Under the pieces are notes generated by a model, which ran no database searches, was not told where the DNA came from, and was given only the letters and a program-made list of their open reading frames with translations. From Silvibacterium bohemicum (GTDB taxonomy: Bacteria > Acidobacteriota > Terriglobia > Terriglobales > Acidobacteriaceae), in contig NZ_LBHJ01000004.1 in the NCBI RefSeq assembly GCF_001006305.1, forward strand, positions 558,001 to 622,000: DNA of 64,000 bases, given 5' to 3'. Position numbers and translations under genes: made by a program. This document shows, in pieces, positions 1 to 64,000 of the stretch (position 1 is its first letter; the number at the start of each line of letters is the position of its first letter).

Positions 1-797
1 AGACGACCAAGATTCATTCCGTCGCCGGTGTTCTCGATCCCGAGGCGGGACTGGTAACCCAGCGGCCCTTTCGCTCGCCACATCACACGATCTCTGACGC
101 CGGGCTTATCGGAGGAGGCGTCATTCCGCACCCCGGCGAGGTTTCGCTCGCGCACAACGGCGTGCTCTTTCTCGACGAGCTGCCGGAGTTCCCGCGCAAT
201 GTGCTCGAAGTGCTGCGCCAGCCTCTTGAGGACCGCACAGTCACCATTGCTCGCGCTTCAATGTCTCTGAGTTTTCCATCCGCCTTCATGCTCGCCGCCG
301 CCATGAACCCCTGCCCCTGCGGCTATTTCAATGACAAGTCGCGCGAGTGCCACTGCACTCCGCCGATCATCCAGCGTTACGTCTCCAAGGTCTCCGGACC
401 GCTGCTCGATCGCATCGACATCCACATCGAGGTCCCTGCCGTGCAGTATCGCGAGCTGCGCGCCGGCGCATCGAGCGAGAGTTCGGCGAGCATCCGGGCG
501 CGGGTTCTCAAAGCTCGCGGGCTGCAGAGCGAACGCTTCGCCCACGCTCGCGAAAAAATCTATTCCAACGCGCAGATGAGCACCCGCCAGATTCGCGCCT
601 TCTGCGAACTCGGCCCCGACGCCGAGAAGCTTCTGGAACGCGCCATGCAGCAACAGGGGCTCACAGCCCGCGCTCATGACCGCATCTTAAAAGTGGCTCG
701 CACCATCGCCGACCTCGAAGGTCAAAGCGCGCTCACCGTAGCCCACATCGCCGAAGCCATCCAGTATCGGACGCTCGACCGCAGTTATTGGAGCTAG
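1..797 (+). CDS. comM: ComM/YifB-type AAA+ protein, C-terminal part (cut by window edge)
   Basis: The frame is open from the left edge (first full codon at 3) to TAG at 797, giving about 264 residues of a family usually near 500. Visible features are the conserved RPFRSPHH stretch, the Walker B segment [10 protein letters not shown] about 50-60 residues in, the cysteine-rich PCPCGYFND...CHC stretch characteristic of this family, and a C-terminal Mg_chelatase_C region. The Walker A motif lies outside the window. Family members are hexameric AAA+ motors; ComM promotes branch migration during natural transformation in other bacteria. That role is family knowledge, not shown here. The next gene starts 100 bp downstream on the same strand. 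Confidence 0.93.
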
Positions 798-896
798 GCA
801 GACGTATACCTTAAAAATCGAAAGCTTAACGTCGCGTCCCTTGAACGTTGAGCTCAGGCAACTCAGACGGAGAACCTCCCCTGAGACAATGGAACG

Positions 897-2723
897 ATGA
901 ACGAGACAACTGGGAGCGAGGGAACGGGGCGCGAAACAACGGGGAGCGAGCCAATTGCCGAGTATCGCCGCCGCTTGAGCGCGATCGCCGATTCTACAAA
1001 CCGCTACCGCGGGCGCGATAAAGTCTTTGCAGCGGCCAAGCTGATTCTCGGCGTTTTCATCGTCCTCGCTGCAATCTGGCTGGTGAAGTACCACGCGGCC
1101 CGGTTGTACTTGCTGCTGATCCCCATTTTGCTTTTCGTCGTTCTTGGCGTACTGCACGAGCGAATCTTAAAGCGGCTGCGCTCCGATGCTCGGCTCCAGT
1201 CCTATTACAACCAGGGCATCGCTCGCATCGAGAATCGCTGGGCTGGCATTGGAGAAACCGGCGAACGATTCCTCGACCCTTCACATCCTTACGCGCGCGA
1301 TCTCGATATCTTCGGCCCTGGCAGCCTCTTTCAATTGCTCTGCACGGCTCGAACCAGTTCGGGGGAACAGACCTTGGCTGCGTGGTTGATGGCCGCAGCG
1401 CCTGTCCCCGAAATCACAGCACGCCAGGAAGCAGTTCAAGAACTGACCCCGAAGGTGGACTTGCGCGAACGCCTGGTTCTCGCCGGAGAAGAAGTCAAAA
1501 AAAACGTTCATCCCGAAGCACTGATCGCATGGGCGGAGAACGCACAGCCATTGAACCGTGCCTCGATTCGCCTCACTACACTCCTTCTGACTGCTTTGTG
1601 GCTGCTCAGCCTGGTCGCCTGGTGGAGATGGGACTGGATGGCCGCTGCTCTCGCCATAAGCCTTGTCAATTTCGGAGTGAGCTACAAGCTCCGTTCGCGA
1701 ATGAACCGCGCCGCGGAAGGTGTCTACGGCGCGCAGCATGATCTCGCCTTATTGGCGGGCATCTTGAAAATCATCGAAGCAGAGGCGGCAACTGCGCCGA
1801 AGATCGTTCAGCTGCAGCACAGGCTCGGCCGCTCCGGCGTGCTGGCCTCGCAGGCGATAGTGGCTTTGAGCAAGCGCGTCGAATGGCTCGAATCGAACGA
1901 TAACTGGTTTGTGAAGATATTCGACCCATTCATCTTCTACTTTCCCCACTGCGTGATGGCGATCGACGCCTGGCGTACGCGCCATGGCGCGGCGATTCGC
2001 GAATGGCTCGCCGTCACCGGAGAGGTCGAAGCACTCACCTCGTTCGCACTCTATTCCTACGAGCACCCCGCGGACACCTTTCCGCAAATGCCGGAAGGCG
2101 GACCCTATCTTGACGCCGAGGGTCTCGCTCATCCCCTGCTCGCGCGCGCAAACGCAGTTCCGAACGATTTGAAGCTCGACCGTAATCTGCAACTGCTGGT
2201 CATCAGCGGCCCCAACATGGCGGGCAAGAGCACGTTCATCCGCAGCATCGGCATCAATGCCGTCCTCGCTCTGGCCGGAGCGCCGGTTTGCGCCCGCCGC
2301 ATGACGCTCTCCAGCCTTCAGGTAGCTGCCTCGATCTGCATCCTTGATTCGCTGCAAGGGGGGCTCTCGCGCTTTTATGCCGAGATCTCCCGCCTGAAAC
2401 AAATCGACGAGTTAAGCAAAGCGGATACTCCTGTCCTCTTCCTGCTCGATGAGCTGCTCTCGGGCACCAACTCCTACGACCGCCGCATTGGAACCGAATC
2501 GTTCGTGCGCAGCCTGCTCGGGCGCGGAGCAATCGGTCTGGTGACCACCCACGACCTGGCGCTGGCCGAGATCGCCGAGCGCATCGGAACGACTGCTGCG
2601 AACTTCCACTTCGAGGACACCTTCGAAGACGGCAAGCTGCACTTCGACTACAAGCTGACACCCGGCATCGTGCAGACCACCAACGCGCTGCTGCTCATGC
2701 GCTCGATTGGCCTCGACGTGTAA
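897..2723 (+). CDS. Membrane-anchored MutS domain V ATPase (MutS-related protein)
   Basis: 608 residues. Hydrophobic stretches at about residues 48-85 and 222-262 predict two pairs of membrane segments. A MutS-type ATPase domain fills the C-terminal third: Walker A GPNMAGKST at residues 438-446, Walker B LFLLDELLSGTN near 513-524 and a TTHD switch motif at about 547. The mismatch-recognition domain I of true MutS is missing, and so is the Smr nuclease of MutS2. It therefore belongs to the group of MutS-related proteins of unknown function found in Bacteroidota and Acidobacteriota. A role in canonical mismatch repair is unlikely because the protein appears membrane-bound. The ATG at 897 has only a weak upstream GGAACG. 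Confidence 0.85.
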   Translation: MNETTGSEGTGRETTGSEPIAEYRRRLSAIADSTNRYRGRDKVFAAAKLILGVFIVLAAIWLVKYHAARLYLLLIPILLFVVLGVLHERILKRLRSDARLQSYYNQGIARIENRWAGIGETGERFLDPSHPYARDLDIFGPGSLFQLLCTARTSSGEQTLAAWLMAAAPVPEITARQEAVQELTPKVDLRERLVLAGEEVKKNVHPEALIAWAENAQPLNRASIRLTTLLLTALWLLSLVAWWRWDWMAAALAISLVNFGVSYKLRSRMNRAAEGVYGAQHDLALLAGILKIIEAEAATAPKIVQLQHRLGRSGVLASQAIVALSKRVEWLESNDNWFVKIFDPFIFYFPHCVMAIDAWRTRHGAAIREWLAVTGEVEALTSFALYSYEHPADTFPQMPEGGPYLDAEGLAHPLLARANAVPNDLKLDRNLQLLVISGPNMAGKSTFIRSIGINAVLALAGAPVCARRMTLSSLQVAASICILDSLQGGLSRFYAEISRLKQIDELSKADTPVLFLLDELLSGTNSYDRRIGTESFVRSLLGRGAIGLVTTHDLALAEIAERIGTTAANFHFEDTFEDGKLHFDYKLTPGIVQTTNALLLMRSIGLDV

Positions 2724-3450
2724 CGTCGGCATATCGCCCCGATCCCCCGAATCATTTAATGATGGACGAATGGAATTTTGTCCTCATTTAGCTGTTCTTA
2801 AGCTGTACGCTGCCGAGCGCCGAATATCCGCTGGCAAATGAGTGAAATGCGGCCTTCGGGTTCCGATGGCGGAGAAATAAGAGTAAGAAATCCAGAAAAT
2901 ATATGAAAAACAGAATAAGTAAACTTGCTGATCAGTTGGTAACTCCAACGCAAACCCAACAAACTTAGGTAATTAGTTTCATTTGGGGAGCATTTGCTTA
3001 TCTCCAGTTCCTGGAATCACACTCGACACATTTCTATGAAAAAAGTATTGACCCACGGCGGAGAGAGGTTTATTTTCAACCTTGCACTTAGGAAATGTTC
3101 CTTCGAAACAGGCCTGTTGCAGCTGAAGTCACTGCATCCTGTCGGTATTTCCCGCCATGACCATGTTTCCGTAGATCCAGAGAACCGGGTCCATGGAATT
3201 ACTCGGCCGTTGTGAAGTCGCGAAGGAATTCTGAAAGTTCAATTGCAGTTTGCTCAGCGTGAAAGTCCGTAAGGTCAGCTAGGTTTTCGCGCAGATGTCA
3301 GAAAAAATGTTGACCATGAATGCTGTCTCGCGCGTCTAAAGGGACAGAAAGCAAAGACCGACATAGGGTAGCCGTAGATAATCCCGGAACTACCTTTCCC
3401 AGCCCGAGAATGAAAGGTTGCGTGAAGCGGTCGAGAAGGAGAGTACGAAT
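2724..3450. other. 727-bp spacer without a convincing gene
   Basis: About 730 bp separate the MutS-like gene from the omega-like gene. The part at about 2880-3040 is visibly AT-richer than its surroundings. The short open frames here (for example 2994-3215) lack family features and a good ribosome-binding site. A near-consensus promoter lies at 3048-3076, and a second TTGACC at 3310 lacks a good -10. If the promoter at 3048 serves the next gene, its transcript would have a leader of about 370 nt. Confidence 0.5.
3048..3076 (+). promoter_or_regulatory. Candidate sigma70-type promoter upstream of the omega-like gene and rho
   Basis: A TTGACC -35 box (3048-3053) is followed after exactly 17 bp by TATTTT (3071-3076). 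It is the best match in this spacer and points toward the omega-like gene and rho. Inferred from sequence only. Confidence 0.45.
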
Positions 3451-3669
3451 ATGCGTTCTGATTTAATTTTTGGGGCTCTTGCCCATGTTGAAAACCGGTA
3501 TCAGCTCTGCCAGTTGGCCTCGAAGGCCACTCGCAAGCTGCATAAGCCGAACACTCGTCTCCAGGACACGACGAATGATGTGCTACTCCGCTTTCACGAG
3601 ACCAACCCGGCGGCCGGTTCGGCCGTTTCCGCCCACCAGACAGCAATCCAGCAGCGCCGCGCAGCTTAA
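3451..3669 (+). CDS. rpoZ: RNA polymerase omega-subunit-like small protein
   Basis: 72 residues from the ATG at 3451, which has a well-placed AAGGAGA eight bases upstream; an in-frame ATG at 3418 has none. The segment ENRYQLCQLASKATRKLH (residues 14-31) matches the omega core motif NRYELVxxASKRARQL, and the protein has the family's usual size (60-90 residues). Omega helps assemble RNA polymerase by holding the beta-prime C-terminus and is a target of ppGpp in some bacteria. The gene lies 143 bp upstream of rho rather than next to gmk or relA/spoT as in many genomes. The assignment rests on this short motif, so it is probable rather than certain. Confidence 0.65.
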   Translation: MRSDLIFGALAHVENRYQLCQLASKATRKLHKPNTRLQDTTNDVLLRFHETNPAAGSAVSAHQTAIQQRRAA

Positions 3670-3812
3670 TCGCGCGGCTTTGCCGTCCCACCAGCTCCCC
3701 CTGATCGATCCTCCAGAGAATCTAGAAACAAGGGTCCACCGAATTGCCGTTCGATCCGTAACTTCCTTCCTGGCACCGCCCCCCATCCTAAAAAACCCAC
3801 CGCAGGTAAAAA

Positions 3813-5063
<1,251 letters not shown>

Positions 5064-5113
5064 CAGCCTTCACTTCGTCGTTCAAAACGGAGTGAGGGAA
5101 TCTCAGCGATCTC

Positions 5114-5157
5114 AAGCAGCAGAAGGGAGTCCGCGCGGACTCCCTTCTGCTGCTTTT
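5114..5157 (+). terminator. Perfect hairpin downstream of rho
   Basis: Two perfectly complementary 21-base arms (5114-5134 and 5135-5155) begin with AAGCAGCAGAAGGGAGTC and meet at CCGCGCGG, so the loop is effectively the inner GCGC. A short T run follows. The stem is long and GC-rich. It lies between rho (+) and the YciI gene (-), so it could stop transcription from both sides. Confidence 0.85.
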
Positions 5158-5224
5158 CTGCTTGTTATCCCAACGGCTTGAAGTGAACCGAAGGATCTGC
5201 AGTCAGCTCGTGGCGCTACCGAGT

Positions 5225-5590
5225 TCAGTATTCCACTCGCACCGCATCCAGCGAAGGCAGAAATACCGGGCGAAGCTCCATCCTTAGCCGCCCTGCTCGC
5301 GCTCCCGGATCGTCATTCGCAAGCTGCGACGCCTCCTCCAGATTTTCCGCCTGCAACAGTGTGATCCCTACCAGATCGTCGGCATCGTCCACGACCGGAC
5401 CGGTGATCATGAACCGCCTCGCCTCCAGCTGCGTCCGCAGGAACGCCAGATGCGCGAGCATTAGCTCAGGCGAATCGCCGGTCTCGTTCCATTGCGGTCC
5501 CTTGCGCATCAGGCAAAGGAAATAGCCCTTGAGATTGCGGGGCACGTCTTTCATTCTTGCGGATTTGGCTGACACGTTCTTCTCCGTCAC
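5225..5590 (-). CDS. YciI-family protein
   Basis: Up to 121 residues from a GTG at 5590 (weak GGAAG upstream), or 109 from the ATG at 5554. The second is attractive because it gives the short N-terminus usual for the family, but neither start has a strong ribosome-binding site. The body resembles the YciI/DGPF fold: an early beta strand (LKGYFLCLMR), a helix containing AHLAFLRTQLEARRF, TGPVVDDADDLVGITLL and the closing strand RMELRPVF. YciI-like proteins are small dimeric alpha-beta barrels of largely unknown function, sometimes enzymatic through a His-Asp pair. The gene stands alone and convergent to rho. Confidence 0.7.
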   Translation of the reverse strand: MTEKNVSAKSARMKDVPRNLKGYFLCLMRKGPQWNETGDSPELMLAHLAFLRTQLEARRFMITGPVVDDADDLVGITLLQAENLEEASQLANDDPGARAGRLRMELRPVFLPSLDAVRVEY

Positions 5591-5633
5591 TCAGCTTCCA
5601 GAATAACGGCAGCAAGGAGCAAGCGTCCGCGGA

Positions 5634-6203
5634 TCAGTTCTTCTGCTCTTCGAAATCATCGCCGGAGAAGCGGGGAATGCCGAAGTGCCCGCGCAGGTGC
5701 AACAGATCGAGCGGACTCAGCGTTCCGTTCACAGCCACCAGGTTCACATTGGTTTCATTCGCTATAAGCAAAACCATTCCTTCGACATTGCCGTGCGCGA
5801 AGCGTATCCATACATCGGTACGGCCGGGATGCGGCGCGGCGGCGTGCGACTGCTTGGTGACCAGGTGCTTCCAGCCCCGGTCATGGTACTGCGAGCGCAC
5901 CGAATCGAGAATGGCCGGATCATAAAGCCCAGGCTGGGGATAGCGGAAGGTGTGTACGGATATCCCGCGCAGCTTCGCGACCACACGCCTGGTGTCGTCA
6001 TCGCCGAGAAAATTGTTGGCCATATCCAACATCGACTTGTCGAAGGTGACATCGGTATGGAAGCTGGCATGTTTCCCCAGCGCTTCCATCCCTTGAGGTA
6101 TCCAGCTGTCGTCGGGGAAGCTCTGCTCCTGTGCATGCATCGGGGACAACAGGGCGAGGAAGGCGATAACTGCAAGTAACGTTGATCGATAGATTCGTGG
6201 CAT
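5634..6203 (-). CDS. Exported DUF4252 protein
   Basis: 189 residues. The N-terminus is a clear signal peptide (MPRIYRSTLLAVIAFLALL, cleavage probable after MHA at residue 24). The mature part follows the DUF4252 pattern: LDMANNFLGDDDTRRVVAKL, a GISVHTFRY strand, a GWKHLVTKQS strand and a final GHFGIPRF. DUF4252 proteins are periplasmic or outer-membrane-associated, have unknown function and often lie beside ECF sigma/anti-sigma genes. No such genes are adjacent here. It is divergent from the alanyl-tRNA editing gene across a 151-bp spacer containing a small ACCAA/TTGGT hairpin at about 6244-6256. Confidence 0.8.
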   Translation of the reverse strand: MPRIYRSTLLAVIAFLALLSPMHAQEQSFPDDSWIPQGMEALGKHASFHTDVTFDKSMLDMANNFLGDDDTRRVVAKLRGISVHTFRYPQPGLYDPAILDSVRSQYHDRGWKHLVTKQSHAAAPHPGRTDVWIRFAHGNVEGMVLLIANETNVNLVAVNGTLSPLDLLHLRGHFGIPRFSGDDFEEQKN

Positions 6204-6354
6204 GAAGTTATAGACGACTACAACCCTCTAAACGCATATTCCCACCAAAAGTTGGTAGAAAAAGGGGAGAATCTCTCTGTCCAACTCTCAGCCAATCAAT
6301 GACTTTCTCCGCTACACTTGAGAGCTGGTTGTACTTTTCACCTTTGGAGAAGTA

Positions 6355-7632
6355 ATGACGGACCGCTTGTTTTATCGCGACTCGTTTGTTCGGGCCTTTG
6401 CTGCAAACGTAACCGATATACGGGAGGCTTCGCGGGCCGACGGTATATCGGTCTGGCAGATCGCCCTGGATCGCACCGCTTTTTACCCAACCAGCGGAGG
6501 CCAGCCTCACGACACGGGAGTCCTGCGCGCGACCTCCCGCAATGGGGCGATTCTGGAAGCCGCCATCGAAAGCGTGGAAGAGGACGAAAGCGGCCAGGTC
6601 TGGCACTACACCCGCAAGCCTCTGCAGGCCGGAACTACGGTTGAAGGCGAAATCGATTGGTCGCGCCGGCTAGACCACATCCAGCAACATTCCGGTCAGC
6701 ATCTTCTTTCGGCGGTCTTCGCTCGAGAGCTCAGCGCGCCCACGGTGTCCTTTCACCTGGGAGAAACGGTGTCGACCATCGATCTGGCGACGGCGCCCAT
6801 CGCGCGACACACCCTCCAGCGCATTGAAAGAATCGCCAACGAATTGATCGCGGAGGACCGCGCGGTCTCTGTCCGCACCGTCGAGCGCGCCGAGGCCGAA
6901 AGCCTCCTGGCTACCGGCGATCTGCGCAAGCTTCCCGAGCGCGAAGGCTCCATCCGCCTGATTGAAATCGCCGATTACGATCTGAATGCCTGCGGCGGCA
7001 CGCATGTGCGCTCCACCGGCCAGATTGGAGGGCTGCTGATCCGCTCCGTGGAAAAGGTGAGCCGGGGCTTCCGCGTCGAATTCCTCTGTGGACTCCGCGC
7101 CGCTGACGCCGCCAGACATGACTTTGAGCTGCTGGGACGCGCCGCGGGCACGCTCTCCACGAAGCCCGAGGAGATTCCTGCTGCCGTCGAGCGCCTGGTG
7201 GGCGAGGCCAAAGCCGCCGCGAAGGAAAGACAGAAGCTCCTGGAAGAAGTGGCGACCTATCACGCCACGCGTCTAGTGGTCGAAGAGCTATTCCAGGAAA
7301 ATCTCCGCCTGGTTTGTCGCATGTTCGCCGATCGAGGCAACGACTACATTCGCCTTCTGGGTTCGAAGGTCACCGCATCTGTTCCTCGCACGGTTGCGCT
7401 GCTTGCCTCGACGGAGTCCTCTCCGGCGCGGGTGGTGCTGGCGCGCAGCGGCGACATCGATATTCACTGCGGAGAGATGATGAAGAAGGCGCTCGCGGAT
7501 TTCGGTTTCCGTGGCGGCGGCTCGCCGGACCTGGCGCAAGGCGATCTTCCCCAGGATGAAGTGGTAAATTTTTTGGCGATCGTCACCCGCGAACTTCGGG
7601 CAGCATTGATTCCACATCGCACTTCTCTATAG
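6355..7632 (+). CDS. Free-standing alanyl-tRNA editing protein (AlaX-L type) with DHHA1 domain
   Basis: 425 residues. The N-terminal half matches the editing half of alanyl-tRNA synthetase: the zinc-ligand motif HSGQH (residues 112-116) pairs with CGGTH (213-217). The C-terminal part carries a DHHA1 RNA-binding domain with the GGGSPDLAQG signature (about 387-396). The aminoacylation domain is absent, so this is a trans-editing factor of the long AlaX type that hydrolyses Ser- or Gly-tRNA(Ala). The ATG at 6355 follows GGAGAAGTA closely. It is convergent with the SpoIIE gene; the spacer between them has a perfect GGCGAT/ATCGCC mini-hairpin (7661-7674). Confidence 0.9.
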   Translation: MTDRLFYRDSFVRAFAANVTDIREASRADGISVWQIALDRTAFYPTSGGQPHDTGVLRATSRNGAILEAAIESVEEDESGQVWHYTRKPLQAGTTVEGEIDWSRRLDHIQQHSGQHLLSAVFARELSAPTVSFHLGETVSTIDLATAPIARHTLQRIERIANELIAEDRAVSVRTVERAEAESLLATGDLRKLPEREGSIRLIEIADYDLNACGGTHVRSTGQIGGLLIRSVEKVSRGFRVEFLCGLRAADAARHDFELLGRAAGTLSTKPEEIPAAVERLVGEAKAAAKERQKLLEEVATYHATRLVVEELFQENLRLVCRMFADRGNDYIRLLGSKVTASVPRTVALLASTESSPARVVLARSGDIDIHCGEMMKKALADFGFRGGGSPDLAQGDLPQDEVVNFLAIVTRELRAALIPHRTSL

Positions 7633-7724
7633 GTTTTCCCGCAACCACTGACCGCATATTGGCGATCTATCGCCGATATATCGCGAGCTGCTCAAGACCG
7701 AAGTCCGAACCATCCGCTTCTTGG

Positions 7725-8927
7725 TTACAGGACGCTGATCACGATCAGCGAAGCGTCGTCTTGAAATTGTCCGTGGCAGAATGCGGTCACGTCATCCAGG
7801 ACCTGCTGACGAATTCCGTGGGCTCCCGAGGCTCGGCTCGCCACCACCGACTGAATCAGCCGCTGATAGCCGAACTCCTCTTCGGCTTCGTCGGCGGCCT
7901 CGAGCACGCCATCCGTCAAGAGAAGCAGCGTATCTCCGGTCTTTAATTGTTGGTCACGATCGCTGTAGGTCCAGTGGGAGAATAGCCCCAGGACTCCGCT
8001 GTAGGCGGCGGGAAAGTCCACTGTCCCATCGGCATGCACCAGCAGCGGTAGGCAATGTCCGGCATTCTCGTACTGCATCACCCTCGTGTTGGCATCGAGC
8101 ACGCCGTAGAACAGAGTCACGAAGCGCCCGGGCGCGATATTGTCCGAGAGCGCCGCGTTGAGCCGAGCGCACATCGCTCCGGCAGAGGGATTGTCCCGCG
8201 CAAATGCCTTGACCGATGCCTGCAGATTGGCCATGAGCAGGGCCGCAGCCATGCCCTTGCCCGACACGTCGGCGATACATACTGCCATCTTATCGGCGCC
8301 TACGGGAAAGACATCAAAGTAGTCTCCGCTTACGCTCTTCGCAGGCTGCCAGGCGCAGGCGATCTGAAAACCTCGAAGCTGCGGCGTCTCGCGCGGCAGC
8401 AGATGCATCTGGATCTCGCCGGCTTGTTCCAGTTCGGAAAGATGCGCCTGCTTTTCTATCAGCCCCAGATGAACCTGGCTCTGCAGCTTCTCATTCTGGG
8501 CCTTCAGCCGCGCCTGGCTGTCGTCGAAGGCAAAGATCAGGGAGCCCACAATCAAAGTCACCAGCATCGCGAATGGCAATCCGCCGATAAACTCCTGCCA
8601 GAACGACACCGGAGGATGAAGCAGCAGGTAGATAGGAACTTCGGACAGAAGATCGCCCGCCAATCCGGCACACATCAGCAGCAGGAGATAGACAACCCAG
8701 TTCCACGGACGCGGCCGCTTTACATAGACCGGCCTGGTAGCCGATATCGCAAAGATCAGAACATTTCCAGTGATAAACGTGCCCAGCAACACTCCAACCA
8801 GCGTCCCTCGTGCGTGCAGTATCCACTCGACTGCCCATACGGACACCGACACCGCCGCGAGGACAAGCTGAAAGCCCAGCAGGCTGAAATTTCCTAATAC
8901 TTTTTTTTGATCGTTGGCCTTGGGCAT
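7725..8927 (-). CDS. Membrane-anchored SpoIIE/PP2C-type serine phosphatase
   Basis: 400 residues. The first ~150 residues contain about five hydrophobic segments, then a helical linker rich in Gln/Glu/Lys, then a SpoIIE-type PP2C domain from about residue 195 to the end. Metal-binding motifs SGDYFDV (about 200-206) and CIADVSGKG (about 215-223) are intact, as is the late LLLLTDGVLEA motif. Such phosphatases dephosphorylate anti-sigma-factor antagonists in partner-switching systems. No STAS or HATPase partner is encoded nearby, so its target is unknown. Transcription starts from the spacer that also holds the ribosomal-operon terminator and a dispersed repeat. Confidence 0.88.
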   Translation of the reverse strand: MPKANDQKKVLGNFSLLGFQLVLAAVSVSVWAVEWILHARGTLVGVLLGTFITGNVLIFAISATRPVYVKRPRPWNWVVYLLLLMCAGLAGDLLSEVPIYLLLHPPVSFWQEFIGGLPFAMLVTLIVGSLIFAFDDSQARLKAQNEKLQSQVHLGLIEKQAHLSELEQAGEIQMHLLPRETPQLRGFQIACAWQPAKSVSGDYFDVFPVGADKMAVCIADVSGKGMAAALLMANLQASVKAFARDNPSAGAMCARLNAALSDNIAPGRFVTLFYGVLDANTRVMQYENAGHCLPLLVHADGTVDFPAAYSGVLGLFSHWTYSDRDQQLKTGDTLLLLTDGVLEAADEAEEEFGYQRLIQSVVASRASGAHGIRQQVLDDVTAFCHGQFQDDASLIVISVL

Positions 8928-9000
8928 GGACGGATAACACTCTGGGGGCAGGCAATACGATAGCAGCGCGGTGACGGCGAGGCCAGCGTATTTCTTGGCT

Positions 9001-9033
9001 CAAAAGAAAAGCGCACCCGCAAACGGATGCGCT
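9001..9033 (-). terminator. Intrinsic terminator of the str-S10-spc-alpha supercluster
   Basis: Read on the minus strand, AGCGCATCCG and CGGGTGCGCT form a 10-bp stem (one G-T pair) around a TTTG loop, followed by TTTTCTTTTG. The order stem then U-run fits transcription arriving from rplQ. A related, imperfect copy of the stem (GCGCATCC...GGGTGCGC) lies at 9168-9188 without a U-run. The two copies bracket the dispersed repeat at 9041-9165. Confidence 0.8.
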
Positions 9034-9040
9034 GAGACTG

Positions 9041-9165
9041 ATGACAAACCTTTATAGCGCGAGCGGGGCGTTCCCTCAGCGGCTAAAGCCGCACTCATTC
9101 TGCCTGATTTATGTACGGCCTGAAGGCCGTACCCTTCCCAAACCAAGACTTTGTCAACTATCTGA
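9041..9165. repeat. Dispersed repeat of ~125 bp, copy A
   Basis: This stretch aligns over its full length with 42920-43045. Shared segments include TAGCGCGAGCGGG, TTCCCTCAGCGGCT, TTTATGTACGGCCTGAAGG and TTTGTC. Two internal palindromes, AGCGGCTAAAGCCGC and GTACGGCCTGAAGGCCGTAC, are preserved in outline in copy B. There is no coding potential. It lies between rplQ and its terminator, so it is probably transcribed. Confidence 0.8.
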
Positions 9166-9227
9166 GGCGCATCCGCGAAGGGTGCGCTTGAATTTGACCG
9201 GTTGAAATGAGTCCCGATCGGACGAGC

Positions 9228-9698
9228 TTAGGCCTGCTCTTCGCCGCCAGCGGGCTGCTGCTCTGCCAGCTGCTTCTGCAGCTCTTCGCGGCGCTTCTCG
9301 CGGGCTTCGGCACGCTTCTGCCGCTTCTCGTCGAGGATCTTTTCCGCGCCCAAAAGCTCGATGAAGGCCTTCTCGGCGCCGTCGCCCTTCTGGAAGCCGG
9401 TGCGGACGATGCGCAGATAGCCGCCGTTACGATCGCCGTAGCGCGGGGCTACGGTGTCGAACAGCCGCGTGACCGCTTCGCGGGTCTGCAGGAAAGAGAG
9501 AGCCTGACGCCGCGCGTGCACGTCGCCCTTCTTTCCCAGGGTGATGAGCTTTTCAACGTGAGGACGCGCAGCCTTGGCCTTGGTAATCGTGGTCTCGACG
9601 CGGTCCTCAAGAAGAATCGACGTGACCAGATTGCGCAGCAGAGCGCGGCGATGGCTGGTGTTCCGTCCCAGTTTGTATCCTGCATTGCGATGACGCAT
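9228..9698 (-). CDS. rplQ: 50S ribosomal protein L17
   Basis: 156 residues; starts MRHRNAGYKLGRNTSHRRAL, the canonical L17 N-terminus. The conserved core ends near residue 120. About 35 extra residues form a charged helix (AREKRREELQKQLAEQQ) ending in a Gly/Glu tail, while L17 in E. coli is 127 residues. L17 sits near the polypeptide exit tunnel, so the tail could reach the ribosome surface. It is the last gene of the supercluster, 171 bp behind rpoA. Confidence 0.98.
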   Translation of the reverse strand: MRHRNAGYKLGRNTSHRRALLRNLVTSILLEDRVETTITKAKAARPHVEKLITLGKKGDVHARRQALSFLQTREAVTRLFDTVAPRYGDRNGGYLRIVRTGFQKGDGAEKAFIELLGAEKILDEKRQKRAEAREKRREELQKQLAEQQPAGGEEQA

Positions 9699-9714
9699 GG
9701 CGTTTCTCTCTTTA

Positions 9715-9866
9715 TTAGGGCTCAGCGTTCAGGGCACAGGGTTCAGGGAGTTCCTGCCCATCACCTGCACGCCACGCGCCCGTCTTTAAATTCGTACTAT
9801 CTTGTCAGTTAGCAGCGCTCAGGGTCTGGGTCTTGCTGCACCCTGAGCCCGGAACGCTGCACCCTG
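9715..9866. repeat. Heptamer-repeat element in the rpoA-rplQ spacer
   Basis: Left arm (+ strand, 9715-9749): five units in exact 7-bp phase, TTAGGGC, TCAGCGT, TCAGGGC, ACAGGGT, TCAGGGA. Right arm (9832-9866), read on the minus strand: CAGGGTG, CAGCGTT, CCGGGCT, CAGGGTG, CAGCAAG. The two arms are inverted relative to each other and share CAGCGTT and CAGGG words, so they can pair imperfectly around a loop of about 80 nt. The element fills most of the spacer. Confidence 0.75.
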
Positions 9867-9869
9867 TAA

Positions 9870-10967
9870 TTAAAAGTTCTCGGTTTCGTTCTGCAGTGCT
9901 ACGTCGTCTTCCAGCTCATCGTCTTCGTCATCGTCGTCGAAGTGGTTGTAGCTGGCGGCGAGCGTCGCGGCCGGCAGCACGGAGGTCGGTCCGGGTACGG
10001 CGTTGCCGTGCTCGTCGATCTTCATGCCCAGGGAAAGCCCCATCTGCGCGAGGATTTCCTTGATCTCGTTCAGCGACTTGCGGCCGAAGTTCTTGGTCTT
10101 CAGCATCTCGGCTTCGGTCTTCTGCACCAACTCGCCGATGGTCTGAATATTTGCGTTCTTCAGGCAGTTGTAGCTGCGGACGCTGAGCTCCAACTCTTCC
10201 ACCGAGCGGTTCAGGTTCTCGTTGCGCAGCTGCATGCGGCCTTCTTCGGCGTGGCTCTCAGCTTCGATCTCTTCCTCGAAGTTGATGAAGATGCTCATGT
10301 GGTCCTTGAGCAGCTTCGCCGCGAGACCGACTGCGTCTGCCGGAAGCACGGAACCGTTGGTCCAGACTTCGAGCGTCAGCTTGTCGTAGTCGGTGATCTG
10401 GCCGAGACGCGCAGCGTCGACAGCATAGTTCACCTTGCGAACCGGCGAGTGCACCGAATCGACCGGGATGAAGCCAATGCCCAGGTCGGAGTCGAAGTTC
10501 TTGTCCGCGGAGATGTAGCCACGGCCGCGCTTCAAGCGCATTTCCATGTCCAGTTTGCCACCTTCGCTGACGGTGGCGATATAGACATCTTTGTCCAGGA
10601 TTTCCACGTCTCCATCGGCTTCGATCATGCCCGAAGTCACAATCCCCGGCTGCTCCGCGCGCAGATACAGCGCCTTCGGGCCCTCGCCGTTCAACTTGAA
10701 GGGAATCTGCTTCAGGTTGAGGATGATGTCGGTCGCGTCTTCCACGACTCCGCCAATCGACTGGAACTCGTGCAATACGCCTTCGATCTTGACTGCCGTT
10801 ACCGCCGCGCCTTCGATTGACGAAAGCAGGGTGCGGCGCAGCGCATTGCCGATGGTGGTGCCGAAGCCGCGCTCAAAAGGCTGGGCGCTGAACTTCCCGT
10901 ATTTATCGGTGAGCGTTTCTGCCTCGACGGCCAAACGCTTGGGTTTTTGAAATCCTCTCCAAAGCAT
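9870..10967 (-). CDS. rpoA: RNA polymerase alpha subunit
   Basis: 365 residues, longer than the usual ~330. The N-terminal dimerisation domain (to about 235) contains [17 protein letters not shown]. The C-terminal domain (about 255-325) has the helix-hairpin-helix region with [17 protein letters not shown], which binds UP elements and activators. An unusual tail follows, with an acidic run [12 protein letters not shown] close to the C-terminus. The ATG at 10967 opens [12 protein letters not shown], and the gene lies between rpsD and rplQ as in most bacteria. The acidic tail could affect DNA or activator contacts; that is inference. Confidence 0.98.
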
Positions 10968-11043
10968 ATCGATATCCTTTTCTCATGCGCAGCGAACGCC
11001 GCGAAGCATTCTGCAACGGCTGCGCGTGATTCTCCTGACTTGA

Positions 11044-11135
11044 GATACCGCTTTCGCGGTTTATTGCTCTCCGGATCGTCTTCGATCCGAAAACTTTCGG
11101 TCTGGCAGAGCACAAAACTGAGCTCTGTGCTCTGC
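11044..11135. other. Three hairpins in the rpsD-rpoA spacer
   Basis: The 175-bp spacer contains CCGC/GCGG around TTTC (about 11048-11059), CGGATCG/CGATCCG with a TCTT loop (about 11072-11090) and a 10-bp stem GCAGAGCACA/TGTGCTCTGC (11105-11114 with 11126-11135). None is followed by a T-run in the minus direction, so they look like RNA-processing or stability structures rather than terminators. Confidence 0.5.
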
Positions 11136-11142
11136 GCCCTGA

Positions 11143-11772
11143 TTACTTGCTGTACAGTTCGACGATCAGCTGCTCGTTGACCGGCAGGTTGACATCTTCG
11201 CGCTTCGGCAGAGCAATCACCTTGCCCGAGAGGTTCGCGCCATCGACACTCAGCCATGCCGGAGCCGGCTGATGGCTCGCGAACTCGCGAGCGCCTTCGA
11301 CAACCGTCAACTTCTGCGAGTTGGGACGAATCTTAATCTCGTCGCCCACACCCACCTGGAAAGAAGGGATGTTCACCTTGCGGCCATTCACTTCAATGTG
11401 TCCGTGACGAACGATCTGGCGAGACTGGCGACGCGAGCTGGCAAAACCAAGCCGGAATACCACGTTGTCCAGGCGACGCTCCAACTGCTGCAAGAGCAGC
11501 TGACCGGTGACGCCGGGGGTACGCGCTGCCTTCTCGTAGTATTCGCGGAACTGGCTTTCGAGGGTGAAGTAGATGCGCTTCGCCTTCTGCTTTTCGCGAA
11601 GCTGCAGGCCGTAGCCGACGATCTTCGCCTTGCGGTCGCGGCCGTGCTGGCCGGGGGCAAAGTTACGCTTCTCGATGGGGCACTTGTCGCTAAAACACTT
11701 GGGGCCCTTCAAAAAAAGCTTCATGCCTTCGCGGCGGCAAAGGCGGCAGACTGCTCCTGTATAACGTGCCAA
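11143..11772 (-). CDS. rpsD: 30S ribosomal protein S4 (TTG start)
   Basis: 209 residues. The conserved N-terminus MARYTG is encoded by TTG-GCA-CGT, so translation must start at a TTG codon (11772), preceded by GAGGAGAATTGTT. The next Met is residue 17, inside the conserved core. Cys9, Cys12, Cys26 and Cys31 form the zinc-binding set seen in zinc-type S4. The S4 RNA-binding domain covers about 98-160. S4 nucleates 30S assembly and in E. coli represses its own operon; here the long spacer to rpsK could hold a control site, but no known pseudoknot was recognised. Confidence 0.97.
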
Positions 11773-11902
11773 AACAATTCTCCTCGTCCCGGCTTCAGCC
11801 CGGACGTTTCATTTCAGAGGCCGACAGGTTTACGCGCTGGCAAGCGCTTCGTCCCAGTCCATCCACAATTTTACAGCAACAGGGTTGCGGGAGGGTGTTT
11901 TA

Positions 11903-11930
11903 CTAACCCTCCCCTAAGCCCTATACCCTA
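11903..11930. repeat. Heptamer tract between rpsK and rpsD
   Basis: Read on the minus strand directly behind the rpsK stop: TAGGGTA, TAGGGCT, TAGGGGA, GGGTTAG in perfect 7-bp phase. It belongs to the same class as the tracts at 9715, 17675 and 18173. Confidence 0.65.
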
Positions 11931-11933
11931 CTC

Positions 11934-12359
11934 TTACACCCTGCGGCGCTTGGGCGGACGGCAGCCATTGTGCGGAATCGGCGTAACGTCACGAATCGAA
12001 CGCACGTCGATGCCTGCGGCAGCCAGTGCACGAACCGCAGACTCACGGCCCGATCCCGGACCGCTCACGCGGACGTCGACCGAGCGGAGACCATGGTCGC
12101 GAGCCTGATTGGCCGCATTCATCGCCGCCTGCTGCGCGGCAAACGGGGTTCCCTTACGCGATCCACGGAAGCCGAGCGAACCCGAGCTCTTCCAGGAGAT
12201 GGTGTTTCCCTGACCGTCGGTAATGGTCACGATGGTGTTGTTGAACGACGCCTGAATGTATACCAAACCGTAGGGGACATTCTTGCGTTCGCGCTTCTTG
12301 AACTTCTTGTTCTTGGCCGCCTTGCCGGCAGAGCCACCCTGCTGCTGTGCTTTTGCCAT
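11934..12359 (-). CDS. rpsK: 30S ribosomal protein S11
   Basis: 141 residues. A Lys/Gln/Gly-rich N-terminal lead (about 25 residues) precedes the S11 core, which contains [31 protein letters not shown] and the closing [17 protein letters not shown]11 lines the platform near the decoding site. Its ATG overlaps the rpsM stop codon in the sequence TAATG, so it is translationally coupled to rpsM. Confidence 0.98.
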
Positions 12360-12745
12360 TAGGTCTTCGCCGTCGCTTTCTTCTTGCCTGCTACCGTGCC
12401 TTTACGCGGTCCCTTACGGGTGCGCGCATTGGTGTGCGTCCGCTGCCCGCGTACCGGCAGGCTGCGACGATGACGGATGCCGCGGTAGGACTGAATGTCG
12501 ATCAGCCGCTTGATGTGCATCGAGACGTCTTTGCGAAGATCGCCTTCGACGTTGCCTTCCTGCTCGATGATCTGACGGATGCGGTTGACCTCGTCTTCGC
12601 CGAGATCCTGGATCTTCTTGAGGGGGTCGACATTCGCGGCCTTCAGAATCCTGAGTGCGCGCGGGTTACCGATCCCGAAGATGTAAGTAAGGCCGATCCG
12701 CGCCTGCTTATTGCGGGGCAAATCGACGCCAGCAACACGTGCCAT
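12359..12745 (-). CDS. rpsM: 30S ribosomal protein S13
   Basis: 128 residues from the ATG at 12745, which opens the conserved [10 protein letters not shown] and has GAAGGA six bases upstream. An in-frame ATG at 12778 would add 11 unconserved residues and is rejected. The C-terminus is Lys/Ala-rich (GKKKATAKT). S13 contacts the P-site tRNA and bridges to the 50S. The stop codon shares one base with the rpsK start. Confidence 0.97.
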
Positions 12746-12794
12746 GTTCTGTCCTTCGTTTGCTTCCGGAAGCTTCACCGCCGGAAGCGGTTAG

Positions 12795-12817
12795 GCAGGT
12801 CTGAATTTCAAACCTGC
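12795..12817. other. Hairpin in the rpmJ-rpsM spacer
   Basis: GCAGGT (12795-12800) pairs with ACCTGC (12812-12817), and inside it TGAA pairs with TTCA. It lies 50 bp upstream of the rpsM start in a 179-bp spacer. It has no T-run and its function is unknown. Confidence 0.45.
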
Positions 12818-12924
12818 AGTGATGAGTCGGGGTTCATCGCAAGCCTTTCTACGGCTAACTAGCCCCTGCCCTTAATCTTGCCGGGCGCGACTCGAATCAT
12901 TCGCAGCCGAAGCCGCGCCAGAAT

Positions 12925-13038
12925 TTAGCCCTGGCGCTGCTTGTGCTTCGAGTTTTCGCAGATCACACGCACCACCCCACGGCGGTGAATGACCTTGCAC
13001 TTGTCACAAATCTTCTTTACCGATGCACGAACCTTCAT
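12925..13038 (-). CDS. rpmJ: 50S ribosomal protein L36 (zinc-binding form)
   Basis: 37 residues, [16 protein letters not shown]...RQG. Cys11, Cys14, Cys27 and the following His32 form the C-C-C-H zinc site of the C+ paralogue. Position between infA and rpsM is the classical one. Too short to appear in ordinary ORF lists, but the sequence is unmistakable. Confidence 0.97.
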
Positions 13039-13041
13039 AAC

Positions 13042-13174
13042 TAACTCCAGCTTCCAGCTTCTAGTTTTTAGCTATCAGCCTGTTCCTTGCGCTACCGGCG
13101 TTTTTGGCCGCCCCGCAGCACAATGTTGATGAAGCCGTCACTCCAGCTAAAGCGAGGAGCGAACGGCTAAAAAG
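13042..13174. repeat. Heptamer-repeat element in the infA-rpmJ spacer
   Basis: Left arm (13042-13083): TAACTCC, AGCTTCC, AGCTTCT, AGTTTTT, AGCTATC, AGCCTGT in exact 7-bp phase. The right arm next to the infA stop (about 13140-13174), read on the minus strand, gives TAGCTTT, TTAGCCG, TTCGCTC, CTCGCTT, TAGCTGG. The word differs from the CAGGG tracts, but the period and AG core are the same. Confidence 0.65.
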
Positions 13175-13393
13175 CTACTTGTAGCGATACACGATCCGCC
13201 CGCGCGTAAGATCATACGGGCTGAGCTCAATCGCTACACGATCGCCGGGAAGTATGCGGATAAAGTTCTTCCGCATGCGGCCCGAGACATGCGCCAGCAC
13301 CTGGTGCTTGTTCTCGAGCTCAACCTTGAACATAGCGTTTGGCAGGGTCTCAAGGACCACTGCCATTACTTCAATCGCATCTTCCTTCGACAA
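13175..13393 (-). CDS. infA: Translation initiation factor IF-1 (TTG start)
   Basis: 72 residues, a complete S1/OB-fold IF-1 (conserved [38 protein letters not shown]). The conserved first residues MSKED are encoded TTG-TCG-AAG-GAA-GAT, so the start is TTG at 13393. Upstream is GGGATAAGG, a modest ribosome-binding site. IF-1 blocks the A site during initiation. Confidence 0.97.
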
Positions 13394-13471
13394 ACCTTAT
13401 CCCGTTTCCGCCGGACCTTAGCCCAGCCCCGCTCGAACAAATATCCTGCTAAAAGCATCGCGTCAAAGCGC

Positions 13472-14221
13472 CTACGTCAGAATCACGGCGCCTTCGGCGG
13501 TCACTGCAACCGTATGCTCGAAGTGCGCGCTCAGACTTCCATCCTGCGTAACTGCTGTCCAGCCGTCGCTCAACACCTGCACATCCGGCTTGCCCGCGTT
13601 CACCATGGGCTCGATCGCGATTACCATACCCTCGCGCAGCTTCTGCCCTTGCCCGCGGCGTCCGTAATTCGGCACCTGCGGATCTTCATGCAGACGCGTC
13701 CCGATCCCGTGCCCTACAAAATCCCGAACCACGCTGAAGCCCTCGGCTTCAACGACTTCCTGAACCGCAGCGCCCACATCGCCCAGCGTTGCGCCCGGCC
13801 GGATGGCCTGAATGCCGCTCGCCAGGGATGCCTGCGTAACGTCCAGCAATTTTTTAATCCGCGGATTGACCTTGTCGCCTACCGCCACCGTAATCGCCGA
13901 ATCGCCGTAAAAGCCGTCGATAATCACGCCGGTGTCGATCGAAACAATGTCGCCATCGCGAAGCACCCGCTCCGCCGACGGAATTCCGTGAACCACTTCC
14001 TCGTTTACCGAGGTGCACAGCACGCAGGGATAACCACGATATCCCTTGAATGCCGGCTTGGCGCCAAACTCGTTCATCTTCTCGACAGCCGCGTTTTCCA
14101 GGTCCAGCGTGGACGCGCCTGGCTTTACAAACTTGCGGACATGCTCGAGAACATCGCGAACTACCTGTCCGCTGCGCCGCATCTTCTCGATCTCCTGCGG
14201 CGTCTTGATCATGATTGCCAT
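13472..14221 (-). CDS. map: Methionine aminopeptidase, type I
   Basis: 249 residues. All metal ligands are recognisable: Asp in SIDTGVIIDGFYGDSA, His in FVGHGIGTRLHEDP, Glu in IAIEPMV and the final Glu in AHFEHTVAVT; HGIP marks the substrate-side His. It removes the initiator Met from nascent proteins. There is no N-terminal zinc-finger extension. The gap to adk is 7 bp, so the two are probably translationally coupled. Confidence 0.97.
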   Translation of the reverse strand: MAIMIKTPQEIEKMRRSGQVVRDVLEHVRKFVKPGASTLDLENAAVEKMNEFGAKPAFKGYRGYPCVLCTSVNEEVVHGIPSAERVLRDGDIVSIDTGVIIDGFYGDSAITVAVGDKVNPRIKKLLDVTQASLASGIQAIRPGATLGDVGAAVQEVVEAEGFSVVRDFVGHGIGTRLHEDPQVPNYGRRGQGQKLREGMVIAIEPMVNAGKPDVQVLSDGWTAVTQDGSLSAHFEHTVAVTAEGAVILT

Positions 14222-14228
14222 GCGCCTA

Positions 14229-14945
14229 TCAGCTCCTCAAGCGCACAACAGCCTTCATTACTTCGGCTGTAACCGCGCTCACCGATTGTTCCCCGTTTAC
14301 CTCTTCGAATCGGCCCAGCGCACGATAATGCTCAACGACCGGAGCCGTCAGCGCGTTATAGGCGCGCATCCTCTCCTCGAAAACCTCTTCCGTGTCGTCT
14401 GAGCGCCGCGCCAGGGGCGTGCCGTCAAGGTCGCACAACTCATCCACCCTGGGCGGCTGCAAGTAGATGTTGTAAATACTCTTGCAAACGGGACAGCTGC
14501 GTCGACCGGTGATGCGACGCAACAACTGATTATAACTTACCTGAATGCTGACAGCAATCACCGGCAAAGCATCTTTGCTGCCTGCCAGATGAAGGTCGAG
14601 CCAATCGGCCTGGCCGAGGGTCCGGGGGAAGCCATCCAGAATATAGCCGGCAGTCGTGTCCGGGGACTTGAGGCGGTCGGCGACCATCTCGTTCACCAGG
14701 TCGTCCGAGACCAACTCGCCACGGTCGAGCACAGACTTGGCGATGATACCGAGAGCGGTTCCCTGGCTGACATTCGCCCGCAGGATGTCTCCGGTAGAAA
14801 TCTGCGGAATGCCCCAAGCCGCCACCAACTCCTTGGCCTGCGTGCCTTTACCGACACCGGGAGCTCCCAGTAAAAGGATAGGACCCGGAGCAAGTTTCCT
14901 TTGCGCCGGGTCATGAATTTGTGGATCGGTTGCGGTCAAGGCCAC
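14229..14945 (-). CDS. adk: Adenylate kinase (GTG start)
   Basis: 238 residues from a GTG directly adjoining the secY stop (TAAGTG), with GGAG in the end of secY as ribosome-binding site. P-loop GAPGVGKGT is at residues 27-35, so the N-terminus is about 20 residues longer than usual. The LID has CPVC...CDLD, a Cys-Cys-Cys-Asp zinc site of the type known from Gram-positive enzymes. It converts AMP and ATP to two ADP. Confidence 0.96.
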   Translation of the reverse strand: MALTATDPQIHDPAQRKLAPGPILLLGAPGVGKGTQAKELVAAWGIPQISTGDILRANVSQGTALGIIAKSVLDRGELVSDDLVNEMVADRLKSPDTTAGYILDGFPRTLGQADWLDLHLAGSKDALPVIAVSIQVSYNQLLRRITGRRSCPVCKSIYNIYLQPPRVDELCDLDGTPLARRSDDTEEVFEERMRAYNALTAPVVEHYRALGRFEEVNGEQSVSAVTAEVMKAVVRLRS

Positions 14946-16337
14946 TTACCAGCTCCGCCTTCCGCGCACTCGTCCGCTGCGGGGCGAGAAACCTTCATAG
15001 TGCCGCATGATCAGCTGCGACTCCACCTGGTTCACGGTATCCATGGCCACGCCCACTACGATCAGCAGCGATGTGCCGCCGAAGTAGAAGTTGAAGCCGA
15101 AGCCGTTGGTCACCCATAGCGGAAGGTGCTCGAAGAAGCCTCCAACCAGCCATAGGTGGTTCAGGCGAATACCAGTGATCAGGAAGGTCGGGATGATCGA
15201 GATGATGATCAGGTATACAGCGCCAACCAGCGTGATACGGGTCAGGATGTCGTTGATGTAATCCGAAGTCCGCTTGCCGGGTCGAATTCCGGGGATGAAG
15301 CCGCCGTACTTGCGCATGTTGTCGGCAATGTCATCGGGACGGAAGACGATCGAGATATAGAAGTACGCGAAGAAGATGATCGCGACAATATAGAGCAGCT
15401 CGTACCACGGCTCTCCCGGATGCAGCGCATCGAAGATGCGGGTCAGCGGAGCGCTATTGCGGATGAACGACGACTGCGCGAAGAGCAGAGGAGCCGACAG
15501 GACGGAGGCCGCGAAGATAACCGGCATCACGCCACCGGAATTGACCTTCAAAGGCAGGTGGGTCGACTGACCGCCCATAAGGCGGCGTCCAACAATGCGC
15601 TTGGCGTACTGCACGGGGATGCGGCGTTCGCTGCGCTCCACGTAGACGATGAAGGCCACGACCGCAATCATGCCGACGACCAGCAAGATGAGCGCAGGAA
15701 CGGTGAAGGCTCCGAACTTCTGCGTCTTGGCTACATCGACGAGCTCGGCAATGGCGCGAGGCAGGCCGACCACGATGCCGGCGAAGATCAGCAAGCTCAT
15801 ACCGTTGCCGATGCCGCGGTCCGTGATCTGCTCACCCAGCCACATGATGAATGCTGTACCCGTGGTGAGTGTGAGAACGGTCATGATGATGAAGCCGACA
15901 CCGGGATTCAGGACCAGATTGCCCGAGGAGCTCTTGAGCGCGATGGCGATTGCCGCGGACTGCACCACACCGAGGATGACGGTCAGGTAGCGCGTCCATT
16001 GCGTGATCTTGCGACGGCCCAGCTCGCCCTCTTTTTGGAGGCGCGCGAGCGGCTCGTAAACGACAGTCAGCAGCTGGAAGATGATCGACGCCGTGATGTA
16101 GGGCATGATGCCCAGCGCAAATACTGTCAGGCGGCGAAGATTACCGCCGCTGAAGAGGTCGACGAGCGCAAGCGAAGAGCCGCTCTGCTGGTTGAAGAAG
16201 TTCGCGAGGGCGTCCGTATTTACGCCCGGCGTAGGAATGTGCGCGCCAAGGCGGTAGATGGCGAGCATGGCCATGGTGAACAGGACACGCTTGCGCAGAT
16301 CAGGGACGCGGAAGATATTCAGGAACTTTTCAAGCAT
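14946..16337 (-). CDS. secY: Protein translocase subunit SecY
   Basis: 463 residues with ten predicted membrane helices, MLEKFLNIFRVPDLRKR at the start and the conserved cytoplasmic loops (RGIGNGMSLLIFAGI; the C5 loop with PDDIADNMRKYGGFIPGIRPGKRT). It forms the translocation channel with SecE and SecG, which are not in this window. The C-terminus is Arg-rich. The stop codon abuts the adk start. Confidence 0.98.
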   Translation of the reverse strand: MLEKFLNIFRVPDLRKRVLFTMAMLAIYRLGAHIPTPGVNTDALANFFNQQSGSSLALVDLFSGGNLRRLTVFALGIMPYITASIIFQLLTVVYEPLARLQKEGELGRRKITQWTRYLTVILGVVQSAAIAIALKSSSGNLVLNPGVGFIIMTVLTLTTGTAFIMWLGEQITDRGIGNGMSLLIFAGIVVGLPRAIAELVDVAKTQKFGAFTVPALILLVVGMIAVVAFIVYVERSERRIPVQYAKRIVGRRLMGGQSTHLPLKVNSGGVMPVIFAASVLSAPLLFAQSSFIRNSAPLTRIFDALHPGEPWYELLYIVAIIFFAYFYISIVFRPDDIADNMRKYGGFIPGIRPGKRTSDYINDILTRITLVGAVYLIIISIIPTFLITGIRLNHLWLVGGFFEHLPLWVTNGFGFNFYFGGTSLLIVVGVAMDTVNQVESQLIMRHYEGFSPRSGRVRGRRSW

Positions 16338-16421
16338 GGAAGACTCTCAGGATGATTCGGGGTAGACCGTCTCAATCATACCGCCTCGCTCCCCGAAGAG
16401 GAACGAGGCGTATGGCAAACC

Positions 16422-16862
16422 TTAACCGACCAGAACGACTTTGCCGCCGGCCTTTTCGATCTTATCCTGCGCCGTCTTCGAGAACTTGTGCGCGTGCACG
16501 GTGAGAGCAACACTCAGATCGCCGTTGCCGAGGATCTTCAGCAGCTCGCCGCGCTTCTTGAGGAAGCCCTTGGCGACGAAGGCCTCGAGCGTCAGCTCGG
16601 TCTCGTTCAACTCGGCCAGGCGGTCCAGGTTCAGAACCGTGTACTCGGTGCGGAAGATGTTGGTGAAGCCGCGCTTGGGCAAACGGCGGTGCAGCGGCAT
16701 CTGGCCGCCTTCAAAACCGCGCATCATGCTCGAACCGGAGCGGGAGCGCTGTCCCTTGTGTCCACGAGCTGAAGTTTTGCCGTGGCCGGAGCCCATACCG
16801 CGGCCGACACGCTTCTTGCCACGGTTCGCCTTTTTAGGCGCCCTAAGATTTGAAAGATTCAT
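16422..16862 (-). CDS. rplO: 50S ribosomal protein L15
   Basis: 146 residues from the ATG at 16862 (GAGGAAATC upstream); a longer in-frame start at 16877 overlaps that ribosome-binding site. The N-terminal MNLSNLRAPKKANRGKKRVG and GSGHGKTSARGHKGQRSR are typical. The 93-bp spacer to rpmD carries a heptamer tract. Confidence 0.97.
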   Translation of the reverse strand: MNLSNLRAPKKANRGKKRVGRGMGSGHGKTSARGHKGQRSRSGSSMMRGFEGGQMPLHRRLPKRGFTNIFRTEYTVLNLDRLAELNETELTLEAFVAKGFLKKRGELLKILGNGDLSVALTVHAHKFSKTAQDKIEKAGGKVVLVG

Positions 16863-16923
16863 GATTTCCTCGCTCAACGCCGGAAGAGCTGAACTCCACC
16901 GACTCGCTTTTTTTATTTTGCTT

Positions 16924-16958
16924 TTAGCCAGAAGCTAAAAGCTGGGTGCTAACAACTA
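16924..16958. repeat. Heptamer tract behind rpmD
   Basis: TTAGCCA, GAAGCTA, AAAGCTG, GGTGCTA, ACAACTA in 7-bp phase (+ strand); the last unit contains the rpmD stop codon (CTA on this strand). The visible theme is an AGCT/GCTA word repeated every seven bases. Confidence 0.65.
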
Positions 16959-17144
16959 GCCAATGATCCGCACCAGGTGCGGAATCGTCTTTACCATGCC
17001 GCGAATGGACGGCGTGTCCTCGCGCTCGACGACCTGATTCAGACGTGTGAAGCCCAGGCCTTTGACGACCTTCTTGTGCTTCACCGGCGCCTGGATCATA
17101 GAGCGAAAGTATTGGATCTTGATCGTTGCCTTTATCTCTGCCAT
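16956..17144 (-). CDS. rpmD: 50S ribosomal protein L30
   Basis: 62 residues with the L30 signature (KHKKVVKGLGFTRLNQVVER followed by TPSIRGMVKTIPHLVRI). Only 5 bp separate it from rpsE. Its stop codon is embedded in the heptamer tract that follows. Confidence 0.97.
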   Translation of the reverse strand: MAEIKATIKIQYFRSMIQAPVKHKKVVKGLGFTRLNQVVEREDTPSIRGMVKTIPHLVRIIG

Positions 17145-17149
17145 GACTC

Positions 17150-17659
17150 TTACAGCTCCTCAACCTGCTTGCCGCGGGCCGCAGCAACCTCGGCACGATC
17201 GCGCAGCTGAACCAGCGCGTCGAATGTAGCCTTGATCACGTTATGCGGATTCGCGGAACCCAGGCTCTTGGTCAAAATGTTCTGCACACCCGCCGAGGTC
17301 ATCACCGCGCGCACTGCGCCGCCAGCGATCACGCCCGTACCTTCCGGAGCCGGCTTCAACAGCACCTGTCCCGAACCGTAGCGGCCCAGCACCTGGTGCG
17401 GAATGGTGGTCTCGGTGAGGTTGATGCGGACCAGGTTTTTCTTCGCCGACTCGATACCCTTGCGGATAGCCTGCGGCACTTCCTTGGCCTTGCCCGAGCC
17501 GTAGCCAACCACGCCCGCGCCCGGATCGCCCACCACCACCAGCGCGGCGAACGACATATTCTTGCCGCCCTTCACTACCTTGGTGACGCGGTTGATGGCC
17601 ACAACCTGATCCTTCAGATTGTAGGAGCCTGCATCCAGTTTCTTCTTCAGTGTCGCCAT
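17150..17659 (-). CDS. rpsE: 30S ribosomal protein S5
   Basis: 169 residues. The N-terminal S5 RNA-binding domain contains [19 protein letters not shown] and a glycine loop; the C-terminal domain contains the conserved [21 protein letters not shown]5 helps maintain decoding accuracy and lines the mRNA entry. Confidence 0.98.
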
Positions 17660-17674
17660 GAAATCCCCTCTTGA

Positions 17675-17759
17675 TTCAGGGTGTAGCGTTCAGGGTTTAG
17701 GGTGTAAAAGCGAAATGCACCCGTCGGCTACACCCTAATCCCTAACCCCTATACTCTGC
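17675..17759. repeat. Heptamer-repeat element in the rplR-rpsE spacer
   Basis: Left arm (17675-17709): TTCAGGG, TGTAGCG, TTCAGGG, TTTAGGG, TGTAAAA. Right arm (17725-17759) on the minus strand: GCAGAGT, ATAGGGG, TTAGGGA, TTAGGGT, GTAGCCG. Both arms are in strict 7-bp phase and inverted, separated by about 15 bp. The element occupies almost the entire 100-bp spacer and ends one base before the rplR stop. Confidence 0.8.
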
Positions 17760-18116
17760 TTAAAAGTCCAGCCCTGCTTCGCGAGCGGCATCCGCCAGCG
17801 CCTTGATGCGGCCATGATAAAGATAGCCGCCACGATCGAAGACCACCTTCTTGATGCCCTTCTCCTGTGCGCGCTCAGCGACCAGCTTGCCGATCTCTTT
17901 TGCCGCGGCGACGTTGCCGCCGGTCTTCGCCTTAGCCGCGACCGTCGAGGCCGAGACAATGGTGACGCCCTTGGAGTCGTCAATCAGCTGCGCGTAAATG
18001 TGGTTCAGCGAGCGGTATACATTCAACCGCGGGCGCTCCTGTGTGCCGGAGATCTTGGCCCGGATGCGGTCATGCACGCGCTGCCGGATTTCGTTTCTTT
18101 TCCTCTGCGGAATCAT
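17760..18116 (-). CDS. rplR: 50S ribosomal protein L18
   Basis: 118 residues; [20 protein letters not shown] and the closing [24 protein letters not shown] are typical of L18, the 5S rRNA-binding protein of the central protuberance. The ATG at 18116 has AAGAGATG just upstream. Confidence 0.97.
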
Positions 18117-18172
18117 CTCTTCTCTTCCTTCCTAGTAGCGGAACCGCCCTGCGGCCCCGTTCGGCTTTGAAT

Positions 18173-18248
18173 GCAGGATGTAGGGTACAGCGTTCAGGGT
18201 GTAGCAAAACCGTTTTCTAAACCCTAGGCCCCACACCCTGTACCCTGC
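18173..18248. repeat. Heptamer-repeat element in the rplF-rplR spacer
   Basis: Left arm (18173-18207): GCAGGAT, GTAGGGT, ACAGCGT, TCAGGGT, GTAGCAA. Right arm (18214-18248), minus strand: GCAGGGT, ACAGGGT, GTGGGGC, CTAGGGT, TTAGAAA. The arms are inverted, separated by 6 bp, and can fold into one long imperfect hairpin. The right arm touches the rplF stop codon. Confidence 0.8.
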
Positions 18249-18788
18249 TTATTTCGCTCCGGTCTTGCCGACCTTCTTCTTCAGCTTCTCGTCCGAGTAG
18301 CGCACGCCCTTGTTTTTGTACGGATCGGGCTTGCGCAGCGAACGCATGTCGGCTGCAACCTGTCCAACCTTCTGGCGATCGATGCCGGAGACGGTCACAC
18401 GGGTCTGCTTGGGGTCAATGGCCACTGTGATGCCCGTTGGCAACACGAACTCGATGGGGTGCGAATACCCCAGCGTGAAGACCACCGTGTTCTTGCCCTT
18501 CAGCTCGGCGCGATAACCGATACCGACGATGTCCAGATCCTTCGACCAGCCCTTGGTTACGCCTTCAATGGCGTTGAAGACCAGCGCGCGGGTCAATCCA
18601 TGAATAGCTGCCTGCGAATCGCTCTCGCGAATTGCATGCACATGCCCATCCTGAGTTTCGAGCTTGATGCCGGAGGGGATGGCCTGCTCGACCTTGCCCT
18701 TCGGACCTTCGACAACGATGGTATTGCCGGTTACCGTGTACTTCACGCCGCTAGGCAGCGGAATCGGCTTTTTTCCAATACGCGACAT
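18249..18788 (-). CDS. rplF: 50S ribosomal protein L6
   Basis: 179 residues: [15 protein letters not shown] start, two L6 repeats and the conserved [13 protein letters not shown] near the C-terminus. L6 lies at the base of the L7/L12 stalk. The spacer upstream, toward rpsH, is the longest in the cluster (219 bp). Confidence 0.98.
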
Positions 18789-18857
18789 TTCTAATCCTTA
18801 AAGGCTTGCGAGTCCCGACTCTCATCGTTCCACTGCAGCCAGAGGCCTGGTGCCTCC

Positions 18858-18905
18858 GGGGCTAAAGCCCCTCTTGCTTTGCTTCGGGTGCGAGGGCTAA
18901 AGCCC
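18858..18905. repeat. Two GGCTAAAGCC palindromes
   Basis: GGGGCTAAAGCCCC (18858-18871) and GGGCTAAAGCCC (18894-18905) lie in tandem in the rpsH-rplF spacer, preceded by a small GAGGC/GCCTC hairpin. The same core occurs at 9078-9092 and 27620-27639. Confidence 0.75.
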
Positions 18906-18971
18906 CCGCCTACCCTTACTCTTATCAAGCGCCAACGGCGCGAGATCACAACAGTTAATCATCCCACGAAT

Positions 18972-19010
18972 GGCGCGCAAAGCGCGCGTACGCCTGGAGG
19001 GCCAGTCCTA
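18972..19010 (-). repeat. Stop-codon-linked hairpin repeat behind rpsH
   Basis: Minus strand, starting in the rpsH stop: TAGGACTGGCCCTCCAGGCG, then a spacer and the palindrome GCGCGC-TTT-GCGCGC. It is one of the copies listed at 19506, 26334, 27210, 31075, 34991 and (inverted) 20398. Confidence 0.7.
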
Positions 19011-19406
19011 CCAGACTTCGCAGAGGATCTCGCCGCCTACGCCTTCACGGCGCGCCTGGCGTCCGGTCATCACGCCGCGGGGCGTGGTGAGGATGCTGAT
19101 GCCGAGTCCGCCTTGTACGCGCTTGATCTCATCGCGGCCGACATAGACGCGGCAGCCGGGGCGCGAGACGCGAGACAGGTCGCGGATGGCAGCTTCGTTG
19201 CTGGCGCTGTACTTCAGATAAACGCGCAGCACGTTGCGGCCGTTCTCTTCAGCGGCCTTGTAGTTGGCGATATAGCCCTCTTCCTTCAGGATGCGGGCGA
19301 TCTCGGTCTTCAGCTTGGAGGCCGGAACATCGAGCTTCGCGTGCCGCGCACGGATGGAATTGCGAATACGCGTGAGGAAGTCTGCTACAGGATCGGTCAA
19401 ACTCAT
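19008..19406 (-). CDS. rpsH: 30S ribosomal protein S8
   Basis: 132 residues: MSLTDPVADFLTRIRN start and the C-terminal STPRGVMTGRQARREGVGGEILC-like ending (here LTTPRGVMTGRQA). S8 is a primary 16S rRNA binder. The stop codon forms the first bases of the repeat that follows. Confidence 0.98.
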   Translation of the reverse strand: MSLTDPVADFLTRIRNSIRARHAKLDVPASKLKTEIARILKEEGYIANYKAAEENGRNVLRVYLKYSASNEAAIRDLSRVSRPGCRVYVGRDEIKRVQGGLGISILTTPRGVMTGRQARREGVGGEILCEVW

Positions 19407-19505
19407 CGTTTCTCCTTCATCCCCCGTTCGCTCGGCATCGTTCTACCGAGAACCAGCGGGAATGTTTAAGACTTGGAGCCGAAGCTCGAAGTCAAACTTG
19501 TCGTT

Positions 19506-19544
19506 GCGCGCAAAGCGCGCGTATGCCTGACGCGGTCAGTGTCA
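19506..19544 (-). repeat. Stop-codon-linked hairpin repeat behind rpsN
   Basis: The minus strand starts at the rpsN stop (TGA) and contains CGTCAGGCATACGCGCGC followed by TTTGCGCGC. The GCGCGC-TTT-GCGCGC palindrome is identical to that behind rpsH; the GGACTGGCC half is diverged. Confidence 0.6.
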
Positions 19545-19727
19545 CCAGGACGATTTGACGACGCCGGGAATCTCGCCCCTGAGCGCCAGCTGGCGGAAGC
19601 ACAGGCGGCAGATGCCGAACTTGCGCAGGAAAGCGCGGGGACGCCCGCACAGCTTGCAGCGGTTGTGCTGCCGGCTCTTGAACTTTGGCTTGCGTGCATC
19701 CTTCACTCGTTTTGCAGTCGTTGCCAT
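19542..19727 (-). CDS. rpsN: 30S ribosomal protein S14, zinc-binding type
   Basis: 61 residues, the short type Z form. Two CxxC pairs (CKLCG and CRLC, 15 residues apart) form the zinc knuckle; the protein ends [11 protein letters not shown]. Such S14 needs zinc, and many bacteria carry a zinc-free paralogue elsewhere; none is in this window. Confidence 0.98.
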
Positions 19728-19777
19728 ATCTCTTTAATCCTTATCCCAATCTCAAAAAAGCGGCTTCGTCGAAGAGC

Positions 19778-20326
19778 TTACGCGGTCTGGCGGAAGGGAA
19801 TGCCAAACTGCTTGAGCAGAGCGCGCGCCGAATTGTCATCCTGGGCCGAGGTCACGATGGTGATGTTCATGCCCTTGAGCTTGTCCACCTTCGAGTAGTC
19901 GATCTCGGCGAAGATCAGCTGATCGCGAACGCCCAAGGTGTAGTTGCCGCGTCCGTCAAAACTTTTCGTAGATACGCCGCGAAAATCGCGCACGCGGGGA
20001 AGAGCAACGGAAATCAGGCGGTCAAGAAACTCGTACATCGTATCGCCGCGCAACGTGACCATTGCGCCGATCGGCATGCCTTCGCGAACCTTGAAAGCCG
20101 CGATGGACTTCTTGGCGCGCGTGGTTACGGGCTTCTGTCCGGCAATCGAGGCCAGATCGGCCACCAGCGGATCGAGCATCTTCGAATTCTGCGTCGCTTC
20201 GCCGAGGCCCATGTTGATGACGATCTTCTCGAGACGCGGCACCGCCATGCTGTTTTCGATGCCAAGCTCTTTTTGCAGAGCCTGCTTGAGCTCGCTGTGA
20301 TACTTCTCTTTCAGTCGTGCTGCCAT
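19778..20326 (-). CDS. rplE: 50S ribosomal protein L5
   Basis: 182 residues, with [18 protein letters not shown], the [20 protein letters not shown] segment and a terminal GIPFRQ. L5 binds 5S rRNA and contacts P-site tRNA. Confidence 0.98.
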
Positions 20327-20397
20327 GTTTCCCGTTCTTTCTCTCCGGTGGTCGGAGTGGTATTGCTACCGTGTACCGTTACGGAGGGTCTTCAATT

Positions 20398-20453
20398 GGA
20401 CTTGCCGTCTGGACTTGCCGTCTGGACTTGCCGTCCAGGCAATCGCGCCTTAC
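20398..20453 (+). repeat. Triplicated 13-bp unit of the hairpin repeat, inverted copy
   Basis: Three exact 13-bp steps, GGACTTGCCGTCT, GGACTTGCCGTCT, GGACTTGCCGTCC, are followed by AGGCAATCGCGCC. The last unit plus AGGC matches the core GGACTGGCCGTCCAGGCG of the stop-linked repeats but on the opposite strand. It fills part of the 149-bp rplE-rplX spacer. Confidence 0.75.
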
Positions 20454-20475
20454 GGGGCAAAACCCTTTCGGCTTG

Positions 20476-20805
20476 TTACTTCTTGCCCTTGGTTGCGACG
20501 GTGTTCCCGCACTTCTTGCAAACGCGGACTTTCTTGCCGCCTTCAAACTTGTGCCCTATGCGGCTGGGCCCGCAGTTGGGGCATACCAGCATCACATTCG
20601 AGATGTGAATCGGCGCCTCCTGCTCGGCGATGCCGCCCTTGATGTTCCGCTGCGGATTGGGGCGAACGTTCTTCTTCACCATCCGCACATGCTCGACCAG
20701 CACGCGGTTGGTATCGGCATCGACGCGCAGCACGCGTCCAGTCTTGCCGCGATCCACGCCCGCGATCACCTTCACCTGATCATTGCGTTGTAAGCTCAAA
20801 CTCAT
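20476..20805 (-). CDS. rplX: 50S ribosomal protein L24
   Basis: 109 residues from the ATG at 20805 (AGAGGA seven bases upstream); the upstream ATG at 20832 would add nine unconserved residues. The KOW motif VIAGVDRGKTGRV is near the N-terminus. The C-terminus has CPNCG...CKKCG, a four-cysteine zinc ribbon as in many bacterial L24 proteins. Confidence 0.97.
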   Translation of the reverse strand: MSLSLQRNDQVKVIAGVDRGKTGRVLRVDADTNRVLVEHVRMVKKNVRPNPQRNIKGGIAEQEAPIHISNVMLVCPNCGPSRIGHKFEGGKKVRVCKKCGNTVATKGKK

Positions 20806-20865
20806 AAATCTATCCTCTGGGGCTTTCCCCACCGGGCCCGGACTTTGAACTTCCGGAGCTCCGTT

Positions 20866-21237
20866 TTAAAGAACTTCTGGAGCCAGTGACACGATCTTCA
20901 GAAACTTCTTCTCGCGCAATTCACGGGCAACCGGCCCGAAGACGCGCGTTCCAACCGGCTCACCGGCGTCGTTGATCAGCACCGCGGCATTCGAATCGAA
21001 ACGGATATAGGTTCCGTCGCGACGGCGATATTCCTTGCGGGTGCGCACGATCACCGCCTTCACTACTTTGCCCTTCTTCACCTGGCCATCGGGCGAAGCT
21101 TCCTTCACGGCAGCCGTCACCACATCTCCGAGACCGGCCTTTTTGCCGCTCGAACCGCCCAGGGGAAGAATCATCTGCAGCTTGCGGGCGCCCGAGTTAT
21201 CGGCGACCTCCAGCATGGTTCTCATCTGCACTGCCAT
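20866..21237 (-). CDS. rplN: 50S ribosomal protein L14
   Basis: 123 residues: [36 protein letters not shown], and the ending [17 protein letters not shown] are canonical. It forms part of the intersubunit face. Confidence 0.98.
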
Positions 21238-21268
21238 AGCAAACTCTCCTTATATCTTCCTGCAGCGT

Positions 21269-21622
21269 TTACTTGGCGGCCGCGGCTGCTGCTGCCGCTG
21301 CTTCTTCAGCCTGAGCCAAAGCGGAGCGGCGAACGATCTCTTCCAGGTTCCAGCGCTTCAACTTGCTCAACGGCCGGGTTTCGCGGATACGGACCACGTC
21401 ACCAACCCGGGCGGTATTCTGCTCGTCGTGCGCGTAGAACTTCTTGTTGGTCTTCATCACGCGCTTGTACTTCGGATGGGCCTTGCGCATTTCGACTTCG
21501 ACCACGATGGTCTTGGCCATCTTGGTCGAAACCACGTTGCCGACCTTCTCGTTGCGGCGCGATTCCTTGACCGGCTGCGCCTGACCTGCTGTTGCAGGGC
21601 TCGTCTGTGTGGCTTCGCTCAT
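21269..21622 (-). CDS. rpsQ: 30S ribosomal protein S17, extended
   Basis: 117 residues against about 85 in E. coli. The OB-fold core ([18 protein letters not shown], then KKFYAHDE and the RPLSKLKRW motif) lies at about 25-105. An extra Thr/Gln/Ala-rich N-terminus and a poly-Ala C-terminus ([12 protein letters not shown]) account for the rest. Only 3 bp separate it from rpmC. Confidence 0.97.
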
Positions 21623-21625
21623 AAC

Positions 21626-21958
21626 CTAGCGCGCCTCCTTCTTGGTCTTGCTCTTGGTGGTTGCCTTGGCCTTGGTAGTCGAAGCAGCCTTGGTGGTCGA
21701 AGCGGCCTTCTTGGCAGCCTTCTTCGCCGGCGGCGCGCTGGATTCGGCCTTCGGCGCTTCGCCGTATAGCCCCAGCTCGCGCTCACGTGCGATGGTCTGA
21801 ATGCGCGCAATGTCCTTCTTGAGACCACGCAGCTTCTTGACGCCTTCGTTCTGGCCCAGCTTCATCTGAAAGCGCAGGCGAAAGAGCTGCTCGGCGGCCT
21901 TGACCTGCTCCGTCTTCAGCTCGCCGTCGCTCAGATTACGAATCTTATCGAGTTCCAT
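21626..21958 (-). CDS. rpmC: 50S ribosomal protein L29 with Lys/Ala-rich tail
   Basis: 110 residues from the ATG at 21958 (GAGAAGAAGAGAA upstream). The L29 core (LDKIRNLSDGEL...IARIQTIARERE) ends near residue 64. A further 45 residues consist almost entirely of Lys, Ala, Thr and Ser, with the local repeat KAASTT. L29 surrounds the tunnel exit, so the tail could lie near nascent chains; that is inference. Confidence 0.96.
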   Translation of the reverse strand: MELDKIRNLSDGELKTEQVKAAEQLFRLRFQMKLGQNEGVKKLRGLKKDIARIQTIARERELGLYGEAPKAESSAPPAKKAAKKAASTTKAASTTKAKATTKSKTKKEAR

Positions 21959-22020
21959 TTCTCTTCTTCTCTCCGGGACGACGGGGCTAGAAGACCCCGC
22001 GTATCCCAAACTACAATCCC

Positions 22021-22085
22021 CAGTGAACAGCCGTCAGTTGCCAGTATCGTCGACCGTCAGGCGAAAACCGGGGACTAACAACCGA
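22021..22085. repeat. Heptamer tract in the rplP-rpmC spacer
   Basis: CAGTGAA, CAGCCGT, CAGTTGC, CAGTATC, GTCGACC, GTCAGGC run in exact 7-bp phase (22021-22062, + strand). The other half, read on the minus strand, continues a 7-bp rhythm with TTGTTAG, TCCCCGG, TTTTCGC, CTGACGG. Only the CAG at each unit start is constant. Confidence 0.6.
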
Positions 22086-22089
22086 CCAC

Positions 22090-22524
22090 CTACTTCGCGG
22101 TGGCAATCACCTTGGCGTCGTGACGCTGCACGAAGCGCGTCTTGAGCGGCAGCTTATGGGAGGCCAGTCGCATTGCCTCCTGCGCCATCTCGACGGAAAC
22201 GCCTTCCATCTCGAAGAGCACCTTGCCCGGGCGAACTACGGCGACCCAGTGATCGGGAGCTCCCTTACCCTTACCCATACGGGTTTCGGCCGGCTTCTTG
22301 GTGACCGGCTTATCGGGGAAGAGACGCAGCCAGATCTTGCCGCCGCGCTTGATGAAACGCGTCATCGCGATACGGCTGGCTTCGATCTGCCGGTCAGTGA
22401 TGTAACCGCACTCCAAAACCTTCAGGCCGAAATCGCCGAACGACAGCTCGCTGCCGCGCCATGCTTTGCCGCGCATGCGGCCGCGCTGCTGCTTGCGATA
22501 CTTGACCTTCTTTGGCATCAACAT
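22090..22524 (-). CDS. rplP: 50S ribosomal protein L16
   Basis: 144 residues. GAGGG lies nine bases before the first ATG (22524), so [11 protein letters not shown] is the likely N-terminus; a second ATG is two codons on. [18 protein letters not shown] is the L16 signature. L16 shapes the A-site region. Confidence 0.97.
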
Positions 22525-22542
22525 AACGAAACCCTCAAAAAG

Positions 22543-22664
22543 CAGCCATCAGCGGTCAGCCAATAGCGATTAGTATTTCTCTTTCGTACCAGCAGCGCCG
22601 CCATTCGGAAGAGATTCACCCGGCATTGCCGGAGCCAACCCCTATTCCTAATGGCTGAACCCTG
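22543..22664. repeat. Heptamer-repeat element in the rpsC-rplP spacer
   Basis: Left arm (22543-22577): CAGCCAT, CAGCGGT, CAGCCAA, TAGCGAT, TAGTATT. Right arm (about 22636-22664), minus strand: CAGGGTT, CAGCCAT, TAGGAAT, AGGGGTT. The unit CAGCCAT is shared by both arms in inverted orientation. Confidence 0.7.
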
Positions 22665-22667
22665 CCT

Positions 22668-23339
22668 TTAGAATACCGACGTGCCCACTGCCGCCTGCGG
22701 CTCGCGCCGCTTCTGCTGGTAGATATCGCCGCGATAGATCCAGGTCTTCACACCGATAATCCCGTAGGTGGTGTGCGCCTCGGCAAAACCGTAATCGATA
22801 TCCGCGCGCAGCGTGTGCAGCGGCAGACGTCCCTGCAGATACCACTCGGAACGCGCGATCTCGTTGCCGTTCAAGCGGCCCGAGACGCGAACCTTGATTC
22901 CCTTGCAGCCGAAACGCAGGGCCGAATCGACCGACTTGCGCATGGCGCGACGGAAGCCGACGCGCTTCTCGAGCTGCAAAGCGATATTCTCGGCCACCAG
23001 CTGGGCATCGAGCTCCGGCTTGTTGACCTCGAGGATATCGATGAAGACATCACGATTGGTGCGCTTCTGCAGGTCGAGCTTGAGCTTATCGATCTCCGCG
23101 CCCTTGCGTCCGATGATGATGCCCGGACGGGCGGTGCGGATGATGATGCGCAGCTTGTTGCCGGGACGCTCGATCTCGACCGAGCTTACGCCCGCCGCTT
23201 TCAGCTTTTCCTTGAGTTCCTTCTTCAGCTGAACATCTTCGATGAGCAACTTGTCGTAGTCGCGCTCGACAAACCAGCGCGAGCGCCAGGGCTTGTTCAC
23301 ACCGAGCCGAAATCCGTAAGGATGGACTTTCTGTCCCAT
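22668..23339 (-). CDS. rpsC: 30S ribosomal protein S3
   Basis: 223 residues: [13 protein letters not shown] start, KH type II domain with [13 protein letters not shown] at about 75-90, and the C-terminal [16 protein letters not shown]3 lines the mRNA entry. It is 9 bp behind rplV. Confidence 0.98.
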
Positions 23340-23348
23340 AGTTTCCCC

Positions 23349-23903
23349 TTAACCCTTCTTCCCTAAACCCTTCCAAGTCTTGCCGGCCTTCTTCGGAGCC
23401 GCCTTCTTGCCATCGGCTCGACCCGAAAGCTTCCGCGCCGGAGCTTTCTTGGCGGTCGCCTTCTTCTTCTTGGCCGTCTTCGGAGCCGATCCAGCCTCAG
23501 CCGTCTCGCCTACCGTGTGCACCAGGCTTTCGCCGCCCTCGCCACGCTCGGCGACAGCAATCATGATGTGCGACAGCCTGCGCTGATAGCGATAAGCGCG
23601 GCCCATCGGCGCGGGACGGATACGCTTCATGCGCGGACCGTCGTTCGCGATTGCCGTCTTCACGTAGAGATTGTCCACATCTACGTCGAGCCCCTGCTCC
23701 TGGCTCAAGTAATTCGCATTCTGCAGCGCGGAGCGCAGCACCTTCTCCACCATCGGAGCGACGGACTTCTTGGTGAAGGCCACGGTATTCAGTGCCTCTT
23801 CAACGCCGCGACCCTTGATGAGCTCGAGCACCAGTCGCGCCTTCTGCGGGGATACCCGCTGGAAGCGTGCCTGCGCCCGGAATTCTCTCGTTTCCAATGC
23901 CAT
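23349..23903 (-). CDS. rplV: 50S ribosomal protein L22 with long basic tail
   Basis: 184 residues against about 110 in E. coli. The L22 core (SPQKARLVLELIKGRGVEEA, PRMKRIRPAPMGRAYR, hairpin to about residue 120) is complete. The C-terminal ~65 residues are rich in Lys, Ala, Pro and Gly. L22 lines the exit tunnel and its globular part sits outside, so the tail is expected on the ribosome surface. Confidence 0.97.
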   Translation of the reverse strand: MALETREFRAQARFQRVSPQKARLVLELIKGRGVEEALNTVAFTKKSVAPMVEKVLRSALQNANYLSQEQGLDVDVDNLYVKTAIANDGPRMKRIRPAPMGRAYRYQRRLSHIMIAVAERGEGGESLVHTVGETAEAGSAPKTAKKKKATAKKAPARKLSGRADGKKAAPKKAGKTWKGLGKKG

Positions 23904-23951
23904 GACTTAATCCTCTATCCAAGAGCCTGCGCTCTCGTGCTCAACCTCGAG

Positions 23952-24239
23952 TTATTTCGGCTTCGCCGAGCTCTCCGACGACTTGGCCGAATGCCCCTTG
24001 AAGGTCCGCGTCGCCGCAAACTCGCCCAGCTTGTGACCCACCATGTTTTCCGTCACGTACACCGGCACGAACTTCTTGCCGTTGTGCACTGCGATGGTAT
24101 GACCCACCATGTCGGGATGGATGGTGGACCGGCGCGACCAGGTCCGCACGACCTTCTTGTCGTTCGCCTGGTTCAACACCTCAATCTTGACCATCAGGTG
24201 CCCGTCGATGAAGGGACCCTTTTTTGTCGACCGTGCCAT
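23952..24239 (-). CDS. rpsS: 30S ribosomal protein S19
   Basis: 95 residues: [16 protein letters not shown] start, [22 protein letters not shown] and [20 protein letters not shown]19 pairs with S13 in the head. Confidence 0.98.
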
Positions 24240-24250
24240 GTAAAAACCTC

Positions 24251-24373
24251 TTAGCCTTTAGCTATTAGCTCCTAGCTTTCAGCTAGAGCTGTTCTGTATC
24301 CAACCTACCCTGCTCAGCTTCTTGCGCTCACACCCTGGCCGAAACAGCTGATGGCCAGGAGCTAAAAGCTGTC
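24251..24373. repeat. Heptamer-repeat element in the rplB-rpsS spacer
   Basis: Left arm (24251-24285): TTAGCCT, TTAGCTA, TTAGCTC, CTAGCTT, TCAGCTA in exact 7-bp phase. Right arm beside the rplB stop (about 24342-24373), minus strand: GACAGCT, TTTAGCT, CCTGGCC, ATCAGCT, GTTTCGG. The arms are inverted with a loop of about 55 bp. Confidence 0.75.
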
Positions 24374-25198
<825 letters not shown>

Positions 25199-25274
25199 CG
25201 TTTCTTCTCTCTACCCGCAAGCTGCTTACACTCGCGTCTGCCCTGCTAATCCCTGAGGCTGTACCCGCACTCAG

Positions 25275-25309
25275 GTCTTCTTAATCCTGCACCCTATCCC
25301 CTGCAATCT
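25275..25309. repeat. Heptamer tract in the rplW-rplB spacer
   Basis: Minus strand: AGATTGC, AGGGGAT, AGGGTGC, AGGATTA, AGAAGAC in 7-bp phase, immediately behind rplW. A looser continuation with GTACAGCCTCAGGGATTAGC lies at about 25240-25265. Confidence 0.6.
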
Positions 25310-25313
25310 GGGT

Positions 25314-25607
25314 TTAGAGGTTGTTTACGTAGTCCGGCATCTTCTCGCCCGACTTGAGGCGCACATACGCCTTCTTCCAGTCGGGGCGAAAGCCGGAGAA
25401 CTTACCGCGGCGGCGCTCTTTACCGGCCACGTTGGAGGTGCGAACACTATCCACCTTCACCTTGAACAGCAGCTCGACTGCCTGCTTTACGGCTGTTTTG
25501 CTGGCCTTGGGGTCTACCTCGAAAACCAGGGTTCCCTCGGTTTCCTTGACAGTCAGCCCCTTCTCGGTGATCAGGGGGCGGCGAATTACGGTATATGTCG
25601 ACGACAT
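25314..25607 (-). CDS. rplW: 50S ribosomal protein L23
   Basis: 97 residues: TVIRRPLITEKG start and RTSNVAGKERRRGKFSGFRPDWKKA-type loop (cited here in part). L23 is the docking site for trigger factor and SRP. Its ATG directly adjoins the rplD stop (TAAATG), so the two are translationally coupled. Confidence 0.97.
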   Translation of the reverse strand: MSSTYTVIRRPLITEKGLTVKETEGTLVFEVDPKASKTAVKQAVELLFKVKVDSVRTSNVAGKERRRGKFSGFRPDWKKAYVRLKSGEKMPDYVNNL

Positions 25608-26288
25608 TTAGGCCACCTCCGCATTCTTCTCGGCCAGCTTCCGCTTGGAAACGGACTTCTTAAGCGATTCCTGCAGGCTCTCAAGCGCTGCCCGCGAGAA
25701 GATCGCGCGATCATGCTTGAGCAGATCGTAAGGATGCACTTCGTTGTTAAGCACCAGCTCCACATTCGCCAGATTGCGCGAACCGAGCACTACGGACGGG
25801 CTCAACTCTTTGCCGCTCTCGACCAGAAGCACGGTGCGCTTCGCGTCGAGCGTGTTCAGGGCCGCGCGATACAGCTTCGCCTTCGGCTCCTTGAGCTCCA
25901 GCGTGTCGACCACAGTCAACTTGCCGTCCTGCAGCTTTGCCGCCAGCACCGCGCGCAGAGCGCCGAGCACCTTCTTGTGGGGGAAAGCATAATCGTGCGA
26001 GTGGGGCTGCGGTCCGTGAACCGTGCCGCCATGCCGCCAGAGAGGCGAGCGGATCGAACCGACGCGTGCGCGGCCCGTTCCCTTCTGCTTCCACAGTTTC
26101 TTGCCCGCACCCGAAACCAGCTTACGATTCTTGGTAGCCGCGGTGCCCTGGCGCAGCGAAGCACGATAATGCTTGACCGCTTCCCAGACCAGCCCCTCGT
26201 TCACTTCGCTCGGCGCGAAGACTTCGTCGGCCAGCTCCATCGAGCCAACCTTCTTTCCGCCGAGATCCAATACGTCAATGTTTGCCAT
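25608..26288 (-). CDS. rplD: 50S ribosomal protein L4
   Basis: 226 residues from the ATG at 26288 (MANIDVLDLGGKKVG; AAAGAGAC upstream) rather than the ATG at 26303. Contains WKQKGTGRARVGSIRSPLWR and a Lys-rich C-terminus. L4 forms part of the tunnel constriction and in E. coli represses the S10 operon. Confidence 0.97.
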   Translation of the reverse strand: MANIDVLDLGGKKVGSMELADEVFAPSEVNEGLVWEAVKHYRASLRQGTAATKNRKLVSGAGKKLWKQKGTGRARVGSIRSPLWRHGGTVHGPQPHSHDYAFPHKKVLGALRAVLAAKLQDGKLTVVDTLELKEPKAKLYRAALNTLDAKRTVLLVESGKELSPSVVLGSRNLANVELVLNNEVHPYDLLKHDRAIFSRAALESLQESLKKSVSKRKLAEKNAEVA

Positions 26289-26333
26289 CGCTGTCTCTTT
26301 CAAGCCGGAGTAGCAACCCCGGCTCTGATCTTT

Positions 26334-26379
26334 AGGCGCTCCTAAGAGCGCAACCGCCTGAACGGCGAGTCCGTCCTAC
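26334..26379 (-). repeat. Hairpin repeat behind rplC
   Basis: Minus strand: GTAGGACGGACTCGCCGTTC, AGGCGGTTG, then the palindrome CGCTC-TTAG-GAGCG. It begins about 12 bases after the rplC stop rather than in it. Confidence 0.6.
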
Positions 26380-26391
26380 TTGAAACCTGAA

Positions 26392-27147
26392 CTACTTCTT
26401 CTTGCCGGCTGCCTTCTTTGAAGCCTTCAGCGGATCGACCGTACCCGAACCCGCAAACCCACGACGCTCGCGCGGCGGAGCCTTAGCCTTCGAGATCAAG
26501 ACATATCCATCACGAGGCCCCGGAACCGCACCCTCGACCATGATGAGATTCTCCTCAAGGTCGATACCGCGAATACGCAGGTTGCGGACGGTGATGCGAT
26601 CCACACCCATGTGCCCAGGCATACGCGTCTTGGGTAGCACGCGCGACGGGAACGATGAAGCACCGATCGAGCCCTGCACCTGGAACATATGTCCGTGCGA
26701 CTTGGGGCCACCGCCAAAGTTATGGCGGCGAACGACGCCAGCGAAACCGCGACCCTTGCTGGTGCCGATTACATCCACATACTTCTCGTCGGAGAAGATG
26801 TCGACCAGAACGCGGTCGCCAGCCTTTACATGGCCATTCGACTCGACTTCGCCCTCAGCAGCATCGGCGCCCGGCTTCACGGTCTCGACCGATACTTCCT
26901 TGATCAAGCGAACCGGAGCGACATCGCTCTTGGCGAAGTGGCCAGCCTGCGGCTTGGTCACCTTGTGAGCCTTGACAAATTCAACCAGGCCAATCTGCGC
27001 GGCGTCATAGCCATCACGCGCAGCTGTCTTCAACTGCGTAATCACGCAGGGTCCGGCCTGCAGGACGGTGATGGGGTGAACTTCACCCTTCTCATCGAAT
27101 ACCTGCGTCATGCCGATTTTCTTACCCAGAATTCCAGTAACTGACAT
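26392..27147 (-). CDS. rplC: 50S ribosomal protein L3, extended
   Basis: 251 residues (E. coli 209) from the ATG at 27147 ([33 protein letters not shown] upstream); an ATG at 27168 gives an unconserved lead. The conserved [14 protein letters not shown] and [12 protein letters not shown] segments are present. An insertion around residues 70-90 and a basic C-terminal tail make up the extra length. Confidence 0.97.
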
Positions 27148-27209
27148 CTCGTCTTCTCTCCCCATCATGCCTACTCAACTACTGTGGGCACTGAAGGCAT
27201 TTCGTATTT

Positions 27210-27246
27210 GCGCCGGAGGCGCGTTTGCCTGGACGGCCAGTCCTTA
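27210..27246 (-). repeat. Stop-codon-linked hairpin repeat behind rpsJ
   Basis: Minus strand, starting with the rpsJ stop: TAAGGACTGGCCGTCCAGGC, then AAAC and the palindrome GCGCC-TCC-GGCGC. This is the cleanest copy and gives the family core; GGAC/GTCC can form a first small hairpin and the GCGCC arms a second. Confidence 0.75.
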
Positions 27247-27561
27247 TTTTTCGAAGGCCTTGATCTCTACATCCACGCCGGCCGGCAGGTCGAGCTTCAT
27301 CAGTGCGTCCACCGTCTGCTGCGTGGGCTCGAGGATATCGATCAGCCGCTTGTGCGTGCGGATCTCGAAGGCCTCGCGTGATTTCTTGTCGACGTGCGGC
27401 GAACGCAGCACGCAGTATTTGTTCTTGACCGTAGGCAAGGGAATCGGACCCGCCACCTGCGCACCCGTGCGCTTGGCCGTGTCTACAATCTCGCCCGTCG
27501 AAGTGTCCAAAACCCGGTAGTCATACGCCTTCAACCGGATTCGAATTCTCTGTCCAACCAT
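27244..27561 (-). CDS. rpsJ: 30S ribosomal protein S10
   Basis: 105 residues: [15 protein letters not shown] start, [20 protein letters not shown] and [12 protein letters not shown] ending. S10 is also NusE, a partner in antitermination. First gene of the S10 part. Confidence 0.98.
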
Positions 27562-27581
27562 GAGCTTTGTATCTTTCCGCT

Positions 27582-27639
27582 GCCGGCTGGAACTACTCCA
27601 GCCGGCTCGCTAACTTGCTCCGCGGGCTAAAGCCCGCGG
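27582..27639. repeat. Two hairpins in the tuf-rpsJ spacer
   Basis: GCCGGCTGGA (27582-27591) and TCCAGCCGGC (27597-27606) form a perfect 10-bp stem with a 5-nt loop. Next to it, CCGCGGGCT and AGCCCGCGG around AA (27620-27639) form a GGCTAAAGCC-type palindrome directly behind tuf. No T-run follows either, so read-through into rpsJ is possible. Confidence 0.7.
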
Positions 27640-27645
27640 CTACCG

Positions 27646-28833
27646 CTATTTAATAATTTCCGAGATGGTGCCGGCGCCTACTGTGCGTCCGCCTTCGCGG
27701 ATTGCAAAGCGCAGGCCCTTCTCCATTGCCACCGGAGTGTGCAGCTCGATCTCGAGCGAAATGTTGTCGCCCGGCATCACCATCTCCGTGCCCGCAGGCA
27801 GGGTCGCCGAACCAGTCACGTCCGTGGTGCGGAAGTAGAACTGCGGACGATAGCCGTTGAAGAACGGCGTGTGACGGCCGCCTTCTTCTTTGCTCAGTAC
27901 GTAAATCTCGCCCTTGAACTTGGTGTGCGGCGTGATCGAGCCGGTCTTGGCCAGAACCATTCCGCGCTCTACGTCTTCCTTGGCAATACCGCGCAGCAGA
28001 AGCCCCGCGTTGTCGCCGGCCAGACCTTCGTCCAGCTGCTTCTTGAACATCTCAACGCCAGTGACAACCGTCTTGCGCGTGTCGCGGAAGCCTACAATCT
28101 CCGCTTCCTCGCCCACCTTCACCTTGCCGCGTTCGATACGGCCCGTAACCACAGTACCGCGGCCCGAGATCGAGAAGATGTCTTCGATCGGCATCAGGAA
28201 AGGCTGATCGATCGCACGTGCAGGCAACGGGACATTCGCGTCGACAGCGGCCATCAGCTCGTCCACCGACTTTTCCCACTGGGCCTCACCATTAAGCGCT
28301 CCCAATGCAGACCCGCGAATCACCGGCACATCGTCGCCGGGGAAGTTGTACTTCGACAGCAGTTCGCGAACTTCCATCTCGACCAGGTCGGTCAGCTCGG
28401 AATCTTCGACCGCATCACACTTGTTCAGGAACACCACGATGTACGGCACGCCTACCTGGCGAGCCAACAGAACGTGCTCCTTGGTCTGCGGCATCGGTCC
28501 GTCGGTCGCAGCGACGACCAGGATTGCTCCATCCATCTGCGCCGCGCCGGTGATCATGTTCTTGATGTAGTCGGCGTGGCCCGGGCAATCGACGTGCGCG
28601 TAGTGACGGTTCGCCGTCTCATACTCCACGTGCGCCGTCGCGATCGTGATACCGCGCTCGCGCTCCTCGGGTGCGTTGTCAATCGTGTCGAACGAGCGGA
28701 ACTTGTTGTTCGGGTTGTGCTTCGACAACACCTTCGTGATCGCCGCAGTCAACGTCGTCTTCCCGTGATCAATGTGTCCAATCGTTCCCACATTCACGTG
28801 CGGCTTCGACCGGTCAAATTTCTCCTTCGCCAT
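27646..28833 (-). CDS. tuf: Elongation factor Tu
   Basis: 395 residues. G1 motif GHIDHGKT (Ile where most have Val), [12 protein letters not shown] and the C-terminal beta-barrel domains ending in [11 protein letters not shown]. It delivers aminoacyl-tRNA to the ribosome. Many bacteria have a second tuf gene; only this copy is in the window. Confidence 0.99.
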
Positions 28834-28927
28834 CTTGACTCCCTCTCTCGTTCCTTCAGCGCTGCTGATCTTCCGTTTTCTGTTCCGAACCCCAAGGGAT
28901 CCGCTATTTCCAAACTAAGTAAACCGG

Positions 28928-31009
28928 CTATTTACCCTGGTTCCGGCTGATGATCTCTTCCGAAATCATGCGCGGCGCCTCTTCGTAGCGGGCAAACTGC
29001 ATCGAGTACGAAGCGCGGCCCTGGGTCGAGGAGCGGATATCGTTGACGTATCCGAACATCTCCTTGAGCGGCACCATGGCCTTGATCACCTGCGATCCGC
29101 CGATGTGCTCCATGCCTTCGATCCGGCCACGGCGCGAGTTGATATCGCCGATGATCGTACCCATATGCTCTTCCGGCACTGTAACTTCAACTGCCATCAC
29201 CGGCTCGAGCAGAACAGGGCTGGCTTTTTTCGCCGCATCCTTGAAGGCCATCGATCCGGCAATCTTGAAGGCCATTTCATTCGAGTCGACATCGTGGTAG
29301 CTGCCGTCGAAAAGGGTGGCCTTGAAGTCGACCATCTCGTAGCCGGCGAGCACGCCGTTGTGCAGCGCCTCACGGATACCCTGCTCGGTCGGCTTGATAT
29401 ATTCCTTGGGGACCACGCCGCCCCTGATGGCGTCGATAAACTCGAAGCCCTTGCCCGGCTCGTTGGGCTCCAGGCGAATCTTCACGTGGCCGTAGTTGCC
29501 CGAACCACCGGTCTGACGGATGTATTTACCTTCCGCCTCAGCCAGCTTGCGGATCGTCTCGCGGAATGCCACTCGCGGCTCGCCCACATTGGCCTCGACC
29601 TTGTGCTCGCGCTTCATGCGGTCGACAAGAATTTCAAGGTGAAGCTCACCCATGCCGCTGATGATGGTCTGACCCGAATCGATATCGGTGCGAACCTTGA
29701 ACGTAGGATCTTCATCCGATAGCCGCGCCAGCGCCATGCCCATCTTTTCCTGGTCGGCCTTGGTCTTCGGCTCGATTGCCACCGAAATGACCGGCTCCGG
29801 GAAGGTGATGGCAGACAACGCAACCGGATGCTGCGGGTTGCACAGAGTGTCGCCCGTCTTGATGTCCTTGAGACCCACCGCCGCGCAGATATCGCCGGCC
29901 ATGATCTCGGTGATGTCTTCACGCTTGTTGGCGTGCATCTTCACCAGGCGGCCTACGCGCTCGCTCTTGCCCGTACGGGGATTCAGAATCGTATCGCCAG
30001 TCTTCAAAACGCCCGAGTAAATCCGGATAAAGCTCAGCTTCCCGAAGGGATCGTTGATCAACTTGAAGGCCAGAGCCGACAGCGGCTCCTCGTCCTTCGC
30101 CTCGCGAATCAGAGTCACCGAAGGATCGCTGGGGTCGATACCCTCAACCGCCGGCACATCCAACGGGCTGGGCAGATAATCGACGACCGCATCGAGCAGC
30201 GTCTGAACGCCCTTGTTCTTGAAAGCCGTGCCGCACAGGACCGGGAAAACCTTCATCCCGATGGTCGCGCCACGCAATGCTTTCTTCAGCTCTTCCGGAG
30301 TCGGCGTCTCGCCTTCCAGGAACTTGTGCAGCATCTCATCGTCATTCTCGGCGACGGTTTCGATCAGCTGCATGCGGAAGGCTTCAGCCTTCTTGAGCAG
30401 ATTCTCGGGAACCGGCTCGACCGAGTACTCCGCGCCCATCGTCTCGTCATGCCAGACGATCGCGCGCATCTCGATGAGATCGATGACGCCCTTGAAATTC
30501 GCTTCCGCGCCAATCGGAATCTGAATCGCCACCGGCCGCGCGCCCAGGCGCTTGCGGATGGTCTCGATCACATGCTCGAAGTCCGCGCCGGCCTTGTCCA
30601 TCTTATTGACGAAGCAAATACGGGGAACCTTGTACTTATCGCCCTGCCGCCAGACCGTCTCGGTCTGGGGCTGCACGCCGGAGACGGAGTCGAAGAGCGC
30701 GACCGCGCCGTCCAGAACACGCAGCGAGCGCTCCACCTCGGCCGTGAAATCCACGTGGCCAGGGGTGTCAATAATATTGATACGGATATTCTTCCAGGTG
30801 CAGGTGGTAGCAGCGGAGGTGATGGTGATGCCGCGCTCCTGCTCCTGCTCCATGTAATCCATGGTCGCCGTACCCTCGTGCACTTCTCCGATACGGTGCG
30901 TGATGCCCGTATAGAAGAGAATGCGCTCGGTTGTCGTCGTCTTTCCGGCGTCGATGTGAGCCATGATTCCGATGTTCCGGCAACGATTTAGCGGTACTTG
31001 GCGAGCCAC
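28928..31009 (-). CDS. fusA: Elongation factor G (GTG start)
   Basis: 693 residues. N-terminus [20 protein letters not shown] is encoded with a GTG start at 31009. G motifs [23 protein letters not shown] and NKMD are present; domains II-V follow in order, ending with the [18 protein letters not shown] segment. It drives translocation. Standard place between rpsG and tuf. Confidence 0.99.
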
Positions 31010-31074
31010 AGTATTCTTCTCTCTGCTTCTCTCAAGCCTTTCAGCTCAAGGTTGAAATTATTCTTCCCAGACCA

Positions 31075-31118
31075 GCGCGAAGCGCAATCGCCTGAACGTC
31101 CAGTCCCGGCTAGTCCTA
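31075..31118 (-). repeat. Stop-codon-linked hairpin repeat behind rpsG
   Basis: Minus strand from the rpsG stop: TAGGACTAGCC, then GGGACTGGACGTTCAGGCG, ATT and GCGC-TTC-GCGC. An inserted or duplicated GGACTAGCC precedes the usual core. Confidence 0.7.
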
Positions 31119-31589
31119 CCAGCGGTAGTGCGCGAAGGCCTTGTTTGCTTCGGCCATGCGATGAACGTCTTCCTTCTTCTTCATCGCCGCACCGCGGCCA
31201 TTGGCCGCATCCAGCAATTCGGCGGACAGCTTGTCGATCATGCCCTTTTCGCCGCGGGCGCGACCGTAGCTCACCAGCCAGCGAATGGCGAGCGACGTAC
31301 GGCGCTCGGGATTCACTTCGATCGGCACCTGATAGTTCGCACCGCCGACGCGCCGGGTCTTTACCTCGAGCAGCGGCTTGCAATTCTCAACAGCCTTCTT
31401 GAACAGAGTCAGCGCATCGGTGCCGCCGCCCTTGGCCTCGAGGTTCGTCATGGCGGTATAGAAAATTCCCTGTGCCGTCGACTTCTTGCCGCCCCACATC
31501 ATCGAGTTCACAAACTTCGTCACGAGCGACGAGCTGTAAACCGGGTCAGGAGCAACCTCACGCTTGGCGATATGACCTTTTCTAGGCAT
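31116..31589 (-). CDS. rpsG: 30S ribosomal protein S7
   Basis: 157 residues: [18 protein letters not shown] start, the [21 protein letters not shown] segment (quoted in part elsewhere) and the ending AFAHYRW. It is a primary assembly protein of the 30S head and the E. coli str operon repressor. The stop codon is the first part of the following repeat. Confidence 0.98.
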
Positions 31590-31676
31590 AAATCAAATCT
31601 CTCTCTACTTCAAAACTTGTTTCGGCCTGCGCTTTGGCTCTTGCGGCAAAGCCGCGTGTCGCCGTGCGCGCAGCAC

Positions 31677-32081
31677 CTATTTCTTCTTGCCGCCTGCGGC
31701 TGGTGCTCCAGCCTTGGCGCGCTTGGCACCGTACTTCGACCGGCTTTGCGTCCGCTTCACCACGCCGACGGAATCCAGCGTGCCGCGCACGATGTGATAG
31801 CGCACGCCGGGCAGATCCTTTACACGGCCGCCGCGGATGAGCACAATCGAGTGCTCCTGCAGGTTATGGCCTTCGCCAGGGATGTACGACGTCACTTCAA
31901 TCCCGTTCGTCAGGCGAACACGCGCCACTTTACGAAGTGCCGAGTTCGGCTTCTTTGGCGTCTGCGTGTAGACACGCGTGCAGACTCCGCGCCGCTGCGG
32001 CGAACCCTGCAACGCAGGGGAGGCCGTCTTATACCGCGGTGCGGTGCGACCCTTCCTTACCAGCTGACTGAATGTAGGCAA
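31677..32081 (-). CDS. rpsL: 30S ribosomal protein S12 (TTG start)
   Basis: 134 residues. The conserved N-terminus [12 protein letters not shown] is encoded from TTG-CCT-ACA at 32081, with TAAGGAG six bases upstream, so the start is TTG. The Lys residues in [11 protein letters not shown] and [10 protein letters not shown], where streptomycin-resistance substitutions arise in other species, are the wild-type ones. A short Ala/Gly/Lys tail ends the protein. First gene of the supercluster. Confidence 0.97.
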
Positions 32082-32503
32082 ACCCGACTCCTTACCAATC
32101 CAAACCGTTTCAAATTCCTAACCATCGGACGCGGCCCAAAAGCCGCCCCACAACACGATCCGGACGCGCAAGCATCCGAACCAGCGAAGCTTCGCTTCGC
32201 GCCTTACCCCAAAACTTCAATCCCAGACGAGAACCCCGACGGTGGCCGCGCGTAACTTCGAACCCGCTTATTCAGCAGGCCGCAAAAGTAGCCGACTCCG
32301 TTTCGCTGATTCCGGCCCACATAGTTTGCCAAGGTGGCAAATGTCGCAGGCGCCTGTGCGATACGTCCCCATCCTTGCTTCCGGCTGGGGCTCACAGAAA
32401 TTACGCGCCGGAGATCCACTGCTACCGGCTGCTTCTGTGATGGTTGTTGCCTGAGCCTCTCGTCTCTCCGCTCATACAGGAAAAACAAGCACACTCGTGG
32501 AAC
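32082..32503 (-). promoter_or_regulatory. Long leader of the supercluster
   Basis: About 420 nt lie between the predicted promoter and the rpsL start. Two perfect palindromes stand out: TTTGCCA-AGG-TGGCAAA (32325-32341), and GCGAAGC-TTC-GCTTCGC (about 32183-32199), related to the GC-palindrome part of the stop-linked repeats. No convincing gene is encoded. The leader could carry autoregulation or antitermination sites, but no known motif was recognised. Confidence 0.5.
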
Positions 32504-32509
32504 CTTTTA

Positions 32510-32538
32510 AGAGTAGCAAGAGCAACCCCGTCCGTCAA
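32510..32538 (-). promoter_or_regulatory. Main promoter of the str-S10-spc-alpha supercluster
   Basis: Minus strand: TTGACG (32538-32533), exactly 17 bp, TACTCT (32515-32510), followed by TAAAAGG. This is the best promoter match upstream of rpsL and is correctly oriented. Confidence 0.65.
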
Positions 32539-32704
32539 CGGGACGAACGCGAATTTCGCTTCCCTGCAGAGATTTTCTCACGGTTCCAGGATATTTCGAA
32601 CGAATCCCCTTCCCCTGCTCTCTGAAAAGCGAAATACAAGGGAAGATTTGCGGAATTTCCAGCATACGCAAAACGCCTAATTCCTCTCTGCTAGATTGCA
32701 AAGT

Positions 32705-34780
32705 ATGCCCCTTCATCGCCTCGCTGCCCCTGCTCTTCTTGGCACCTTTGCATTTGTGTCCTTTGCAGCCTTCGGCCAGACCGCCGCCGCCCCGACACAT
32801 GATCCACGTATCGCAGCCATCATTCATTCTCTCGAAAAGGTTCGCACTCTCGGGGAGACTGAACTTTCGCCTGATGGCAACCTGATCGCCTGGGAAGTAA
32901 GCGGCGATGGCATCCAGGTGGCGTCGCTCGACAACCCAAGCCATCCCCATCCCGTTACGGCTTGCGCAGCCGGCGCTAAAGGCGAAGAAAGCGGCCTTGC
33001 CTGGTTGCCCGATTCCAAGCACCTGGCCTTCTTTTCCGACTGCACCGAGAACGGAAAGGCGGGAGACAAAAAGACCGCCATCTTCGTTGCCGATGCCGAC
33101 TCAACGGCAGCCCCACACCTGCTCGCCCCTCTCAACGGCTTTGCCGAGAGCCTTGAGTACTCTCCCGATGGCAAGTTCCTCAGCTTTCTCTATGTGGAAG
33201 GGGCGACGCGTCCGTCGGGAGCCCTGGCCGCCATGAAGCCGCCGTCTGGAGTGATTGGCGTCGAGGGGTTGGAGGTGCAGCGGGTGGCCGCGGTCGACGC
33301 CAGCGGCGGCAATCTGACCCAGATCACCCCCGCCAATCTCCATGTCTACGAGTTCAGCTGGTCAAGCGACGGAAAGAATCTGGCGTTCATAGCTGCCCCG
33401 CCCCCCGGAGAAAACAATTGGTGGGTGGCGAAGCTTTACACAAAGCGGGTTGGACGCCTGTATCAGGCCGCCAGCAGCTCCCAACCGGAAGAAGCCCTGA
33501 TCACAGAAAGTCCGAAAGTCGCCTTTGACCCCAACACAACCCCCGGCCCGCTTCACGGCCTGCAACTCGCCGTGCCGCGCTGGTCGCCTGACGGGTCAGA
33601 AATCGCTTTCATCGGAGGACTGATGTCGGACCAGGGCGTGACTGGCGGCGATATCTACGTCATCCCGGCTGCCGGCGGCGAGGCCAAGAACGTCACTCCC
33701 GACCGTGCCTCCAGCCCGGCCTGGATCGAGTGGGTCGACAATCAGCAGCTGGGCGTAGCAGAAACCAAGGACGCGCAGTCGCACCTCTTCGTTTACAACA
33801 TCGAAACCGGCCAGGAGTCATCGGAGTACAACGCCACCCTGCCAGCCACCGTAGGCGCGGGCGGACTTCAAATGCGCATTTCTACAGCGGGGAACGAGAT
33901 TGCTTATATTCAATCTTCGTTCGAGCATGCGCCCGAAGTCTGGGCCGGCCCCCTCGGCGATCTCAAGCAGATCACGCACTACAACGATGCGCTGAAACCC
34001 TCATGGGGCAAGTCCGAGTCAGTCGACTGGAGCAATGACGGCTTCCACGTGCAAGGCTGGCTGCTTTATCCGGCCGATTATGACCCGGCGAAGAAATACC
34101 CCATGATCGTCCTGATTCATGGAGGCCCATCCTCGGTCACGCTCCCCCGCTGGCCTTCGACCGGCTTCGGCGGCGTTCCCTTTTCCGCGCTCGGCTACTT
34201 CGTGCTTCTGCCCAACCCCCGCGGAAGCTATGGCGAGGGAGAGAAATTTACCGCAGCCAACCGCAAGGACTTCGGCTACGGCGACCTTCGCGACATTCTT
34301 GCCGGAGTCGACGCCGTTACCCGCAAATATCCGGTCGATCCCCAGCGCGTGGGCGTTGCCGGCTGGAGCTACGGCGGGTTCATGTCCATGTTTGCCGTCA
34401 GCCAGACCCATCGCTTCCGCGCGGCCGTCGGCGGAGCCGGCGTCTCCGACTGGCTCAGCTACTACGGAGAGAACTCCATCGACCAGTGGATGCTCCCCTT
34501 CTTCGGCGCATCCGTATATGACGATCCCGCCGTTTACGCCAAAAGCTCGCCCATCAACTACGTCAAGCAGGTCAAAACGCCAACCCTACTCGTCGTAGGC
34601 GATCGCGACGGCGAAGGCCCCGCGCCGCAGTCCTTCGAGTTCTGGCACGCATTGCGGGACGAAAATGTTCCGACGCAACTCGTGGTCTATCCCAACGAGG
34701 GACACCGCTTTGTGGACCCCGCACACCAGATCGACGTCCTCGAACGGGCGCTCGGCTGGTTTGACGAATATATGAAGTAG
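32705..34780 (+). CDS. Secreted S9-family prolyl oligopeptidase-like peptidase
   Basis: 691 residues from the ATG at 32705 (a TTG at 32696 is less likely). A signal peptide (LAAPALLGTFAFVSFAAFGQ) is followed by a WD40/beta-propeller-like region (about 45-400; repeats of the SPDGxxIAW, SPDGKFLSFLY and SSDGKNLAFIA kind) and an alpha/beta-hydrolase domain (about 430-691). The catalytic triad is recognisable: Ser555 in GWSYGG, Asp in VGDRDGEGP (about 634) and His in NEGHRF (about 667). It probably cleaves short peptides in the periplasm. It is divergent from the ribosomal promoter. Confidence 0.92.
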   Translation: MPLHRLAAPALLGTFAFVSFAAFGQTAAAPTHDPRIAAIIHSLEKVRTLGETELSPDGNLIAWEVSGDGIQVASLDNPSHPHPVTACAAGAKGEESGLAWLPDSKHLAFFSDCTENGKAGDKKTAIFVADADSTAAPHLLAPLNGFAESLEYSPDGKFLSFLYVEGATRPSGALAAMKPPSGVIGVEGLEVQRVAAVDASGGNLTQITPANLHVYEFSWSSDGKNLAFIAAPPPGENNWWVAKLYTKRVGRLYQAASSSQPEEALITESPKVAFDPNTTPGPLHGLQLAVPRWSPDGSEIAFIGGLMSDQGVTGGDIYVIPAAGGEAKNVTPDRASSPAWIEWVDNQQLGVAETKDAQSHLFVYNIETGQESSEYNATLPATVGAGGLQMRISTAGNEIAYIQSSFEHAPEVWAGPLGDLKQITHYNDALKPSWGKSESVDWSNDGFHVQGWLLYPADYDPAKKYPMIVLIHGGPSSVTLPRWPSTGFGGVPFSALGYFVLLPNPRGSYGEGEKFTAANRKDFGYGDLRDILAGVDAVTRKYPVDPQRVGVAGWSYGGFMSMFAVSQTHRFRAAVGGAGVSDWLSYYGENSIDQWMLPFFGASVYDDPAVYAKSSPINYVKQVKTPTLLVVGDRDGEGPAPQSFEFWHALRDENVPTQLVVYPNEGHRFVDPAHQIDVLERALGWFDEYMK

Positions 34781-34867
34781 GGCTCAGGGCTCATATTTAG
34801 GGTTTAGGGTTTAGGGTTCAGGGTTCAGGGCTCATAGTTAGGGTTCAGGGTTCAGGGTTCAGAGCTC
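34779..34867. repeat. Heptamer tract starting in the peptidase stop codon
   Basis: From the TAG stop onward the + strand reads AGGGCTC, AGGGCTC, ATATTT, AGGGTTT, AGGGTTT, AGGGTTC, AGGGTTC, AGGGCTC, ATAGTT, AGGGTTC, AGGGTTC, AGGGTTC, AGAGCTC. Eleven units are exact 7-mers and two are 6-mers at regular places, suggesting a higher-order block. This is the longest and most regular tract in the window and resembles TTTAGGG telomere-type DNA in composition. Confidence 0.9.
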
Positions 34868-34990
34868 TGAAGAGCCTAAATCGCCTTGGTCCGGACATGG
34901 CAGAGAAACCGGCAGATGCTTGACCCCTTAACCGAGCCCGACGGCCAAAGGGAGCGGTAAGGACAGGCATCGGCCGGGTGGGGAACAGGC

Positions 34991-35023
34991 GGCGCGGCCA
35001 TGCACGCCTGAATGGCCAATCCT
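34991..35023. repeat. Diverged hairpin repeat upstream of the lipoprotein gene
   Basis: GGCGCGGCCATGCACGCC is followed by TGAATGGCCAATCCTGATAC. The second half corresponds to the CGCCTGaACGGCCAGTCCTac part of the stop-linked repeats, here not behind a stop codon. Confidence 0.5.
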
Positions 35024-35122
35024 GATACACTTTTTCTTCGAACCCTTACGTCTAATAAGGACTGTTCGACACTTTCGGTTGGAAAGACCGTCCGCGCTCC
35101 CTCGCTCGGGCGGGGAGGTTTC

Positions 35123-37396
35123 ATGCAGCGGTATCTCGCCCTCATAGCTTTGTTTGTTTTCTCTCTTCCCGTTGGCCTTTCTATCTCAGGTTGCGCCACC
35201 CAAGTCGGGGATTTTTGTAACGGACTCGGATTTGGCCCGAAGACGAACGCGGTAGAGTTCATTACCCTGCAACCTGAAACGACCGGTATCTCGTTGTCCT
35301 GGGGACAGACCGGGCAGGTTTCGGCGCCATCCGCTTTTAACTGCAAAAAAGCCGCCGCCACCGTCTCTACCTTCACCTACGGCAGCAGCAATCTCCTTCT
35401 GGCGGATATTTCTCCGACGGGAGCCCTTTGCGGCGGCACCTGGAACCGCAACAGCCCTGGTGGAATCGCGGACTTCACCATCTGCACCCCACCCACTGGC
35501 TCCGCGGCCGAGCAATGCAACGCCACCAGTTGCGGCGTGGCCCAGATTACGGCGTCGGGCTCCGGCGTCACCAGCAATCCCGTTCCCGTCTTCGTTCATC
35601 CACCAGTGACGGCTATAAGCGTGCCAGCACAGACCGCATGCGTTTCGCAGAATAATCCCGGACCCACTTTCACAGCGACGGTGTCTGGTCCGAACGGTGT
35701 TGTCATACCGGCCGCCAGCGTCGGCACCATCGATTACACCCCGGTCACCAGCTCGATCGTGACGATCAACAACACCACCGTCACCGGTACGGGCACCAAC
35801 GGAACAACTACCGCCAATATGCCGGGGTCGACCGTCGTGAACGCCACGGTTGCCCTGGTCAGCGCACCGGCCGGGTACTTCTACACCTGCCCGCCGACTA
35901 ATATCGCCCTGTCGATCAATGGCGCCACCAGCGCGGTGGTCAACCCCAGCACCCCGCAGAACATCCTGGCTGTCGCTACCGACCAGAACAACACCATCCT
36001 CAGCGGCCTGACGCTCGATTTCACATCGACGCGGCCGCAGGAGATTGCCGTCAGTGCGGCGGGACAGGTCTCCTCGACCTTCCCCAGCGCCACCGCGATT
36101 ACCGCCATCTGCCAGCCGACCACCTGTAATCCGTCGCCTATCGGCCAGATAGGTGTTCTCGGCACCGGCATGCCGGTGGTGAGCAACACGCTCAACGTCA
36201 CATCGCCGGGCCGCAGCAGCACGATCATGTGGATGGCCTCCACGCAATCGCAGTATTTCAGCCAGATCGACCTCACCACGGGTCTGCCCAGCTCTCCCAT
36301 CCGCACACCGTTCCCCCCTAACTCCATGGTCCTCGACCAGGCTGGGAACAACCTCTATTTCGGCAGCTTTCGCGAGCTGATGATCTACAGCGCCTCGACC
36401 AATGGACTGTCCAAGGAAGACGTATCGGTTCCGGGAGTAGTCCTCGCAGCCTCACCGGACAGCACCACGCTGGTCATCAACGACCAGCTGCGCCAGGTCA
36501 TTTATCTCTATACCGTCTCGACCGGCGCGAATACCAGCGTTGGCGGCCTGGCTACGAAGGCGGTCTTCTCGCCGGACGGCAAGAACGTCTACATCACCGG
36601 ACCCAATAACCTTTACGTGCATAACGCCAACAGCGGCTGGAGCACCTACCCCATCAACGCAACCGAGCAGAGTTGCACGCTGAACAACAATAGCCCGCTG
36701 GCGGGGGGCACCTACGATCCCTTCTGCGGATCGGATCTTGCGCTGACCATTCCCGCGGTTGGACAGTTCATCACCGGCTCCCCAACGACGGCGCACAGCT
36801 TCTGCCCCAATGCTTCGGCGAATCCGCCTTACTATCCCGCAGCCGGCAGCGTGGGCGCCCAGACCGATAAGTTGGCCAACACCAATGACGGCCTGCACAT
36901 CCTGGGAGCCAGTGTCAGTGGGAACACCTTCACTGATATCGGTGTGACCGTTCCCACCGGGGCGTGCCCGGCTTTCAGCGGCGGCACTCCTCGAACGTTC
37001 CCGACCACTCTGAACCAGACTCCTTTTCCGGCGGGTGTTACTCCTACGGAGATCGACGACGTGTTAGCTTCGCCCGACTCCAGCGTGGCCTTTGTGCTCT
37101 ACAACGCCACCGCAGCAACCGGACTTCTTCCCGCCTACCAACCGTCGGCAAGTCCAGGCGCGGCGGGAACCCTCTCCACGGTGCAGTTGTCGGGCACTGC
37201 CCAGGCACCCATTGCCGGTATCTTTTCTCCCGATGACACCATCTTCTTCGTCAGCACGTCGGGCGACAATCTTATCCATTACGTTGACCCGGTTGCGCTC
37301 AAGGACACCCTGACCATCAATCCCGGCTTGACCAACGCCAGTGGCCAGACCGTGCCGGCTCAGATGCTGGCCGTCAAGCCAAGGCCGACTACCTAG
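35123..37396 (+). CDS. Surface lipoprotein with Ig-like and beta-propeller-like regions
   Basis: 757 residues from the ATG at 35123 (GGGGAGG upstream); in-frame codons back to 35012 are unlikely. The signal peptide ends in a lipobox ISGC, with the lipidated Cys at residue 24. The next ~380 residues are Thr/Ser/Asn-rich and pattern like two or three bacterial Ig-like (Big) domains. The C-terminal part (about 400-757) has propeller-like repeats: SPDGKNVYITG, ASPDSTTLVIN, LASPDSSVAFVLY and SPDDTIFFVSTSGD. Such proteins are common in acidobacteria and have unknown ligands. A perfect terminator follows, and an Oar-like receptor gene lies downstream. Confidence 0.8.
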   Translation: MQRYLALIALFVFSLPVGLSISGCATQVGDFCNGLGFGPKTNAVEFITLQPETTGISLSWGQTGQVSAPSAFNCKKAAATVSTFTYGSSNLLLADISPTGALCGGTWNRNSPGGIADFTICTPPTGSAAEQCNATSCGVAQITASGSGVTSNPVPVFVHPPVTAISVPAQTACVSQNNPGPTFTATVSGPNGVVIPAASVGTIDYTPVTSSIVTINNTTVTGTGTNGTTTANMPGSTVVNATVALVSAPAGYFYTCPPTNIALSINGATSAVVNPSTPQNILAVATDQNNTILSGLTLDFTSTRPQEIAVSAAGQVSSTFPSATAITAICQPTTCNPSPIGQIGVLGTGMPVVSNTLNVTSPGRSSTIMWMASTQSQYFSQIDLTTGLPSSPIRTPFPPNSMVLDQAGNNLYFGSFRELMIYSASTNGLSKEDVSVPGVVLAASPDSTTLVINDQLRQVIYLYTVSTGANTSVGGLATKAVFSPDGKNVYITGPNNLYVHNANSGWSTYPINATEQSCTLNNNSPLAGGTYDPFCGSDLALTIPAVGQFITGSPTTAHSFCPNASANPPYYPAAGSVGAQTDKLANTNDGLHILGASVSGNTFTDIGVTVPTGACPAFSGGTPRTFPTTLNQTPFPAGVTPTEIDDVLASPDSSVAFVLYNATAATGLLPAYQPSASPGAAGTLSTVQLSGTAQAPIAGIFSPDDTIFFVSTSGDNLIHYVDPVALKDTLTINPGLTNASGQTVPAQMLAVKPRPTT

Positions 37397-37417
37397 AACG
37401 AATTGCAATCCTAAAAG

Positions 37418-37451
37418 ACGAAAGGCCTGCCACAAGTGGCAGGCCTTTCGT
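37418..37451 (+). terminator. Perfect hairpin behind the lipoprotein gene
   Basis: Sixteen-base arms ACGAAAGGCCTGCCAC and GTGGCAGGCCTTTCGT pair perfectly around AA. The T content after the stem is modest (GTCCTG), but the stem is very strong. Confidence 0.8.
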
Positions 37452-37784
37452 GTCCTGAGAGCTGTTGTTCCCCCAAACCGCAACCCTCGTGACATCTCTG
37501 AGTTTGCTTCAGCCGCCCTATTGAGAGAATCCCCCATATCTCGTACCCAGATAGCACGAGAGTGGTACCTGAAACGCGCTATACCAGGTACTTTTGGGTT
37601 CTCGTCGCAAAGGAAAACCGCCGCCATTTACGATTTTCAATGCAGGAGTCCCACTCAATCTCACCGCTGCAAAAGACCCATTGGTCGATTCCGGAAGTTT
37701 CAGTATCGTAGGGACTGAAGAAAGCGAAACAAACGCAAACGCTCCAAAGCGTCGCTCTCGATTCAGGAGATCCTCCTCCCCTGC
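37452..37784. other. 333-bp spacer before the Oar-like receptor
   Basis: No gene is visible. GTACCTG (about 37565) and CAGGTAC (about 37585) form a 7-bp inverted repeat with a 13-nt loop followed by TTTT; it could be a weak terminator or an operator. No clear -35/-10 pair was found. Confidence 0.4.
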
Positions 37785-40700
37785 ATGGCTCGAAGAACCG
37801 CGAATTTCTGCCCTGGGCTTTTCAGGCTACGTGAGCGTGCTGCGATAGAGATCTCGCAAACGCTTCGCATCGCCGGACGGCCGGTCGCGCCTAAATTCTT
37901 GCTTGCAACCTCGCTTGCTCGACTATCGATGCCGGCCCGCTCTTTTTTCGCTTTTTGCAGGCAGTCCAGGCCCAATTCAGTTACTCGTCTCGCCATAGCT
38001 GCCGCAAAGGCGGCCATCGTTCCCTGCCTCTTCGTTGGCTGGATGGGATGGACGGTAGCCGTTGCTCAGGCGCCCGCTTCCTCGCCACAATTGCCCGGCG
38101 CTCTTACCGGCGTCGTCGCCGACCCCTCCGGGGCACTGGTGCCCTCCGCGGTCGTCACTCTCGAAGGCAGCGATCACTCGCAGCTTTCGACCTCCACTGA
38201 CACTCAAGGAACCTTTCGCTTCGCCACTGTATTGCCGGGAACCTATCAGCTCATCATCGTGGCTCATGGCTTTCGCAGCGAAGCGCGCGATGGTGTTGCA
38301 ATTCAAGCGGGAGAGACGCTCCGGCTGCGGATTGATCTGCGCATCGATATCCAGCATCAGCAGATCGCGGTTTCCGGCGAAGAACTGGATGCCAGTCCCG
38401 ACCTCAGCCCGGGAGCGATTGTCCTCAGCCCCTCCGATTTGAAGTCGCTGCCCACCAATCCCATCGACCTCCAGACCCAGCTTCAGCTGATTGCCGGCTC
38501 CGACCCCACCACCCCGCCCCAGCTTTACATCGACGGATTTACCGGCACTCGCCTCCCGCCCAAATCGTCGATCCGTGAGATTCGCATCAACCAGAATCCA
38601 TACTCGGCTCAATACGACACTATTGGACTGGGGCGTATCGAAGTCTTTACGAAACCGGGGAGCGACAAGCTGCACGGCGATCTCACCCTGCTCGGCGACG
38701 ACTCGGGCTTGAACTCCAGCAATCCTTACGTCGTGGGGCAGCCGGCGTATTCCGCTTTTTACTCGCAGGGAGCCATTGGCGGCCCACTAACGAAAAACAG
38801 CTCGTGGCTTCTTACCGGCGACCGCCAGGATGTTGGCGCTCAGTCGTTTGTCTATGCGACGACCTCGAGCAACAGCCCGGTGGTCGCGACCACCGTCAAT
38901 AGCCCTCAGACTTCGACCGATCTCGGTCCGCGGCTCGATTTTCAGCTGGGCGCGGTGCACACCCTCACCGTTCGTTACCAGTTCGGACGGCAGGACCAGG
39001 ATAATCTCCTGCAGAGCCAGCTTTCTTTGCCCTCTCAAGCCATCGATACCCGGCATACCGATCAGACACTCCAGCTCAGTGATACCCAGACCTGGACGGA
39101 ACACGTCATCAACGAGACGCGCTTCCAGTTCATGCGCATCAACGACAGCTCGTTGTCACTCAGCAGCGCTCCTTCTGTGCTGGTGCAAGGGGCTTTCAAT
39201 GGCGGGGGGAACGCCATCGACCAGCTGCATGACGGACAGAACCGGTATGAAGTGCAGAATTACCTTTCGCTGCTGCGCGGCAACCATCTCATCCGCATCG
39301 GCGGACGCCTGCGCGACACCCAGGACAGCAACACCTCCAGCGACGGATACAACGGCGTATATATCTTTTCCTCCCTCGGCGCCTATGAGCTCACGACACA
39401 GGGGCTGGCCGAGGGACTGAGTCCCGCGCAGATCCGGGCCAATGGCGGGGGCGCCAGCTACTTCACCTACGCCCAGGGCAATCCCAGGGTCAACGTCAAC
39501 CTGGCCGACCTCGGCCTGTACCTCGAAGACGAGTGGAAGATCACGCCGAACACCACGCTGGACGCGGGCCTGCGCTACGAAACTCAATCGCACATTCACG
39601 ACCACGCCGACTTCGCTCCGCGCCTGAGCTGGTCCTGGGCCATCGGCGCGGGACATGACGGGAACCGGGACAAACCCGCGTGGGGCGTCCTCCGCGCCGG
39701 CATCGGCGTCTTCTATCAGCGCTTCGGTGTGGACTCTGTCGACCTGGCGGAGCGCGAGAACGGAATCACCCAGCGTCAGTATTCAGTCAACGACCCCGAC
39801 TTCTATCCGGCGCGTCCTCAGCCTGACGCGCTTGGCCCGAATGCGCAGCCTATTATCTACCGCATAGGCGCGCAGCTTCACGCGCCGTACATCGTGCAGC
39901 AGGGCGTCAGCCTCGACAAGGATTTCTTCAAGCGCCTCACCCTCTCCATCGACTACAGCTTCTATCGCGGCGTCGACCAGTTTCTTCTGCGCAATGTCAA
40001 CGCGCCGCTGCCCGGCACCTACAACCCGGACGATCCCAGCAGCGGCATTCGCCCGGTAACTGACGGGGGAAACATCTATGAGTACGAGTCCGAGGGCATT
40101 TCCAAGAGAAACCGGCTCCTGCTCAATGTCCACTACCGCACCAAACCGGTCACGTTTTACGGAATCTACATTTTCGGTTACAGCAAGGCCAACACCACCG
40201 GCGCCTCCTACACGCCTTCCAACCAATACGACCTGCACGCCGACTATGGACGCGCAGCGAACGATCTGCGTAATCGCGCCTACTTCGGCGGTCTGGCCAA
40301 CCTGCCCTTCAAGTTCCAGATCGATCCGTTCCTGGTCCTCGAAAGCAGCATGCCGTTCAACATCACGACCGGAACCGATCTGAATGGGGACTCGCAATTC
40401 AACGATCGTCCCGCGTTCGCAACCGATCTGAGCCGGCCCAGCGTATATCGCACCAAGTGGGGTAACTTTGACGCCGCCCCGCTGTCTGGGCAGACCATCA
40501 TCCCGATCAACTATGGAAGCGGACCCTCGGTAGCGATGCTGCAGATGCTCTTGTCCCGCACCTTTGCCGTCGGACCCCGGATTGGCGACTCATCGGTCCA
40601 ACCAGCAGCCCCGGGCAGCAAGATACTCAAGCAAGAGATCCCTCGCAAGTACCAACTCAACCTGGGAATCGAAGCGCAGAACGTGCTGAACATCGTGAAT

Positions 40701-40826
40701 GGAGGACTGCCGATAGGAGTCCTCGGCGCTCCTCTCTTTGGCCACTCTACGTCTCTTTCCTCGACTCAGTTTTCCAATACCCAGGCCAACCGCATCCTCT
40801 ATCTGCATATGGATCTGAGTTTCTAG
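37785..40826 (+). CDS. Oar-like TonB-dependent outer-membrane receptor
   Basis: 1013 residues from the ATG at 37785; an ATG at 37929 (residue 49) gives a more normal signal peptide ending in AVAQA and may be the true start, but neither has a strong ribosome-binding site. The mature protein begins with a carboxypeptidase-regulatory-like beta-sandwich (GVVADPSGALVPSAVVTLEG...). A plug-like region and a long beta-barrel follow, with many alternating aromatic strands, ending in a terminal Phe (MDLSF). These receptors are abundant in acidobacteria and are thought to import large or unusual substrates. Pairing with the preceding lipoprotein suggests a SusC/SusD-like partnership, which is inference. 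Confidence 0.85.
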   Translation: MARRTANFCPGLFRLRERAAIEISQTLRIAGRPVAPKFLLATSLARLSMPARSFFAFCRQSRPNSVTRLAIAAAKAAIVPCLFVGWMGWTVAVAQAPASSPQLPGALTGVVADPSGALVPSAVVTLEGSDHSQLSTSTDTQGTFRFATVLPGTYQLIIVAHGFRSEARDGVAIQAGETLRLRIDLRIDIQHQQIAVSGEELDASPDLSPGAIVLSPSDLKSLPTNPIDLQTQLQLIAGSDPTTPPQLYIDGFTGTRLPPKSSIREIRINQNPYSAQYDTIGLGRIEVFTKPGSDKLHGDLTLLGDDSGLNSSNPYVVGQPAYSAFYSQGAIGGPLTKNSSWLLTGDRQDVGAQSFVYATTSSNSPVVATTVNSPQTSTDLGPRLDFQLGAVHTLTVRYQFGRQDQDNLLQSQLSLPSQAIDTRHTDQTLQLSDTQTWTEHVINETRFQFMRINDSSLSLSSAPSVLVQGAFNGGGNAIDQLHDGQNRYEVQNYLSLLRGNHLIRIGGRLRDTQDSNTSSDGYNGVYIFSSLGAYELTTQGLAEGLSPAQIRANGGGASYFTYAQGNPRVNVNLADLGLYLEDEWKITPNTTLDAGLRYETQSHIHDHADFAPRLSWSWAIGAGHDGNRDKPAWGVLRAGIGVFYQRFGVDSVDLAERENGITQRQYSVNDPDFYPARPQPDALGPNAQPIIYRIGAQLHAPYIVQQGVSLDKDFFKRLTLSIDYSFYRGVDQFLLRNVNAPLPGTYNPDDPSSGIRPVTDGGNIYEYESEGISKRNRLLLNVHYRTKPVTFYGIYIFGYSKANTTGASYTPSNQYDLHADYGRAANDLRNRAYFGGLANLPFKFQIDPFLVLESSMPFNITTGTDLNGDSQFNDRPAFATDLSRPSVYRTKWGNFDAAPLSGQTIIPINYGSGPSVAMLQMLLSRTFAVGPRIGDSSVQPAAPGSKILKQEIPRKYQLNLGIEAQNVLNIVNGGLPIGVLGAPLFGHSTSLSSTQFSNTQANRILYLHMDLSF

Positions 40827-41273
40827 ATCTGAGCTTTTAGTTACTGTCCGAAGTAAGAACAGGCATGGCGGACGGGATCCGTAGAGCTTTTCAGCTCATT
40901 TTCCTTGCCGGTTGGCTTCTAATCTTTCGATTCTTACCCCCCAAATAACCTATCTTGTTTCAATTTGACGCATGGCAACTTAAACAAAATATTAGGTTGA
41001 TACCCCTCAATTCATGGGGGGACGCTATAACTTTCAAATTCTGCCGATATAGTAACCGTTCTTGCACAAATCGGTAAGCACCGAGAGTAAGAGCGGTAAA
41101 AGGCACTTGGTGATTGAAACGAGGGCTTCGGCCGGTATGATACCCGCTATCGAGGCCGGGATCGCGTTGCGCCTTTAGAACGAGAATCCCGCAGAAAACT
41201 CTCTGCGGTACTTGCATTGATTTACTCAAAAAGCTTCTGCGATTCGAACGGTGAATAGTTGTCGGAAACGAAT
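40827..41273. other. Structured leader region upstream of the EAL-HDOD gene
   Basis: 447 bp without a gene. Several stems can form in order: CCGAT/ATCGG (about 41042-41073), CACCGAG/CTTGGTG (about 41090-41116), CGGCC/GGCCG enclosing GGTAT/ATACC (about 41131-41157) and CCGCAGA/TCTGCGG (41189-41208). TATAAC at 41026-41031 may be a -10 element, but no fitting -35 is present. It does not match the GEMM c-di-GMP riboswitch core that I know. Confidence 0.4.
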
Positions 41274-42620
41274 ATGAGCTTGAATATCTTTGGTTCCATC
41301 TGGCGAAAGCACGGAGAGGCGGAGTCGAGCGTTAGCGCGCAGGAGTCGCGCCATGCTCTTCCGGAAACTCTCCTGCTCGAAGCCAAGGCCAGAGAAGCAA
41401 GACGCTTCATCGCGCGGCAGACGATCTTCGATCGCCGCAAGGGAGTTTTTGGATACGAGCTTCTCTTCCGCTCGGGCTGGGAAAACTGCTTCCGCGGAGA
41501 TACCGACGAAGCTACCCGCATCATGATCGCCGATGGAGCTCTCTACGGATTTCACGACCTGACCCACGGAGCGCCGACTTTCGTTAACTGCACCCGCGAA
41601 TCTCTGGTAAGCGGCATCGTAACTTTGCTCCCGGAATCGACCGTCCTAGAAATACTCGAGACCGTGGTTGGTGATGAAGAAATTCTCGAGGCCTGCGCCC
41701 GCTATAAGAAACTCGGCTACAAGCTGGCTCTTGACGATTTCCGCATGAGCGAAAGCATGGAAGGGCTGCTTCATCTCGCGGATTACGTGAAGGTCGACTT
41801 CCGGCTCTCCGATGCCAAGGAGAGAGCTGAAATCATAGCCCGGCTCAAAGGCACGAAGATAACGTTATTGGCGGAGAAGGTCGAGACCGAGCAAGAATTC
41901 CAGGCTGCTCTGAACGAAGGCTTTACTCTCTTTCAAGGTTACTTCTTCTGTCATCCGGTCGTTTTCTCGAAGAAGATCATGCCCGCCAATGGGGCGAACT
42001 ATCTCTATCTTCTGTCCGCTCTCAGCCAGGGAGAGTTTCGCATCTCGCAACTGGCCCTCTTATTGAAGTCCGAGATAGCGCTCAGTTATCAGTTGCTGCG
42101 CCTGGTCAATTCCGCGTCATTCGGATTGAACCGCGAAGTGCGTTCCATGGAAGACGCGCTGATGCAGGTGGGAGAGCTGCAATTTCGAAAGCTGCTCATC
42201 AATGCCATCGCTACAGAAACCTGCCGAAGCCGCTCCAGCGAACTGCTCGTCCACGTTCTTCATCGCGCGCGCTTCCTGGAATTGATGGCTCCATTCACTG
42301 GCGAGAATGCCGCGGAACAATATCTCTTCGGCATGCTGTCTTTGATGGACGTGATGCTGGAAATGCCGACGTCGGACCTGATCGCTGCCTTGCCGCTACG
42401 TCCGGAGATCAAGGAAGCTTTGTCCGGAGAAACCAACCACGCGAGCGCCGCGCTCAAACTATTCGAGTGTTATAAAGAGGCCGATTGGGCCGCCTGCATG
42501 GAGCAGTGCTCCGCCCTTCGCCTTAGCGAAGCTGAATTAAGCGATCTTTATACGCAATCTCTTGCGTGGGCTGAGAAAGCCGTCACGATCGATCCAAGAA
42601 AGTCTCTGGCGCCGAATTAG
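41274..42620 (+). CDS. EAL-HDOD (YuxH-type) signalling protein
   Basis: 448 residues from the ATG at 41274 (GGAAACGAAT upstream). The first half is an EAL-like domain: YELLFR (ExL motif), FVNCTRES, DDFRMSES in place of the catalytic DDFGTG, DYVKVD and AEKVETEQEF followed by QGYFF. The second half (about 245-440) is an HDOD domain with RISQLALLLKSEIALSYQLL and SFGLNREVRSMEDAL. Loss of the DDFGTG loop makes phosphodiesterase activity doubtful; such proteins usually act as regulators or c-di-GMP sensors. It is not in an operon with its neighbours. Confidence 0.88.
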   Translation: MSLNIFGSIWRKHGEAESSVSAQESRHALPETLLLEAKAREARRFIARQTIFDRRKGVFGYELLFRSGWENCFRGDTDEATRIMIADGALYGFHDLTHGAPTFVNCTRESLVSGIVTLLPESTVLEILETVVGDEEILEACARYKKLGYKLALDDFRMSESMEGLLHLADYVKVDFRLSDAKERAEIIARLKGTKITLLAEKVETEQEFQAALNEGFTLFQGYFFCHPVVFSKKIMPANGANYLYLLSALSQGEFRISQLALLLKSEIALSYQLLRLVNSASFGLNREVRSMEDALMQVGELQFRKLLINAIATETCRSRSSELLVHVLHRARFLELMAPFTGENAAEQYLFGMLSLMDVMLEMPTSDLIAALPLRPEIKEALSGETNHASAALKLFECYKEADWAACMEQCSALRLSEAELSDLYTQSLAWAEKAVTIDPRKSLAPN

Positions 42621-42650
42621 GACTTGTGCCGAAGGAACGCTGGAAGCCTG

Positions 42651-42818
42651 CTAACGGCCTGCCTGCTTCTTGAAAAACATTCCCGCCACCAGAAACATCG
42701 CCGACACTGCGACCGCCAAAAGTCCCCGCGCCAGAGCTCCACGATGCAGCACCAGCGCCGCGTCCAGAAACCAGGCCGCTGAGCCAACGAACCATATCCA
42801 ATAGAGATTGCGGCTCAC
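42651..42818 (-). CDS. Possible small membrane protein (55 residues)
   Basis: A GTG at 42818 with an AGAG-type site upstream opens a 55-residue frame containing two hydrophobic helices (LYWIWFVGSAAWFLDAALVL and LLAVAVSAMFLVAGMFF) and ending KKQAGR. The same frame continues open to 43040, but that part runs through a dispersed repeat and is not protein-like. No family was recognised; composition is the only evidence. Confidence 0.35.
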   Translation of the reverse strand: MSRNLYWIWFVGSAAWFLDAALVLHRGALARGLLAVAVSAMFLVAGMFFKKQAGR

Positions 42819-42919
42819 TATAACTCTGGAATGCGGACAGCCCCAACCACTGCCGCTTTCCACATCGTAGCAGCGCAGAATTCCCGAGAGCAAAAGCACA
42901 CGCCGGTGATTTGAGATGG

Positions 42920-43045
42920 ATGACGAACCTTTGTAGCGCGAGCGGGATGTTCCCTCAGCGGCTGAAGCGGCGCTCCTTCTGCTCAATTTATGTACGGCCT
43001 GAAGGTCGTACCCTGCCCAAGCCAAAACCTTTGTCGACAATCCGA
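42920..43045. repeat. Dispersed repeat of ~125 bp, copy B
   Basis: Collinear with 9041-9165, same strand. Both share TAGCGCGAGCGGG, TTCCCTCAGCGGCT, ATTTATGTACGGCCTGAAGG and CGTACCCT. In this copy AGCGGCTGAAGCGGC and GTACGGCCTGAAGGTCGTAC retain only part of the palindromes. The stop codon of the RlmI-like gene lies 24 bp beyond it. Confidence 0.8.
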
Positions 43046-43068
43046 ACGCACGATATCGGTGATTTGCT

Positions 43069-44397
43069 TCAATCCACCTGGCAGACCAGGCACTTCAGAT
43101 ACTCGGTCTCTGGGATGGTCAGGACGACCGGATGATCTGCAGCCGCGCCGCGACGCTCCAGAAGACGCACCCGCCGTCCTGCGTCGCCCGCCGCTGCCGC
43201 AACAATAGCCTGGAAGTCCGCCCCCGACACATGGTGCGAGCAGGAGCAGGTCACGAGCACGCCGCCCGGCCGCAGCATCTTCAGCGCTCGCAGGTTCAGC
43301 TCCTTGTATCCGCGCAAAGCTCCCTCGACTGCCCTTTTGGACTTGGCAAAGGCCGGCGGATCGAGCACGATCGTATCGTAGGCAGCTCCCGACTCGCTCC
43401 AGTCGCGCAGCAGGTCGAAGGCATCAGCCTCAACCCAATCGACCTGCGCCGTCAGGCCGGAGTTCGCGGTCAGGTTTCGCTCCGCTACTTCGAGTGCGGC
43501 ACGCGAAACATCCACGCCTGTCACCCGTGAGCAGGCTCGTGCCAGATGCAACGCAAAGCCACCCTGGTAGCAGCAGACGTCGAGTGCTTCGCCATGCGCA
43601 TAACGCGCGGCGGCGGCATAGTTTTCCCGCTGATCGAGGAAGGCACCGGTCTTCTGGCCGGAGCTGGCGTCGTAGTGAAAGTTCAGGCCGTTCAGCTTAA
43701 AGGCCGTCTGCAGCAGCGGCTCCTCGGAGTTGGCCGCAAACAGCGGAAACCGTCCGGCTTCGGGATCGATCTGCTCCAGCTCGCGAATGCGAGGGTCGGG
43801 CCGCTCGACGATCGTGGCCGGCCGCAGTGTCTCGCGCAGAATCTGAGTTACGACAATGCGCACCGCTTCGTCGTCCAACGCCTTGGAGAGCAGCTGCAGA
43901 ATGACCAATTCGCCATATTTGTCGACCACCAGGCCCGGCAAGGCGTCGGCCTCGCTGAAGACCAGGCGGCAGGCGTTCGTTTCTTCGCCGGCAAGGATAT
44001 TTGTCCGCCTGGCAACGGCCGCGCGCAGCCGTGTGGCCAGCAGATCGAGCCACGCAGCCTGACCGGCGAGCGGTTCGGTCGTCACCAGCCGCAGAGCGAT
44101 CTCGGAAAAAGGGCTGTAGAGCGCTGTTCCCAGCAGATCCCCGCGCTGATCGGAGACCGGAAGCAGATGCGGCGCAGATGCGGTAGAAGACTCTTCGCCC
44201 TCAGTCTCGAATGAGGGGATCGCAACGATGTCCGATCGATAAACCCACACATGTCCTGCACGCAGCCGGTCAGCAGCACGGCGCGCAATCACCACGGCCC
44301 CGTTCTCCGACTCGGCCGGCACACGAGTCTGCGCGCCTGTTGCTTTCGCGGCTGAAATTCCTGCCTTGCGGCGCTGTTTTGACTCATCAAGCTTCAT
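43069..44397 (-). CDS. RlmI-like class I SAM-dependent 23S rRNA methyltransferase
   Basis: 442 residues from the ATG at 44397 (AAAGGATTG upstream). A PUA-like N-terminus (RRAADRLRAGHVWVYRSDI), an EEhEE-like middle and a Rossmann methyltransferase domain follow: KTGAFLDQREN, ALDVCCYQGGFALHLA (SAM-binding motif I), VLDPPAFAKSK (catalytic motif IV) and a Cys pair in VTCSCSHHV. RlmI makes m5C1962 in E. coli 23S rRNA; the exact target here is not shown. It is divergent from relA/spoT across 113 bp. Confidence 0.88.
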   Translation of the reverse strand: MKLDESKQRRKAGISAAKATGAQTRVPAESENGAVVIARRAADRLRAGHVWVYRSDIVAIPSFETEGEESSTASAPHLLPVSDQRGDLLGTALYSPFSEIALRLVTTEPLAGQAAWLDLLATRLRAAVARRTNILAGEETNACRLVFSEADALPGLVVDKYGELVILQLLSKALDDEAVRIVVTQILRETLRPATIVERPDPRIRELEQIDPEAGRFPLFAANSEEPLLQTAFKLNGLNFHYDASSGQKTGAFLDQRENYAAAARYAHGEALDVCCYQGGFALHLARACSRVTGVDVSRAALEVAERNLTANSGLTAQVDWVEADAFDLLRDWSESGAAYDTIVLDPPAFAKSKRAVEGALRGYKELNLRALKMLRPGGVLVTCSCSHHVSGADFQAIVAAAAGDAGRRVRLLERRGAAADHPVVLTIPETEYLKCLVCQVD

Positions 44398-44510
44398 AGA
44401 TTCAATCCTTTGCTTCAAACAGTTATCGTCGCACAGTGCGGCCTTGCAGGAATCACGAAGATGCATAGGGCTCGTGATGCCTCTTTCGCCTGCTGCGTAT
44501 AGAATGGGAT

Positions 44511-46751
44511 ATGGCAACGGTGGAAACCAGCTCGCTCACGCCAGAGCGAAATGCCGATCTCTTCGCGGATAAGTTCCGCGAGCTGCTGAATTCCGTCCGT
44601 GCCAACCGCCCCAACGACGACCCCGAAATCATCCGCAAAGCCTGGGAGTTTTGCCTCGAGCATCACAAGGGACAGCTCCGCGCTTCGGGCGAACCCTACG
44701 TCCTGCATCCGCTCGAAGTAGCGCTCGTACTCTCCGAGATGAAGCTGGACTCGACGGCCATCGCAGCCGGCCTGCTGCACGATGCCGTCGAAGATACACC
44801 CGTTACGACTGCCGACATTACCGCGAAGTTCGGCGAGCAGGTTGCGCACATCGTCGAGGGCGTGACCAAGATCGACAAGATCGAATTCGCCAACCGCGAA
44901 GACCGCCAGGCCGAGAACGTGCGCAAAATGCTGCTGGCCATGGTCAGCGATGTGCGCGTGGTGCTGATCAAGCTTGCGGATCGCCTGCACAACATGCGCA
45001 CGCTCGAGCATCTGCCCCTAGAAAAACGGCAGAACATTGCACGCGAAACGCTCGATATCTATGCTCCACTGGCTCATCGTCTGGGGATGGGCAAAGTACG
45101 CGGCGAGCTTGAAGATCTCGCCTTCCGCTACGTCGATCCATTCCAGTACGAACAGGTGCATGAAGCGGTTGAAGCGCGCCGCACTGAGGGCGAGCAGTTC
45201 CTCTCCGGCGTCGAAGCGCTGCTGATCGAGCGGCTGCGCGAGAACAATGTCAAGGCCCGCGTCGAGTGGCGCATCAAGCGTCTCTACAGCATCAACCAGA
45301 AGCTACAGAAGTCGCAGGTATCCGTCGACCAGGTTTATGATCTGCTCGCTCTGCGCGTCATTACCTCGAGCGTGCAGGACTGCTACGCGGTCTTCGGCCT
45401 CATCCACAGCATCTGGCGTCCGGTTCCCGGCCGCATCAAAGACTTTATCGCCATGCCCCGGCCGAATTTGTATCAGTCACTGCACACTACTGTGATGGGC
45501 GAGGCCGGCCATCAATTCGAGGTGCAGATTCGCACCGAAGAGATGCACCGCATCGCCGAAGAAGGAATCGCAGCGCACTGGAAATACAAGACAGCAGGCT
45601 CGCCGATCAGCGCGCGCGATGAACAGCGGCTGGCCTGGGTGCGGCAGCTGGTCGAGTGGCAGCGGGAGATGACCGATCCCAACGAATTTCTATCGACTCT
45701 GAAGATCGATCTCTATCCGGAGGAGGTTTACACCTTCACTCCCAAGGGCAAGGTGGTCGTGTTGCCCAAAGATGCCAGCCCGCTGGACTTCGCGTACTCG
45801 ATCCACACCGAAGTTGGAAACACCTGTATCGGCGCCAAGGTGAATGGACGCATGGCGCCGCTGCGCTCGAAGCTGCGCAACGGAGACATCGTTGAGGTCA
45901 TTACCCAGAATGGTCACACACCGAGCCGCGACTGGCTCAACATCGTCAAGAGCTCGCGGGCCCGCAACAAGATCAAGCATTGGCTGAACGAGCACCAGCG
46001 CGAGCGCGCCATCGAGATCGGCCGCAAGCTGCTCGAGCGCGAGGCCAGGAAATACAAGATCGCACTTTCCAAATTCGACGAATCGGACTACGAGCGCATC
46101 GCTGCGGAGTACAGCGTGGCCACGCCCAACGATCTGATGGCGGCCATCGGCTTCGGCAAATACTCGGCGCGCCAGGTGTTGAATCGCATCAGCCCGGGGG
46201 TCATCAGCCAGCAGCCCTCGGAACAGGAGTCGACGACTCCCGGCGTCTCCGATACCGTCAAACGCGTCTCGCTCACCAGCAATGCGGATTCGCTTCAGGT
46301 GGAAGGCCAGGACGAGTTGCTCGTCTACCGCGCGCGATGTTGCAATCCGATTCGCGGCGAAGAGATTATCGGCTACGTGACACGCGGCAAGGGCGTCGCA
46401 GTCCACGCGCGAAGCTGTCCCAATGTGCAGAACCTCCTTTATGAATCCGACCGCCGCGTCACCGTCGAGTGGGCGCGCCCGGCGGATGAATCCGTAGGAC
46501 GGCGCCTTACCTATCCGGTTAAGCTCACGGTCTTCTGCGACGACCGCACCGGCATGCTGAAGGAGCTCACTGCCGTCATCAGCGACGAGAACACCAACAT
46601 TCGCACCGTCGACTCCAAGCCTGGCCTCAACGATGACGCTATCGTCGAATTCGTCATCGAAGCCGAAGACGTGCGGCACTTGACGCGCCTGGTGCAAGGG
46701 CTCCGCCGCGTACCGGGCGTCCGCGACGTTCAGCGTTCGCAGAAGCTGTAG
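44511..46751 (+). CDS. rel: Bifunctional (p)ppGpp synthetase/hydrolase RelA/SpoT (Rel)
   Basis: 746 residues. Domains in order: HD hydrolase with LLHDAVEDT (His90-Asp91, Glu94-Asp95) intact; synthetase domain (about 235-350) with RIKDFIAMPRPN and LYQSLHT near 307-325 and EVQIRTEEMH. The RxKD sequence is the form seen in bifunctional enzymes. These are followed by a TGS domain (about 400-465, FTPKGKVVVLPKDASPLDFAY), a helical/zinc-finger-like region with a CC pair, and a C-terminal ACT domain (about 665-746). It makes and destroys the starvation alarmone. The small ORF and zeta-like kinase follow 29 bp later on the same strand. Confidence 0.97.
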   Translation: MATVETSSLTPERNADLFADKFRELLNSVRANRPNDDPEIIRKAWEFCLEHHKGQLRASGEPYVLHPLEVALVLSEMKLDSTAIAAGLLHDAVEDTPVTTADITAKFGEQVAHIVEGVTKIDKIEFANREDRQAENVRKMLLAMVSDVRVVLIKLADRLHNMRTLEHLPLEKRQNIARETLDIYAPLAHRLGMGKVRGELEDLAFRYVDPFQYEQVHEAVEARRTEGEQFLSGVEALLIERLRENNVKARVEWRIKRLYSINQKLQKSQVSVDQVYDLLALRVITSSVQDCYAVFGLIHSIWRPVPGRIKDFIAMPRPNLYQSLHTTVMGEAGHQFEVQIRTEEMHRIAEEGIAAHWKYKTAGSPISARDEQRLAWVRQLVEWQREMTDPNEFLSTLKIDLYPEEVYTFTPKGKVVVLPKDASPLDFAYSIHTEVGNTCIGAKVNGRMAPLRSKLRNGDIVEVITQNGHTPSRDWLNIVKSSRARNKIKHWLNEHQRERAIEIGRKLLEREARKYKIALSKFDESDYERIAAEYSVATPNDLMAAIGFGKYSARQVLNRISPGVISQQPSEQESTTPGVSDTVKRVSLTSNADSLQVEGQDELLVYRARCCNPIRGEEIIGYVTRGKGVAVHARSCPNVQNLLYESDRRVTVEWARPADESVGRRLTYPVKLTVFCDDRTGMLKELTAVISDENTNIRTVDSKPGLNDDAIVEFVIEAEDVRHLTRLVQGLRRVPGVRDVQRSQKL

Positions 46752-46780
46752 CTAACAGGCAGCGGGAGTAGGATAAACGC

Positions 46781-46918
46781 ATGGAATCCGAGTGGACGAA
46801 ACTCGCTCGTAAGCTTGCGGAGGGCGCGCGGCGCAAGGCTGCGGAAGAACAACGGCGTATCGACGCTATCATCGCTTCCCGTAAAGATACTCAGTCTCAA
46901 CAGCCCCAATCAAATTGA
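46781..46918 (+). CDS. 45-residue ORF, candidate antitoxin or partner of the zeta-like kinase
   Basis: ATG at 46781 with AGGATAAACGC upstream; ends in TGA at 46916-46918, which overlaps the TTG start of the next gene (TTGA). The product is short, charged and helix-prone (WTKLARKLAEGARRKAAEEQ, then RRIDAIIASRKD, then a Gln/Ser tail). No known family was recognised. Because the kinase has no ribosome-binding site of its own, its translation should depend on this ORF, as in many toxin-antitoxin pairs. Antitoxin function is inference. Confidence 0.7.
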   Translation: MESEWTKLARKLAEGARRKAAEEQRRIDAIIASRKDTQSQQPQSN

Positions 46919-47499
46919 AAACCCCGACATTCACGCTTGTCGCCGGACCAAACGGCTCTGGCAAAAGCACTCTGACTGGCGGTAATCTCGACTTCTTCTC
47001 AGCTTATCCTCTGCTAGATCCTGATGTGATCGCTAAGACGATTCAAGCCGATCCAGCAAATACGAATCCTCTTACCGCAGGTCGAGAAGTTCTTACCAAA
47101 GTTGCCGGCTTTGTTGATCGTCGCGAGAGTTTTGCAGTCGAGACCACACTTTCCGGCAAGAACTACATCGAGACCATGCGGACGGCTGGCAATCTAGGAT
47201 TCGCTATTCATCTGGTCTATATCGGAACCGTTGATGTCGAGATCAATTTAGTCCGCATCCGTCGGAGGTTTATCGGCGGCGGACACGATGTCCCGGAAGC
47301 GGACGTCCGTCGTCGTTACGAGCGAAGTTTGAAAAACCTGATTATCGCGGCGCACGTTGCAGATTTCGTCATGCTCTTCGACAACTCTACGGATGGTGGC
47401 TATCGTGAAGTCGCCATGATCGAAAATGGCACGCCCCGATGGTTCGACCCCGTCCCTGCTTGGGCAGGCCCTTTGAAAACATCCTTCAAAAACATCTGA
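46915..47499 (+). CDS. Zeta-toxin-like P-loop kinase (COG4185-type)
   Basis: 194 residues from a TTG start. Walker [10 protein letters not shown] is at residues 11-19, followed by the [11 protein letters not shown] segment, a FAVETTLSG strand, an arginine-rich [26 protein letters not shown] region and a C-terminal DNS strand. This order matches the zeta-toxin/COG4185 family, whose well-studied members phosphorylate UDP-N-acetylglucosamine precursors and are neutralised by a partner protein. It has no ribosome-binding site, so it is likely coupled to the 45-residue ORF. It lies between rel and ridA in a run of same-strand genes. Confidence 0.88.
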
Positions 47500-47549
47500 A
47501 ATACGAGCGGCTATTTGCCTCCGGCCAGCCATTCTCCGACAATCAATCC

Positions 47550-47942
47550 ATGAGCACAAAGACAGCTATCGCCACCACCAAAGCTCCCGCGGCCATCGGC
47601 CCCTACACGCAGGCCGTTCGCGTCGGAAATTTTCTCTACACCTCGGGACAAATCCCTCTCGATCCGGCCAGCGGACAGATCGTTTCCGGCGGCATTGCCG
47701 AGCAGACTACTCAGGTCCTCGAAAATCTTAAGGCTGTCCTGGAATCCGCGGGCACCTCTCTGGCCGGCGTCATTAAAACGACGGTTTTTCTCAAGGACAT
47801 GAATGACTTCGCCGCCATGAACGCCATCTACGGCAAATATCTGGCGCCGGAAGGCACGGTCGCGCCCGCCCGGTCGACGGTCGAGGTCGCCCGCCTTCCT
47901 AAAGATTCGCTGGTCGAAATCGAAGTCATCGCTGCGCTTTAA
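47550..47942 (+). CDS. ridA: RidA/YjgF-family deaminase
   Basis: 130 residues from the ATG at 47550 ([21 protein letters not shown]); the upstream ATG at 47439 overlaps the kinase and is rejected. Contains [37 protein letters not shown] and [20 protein letters not shown] (cited in part), with the catalytic Arg in the ARSTVEV strand. RidA hydrolyses reactive enamine/imine intermediates of PLP enzymes. Confidence 0.95.
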
Positions 47943-47997
47943 GAGAGGTGTAACGAATCGGTCCCGAAGTCCATCCAATATCCAGGAAAGCGAGGGA

Positions 47998-48414
47998 ATG
48001 ATGACCGACACGAAAGTCGAGAAGATCCAGAAGACGGAAGAGGAGTGGAAGGCGCAGCTTACGCCCGAGCAGTACTACGTCACGCGGCAGAAGGGCACCG
48101 AGCCGGCATTCTCCGGAGCGCTTTACCGTAACCACGCGGACGGCATCTATCGCTGCGTAGCCTGCAATGCCGAGCTCTTCACCTCCGATACGAAGTTCGA
48201 GTCCGGCAGCGGCTGGCCGAGTTTCTATCAGCCGGTAAGCGCCAGCGCGGTCGACGAGCATGAAGATAGCAGCTACGGCATGCGCCGGGTGGAGGTGACC
48301 TGCGCCCGTTGCGGAGCCCATCTCGGGCATGTCTTTCCAGACGGTCCGAAGCCCACAGGCGAGCGCTTCTGCATCAACTCGGCAGCTCTCAACTTTGAAA
48401 AGTCGAATTCGTGA
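47998..48414 (+). CDS. msrB: Peptide methionine-R-sulfoxide reductase MsrB
   Basis: 138 residues from the first of two adjacent ATG codons (47998; 48001 has the better distance from GAGGGA). Zinc-binding pairs CVAC and CARC, the [11 protein letters not shown] motif, GHVFPDGP and the catalytic Cys in GERFCIN are intact. It repairs oxidised methionines. Its stop overlaps the next start by 4 bp (GTGA). Confidence 0.97.
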
Positions 48415-49409
48415 GTTTGCCGAAATCACAGGCGAAGCGAACGGCCAGCGATTTTAAGTCGCTGGCCGTTCTCATCTGCACAATCACGCTTGCCGGCATT
48501 GCGTTCGCGCAGTTCCACGGCCATCACGCACCCTGGGCTGATTCCGTAGCATCCACACGGACCATCGAGGCGAAAGGTTCGCCCATCCAGATCGATTTCG
48601 GACCTGGCGACCCTAGCCTGCCACCGGACCAGATCGTGCACTGGGTCCAGAACGCAGGCCTTGCTGTCACCACTTACTACGGCCGCTTCCCTGTCCCACG
48701 CGACCGCGTCCTCGTCGAGTTCGTTCCAGGTGAGAGCGGAGTCGGCGGCGGCACTACGTGGGGCGGAGTGGGAGGCTTTCCCGGCTTCACTCGCATCCAC
48801 GTCGGCCAAAACAGCACGCAGCAGGATCTCGATGACGATTGGATGATGACCCATGAGCTCATCCACACCGCCTTTCCTTCCGTCGACGATGACCATCACT
48901 GGATCGAAGAAGGCATCGCGGTCTACGTCGAGCCCGTTGCCCGGGTGCAAGCAGGTCTGCTCAAGCCGGAAAAGATATGGGGCGACATGATGCGGGATAT
49001 GTCGAAGGGCAATCCAGGACCGGGCGACCAGGGACTCGACAATACCCATACGTGGGGCCGAACCTACTGGGGAGGCGCGCAGTTCTGCCTCATGGCGGAT
49101 GTAGAGATCCGCAAGCAGACCGCCAACCGCAAGGGCCTGCAGGACGCACTTCGCGCCATCGTCAATGCGGGAGGCACCATCGATCAGGATTGGCCTCTGA
49201 CCAAGGCGCTGACCATTGGTGATCAGGCGACCGGGACGCATGTGCTGATGGATCTCTACAACAAGACGCGGGACAAGCCGGAAACCATGGATCTGGACGC
49301 GTTATGGAAGCAGCTGGGAGTGGTGAAGGACGGGGATGGGGTGCGCTTCGACAATAATGCGCCACTCGCGAAGATTCGAGTCGCGATTACAAATCCGCCA
49401 AAGCCCTAG
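48411..49409 (+). CDS. Exported gluzincin-like metallopeptidase
   Basis: 332 residues from a GTG overlapping msrB. A signal anchor or signal peptide ([16 protein letters not shown]) precedes the mature part. Zinc-binding HELIH is at residues 148-152, with WIEEG at 164-168 providing the third ligand, a pattern seen in peptidase-MA-like and M1-related proteins. The spacing is shorter than in true M1 enzymes, so the exact family is uncertain. Translational coupling to msrB suggests both respond to the same signal. Confidence 0.75.
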
Positions 49410-49420
49410 CGTAAACACAG

Positions 49421-49451
49421 AAAAGCCCGGGCGCGAAACGGCCGGGCTTTT
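49421..49451. terminator. Bidirectional terminator between the metallopeptidase and rpmB
   Basis: AAAAGCCCGG (49421-49430) and CCGGGCTTTT (49442-49451) form a 10-bp stem with an 11-nt loop. The A-run and T-run flank the stem, so it can work from both convergent genes. Confidence 0.85.
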
Positions 49452-49467
49452 GCTTCCGAAAGAAGAT

Positions 49468-49656
49468 TTAGGCCTTAACGACTTTGCCGCTCTTGATACA
49501 GCTGGTGCACACGCGAATCCGCTTCGCGCCACCCTCGGTCTTGGCCTTCACCGGGCGCAGATTTACGTTCCAGCGACGGCGGCTCACGTTGTGTGCGTGC
49601 GAGATGTTGTTGCCGAACTGCGGACCCTTGCCGCAAAGATCACAAACCTGTGCCAT
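49468..49656 (-). CDS. rpmB: 50S ribosomal protein L28 (zinc-binding form)
   Basis: 62 residues from the ATG at 49656 (GGAG seven bases upstream; the in-frame codon at 49668 is rejected). [20 protein letters not shown] start and the pair CTSC near the C-terminus give a four-cysteine zinc site. It stands alone, without rpmG. Confidence 0.97.
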
Positions 49657-49886
49657 GACAAACTCCAAATCCTGAATTGTTCGGGCGATCCGGATCCGTT
49701 AGGCCTCTCCGTGCGGACAAAAGCAGCCGCAAAACTGAACCGGAGAGCAGGCAGATCGATGGATGGGATTCCCATCCTGGCGCCGAATCTCCAGTTTAGC
49801 CTATCTCCGCTGATTTCTTCAAGCGAACAGCGGATTGCCGCCATCTCCGTGCCTGCCGGCCAGCGCTGGCAATTGCCAGCGCAGAA

Positions 49887-51179
49887 CTAACTCAGCGAAG
49901 CCGTAAGGTCTTTATCCTTTGTTTCCTTGATGGCCAGCAGCCCCAGAAAAGTAAGAATTGCCGAGCCTGTCAGGTAGTAGCCGACATATTGAAGGCCATA
50001 CGTCTTTGCCAGCCATGTGGCAATATACGGGGCGAGCGATGCGCCCAGGATGCCCGCGAAGCTGAGCGCGAGAGAACTGCCCGTATATCGAATGGGCGTG
50101 GGGAAAAGCTCAGAAACCAATGTGCCGAGCGGCCCCCAGGTGAATCCCATCAAAGCCAGACCGATGCACAGCATCGCAGTCGTTCCAACGATGCCGGCCG
50201 TGAACAGCGGAGCCAGAACGAGGCCAAAGACCGCGATCAGCGCGGTGACGACGAACATCACCCGGCGGCGCCCATGCTCCGCCAGCACAGAGGAGATGGG
50301 AATCGTGAGGGCGAAAACCAGGACGCCAAGCAGTTGAATCAGAAGGAAACTGGAGCGGCTGTAATGAAGTACGCTGGTTCCCCACGAAAGGGCGAAGACC
50401 GTCATCAGGTAGAACAGAACGAATGTGGCCAGACAGACAAAGACGCTTGCCACCAGCGGCCCCAAATAGCGACGGAAGACTGTGCTCATGGGAACGGCAA
50501 CCGTTTCCCCACGTTCGATCGAAGCCTGAAAGACAGGGGTTTCCGCGATTGTCAATCGAACATAGAGGCCAAGTATCACCAGCACCGCGCTGGCCAGAAA
50601 CGGGAGCCGCCAGCCGAAATTAAAGAACTGCTCTTCGGTAAGCCAGCGCGAGAGTAGAAGAAAAGTAGTGCCGGAGATCAAAAATCCGATGGGAGCTCCG
50701 AGCTGCGGGAATATGCCGTACAGGGCGCGCTTCTTGGGCGGAGCGTTTTCGGCAGCCAGCAGGACGGCGCCGCCCCACTCGCCTCCCAGGCCGATTCCCT
50801 GGCCAAAACGGCAGAGCGCCAGAATGAGCGGCGAGGCAATGCCGATGGAGCGATAGGTCGGCAACACTCCAATCATGAAAGTGGCAAGGCCCATGGTCAA
50901 AAGAGCCAGAACTAGCGTTCTTTTGCGCCCGATGCGATCGCCGAAGTGTCCAAACAACGCCGATCCGATAGGACGCGCGATGAAGGCAATGCCAAACGTC
51001 GCCAGCGATGCAAGCGTGGATGACGACGGATCGGAGGCGGGAAAGAAGAGGCGCGGAAACACAAGTACGGCGGCGGTCGCGTAGATGTAGAAATCGAAGA
51101 ACTCGATGGTGGTGCCTATCATGCTGGCAAACAGGATTTGCCTTCGCGAATTAACTGACTTTTGCTGCGTGCCGGCCAT
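49887..51179 (-). CDS. MFS transporter of the metabolite:H+ symporter (MHS) type
   Basis: 430 residues from the ATG at 51179 (GGGAGAAGCG upstream) with twelve hydrophobic segments. The N-terminal TTIEFFDFYIY, the loop GHFGDRIGRKRTL between helices 2 and 3, and GRFGQGIGLGGEWGGA in helix 4 are typical of ShiA/KgtP/ProP relatives. The substrate cannot be read from the sequence; organic acids or osmolytes are possible. Confidence 0.85.
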   Translation of the reverse strand: MAGTQQKSVNSRRQILFASMIGTTIEFFDFYIYATAAVLVFPRLFFPASDPSSSTLASLATFGIAFIARPIGSALFGHFGDRIGRKRTLVLALLTMGLATFMIGVLPTYRSIGIASPLILALCRFGQGIGLGGEWGGAVLLAAENAPPKKRALYGIFPQLGAPIGFLISGTTFLLLSRWLTEEQFFNFGWRLPFLASAVLVILGLYVRLTIAETPVFQASIERGETVAVPMSTVFRRYLGPLVASVFVCLATFVLFYLMTVFALSWGTSVLHYSRSSFLLIQLLGVLVFALTIPISSVLAEHGRRRVMFVVTALIAVFGLVLAPLFTAGIVGTTAMLCIGLALMGFTWGPLGTLVSELFPTPIRYTGSSLALSFAGILGASLAPYIATWLAKTYGLQYVGYYLTGSAILTFLGLLAIKETKDKDLTASLS

Positions 51180-51510
51180 CGCTTCTCCCAAACTCGAATT
51201 CTGTTTCACGCGGACTGCCTTCTGGGGGTTGTACCACAATCTGTCACAGTAAAAGCTTCCGCGTAGGCGGCGAGAGATTCATCGATAGCCTCCTCTTGCC
51301 CCCGGGAAATCTTCCTGCGGCCGAGATCGAAACGCGAAAGCTGGAGAGCTCGGCGAGGAGCGTTGCTTAGCCTTCGATCCCCCAATCCGGATCCTGTCGA
51401 TAAAAACCTTCGCCCGCCGGTTTCATTCCTTGGCCGATAAGTGCAGACACTTGATGTAGGCTCTTAATTGGTTGTCGTTGCGGATCTGGGCCTGAGGCGG
51501 AGTTGGGCCA
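51180..51510. other. 331-bp spacer between the transporter and the rplU promoter
   Basis: No gene was recognised. The minus strand reads open for part of the way without a start or family motif. Nothing else stands out. Confidence 0.4.
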
Positions 51511-51539
51511 TTGACCTGAGCCTTCCGCGCCGGTAAAAT
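51511..51539 (+). promoter_or_regulatory. Promoter of rplU-rpmA
   Basis: TTGACC (51511-51516), exactly 17 bp, TAAAAT (51534-51539). The predicted leader before rplU is about 180 nt. Confidence 0.7.
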
Positions 51540-51723
51540 CAAATGGTTTGGCGATTCTGCCTTTCGCTCTGCGGCTCACCCCTCTGGATTGAAGAAGTGC
51601 ACGACCAGATGCAGCCAGCTCACTCCTGAACTGTTGAGAGTTTGAGCCATTCGTTGAGCGAGCACGTATCTGCCCAGCCTTGAGATTGGAAGCGCGTTCG
51701 CACCGTCGAACGCTGGAGGAATT

Positions 51724-52050
51724 ATGTACGCGGTCATCCGCACTGGTGGAAAGCAATATCGCGTCGCCCCGGGCGATGTGGTCAAGATTGAGAAGGCAGC
51801 GGCCAACGAGAACGGCGCCGTCGAGTTCAGCGAAGTCCTCGCCTTCTCCGGCGATAACGGCATCGGCAACCCCGCGTCCGCGAAGGTCATCGGCACGGTC
51901 CTGGGCGAAGGGCGCGGCGAGAAGATTCTGGTCTTCCACTACAAGCGCAAGAAGCAGTACAAGAAGATGCAGGGGCATCGCCAGGATTACACCGAGGTCC
52001 GCATCGACTCGATCGAAGTGGACGGCAACAGCTACAGCGCGGCCAAGTAA
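51724..52050 (+). CDS. rplU: 50S ribosomal protein L21
   Basis: 108 residues: MYAVIRTGGKQYRV start, FHYKRKKQYKKMQGHRQDYT near the C-terminus. GGAGGAATT lies just upstream. Forms an operon with rpmA 50 bp downstream. Confidence 0.98.
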   Translation: MYAVIRTGGKQYRVAPGDVVKIEKAAANENGAVEFSEVLAFSGDNGIGNPASAKVIGTVLGEGRGEKILVFHYKRKKQYKKMQGHRQDYTEVRIDSIEVDGNSYSAAK

Positions 52051-52100
52051 CGAAGAATTTCGGCAGGCCTGCTGGCCTCCACCAAGAAAAGGATTAAGCA

Positions 52101-52364
52101 ATGGCACATAAAAAAGGACTAGGCAGCTCGAAAAATGGCCGCGACTCGAACGCCCAGCGGCTCGGAGTCAAGAAGTTCGGCGGCGAACTGGTCACCGGCG
52201 GCTCGATCATCGTTCGTCAGCGTGGCACACCCCTGAAGCCCGGCCTGAACGTCGGCATCGGCAGCGATGACACGCTCTTCGCCAAGATCGACGGCTATGT
52301 CAGGTTCATCGACCGCGGACGGACTGGTCGCTTCGTAGCTATCGAGCCGGTAGCGGCAGAGTAA
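52101..52364 (+). CDS. rpmA: 50S ribosomal protein L27
   Basis: 87 residues: [20 protein letters not shown] (no cleavable N-terminal extension of the Firmicutes type), [20 protein letters not shown]. Its N-terminus reaches the peptidyl-transferase centre. A terminator follows. Confidence 0.98.
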
Positions 52365-52396
52365 CGCCACAGCCCACAACAAGAATCCAGAACGAA

Positions 52397-52437
52397 AGAA
52401 GAGCGGCCGGAGATCCTCTGGCGGCTCTTCTCTTTTT
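52397..52437 (+). terminator. Terminator of rplU-rpmA
   Basis: AGAAGAGC pairs with GCTCTTCT, with an inner CCGGAG/CTCTGG stem, followed by CTTTTTTAG. Confidence 0.85.
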
Positions 52438-52451
52438 TAGCGCGTAAACAG

Positions 52452-52479
52452 CAAAGCCCCGGAAGATTCCGGGGCTTTG
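52452..52479. terminator. Strong hairpin between the rpmA terminator and the convergent membrane-protein gene
   Basis: CAAAGCCCCGG and CCGGGGCTTTG pair perfectly (52452-52462 with 52469-52479) around AAGATT, with two more possible pairs inside. It probably ends the minus-strand gene that stops at 52498. Confidence 0.75.
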
Positions 52480-52497
52480 TCATGATGCGAGAACTGT

Positions 52498-53370
52498 TTA
52501 GCTGATGGAATTCTTGGTGAGGATCTTGTCGACCACCTTCTCCACGTCCTGGAGGAAGAAAGCCTGCGACTGCCCGAGCGCTACATGCGGTGCGCTGTGC
52601 CCAAGGGCCTTGGCGATCTCGTTCCAGCGAATCAGAGGCGAGGAGACAGGCAAGGTCGCTGCGCTGCGCACAGTCGATTCTTCCGGGAGAAAGAAGTAAG
52701 CGGTCCAGGTCATAAAGGCGGAGAGGGTAATGGCTTCCAAGATAAGATTTCCAACTGAATAAAGGCCAGCGTGTCTCGCTATGAGAGCCGATGCGACCAA
52801 CTGCGAAGCGGCTTCCAATCCGAAGCCTAGACCGAGCCCGAAGGTCACGCTTCGAAATGAGCGACCGAGACTATGCACTGTGAGCGCCAAAAAGGCTAAA
52901 AGGCAAAGCTCCATAATGGAGACGCATTTCATCATCTGCGTTCCGATGGTCGCAAACACATCGCCGTCTTCGCGAATGGAAAGAGCAGCCCCGATCGATA
53001 TCAGTACCGACACCACACTCACCCAGCGAAAGGCGATGATGCCAAGTCTTTGCAGGCCGGGGACAGGCGTCATGAGTTCTTTAAATATCTCTTGAACGGC
53101 AAAGAAAATCGCAACCGCGCCGACGATGTAAGACAACCAATAGCCGTAAATATACGCGAGGGTCTGAGCTCTCTCGCCGATCGACGAGAAATGGTGAGCA
53201 TTCAGTATTCCGAGCAGCGCAACACCACTAAAAAATCGCAGGGCCAGATAAAAGGTGATCGCTGGAAACCGCTTTTTCATCCCCGCCTTGAGCGCAGCGA
53301 GCAACGCCAGCAGATTGAGCCAAGGCTCGGCGAGCGTCAGGCCGTGAAGTAGCGGAGTTGTCCATGCCAT
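52498..53370 (-). CDS. Seven-helix membrane protein of unknown function
   Basis: 290 residues with about seven hydrophobic helices between residues 5 and 225 and a soluble C-terminal ~60 residues (ending VEKVVDKILTKNSIS). No catalytic motif or family was recognised. The even spacing of the helices recalls sensor-type 7TM modules, but there is no attached signalling domain. The gene stands alone between strong terminators and the small secreted peptide gene. Confidence 0.75.
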   Translation of the reverse strand: MAWTTPLLHGLTLAEPWLNLLALLAALKAGMKKRFPAITFYLALRFFSGVALLGILNAHHFSSIGERAQTLAYIYGYWLSYIVGAVAIFFAVQEIFKELMTPVPGLQRLGIIAFRWVSVVSVLISIGAALSIREDGDVFATIGTQMMKCVSIMELCLLAFLALTVHSLGRSFRSVTFGLGLGFGLEAASQLVASALIARHAGLYSVGNLILEAITLSAFMTWTAYFFLPEESTVRSAATLPVSSPLIRWNEIAKALGHSAPHVALGQSQAFFLQDVEKVVDKILTKNSIS

Positions 53371-53481
53371 CGTCGCTCACCCTATCGAGATACAGCATAG
53401 CTCGACGGAGGGTGCGCACTCAATCAGATAAATCGCCTTTTATCTACAACATTCGGGTGACCGGCAGGTGACCGGTGGAGG

Positions 53482-53667
53482 TTACTTGCCGCCACGAATG
53501 TTGCAAGTAGCAGGGGAGCAAAGAGGAGCCGGCATTCCCGCGAGGACGACCTGATGGCTGAGAGTGACTACCTGCTCGGTACGCGAGGCATGGCTGGAAG
53601 CTACGCCGGCGACGGCTCCGGAAACGGCGAGGACGAGGGCGAAGGTGCGGACAGTGGTTTTGATCAT
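53482..53667 (-). CDS. Small secreted peptide with a cysteine pair
   Basis: 61 residues. CAGGAG nine bases upstream and a good promoter make it likely to be real. A signal peptide (TFALVLAVSGAVAGVASSHA) would leave a mature peptide of about 34 residues with CSPATC, which could form a disulfide loop. No family was recognised. Confidence 0.65.
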   Translation of the reverse strand: MIKTTVRTFALVLAVSGAVAGVASSHASRTEQVVTLSHQVVLAGMPAPLCSPATCNIRGGK

Positions 53668-53724
53668 TTTGGTAACTCCTGAAAATGGATTTAGCCTTCG
53701 ACAAGAAAGGTTTCGATACTTTGT

Positions 53725-53752
53725 AGTATAGCCACAACCCCTAACACTTCAA
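53725..53752 (-). promoter_or_regulatory. Promoter of the small secreted peptide gene
   Basis: Minus strand: TTGAAG (53752-53747), 16 bp, TATACT (53730-53725). It lies about 58 bp upstream of the start codon. Confidence 0.6.
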
Positions 53753-53889
53753 TGGTTTAGGTATATATAGAAAGTTTATACTTAACAACATTACCGAGGT
53801 AACATTTTTCTTCTCAAAAATCGCAGTTCCAGCGCGGCTCGAATTGGCATCCGGCCTGCCTTTTGGCCCTGAATTGGAAGGGCCCGCCA

Positions 53890-53898
53890 TGCTACAAT
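53890..53898 (+). promoter_or_regulatory. Extended -10 promoter of gyrB
   Basis: TGC-TACAAT forms an extended -10 element about 105 bp upstream of gyrB; the -35 position (TGAATT) is poor, as allowed for such promoters. An AT-rich stretch lies just upstream at about 53755-53820. Confidence 0.5.
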
Positions 53899-53994
53899 CA
53901 GGTCAGACTTAAAGGCTGAAACCCACGCGCTTTCAAGGTTTTATTCCCATTATGGACCGTCCTGGTTCGGAAGGCCTTCATAGGGTTCAGCTAG

Positions 53995-56628
<2,634 letters not shown>

Positions 56629-57124
56629 CTAGCATCTGTAGCGGGAAGCATAAGCAGAAATACTGTAGCGTGGCACCGTTAATGAAACTGGTGCCACGGT
56701 GAATGAGAATCTGTGCCATGAAAAGCAAGAATGGCACAGATTCGATCATCGGCGGTGAGTGGAATGCCCGGCGTCGGGCGACGCAGTAGGTGCAATTTGC
56801 GTCGCTGTCGGTGGCTGGGGGGTTGGTCGCCTCGGCGCTGCTGGCCAATTTTATCCCTGCGCCGAGTGCGGCGTCGATCCATCCCGCGCAGGCGCTGCGA
56901 GCAGATTAACCACTTTATTTGATCTTTTCAGTAGAGCCGCCCAAATCATACATCTTCACATCTTCTTACCATTGGACTCTGGGAGATCAGGTATTGCGTA
57001 AAGCGCAATGCACTCGTTGAAGCCGTGTGCGGGGTGGATCACTTCCGACAACAGCGTTTATCGCGACCTTACAAAAAGGACAGACCGCCGGGCGACGGTC
57101 TGTCCAAATGAGGTTCTTCCCGCA
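56629..57124. other. 496-bp spacer with two perfect hairpins behind gyrB
   Basis: CGTGGCACC/GGTGCCACG (56669-56698) and GAATCTGTGCCAT/ATGGCACAGATTC (56707-56743) stand in tandem 40-115 bp behind gyrB. Neither has a T-run. The rest of the spacer (56750-57124) shows no gene or other clear signal. Confidence 0.6.
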
Positions 57125-57829
57125 TTACGTTGTCGTCTTCTCTTGTATTGTTTTTGCAGCTTTGCGGATCACCTCGATGACTAAATCCGGCTTGGAGAGC
57201 ATGGGGACGTGGCTGCTCTCTACCTCCACCACAGTTGCTCCCATACGCTTCGAAACCCACCGCTGGAGATCAGGGTGAACGGTATGGTCCTGCAGGCACA
57301 GAATGTACCAACTTGGCTTCGACTTCCACGGGGTGCTCTGGATAGGGTGCTGCGTGAAGAGATCGGCATGAGGCGGGAAGTGTGTCGCCCAGACAAGCTT
57401 CTGCTCTTGCTCGGAAAGGTCTCCGCAGAAAAACTCAGTGCCGCTCGGAAGCATCCAGGCGTACCCGTCCTTGACCTCCACGCGAGAGAAGATATCCGAG
57501 GGATACTTGTTGAGTTGATCCTGTACCGTCTCGCCGACATCCGGGGCGACTGCTCCAATGTAGACGAGGCCAGCCACGCGATCATCGACTCCCGCGGCCG
57601 TAATGGTAGCGCCGCCGTAGGAATGGCCCACGAGGAGGACGGGGCTGCCGACGCGGTTGAGAGTGCGCTTAATCATAGCCACGTCCTCTTCGAATGACTC
57701 CAGGCTGTATTGAACCGCAATGACCTCGTGGCCGTCCGCCTGCAATGCGGGGATGACCTTGTTGAAGCACGAGCCGTCGGCCCAAATGCCGTGGCAGAAT
57801 ACGATGGTTGGTTTGTGTTGTGACGACAT
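57125..57829 (-). CDS. Alpha/beta hydrolase
   Basis: 234 residues. HGIWADGSCF near the N-terminus forms the oxyanion-hole region, Ser sits in VGHSYGG (about 68-74), the acid in LQDHTVHP and the catalytic His in SSHVPML. The pattern is that of small salicylate-esterase-like hydrolases; the substrate is unknown. It is divergent from a LysR regulator that probably controls it. Confidence 0.88.
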   Translation of the reverse strand: MSSQHKPTIVFCHGIWADGSCFNKVIPALQADGHEVIAVQYSLESFEEDVAMIKRTLNRVGSPVLLVGHSYGGATITAAGVDDRVAGLVYIGAVAPDVGETVQDQLNKYPSDIFSRVEVKDGYAWMLPSGTEFFCGDLSEQEQKLVWATHFPPHADLFTQHPIQSTPWKSKPSWYILCLQDHTVHPDLQRWVSKRMGATVVEVESSHVPMLSKPDLVIEVIRKAAKTIQEKTTT

Positions 57830-57907
57830 ACCTAATTGCTCCTACGATTTGGATTTCGGACAAGATGATCGTTGCCCGTTGGATATAGGTTCCTCTGCAT
57901 AAAGGGC

Positions 57908-57936
57908 TTGTACAAATACTTTGAATGATTTACCTA
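57908..57936 (+). promoter_or_regulatory. Promoter of the LysR regulator gene
   Basis: TTGTAC (57908-57913), exactly 17 bp, TACCTA (57931-57936). The -10 overlaps the palindrome described next. Confidence 0.45.
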
Positions 57937-57953
57937 TGCTTGCAAAGCATAGG
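57933..57953. promoter_or_regulatory. Perfect palindromic operator, probable LysR-box
   Basis: Nine-base arms CCTATGCTT and AAGCATAGG flank GCA. The inner bases fit the LysR T-N11-A rule (T-GCTTGCAAAGC-A). It overlaps the -10 and immediately precedes the ribosome-binding site of the LysR gene, so it suits autorepression; it also faces the divergent hydrolase. Confidence 0.7.
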
Positions 57954-57964
57954 AGGAAGATGAG

Positions 57965-58921
57965 ATGGAACTTCGTCACCTTCGGTATTTCGTTGCGGTC
58001 GCCGAGGAGGGTAGTCTTCTGCACGCCGCAGAGCGGCGGCTCCATACTTCGCAGCCGTCGCTGAGTCGCCAAATCCGCGATCTCGAATTGGAACTAGGCG
58101 TGAAGCTGCTGGAGCGAAAAGCACGAGGCATTGAACTCACTGCGGCTGGACGGGTGTTCCTCGATCATGCGCGGCTGGCGTTGATGCAGATAGAGGTAGG
58201 GAGCGAAGCGGCCCGAAACACAGAGCGACCTCACAAGCCGGGTTTTGGACTGGGTTTCTTGCCCGGACAGGAAGTTATCTGGTTGTCTGAGGCGTTGCGA
58301 ATCGTGCGCGAGGAAACGGCTGATGTCGACGTTACGATCATGACGAAATCCTCACCTGAACTTGCCAATGCATTGATGCAGGGCGAAATTGATGTGGCTC
58401 TGATGAGGCGCGAAACGCGGACTGCTGGCCTGGAATTCCGATTTCTCGTCAAAGAGCCTCTGATCGCGATCCTGCCTTCTCACCATCGCCTCGCTCGACA
58501 TAAGACAGTGAAGCCAGAGGACATCTGTCGCGAGGACTTTATCAGCACAGCAGGCGCCGCACCCGTGCTTAGAAAGATCATCGAGGAGTACGCAGCCAAG
58601 ATTGGTATCAAACTAAAGCAGACTTACGATGCCGAAACTCTATCGGCCGGAATGTCGCTGGTGGCGTCGACGGGCGGCTTCACATTGGTGCCTATCTATG
58701 TTCAGAATTCGCTGCTTCCTTCCGTGGTTGCCCGGCCTTTGCACGGCGAGATTCCTACCATCGACCTTGTGATGGGGTACAACAAGTCGAATACCTCTCC
58801 GTTGCTCAAAAGATATTTGCTTCGTGCGGATGAGTTGGCGTCTTACGGACCTCGGACACAAAAAGGCTCCTTCAGGAAAACAGAAATGCCCCGACTTAAG
58901 AGAGTACAGCCCGGACGGTGA
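57965..58921 (+). CDS. LysR-family transcriptional regulator
   Basis: 318 residues; AGGAGGAAG upstream. N-terminal winged helix (LRHLRYFVAVAEEGSLLHAA, TSQPSLSRQIRDLE) and a two-lobed effector-binding domain (about 90-295). The length and the HxxPLIAILPSHHRLA-like region resemble CatR/BenM-type members (quoted loosely; the actual text is VKEPLIAILPSHHRLAR). Divergent from the hydrolase across 135 bp. Effector unknown. Confidence 0.92.
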   Translation: MELRHLRYFVAVAEEGSLLHAAERRLHTSQPSLSRQIRDLELELGVKLLERKARGIELTAAGRVFLDHARLALMQIEVGSEAARNTERPHKPGFGLGFLPGQEVIWLSEALRIVREETADVDVTIMTKSSPELANALMQGEIDVALMRRETRTAGLEFRFLVKEPLIAILPSHHRLARHKTVKPEDICREDFISTAGAAPVLRKIIEEYAAKIGIKLKQTYDAETLSAGMSLVASTGGFTLVPIYVQNSLLPSVVARPLHGEIPTIDLVMGYNKSNTSPLLKRYLLRADELASYGPRTQKGSFRKTEMPRLKRVQPGR

Positions 58922-59167
58922 TTGAAAGTGACAATATGGCTGGTGTCGACATGTCTGCATCTCGGAAGTAATCCGCGGTTCCGGCTATGAACGTGAACCG
59001 CGTCTAAGCCGACTGGTTGGAGAACGGCTGAGCGAGGTATCCTGAGCACGCGACAGTACTATCAAGGGAAAAACCGCAGGGCTTAGTTCATCCAACGACG
59101 GTTGTTAAGTTTGGATAAATGAGAGCAGGCTACTGCCGAGCGGCTATGCAGACCACGGTGGTGTGGC

Positions 59168-59197
59168 CGTCGAAATTGCTCGAAAGCAATTTCGACG
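59168..59197. terminator. Hairpin behind the glycosyltransferase gene
   Basis: CGTCGAAATTGCT and AGCAATTTCGACG form a perfect 13-bp stem around CGAA. It begins 7 bp after the stop of the minus-strand glycosyltransferase gene. There is no U-run, so efficiency is uncertain. The rest of the 58922-59203 spacer shows nothing else. Confidence 0.6.
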
Positions 59198-59203
59198 ACG
59201 CTT

Positions 59204-60511
59204 TTAGCTTACGAGCACCTGCTGATCTTCGACGAGTGCTTCGAGCAAAGTAGTCAGTTCCTGCTCTGCGCTATGAGCCGCAAACTCGCGACGAAGCTTC
59301 TCTGAGTTGGCGCGATACTCCGGCTCTGCCAATATTTGATCGACGGCGTCGCGTATCTGTTCCGGGCTCGGCGTATCTGTCGCAAGATAGATGCCGCATC
59401 CCGTCGCCGTCACCCGCGCTCCTACTTCCGGCTTGTCCTCGCCGCGGCCTGCCACTACCATCGGCACGCCTAAGCTGAGTGCCTGAGTTACAGTTCCGTA
59501 GCTGCCGAATGCGATCAGTACATCCACGTACGGCATGACCTTACCAAAGTTGAGGTATTTCGAAGCCACCGTATTCGGAGTGAGGGCGCAGGGGATGTTC
59601 TCGATAGGCTTGCCGCCGGTCGTTGCCAGGATCAGAAAGTCCTCGCGCTCGCCCAATGCCTGGATGGCTGGTGCCAGCAGCTTCCCTAGATCGTTGTTGG
59701 CAATTGTTCCCTGGCTGACCAGAACAATCTTCCGTCCTGCATCTTTGGCCTCTTTCAAACCGGGCGGCACATCTCCCGCTCCCTGCGGCAGCAGAGCACC
59801 GATGAAGTGAACCTTCTTCGCCGGCTCGCGCAAGGGAAATTCGAAGCTCGGCGCGCATGGCTGAAGAATAATATCGGCGAGCAGCGCGCCAGACGCGAAG
59901 ACCGTTCCCGGCAAGCCCGGCAGACCGAGCTCAGCAAGCAGGCGGTCGGCGGTCTCTGTCAGTGGTCCCTCTTTCTTCTCATTGACCTCACGCGCGATTT
60001 CGGCATACTCCTTCAACTTCTCTGGATCTTCGGTCGGCATCAGACCTGGGCCCCATGGCGCACCATCCGCCCGGTCGAGAGGCGATGCTGAAATTCCAAG
60101 ATATGCGCACACGGGACGCGCAGAGCGCGGTCCGAGCAAAAGTGGAAACACGCCAGCAAAGGATGTCTCGAACACGATTAAATCTGCAGGAAACTTCTTC
60201 AGGACCTTCTGCAACTCGTGAAACTGCGCAGGCATGGGCTCGACAAAAACGGTTTTAAAAATCTCCGCTCCCTCTTCTAAACTGGGCGCGTATATAAACC
60301 GTTTGAGCAGTCCGGCAACCTTCTCCAGCCAGCGTTGATCGACCTCATCAGGCAAAGGAAAGAATCGTGATCCGGCAGCCTCAATCTTTTCGTGAAAAAG
60401 TGTGCTCGTGTAGAAAGCGGTTTCGTGCCCTGCCTTCTTCAGGATGTTTGCAACGACAAGCAGCGGATTAAAGTGTCCGGTGGCGGGAATGGATGCGAGT
60501 AAAACCCTCAT
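59204..60511 (-). CDS. GT1-family (UDP-glycosyltransferase-like) glycosyltransferase
   Basis: 435 residues with the GT-B architecture. The N-terminal Rossmann domain starts MRVLLASIPATGHFNPLL with the conserved GHxxP segment; the C-terminal domain has VLVSQGTIANND and the donor-binding stretch LIAFGSYGTVTQALSLGVPM, in which the usual HGG is replaced by FGS. Relatives glycosylate lipids, macrolides or other small hydrophobic molecules. The altered donor motif means sugar specificity cannot be predicted. Confidence 0.9.
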   Translation of the reverse strand: MRVLLASIPATGHFNPLLVVANILKKAGHETAFYTSTLFHEKIEAAGSRFFPLPDEVDQRWLEKVAGLLKRFIYAPSLEEGAEIFKTVFVEPMPAQFHELQKVLKKFPADLIVFETSFAGVFPLLLGPRSARPVCAYLGISASPLDRADGAPWGPGLMPTEDPEKLKEYAEIAREVNEKKEGPLTETADRLLAELGLPGLPGTVFASGALLADIILQPCAPSFEFPLREPAKKVHFIGALLPQGAGDVPPGLKEAKDAGRKIVLVSQGTIANNDLGKLLAPAIQALGEREDFLILATTGGKPIENIPCALTPNTVASKYLNFGKVMPYVDVLIAFGSYGTVTQALSLGVPMVVAGRGEDKPEVGARVTATGCGIYLATDTPSPEQIRDAVDQILAEPEYRANSEKLRREFAAHSAEQELTTLLEALVEDQQVLVS

Positions 60512-60614
60512 TGAAATTCCTCAATCATCAACCAGTGATCAGAGCAGGAGCTCCTCTGATGATGAAATGCGCCGGCGCGAAGAATATTCCCGTGAGGCGA
60601 AGAAAACCGCATCC

Positions 60615-61043
60615 TTAATCGACTGTGGAGTGCATATGGGTCGATGGTGTTGAATGCGGAAACAGAACAGGTTGGTCCTTTGCGGCAGCGATAAAGATCA
60701 ATCCACCAGCCATGCACACATTCTTGAAGAAGTTAATGAGCTGAACCTGATACATCGACGTGCCCGTCGCCTGCCAGAATGCGTGAGCCATGAGGGTCGC
60801 GGGTATCAGGAACAGCAGCAAGGCGACGGCTGAAATACGGGGATATATTCCCAGCACCAACGCAGTACCCGCGACAAGCTGCAGAACACGCGTTCCGATA
60901 ATCATTGCAGGAATGACGTCGATGGGAACACCGTGCATGGCCATCTCGTGCGCCGCAAGGGTTTGGCCAATGATGTCTAGCCCATTCAATAGGAAGATGG
61001 TTGAAATGAGGATGCGAGCTGCGATCAGGGCATAACGTTTCAT
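60615..61043 (-). CDS. DoxX-family membrane protein
   Basis: 142 residues from the ATG at 61043 (AAGGAGATCC upstream); the frame upstream to 61124 lacks a good start. Four hydrophobic helices match DoxX: ARILISTIFLLNGLDIIGQT, RVLQLVAGTALVLGI, ISAVALLLFLIPATLMAHAFW and NVCMAGGLIFIAAA. DoxX proteins are quinone-linked or function-unknown; often found beside redox genes. Confidence 0.88.
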   Translation of the reverse strand: MKRYALIAARILISTIFLLNGLDIIGQTLAAHEMAMHGVPIDVIPAMIIGTRVLQLVAGTALVLGIYPRISAVALLLFLIPATLMAHAFWQATGTSMYQVQLINFFKNVCMAGGLIFIAAAKDQPVLFPHSTPSTHMHSTVD

Positions 61044-61274
61044 AAATTTGGATCTCCTTTTGCCGAATTCTCTTGGTCCGACTTGAAGTCTGAATAACTT
61101 CGCGTCTACGAAGATCGATGACACAGTATGTTGGTCATCTCTTAGTCAAAAGGTTATCGATGGAGCGAGTGAGTGAGAAGCCGTCTTGATCGCACAGCAG
61201 CTTTGCATGATCGGCAAAGGCTATCGCATATATCGCCATCGGCCTGACCTGCGCCTGCGAGGATGTCCGTCGCG

Positions 61275-62210
61275 CTATCGCGGGTGGGATTTCGTCGAAC
61301 CGCGACCACTGGCGGCGACAGCCTGAGGCAATCTGGCAACGATGAATTTGAGGAACGCGCGAATACGGGGTGAGAGATGACGGCGGTTCGCGCTGAGTGC
61401 AAATAGGTTGATCTCGTCGCACCAGTAATCGCCAAGGCAGGGCACAATCGATCCTTCGCGAAGTTCGGGCTGCAGATCCCAGTCGGCTTTCAACGCGATG
61501 CCCTTGCCGGCGCGCACCCAATCGTGGACTACTTCTCCGCTGGTAGTCGTAAGCGTTCCACTCACTACGACCTCGAAGCGTTTTCCCTGATCCTGAAAGA
61601 CCCACGCATCCATCACACGCCTGCCCCGTACCAGCCGGATGCAATCGTGTTGCAGCAGATCGTCTGGCGTGGCGGGGATGCCATGCTTTCTGAAGTAGTC
61701 CGGTGACGCGCAGACGATACGTTTTGCCGTCAAAACCTTTTTCGCAATCACACTGGAGTCTGACGGCAGGCCAACGCGAAGAGCCACATCCAATCCGTCA
61801 TCGATTACATCCAGCCCGGAATCGGACAGCACAAGATGCACCTGAACATCCGGAAATTTTTGTCTGAACTCCGTAATTAGCGGAGCTACCAATCGTCTGC
61901 CGAGCTCCATTGGTGCTCCGAGCCGAAGCATTCCCTTGATGGTCTCCCCTTTGGAAGAAGCCTCGGCTTCTGCATCGGCAATCTCCGCGACGATGCGTGC
62001 GCAACGCTCGTAGAACAGCTGTCCTTCTTCGGTGAGTTCGAACGATCTGGAAGTCCGGGTGACGAGGCGCACACCGAGACGGGATTCGAGAGCGGCCAAT
62101 CCACGGCTCATGGCCGCCGGCGAAGAATTGAGCACCCGTGCCGCGGCGGAAAGATTTCCAGCCCGCACGATTTCGACAAATAACTGGAGTTCGGCAACTT
62201 CGTCCGCCAC
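61275..62210 (-). CDS. LysR-family transcriptional regulator (second; GTG start)
   Basis: 311 residues from a GTG at 62210 with AAGGAGG upstream. The winged helix has LQLFVEIVRAGNLSAAARVL and SPAAMSRGLAALESRLG; the effector domain fits the CrgA/AaeR-like subgroup (GMLRLGAPMELGRRLVAPLI, VHLVLSDSGLDVIDDGLDVALRVG quoted in part). It is transcribed with its neighbours on the minus strand rather than divergently, so its target may be the downstream DoxX and glycosyltransferase genes; that is inference. Confidence 0.92.
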   Translation of the reverse strand: MADEVAELQLFVEIVRAGNLSAAARVLNSSPAAMSRGLAALESRLGVRLVTRTSRSFELTEEGQLFYERCARIVAEIADAEAEASSKGETIKGMLRLGAPMELGRRLVAPLITEFRQKFPDVQVHLVLSDSGLDVIDDGLDVALRVGLPSDSSVIAKKVLTAKRIVCASPDYFRKHGIPATPDDLLQHDCIRLVRGRRVMDAWVFQDQGKRFEVVVSGTLTTTSGEVVHDWVRAGKGIALKADWDLQPELREGSIVPCLGDYWCDEINLFALSANRRHLSPRIRAFLKFIVARLPQAVAASGRGSTKSHPR

Positions 62211-62308
62211 GATTCCTGCCTCCTTCGAAGCTCGCTAGACCATCTCATTCTAGCGACTCAAAAAGGGTGGTTGTCTTTGCCAATCGGAATTCAGGAAAGC
62301 CAAAGGGA

Positions 62309-63802
62309 TCAGAACCTGAAGGTCAGGCCGGCGTTCGCAGCGATCGGAGGATGGTTATTCACGGCGTGATTAAGGAAGCCGCCGGGCTGAAGTCCAACGA
62401 GATTGAAGGCGGCGATGACATGCGGAGCGGGCGACCAGCGAATCTCCATGTCGCCCTGATCTCCAAGATACTTCGCCGTGGAGATGTGCGCAGGATTCAT
62501 AAGCGCACCGCTGCCAAAGGCATAGACGCCATCATGGATCGACTCTCGCCAGTACCACTCCCACGCAATCGATCCGGTGACATTCTGTCTCAGGTGAAAC
62601 TGAAGCATGGGATGTACGTCCATCAGATTTTGCGGCCCGAGAATCGGAACTACTTTAGGCGTGAAATAGGCGCCGCGCGGGAAGAGCGAATTGAATGTGC
62701 CAAGCGTAGTCCCGTTCTCGCTCCTGTCGCCGCTATACACATCCGCACGTAAAAGAGGATGCGGCTGGAACCGGGCTTGGTCGAAGGTATATCCAGTCTC
62801 CGTGGAGGCACTCCATGCAGCAATCGAATCGCGGCCAAAGGATCCCCACTGATAGTTGGCCTCCCAGTTGTAGTCGAGCCCCTTCGATGGCTGACGGAAG
62901 GCTCTTGCACCCACAGTATGGCGAAGCTCTGTGGCAGAGCCGCGATTGTAAGTAGCGTTTTTCGTTGCAAGCACGATGTAGTACAGATCCAGCATCCCTC
63001 GCGAGAGTATTGGCGCGGGAACAGTGACATAGCTGCCCCATGTCGTCTGCTGTGCATTGGGAGCGTCATCAAAGAAGCCGATGTTATCTTCCACCGGTTT
63101 CAATGCAAACACATCCCAACGGAGATGCTCGCTTTGCGTGATCCAGCGTGCTCCGTCGAAACTGAGTTTCACATTCGGGCCTTCATTGTTGTCGAAGAGG
63201 CGGCCAGACCCCAGCACGACCTCTTGCCGGCCGAGCCGTAAACTGCTGCCGCGTTCACGGCTGACATGCGGGCCTATGTCAACAAATGCCTGATGAATAT
63301 CCCCGGCATCCTCATCGACACCGGGCCTGGGGCCGCCCATCCTGCCTGCAGCGTAGTCGAACTGCCATTCGGAGAAGAGGCGAAAATCCAGGCCGGCATG
63401 CAAATCGAAATGCGGCATTACACGGCTGAGAACGTAGCCGTTATGATCCTGAGGACCCGCGCCGAGCATCCAGTTATCGTAGTACTCATACTCTGTGCGA
63501 TACTCCAGCCCCAGAGAGATATAAGTCTGCGGATCGCCGCTCAGTCGAATGTACTTCGCGGGATCAAAGAAATCCGGATGCTGCGCGGGGCGAGCAAGAA
63601 AGCTCCAGTCCTGCTCGGCAGGAAATGGGTTCAGTGCTGGCCGGGCGGGATCGCTCACGGCGCCCGGTGGTTGGGGATCGGGAGTCTGAGCAGCGATAGG
63701 AGCGATGCTCAGCAATATCGCAACTCCGGCCGTTATTACCTGCACGCGGGCCGCGGCTTGGAGTTTTACCAGCTTCAGCGAAGGATCTTTCGAGTTCTTC
63801 AT
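62309..63802 (-). CDS. Alginate-export-like outer-membrane porin
   Basis: 497 residues; AGGAAGGGGAGA upstream. A signal peptide (VITAGVAILLSIAPIAAQ, cleavage near 38) precedes a long beta-barrel rich in aromatic alternation; the conserved region around SLGLEYRTEYEYYDNW and LRLGRQEVVLGSGRLFD fits Alginate_exp family proteins, and the protein ends in Phe (LTFRF). Most such proteins are general or sugar-specific porins, not alginate exporters. Confidence 0.85.
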   Translation of the reverse strand: MKNSKDPSLKLVKLQAAARVQVITAGVAILLSIAPIAAQTPDPQPPGAVSDPARPALNPFPAEQDWSFLARPAQHPDFFDPAKYIRLSGDPQTYISLGLEYRTEYEYYDNWMLGAGPQDHNGYVLSRVMPHFDLHAGLDFRLFSEWQFDYAAGRMGGPRPGVDEDAGDIHQAFVDIGPHVSRERGSSLRLGRQEVVLGSGRLFDNNEGPNVKLSFDGARWITQSEHLRWDVFALKPVEDNIGFFDDAPNAQQTTWGSYVTVPAPILSRGMLDLYYIVLATKNATYNRGSATELRHTVGARAFRQPSKGLDYNWEANYQWGSFGRDSIAAWSASTETGYTFDQARFQPHPLLRADVYSGDRSENGTTLGTFNSLFPRGAYFTPKVVPILGPQNLMDVHPMLQFHLRQNVTGSIAWEWYWRESIHDGVYAFGSGALMNPAHISTAKYLGDQGDMEIRWSPAPHVIAAFNLVGLQPGGFLNHAVNNHPPIAANAGLTFRF

Positions 63803-63875
63803 AGCCGATCTCCCCTTCCTTCAATTGGTCCCCAAGAGACGATGAGTTCGTGAATGCGGAGACTGCTCGCCCGGT

Positions 63876-64000
63876 TCAGTGCGGTTTCAACACCATGCGT
63901 CCATGCTCACCGTTGGCCACCCGTTCATAGGCATTCCGCGCGTGGTTCAACGGTATGGTGTCTGCGATCATCGGTGGAAGGTACGCGCCCGTCTCAAAAC
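63876..64000 (-). CDS. Zinc-independent or zinc-type medium-chain dehydrogenase, C-terminal end (cut by window edge)
   Basis: The minus strand is open from the right edge to TGA at 63878-63876 and reads the last 41 residues, including NHARNAYERVANGEHGRMVL and the end KPH. The pattern (ARxAYExxxxGxxxGRxVLxP) is the end of MDR alcohol dehydrogenase/quinone reductase proteins. Whether zinc binds cannot be seen. Confidence 0.75.
   Translation of the reverse strand, partial: FETGAYLPPMIADTIPLNHARNAYERVANGEHGRMVLKPH

Follow-up and report, generated by a model that had tools for sequence, protein, structure and literature searches.

The ribosomal-protein cluster of the soil acidobacterium Silvibacterium bohemicum raises the question of why so many of its spacers carry short units in strict 7-bp phase when the repeated word differs from one spacer to the next. 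That heptamer repeats are over-represented in bacteria has been on record for years, as passages of PMC4692102 and PMC4679880 recount, and the cases built on a single word have so far been explained one by one, through quadruplexes, regulator sites or slippage. Here the arrays are located inside the cell's most essential operon, and one phylum, often one genome, combines many words with a single layout, so that layout becomes separable from sequence. The number of beats, the anchoring at stop codons and the pairing of arms are what persists.

Heptamer arrays in the ribosomal-protein cluster

Within the window, by which we mean the whole 64,000-nt stretch of DNA analysed, the 26 spacers that reach 20 nt or more (3,007 nt in total) contained 12 period-7 self-match segments with a score of at least 8, compared with a mean of 0.26 and a maximum of 3 in 200 dinucleotide shuffles; each of the other periods from 3 to 12 gave 0 or 1 segment. 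Scanning for arms, defined as five YAG cores at a 7-nt step with no more than two mismatches among the 15 core letters, returned 25 rows, which were merged by eye into 13 arms (rows of one arm lie in registers shifted by 7) distributed over 10 of the 26 spacers, and the shuffles yielded 0.13 rows per set (Table 1). Chance and low complexity are rejected as the source of these arrays. The earlier note, written from the letters alone, had described at least ten spacers in strict 7-bp phase with an AG core recurring at one position of the unit and arrays in contact with the stop codons of rpmD, rplF and an S9 peptidase gene, and all of these features were recovered; the excess of period 7 over shuffled controls, which it had named as a check, is likewise present in these spacers and excludes the outcome of no excess for them. 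Its statement that most cases have two arms stood in part, since both arms were found by the scan in only three of the ten arm-bearing window spacers (rplF-rplR, rplR-rpsE and rpoA-rplQ), whereas most strong arms of the wider set described below have an inverted partner. Weaker second arms are visible by eye in some of the other window spacers.

Table 1. Heptamer arrays in the window. Cluster gene names were assigned from gene order and protein starts, with rpoA and fusA confirmed by an NCBIfam search of 5 proteins; the S9-peptidase label reflects a match to dipeptidyl-peptidase Dpp5 with a score below the family cut-off.
Spacer or gene	Place	Positions	Strand	Units	Core letters	Remarks
rpoA-rplQ	17 nt before rplQ start	9716..9746	+	TAGGGCT CAGCGTT CAGGGCA CAGGGTT CAG	15/15	TRF row 9717-9748
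rpoA-rplQ	3 nt after rpoA stop	9836..9866	-	CAGGGTG CAGCGTT CCGGGCT CAGGGTG CAG	14/15	
rpsD-rpoA	1 nt after rpsD stop	11111..11141	-	CAGGGCG CAGAGCA CAGAGCT CAGTTTT	13/15	period-7 segment 11118-11141
infA-rpmJ	9 nt before rpmJ start	13048..13078	+	CAGCTTC CAGCTTC TAGTTTT TAGCTAT CAG	15/15	
rpmD-rplO	4 nt after rpmD stop	16921..16951	-	TAGCACC CAGCTTT TAGCTTC TGGCTAA	13/15	
rplR-rpsE	17 nt before rpsE start	17677..17707	+	CAGGGTG TAGCGTT CAGGGTT TAGGGTG	14/15	
rplR-rpsE	1 nt after rplR stop	17728..17758	-	CAGAGTA TAGGGGT TAGGGAT TAGGGTG TAG	15/15	
rplF-rplR		18174..18204	+	CAGGATG TAGGGTA CAGCGTT CAGGGTG TAG	15/15	second (inverted) arm
rplF-rplR	1 nt after rplF stop	18217..18247	-	CAGGGTA CAGGGTG TGGGGCC TAGGGTT TAG	14/15	
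rplP-rpmC		22014..22044	+	CAATCCC CAGTGAA CAGCCGT CAGTTGC CAG	14/15	
rpsC-rplP	18 nt before rplP start	22543..22573	+	CAGCCAT CAGCGGT CAGCCAA TAGCGAT TAG	15/15	
rplB-rpsS	12 nt before rpsS start	24252..24282	+	TAGCCTT TAGCTAT TAGCTCC TAGCTTT CAG	15/15	
rplW-rplB	3 nt after rplW stop	25280..25310	-	CAGATTG CAGGGGA TAGGGTG CAGGATT	14/15	
S9-peptidase-like ORF 32696-34780	on the stop	34779..34870	+			expanded one-orientation array, AGGGYTY type; first YAG core is the TAG stop of the ORF

This excess is unevenly spread across the genome. A sampled 400 kb of the same contig held two period-7 segments at a score of at least 12, below the codon-phase periods 3, 6 and 9 there. Pattern counts, which cover the whole genome, gave 92 matches to three phased YAGGGNN units (overlapping matches counted separately) and five to three phased YAGCTNN units, with none for the reversed-pattern control.

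Unit number, words and position of the arrays

Among 101 loci we found 547 segments of period 7 and 63 of period 8; every other period up to 13 gave between 0 and 5, and the shuffles gave 0.4. The shared period with differing words that the earlier note had pointed out is thus present well beyond the window; period 7 is dominant, but it is not a strict rule because octamer arrays with an equal number of units exist. The commonest arm length is 4.4 to 4.6 units at either period, corresponding to about 31 to 36 nt, and YAG runs fall off sharply past five cores (372 runs of four, 325 of five, 19 of six and nine longer). By a strict count, which divides one word family into many, the 927 arms contain 345 consensus words, with a median of seven per array-bearing locus. 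Quadruplexes are ruled out as a general cause, as only 17 of these arms are capable of forming one. Word sets are specific to each genome, arrays are gained, lost or exchanged for other words at orthologous spacers, and although many relatives carry them, their presence is patchy across the phylum. Paracidobacterium acidisoli, the closest relative with a name, has few, with two period-7 segments and one period-8 segment in the 27 spacers of L071. A search of Rfam 15 with four sources returned no match at the gathering score for the window and loci L214 and L120, and a single Acido-Lenti-1 match in L046; no family was matched by the arrays of these sources. Within the literature collection searched, including by genus name, we found no description of such arrays in acidobacteria.

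Five-prime arms begin a median of 4 nt past the stop codon, 75% of them within 8.5 nt and 90% within 47 nt (443 arms). Outside the ribosomal-protein operon (800 kb), 22 of the 33 stop flanks in regions that bear arrays have an array within 10 nt, where uniform placement would give 21%, as do nine of 14 stop flanks in regions of at least 150 nt (4% under uniform placement), while seven of 29 start flanks have an array this close. Places in genome G000 that were found by pattern behave similarly (20 of 34 stop flanks versus 13%, and 8 of 18 versus 6% in regions of at least 150 nt). The quantity that is kept is about five cores per arm together with a position right after the stop codon, a regularity that the earlier note had not recognised. 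Stops in all three frames occur in 142 of 435 five-prime and 180 of 304 three-prime arms, compared with 73 and 70 when columns were permuted, an enrichment that is possibly a side effect; because 107 five-prime and 17 three-prime arms have no stop in sense, providing three-frame stops by means of steps (7 and 8) that are not multiples of 3 was rejected as the purpose of the arrays.

Within units, some positions are held and others vary freely. Variability is concentrated in particular columns (variance 0.50 versus 0.36 in 908 arms), as expected for a heptamer unit with conserved and free positions. When columns were classified symmetrically and compared with a neutral simulation, 166 of 2000 core letters had diverged versus 136 of 591 loop letters, and the column classification alone would yield about 22% in the simulation. 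This comparison replaces a first test (352 of 3409 core and 383 of 1615 loop letters), which was biased because columns were classified from one genome only; arrays selected by pattern, whose column conservation is also biased, were excluded from the evidence for constraint (the 35-array unit comparison and the count of near-identical arms below).

Paired arms and their possible role

An inverted partner is present for 77% of 260 sampled strong arms, in agreement with the inverted arms seen by the earlier note, and about 23% have no detectable one, a figure that includes spacers too short for a partner; a direct-orientation partner was also scored for 37%, compared with 2.3% in the control. 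The two arms usually share a word: inverted word match reached at least 0.6 in 92.7% of 303 two-armed spacers, compared with 43.7% of 1,215 control pairs in which an arm was set against one from another spacer of its genome, and the words differed in 12 of the 303. The possible long imperfect RNA hairpin foreseen from the sequence is supported by predicted folding of 224 pairs chosen for two-armedness, in which a median of 81% of arm letters pair across arms (mean z of -5.6 versus shuffles). Whole array spacers fold with a z of -3.4 (150 sampled), and spacers without arrays are likewise more strongly folded than shuffled sequence (z of -1.65, 150 sampled). The units are not matched in register across arms, a result that goes against the earlier note, which had named unaligned units as a refuting outcome: over 243 arm pairs, pairing was on average no different when the units of the 3' arm were permuted (mean fractional rank 0.498), and because unit order is unmatched there is no sign of compensatory pairing. 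Near-perfect arm pairs occur at a few loci (L126, L090, L214 and L138). Template-switch or snap-back copying between arms, and selection for exact pairing, find no average support, since unit order is free.

By analogy with the reported action of REP elements in E. coli, we propose, with a probability of roughly 0.4, that the arms are stop-anchored RNA stems acting as elements at cistron ends. An arm would consist of about five cores of three to five letters each (often YAG plus two) at a step of 7 or sometimes 8, separated by two to three free letters and usually starting within about 10 nt of the stop codon. A second arm with the same word inverted, usually further on, would let the transcript form a stem, built of some five short helices, whose foot is at the stop codon, and this stem could slow or shape ribosome release, hinder 3'-5' decay or partly stop transcription between cistrons. 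Many words would serve, and words could be exchanged in evolution, because a match of the cores alone would be required. Period, unit count, stop anchoring, the word common to both arms, the predicted stem and core constraint are shown by the data, whereas action in the form of RNA, with ribosomes or RNA turnover as what is acted upon, is our inference. Stop anchoring, the inverted word match, the fold z-scores, core constraint and the enrichment of four-T runs described below speak for such a stem. On the other side, a stem requires neither the fall-off past five cores nor the identity of cores within an arm, and arms without a partner, direct partners, unmatched unit order, mixed-word pairs, the folding of array-less spacers and relatives whose long spacers lack arrays (L229 and L111) all count against it.

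The fall-off of YAG runs past five cores, and the commonest arm length being alike at periods 7 and 8, are what a docking array would predict if each subunit or domain of a protein, bound either to DNA or to RNA, read a single core and an arm offered about five of them, with facing arms marking the meeting of two assemblies and differing words reflecting different or drifting readers. Constrained cores, free spacer letters with variability confined to columns, and the occurrence of single arms fit this arrangement as well. Nevertheless, the word count would demand many readers, and in 200 kb of the congener G001 runs of 7, 11 and 14 cores are as frequent as runs of five (one each); we regard a protein reader as possible but doubtful.

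The turnover of arrays and words at orthologous spacers, and the genome-specific word sets, could also arise if the arrays were the ends of selfish or mobile repeats (REPIN- or MITE-like) spread by an enzyme and tolerated beside stop codons. The species' own genome has 23 near-identical arm pairs (distance of at most 3), where 300 shuffles averaged 10 and reached at most 23, a weak excess, and a mean nearest arm distance of 3.57 versus a shuffle minimum of 3.75. Moreover, copies of Y1 transposase genes correlate with array number in 20 genomes (Spearman 0.61, p 0.004, uncorrected for kinship). In PMC3733652, as far as its relevant passages go, many REP families are described as ending in GTAG and tied to RAYT transposases, and TIRtrons, found also in acidobacteria, as Y1 transposase genes between long terminal inverted repeats. 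Repeated inverted sequences in acidobacteria are common to TIRtrons and our arrays, but at 23 Y1 loci examined (25 of the 107 Y1 matches) arrays lay within 500 nt on both sides at only one, with two different words, and on one side at one more. RAYT-like mobilisation was rejected, as the copy-number correlation is not accompanied by a flanking association at these loci. In addition, the array-rich G001 has one Y1 match, the loops compared are unlike one another by eye, and core letters are constrained after the birth of an array, which together make mobile spread unlikely.

Runs of four T at the 3' arm end, found in 16.8% of 321 arms versus 3.4% in matched array-less spacers, are the kind of feature expected if the arms were intrinsic terminators or attenuators adjusting the relative amounts of adjacent ribosomal proteins. 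(The matched comparison supersedes an earlier one, 47 of 222 versus 2.7%, whose control was not spacer-matched.) Despite this five-fold enrichment, most arms lack such a run and single arms occur, and we consider termination a very improbable general role. Least probable of all is that the polymerase slips preferentially by steps of 7 and leaves the arrays behind as mutational debris, an idea that PMC4679880, in the part concerned, credits to an earlier repeat survey: the perfect expansions in G001, with roughly 15 to 22 copies, and the expanded tract behind the S9-like peptidase favor it, but the unit number has a mode and falls off sharply, variation falls in fixed columns, inverted partners and stop anchoring are left unexplained, and in 35 five-core arrays of one word family in genome G000 neighboring units were alike in 14 of 102 comparisons (17.5% expected), compared with 13 of 68 at distance 2 and 11 of 34 at distance 3. 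Despite the long perfect expansions in the congener, these 35 arrays also do not support the heptamer-copying mechanism suggested in the earlier note.

Comparison with known repeats

The STRR elements, heptanucleotide repeats of filamentous cyanobacteria, were the nearest analogy drawn in the earlier note, and a likeness to heptamer repeats of other phyla is supported by what is described in PMC4692102 and PMC4679880. The Nostoc GGGGA(C/T)T repeats form arrays of 39-179 nt with few inverted pairs, and the portion of PMC4692102 that describes them mentions no link to stop codons; like the acidobacterial arrays, they are tandem heptanucleotides, dispersed and mostly intergenic. In marine Beggiatoaceae, according to passages of PMC4679880, TAACTGA is a single word, mostly in direct orientation, repeated two to six times immediately ahead of start codons. 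These too are heptamer arrays close to the edges of genes, in some cases within ribosomal-protein operons, and AACTGAG-like words occur here, whereas our arrays are mostly paired, anchored at stops and built from many words. The E. coli REP elements form stems, and 446 of 4,072 are found no more than 15 nt downstream of a stop codon, a position in which they reportedly make ribosomes stall (PMC12306157, in the part that treats them); the study cited there, Liang 2015, places 260 of 496 within this distance. The REP/REPIN type that goes with RAYT is characterised by GTAG-tagged palindromes of 20-40 nt. REP elements and the acidobacterial arrays thus share stem formation and a fraction near stops, but REP elements lack the tandem heptamer build.

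What is new here is the five-beat length rule, stop anchoring, the shared inverted word, unordered units, core constraint, the diversity of words and the patchy presence across the phylum. The separation of layout from sequence weakens explanations tied to a particular word, such as quadruplexes, and makes an old question testable by reporters.

The acidobacterial arrays appear to be of one kind with the GGGAATC arrays of Xanthomonas. Passages of PMC4692102 describe these heptamers (GGGAATC or GGGANTN) as one word explained by G-quadruplexes, and both sets have heptamer units with conserved and free positions and about four units per array, are often in inverted pairs and lie near the end of the upstream gene. 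In contrast to the single word of Xanthomonas, the arrays described here use many words, include octamers and are dense in the ribosomal-protein operon, and the quadruplex-forming G-tracts are absent from nearly all of them. We offer as a speculation, which we hold to be rather improbable as a whole, that a word-independent five-beat code exists at bacterial gene ends, whose reader would count some five beats, spaced 7 or 8 letters apart, and tolerate nearly any word provided that its cores agree from beat to beat; the Xanthomonas, acidobacterial and perhaps cyanobacterial heptamers, so far treated as isolated curiosities, would then form one functional class tied to the translation stop.

Period-7 arrays across spacers, families and genomes

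The window covers the ribosomal-protein supercluster of Silvibacterium bohemicum (genome G000, 6.46 Mb) from rpsL to rplQ on the minus strand, with gene names assigned by gene order and protein starts; NCBIfam confirmed rpoA and fusA among the five proteins scanned. The best rpsE matches among named contigs were from Paracidobacterium acidisoli and further members of the Acidobacteria, most in the family Acidobacteriaceae and many represented by metagenome bins. Short cores recur at 7-nt steps inside arms of the window spacers, and among the 26 spacers that are 20 nt or longer, segments scoring at least 8 numbered 12 for period 7 and 0-1 for each other period from 3 to 12, with a mean of 0.26 period-7 segments after shuffling. 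Five phased YAG cores (at least 13 of 15 letters) were present in ten of these spacers (13 arms, with register shifts merged by eye) compared with 0.13 rows per shuffled set, bearing out the earlier note's claim of 7-nt phase in at least ten spacers. Behind the S9-peptidase-like ORF lies an expanded array in a single orientation, whose first core is the ORF's own TAG stop codon.

The comparison comprised 101 loci, namely the orthologous spacers of 20 relatives, 80 named contigs and the window (1,716 unique spacers, 187,529 nt; five genomes occur both as relatives and as named contigs, and identical spacers were entered once). At a score of at least 12, there were 547 period-7 and 63 period-8 segments, 0-5 for every other period from 2 to 13, and 0.4 period-7 segments per shuffle; periods 14, 16 and 21 rose along with 7 and 8. 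With 40 loci added (2,383 unique spacers), the counts were 872 and 113, respectively, and 1-9 for periods 4-6 and 9-11. By strict consensus, which overcounts word families because free letters at times enter it, 927 arms carry 345 words, with a median of seven words per array-bearing locus (99 of 141 loci).

A sample of the phylum (one locus from each of 18 other families and two from the same family; score at least 10) contained frequent period-7 arrays in f22, f26, f12 and f47 (11 to 30 segments), f12 also having a few segments at other periods, and few in f25 and f59 (4 and 5). The single loci of the other 12 families had no period-7 segment, and two of them had one period-8 segment; since their spacers are short (medians 4.5 to 31.5 nt), there is less room for arrays. 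One same-family genome had 24 period-7 segments and the other none, and some relatives with long spacers, such as G122 (L229) and Terriglobus roseus (L111), lack arrays. A sample of G000 spoke against a simple genome-wide excess of period 7: 400 kb contained two period-7 segments (score at least 12), about 200 nt from each other at a putative ftsL-rsmH border, judged by eye from the letters. Within the present data, the ribosomal cluster is far denser in arrays than the rest.

Unit number, placement and pairing of the arms

On both strands of the extended spacer set, step-7 runs of three, four, five and six YAG cores numbered 325, 372, 325 and 19, with 9 longer runs; no run of five occurred at steps 6 and 8, and one shuffle of the set gave no run of four. 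Measured independently of any word, the commonest arm length was 4.4-4.6 units (31-32 nt) at period 7 and about 4.5 units (36 nt) at period 8, with shorter and longer arms forming a tail; unit number is therefore better kept than length in letters. Outside the operon, runs with four, five, six and more cores numbered 11, 31, 4 and 4 at places found by pattern in G000; in a further genome, G014, 200 kb had 9 runs of four, 6 of five and 1 of six. The congener G001 broke the rule of five: in 200 kb, 5 runs had four cores, and there was a single run of each of 5, 7, 11 and 14 cores. That runs become rare beyond five cores does not reflect an incapacity for expansion, because G001 carries heptamer expansions, perfect or nearly so, of about 15 to 22 copies; these are candidates for unstable loci. 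Octamer arrays of the GAAACCTT and AATTACCC types, in L133, L138, L146 and other loci, have unit numbers similar to those of heptamer arms.

The five-prime arm starts a median of 4 nt past the upstream stop codon (90% within 47 nt; 443 arms), and the three-prime arm ends a median of 15 nt ahead of the next start (311 arms). In the ribosomal operon, YAG ran with gene direction in 262 five-prime arms and against it in 101, the corresponding numbers for three-prime arms being 44 and 228; by eye, the orientation looks reversed in L214 (f26) relative to other loci. Outside the operon (800 kb from three genomes, with ORFs called mechanically and arrays in 31 intergenic regions), an array lay within 10 nt of 22 of 33 stop flanks against 21% under uniform placement, of 9 of 14 against 4% in regions of at least 150 nt, and of 7 of 29 start flanks. 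At the pattern-found places of G000, the stop-flank figures were 20 of 34 against 13% and, in regions of at least 150 nt, 8 of 18 against 6%.

An inverted word match of at least 0.6 was found in 92.7% of 303 spacers with two same-period arms, compared with 43.7% of 1,215 control pairings in which the three-prime arm came from another spacer of that genome; 12 of the 303 pairs carry different words, one such pair being common to L108, L110 and L114. For 77% of 260 sampled strong arms an inverted partner exceeded the 98th percentile of a separate control, and 37% also had a direct-orientation partner. In predicted folds of 224 arm pairs, a median of 81% of the letters of an arm paired with its partner arm (z -5.6). 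Alignment of units across the arms, named in the earlier note as a test, was not borne out on average: exact unit permutation did not change mean fold energy (fractional rank averaging 0.498 with a standard error of 0.018; n=243). A few pairs in the tail are near-perfect. Array-less spacers too fold beyond shuffles (z -1.65, against -3.4 for array spacers; 150 each), and we therefore conjecture that there may be a demand for a stem behind the stop, from whatever source.

Divergence and possible roles of the arrays

Under a symmetric column definition, the spacers of the 20 closest locus pairs, which are mutually non-independent, differed at 166 of 2000 core sites, 136 of 591 loop sites, 221 of 1713 flank sites and 177 of 349 variable sites, the last figure being inflated by column choice; with columns defined in one genome, 79 spacer pairs drawn from 16 locus pairs were usable. 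Because neutral simulation of the column classification predicts 21.7% for core columns, the core is held back. Variation was concentrated in certain columns (variance across columns 0.50, null 0.36), and in 55% of 766 arms, against 33% expected, the two columns varying most were adjacent. Orthologous spacers often had the word swapped for another, or the arms missing. The rpsD-rpoA spacer of L098 has about 325 nt between its two arms that are absent from L091 and seem to hold a small ORF.

Since stop anchoring, the shared word and the predicted stem fit such a role, the arms would, by analogy, be an RNA element at cistron ends acting like REP sequences, to which we assign a probability of roughly 40%. 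T-runs found at the end of 16.8% of 321 three-prime arms, against 3.4% in matched array-less spacers, suggest that a minority may also work as terminators. The unmatched unit order of the arms, single arms and the fall-off after five cores are not consequences of a stem; they speak more for a reader having about five sites, which we regard as doubtful. A mobile origin, which we consider unlikely, would account for the turnover and genome-specific words but not for the core constraint. Y1 transposase copy number correlates with array number (Spearman 0.61, 20 genomes), but among the Y1 loci examined (23, holding 25 of 107 matches) one had arrays on both sides. Slippage alone fails on unit count, fixed columns and inversion.

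Neighboring elements and published heptamer repeats

Short conserved stretches adjoin the downstream gene in rpsK-rpsD, rpmD-rplO, rplF-rplR, rpsH-rplF, rpmJ-rpsM and orthologous spacers, and are recognizable by eye across relatives though the arms change; they may be ribosomal-protein leader RNAs. Rfam gave no match anywhere in the window. Another hairpin-like sequence, made up of GGACTGGCCGTCCAGGC or a variant with a GC-rich palindrome behind it, is found directly after stop codons, and in rpmD-rplO of some congeners it occupies the place of the G000 and G001 heptamer arms.

Coordinates of further elements in the window and in other loci
Feature	Sequence	Coordinates	Strand	Remark
Conserved stretches beside downstream gene	Window	11773-11933, 16863-16955, 18117-18248, 18789-19007, 12746-12924		By eye
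Second hairpin-like sequence (GGACTGGCCGTCCAGGC type)	Window	27148-27243, 19407-19541, 18789-19007		
13-bp direct repeat TGGACTTGCCGTC	Window	20397-20435		Three perfect copies, rplX-rplE spacer
Acido-Lenti-1 RNA match	L046	1042-1088	Minus	Above gathering score
Heptamer expansion, G001	L187	2095-2231		
Heptamer expansion, G001	L188	2172-2328		
Heptamer expansion, G001	L189	2128-2229		

Literature searches naming acidobacteria or two of their genera found no paper on acidobacterial arrays. According to PMC4692102, the GGGAATC repeats of Xanthomonas resemble the acidobacterial arms in period, four-unit mode, free and fixed positions, inverted pairs, proximity to the upstream gene and differing places in sister species. 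They are discussed there as quadruplexes, an explanation rejected for most acidobacterial arms, of which only 17 of 927 are capable of forming them. The cyanobacterial heptamers and the TAACTGA repeats of Beggiatoaceae (PMC4679880) are likewise relatives in form. From data on this phylum, we propose that the Xanthomonas, Beggiatoaceae, cyanobacterial and acidobacterial repeats may constitute one word-independent class.
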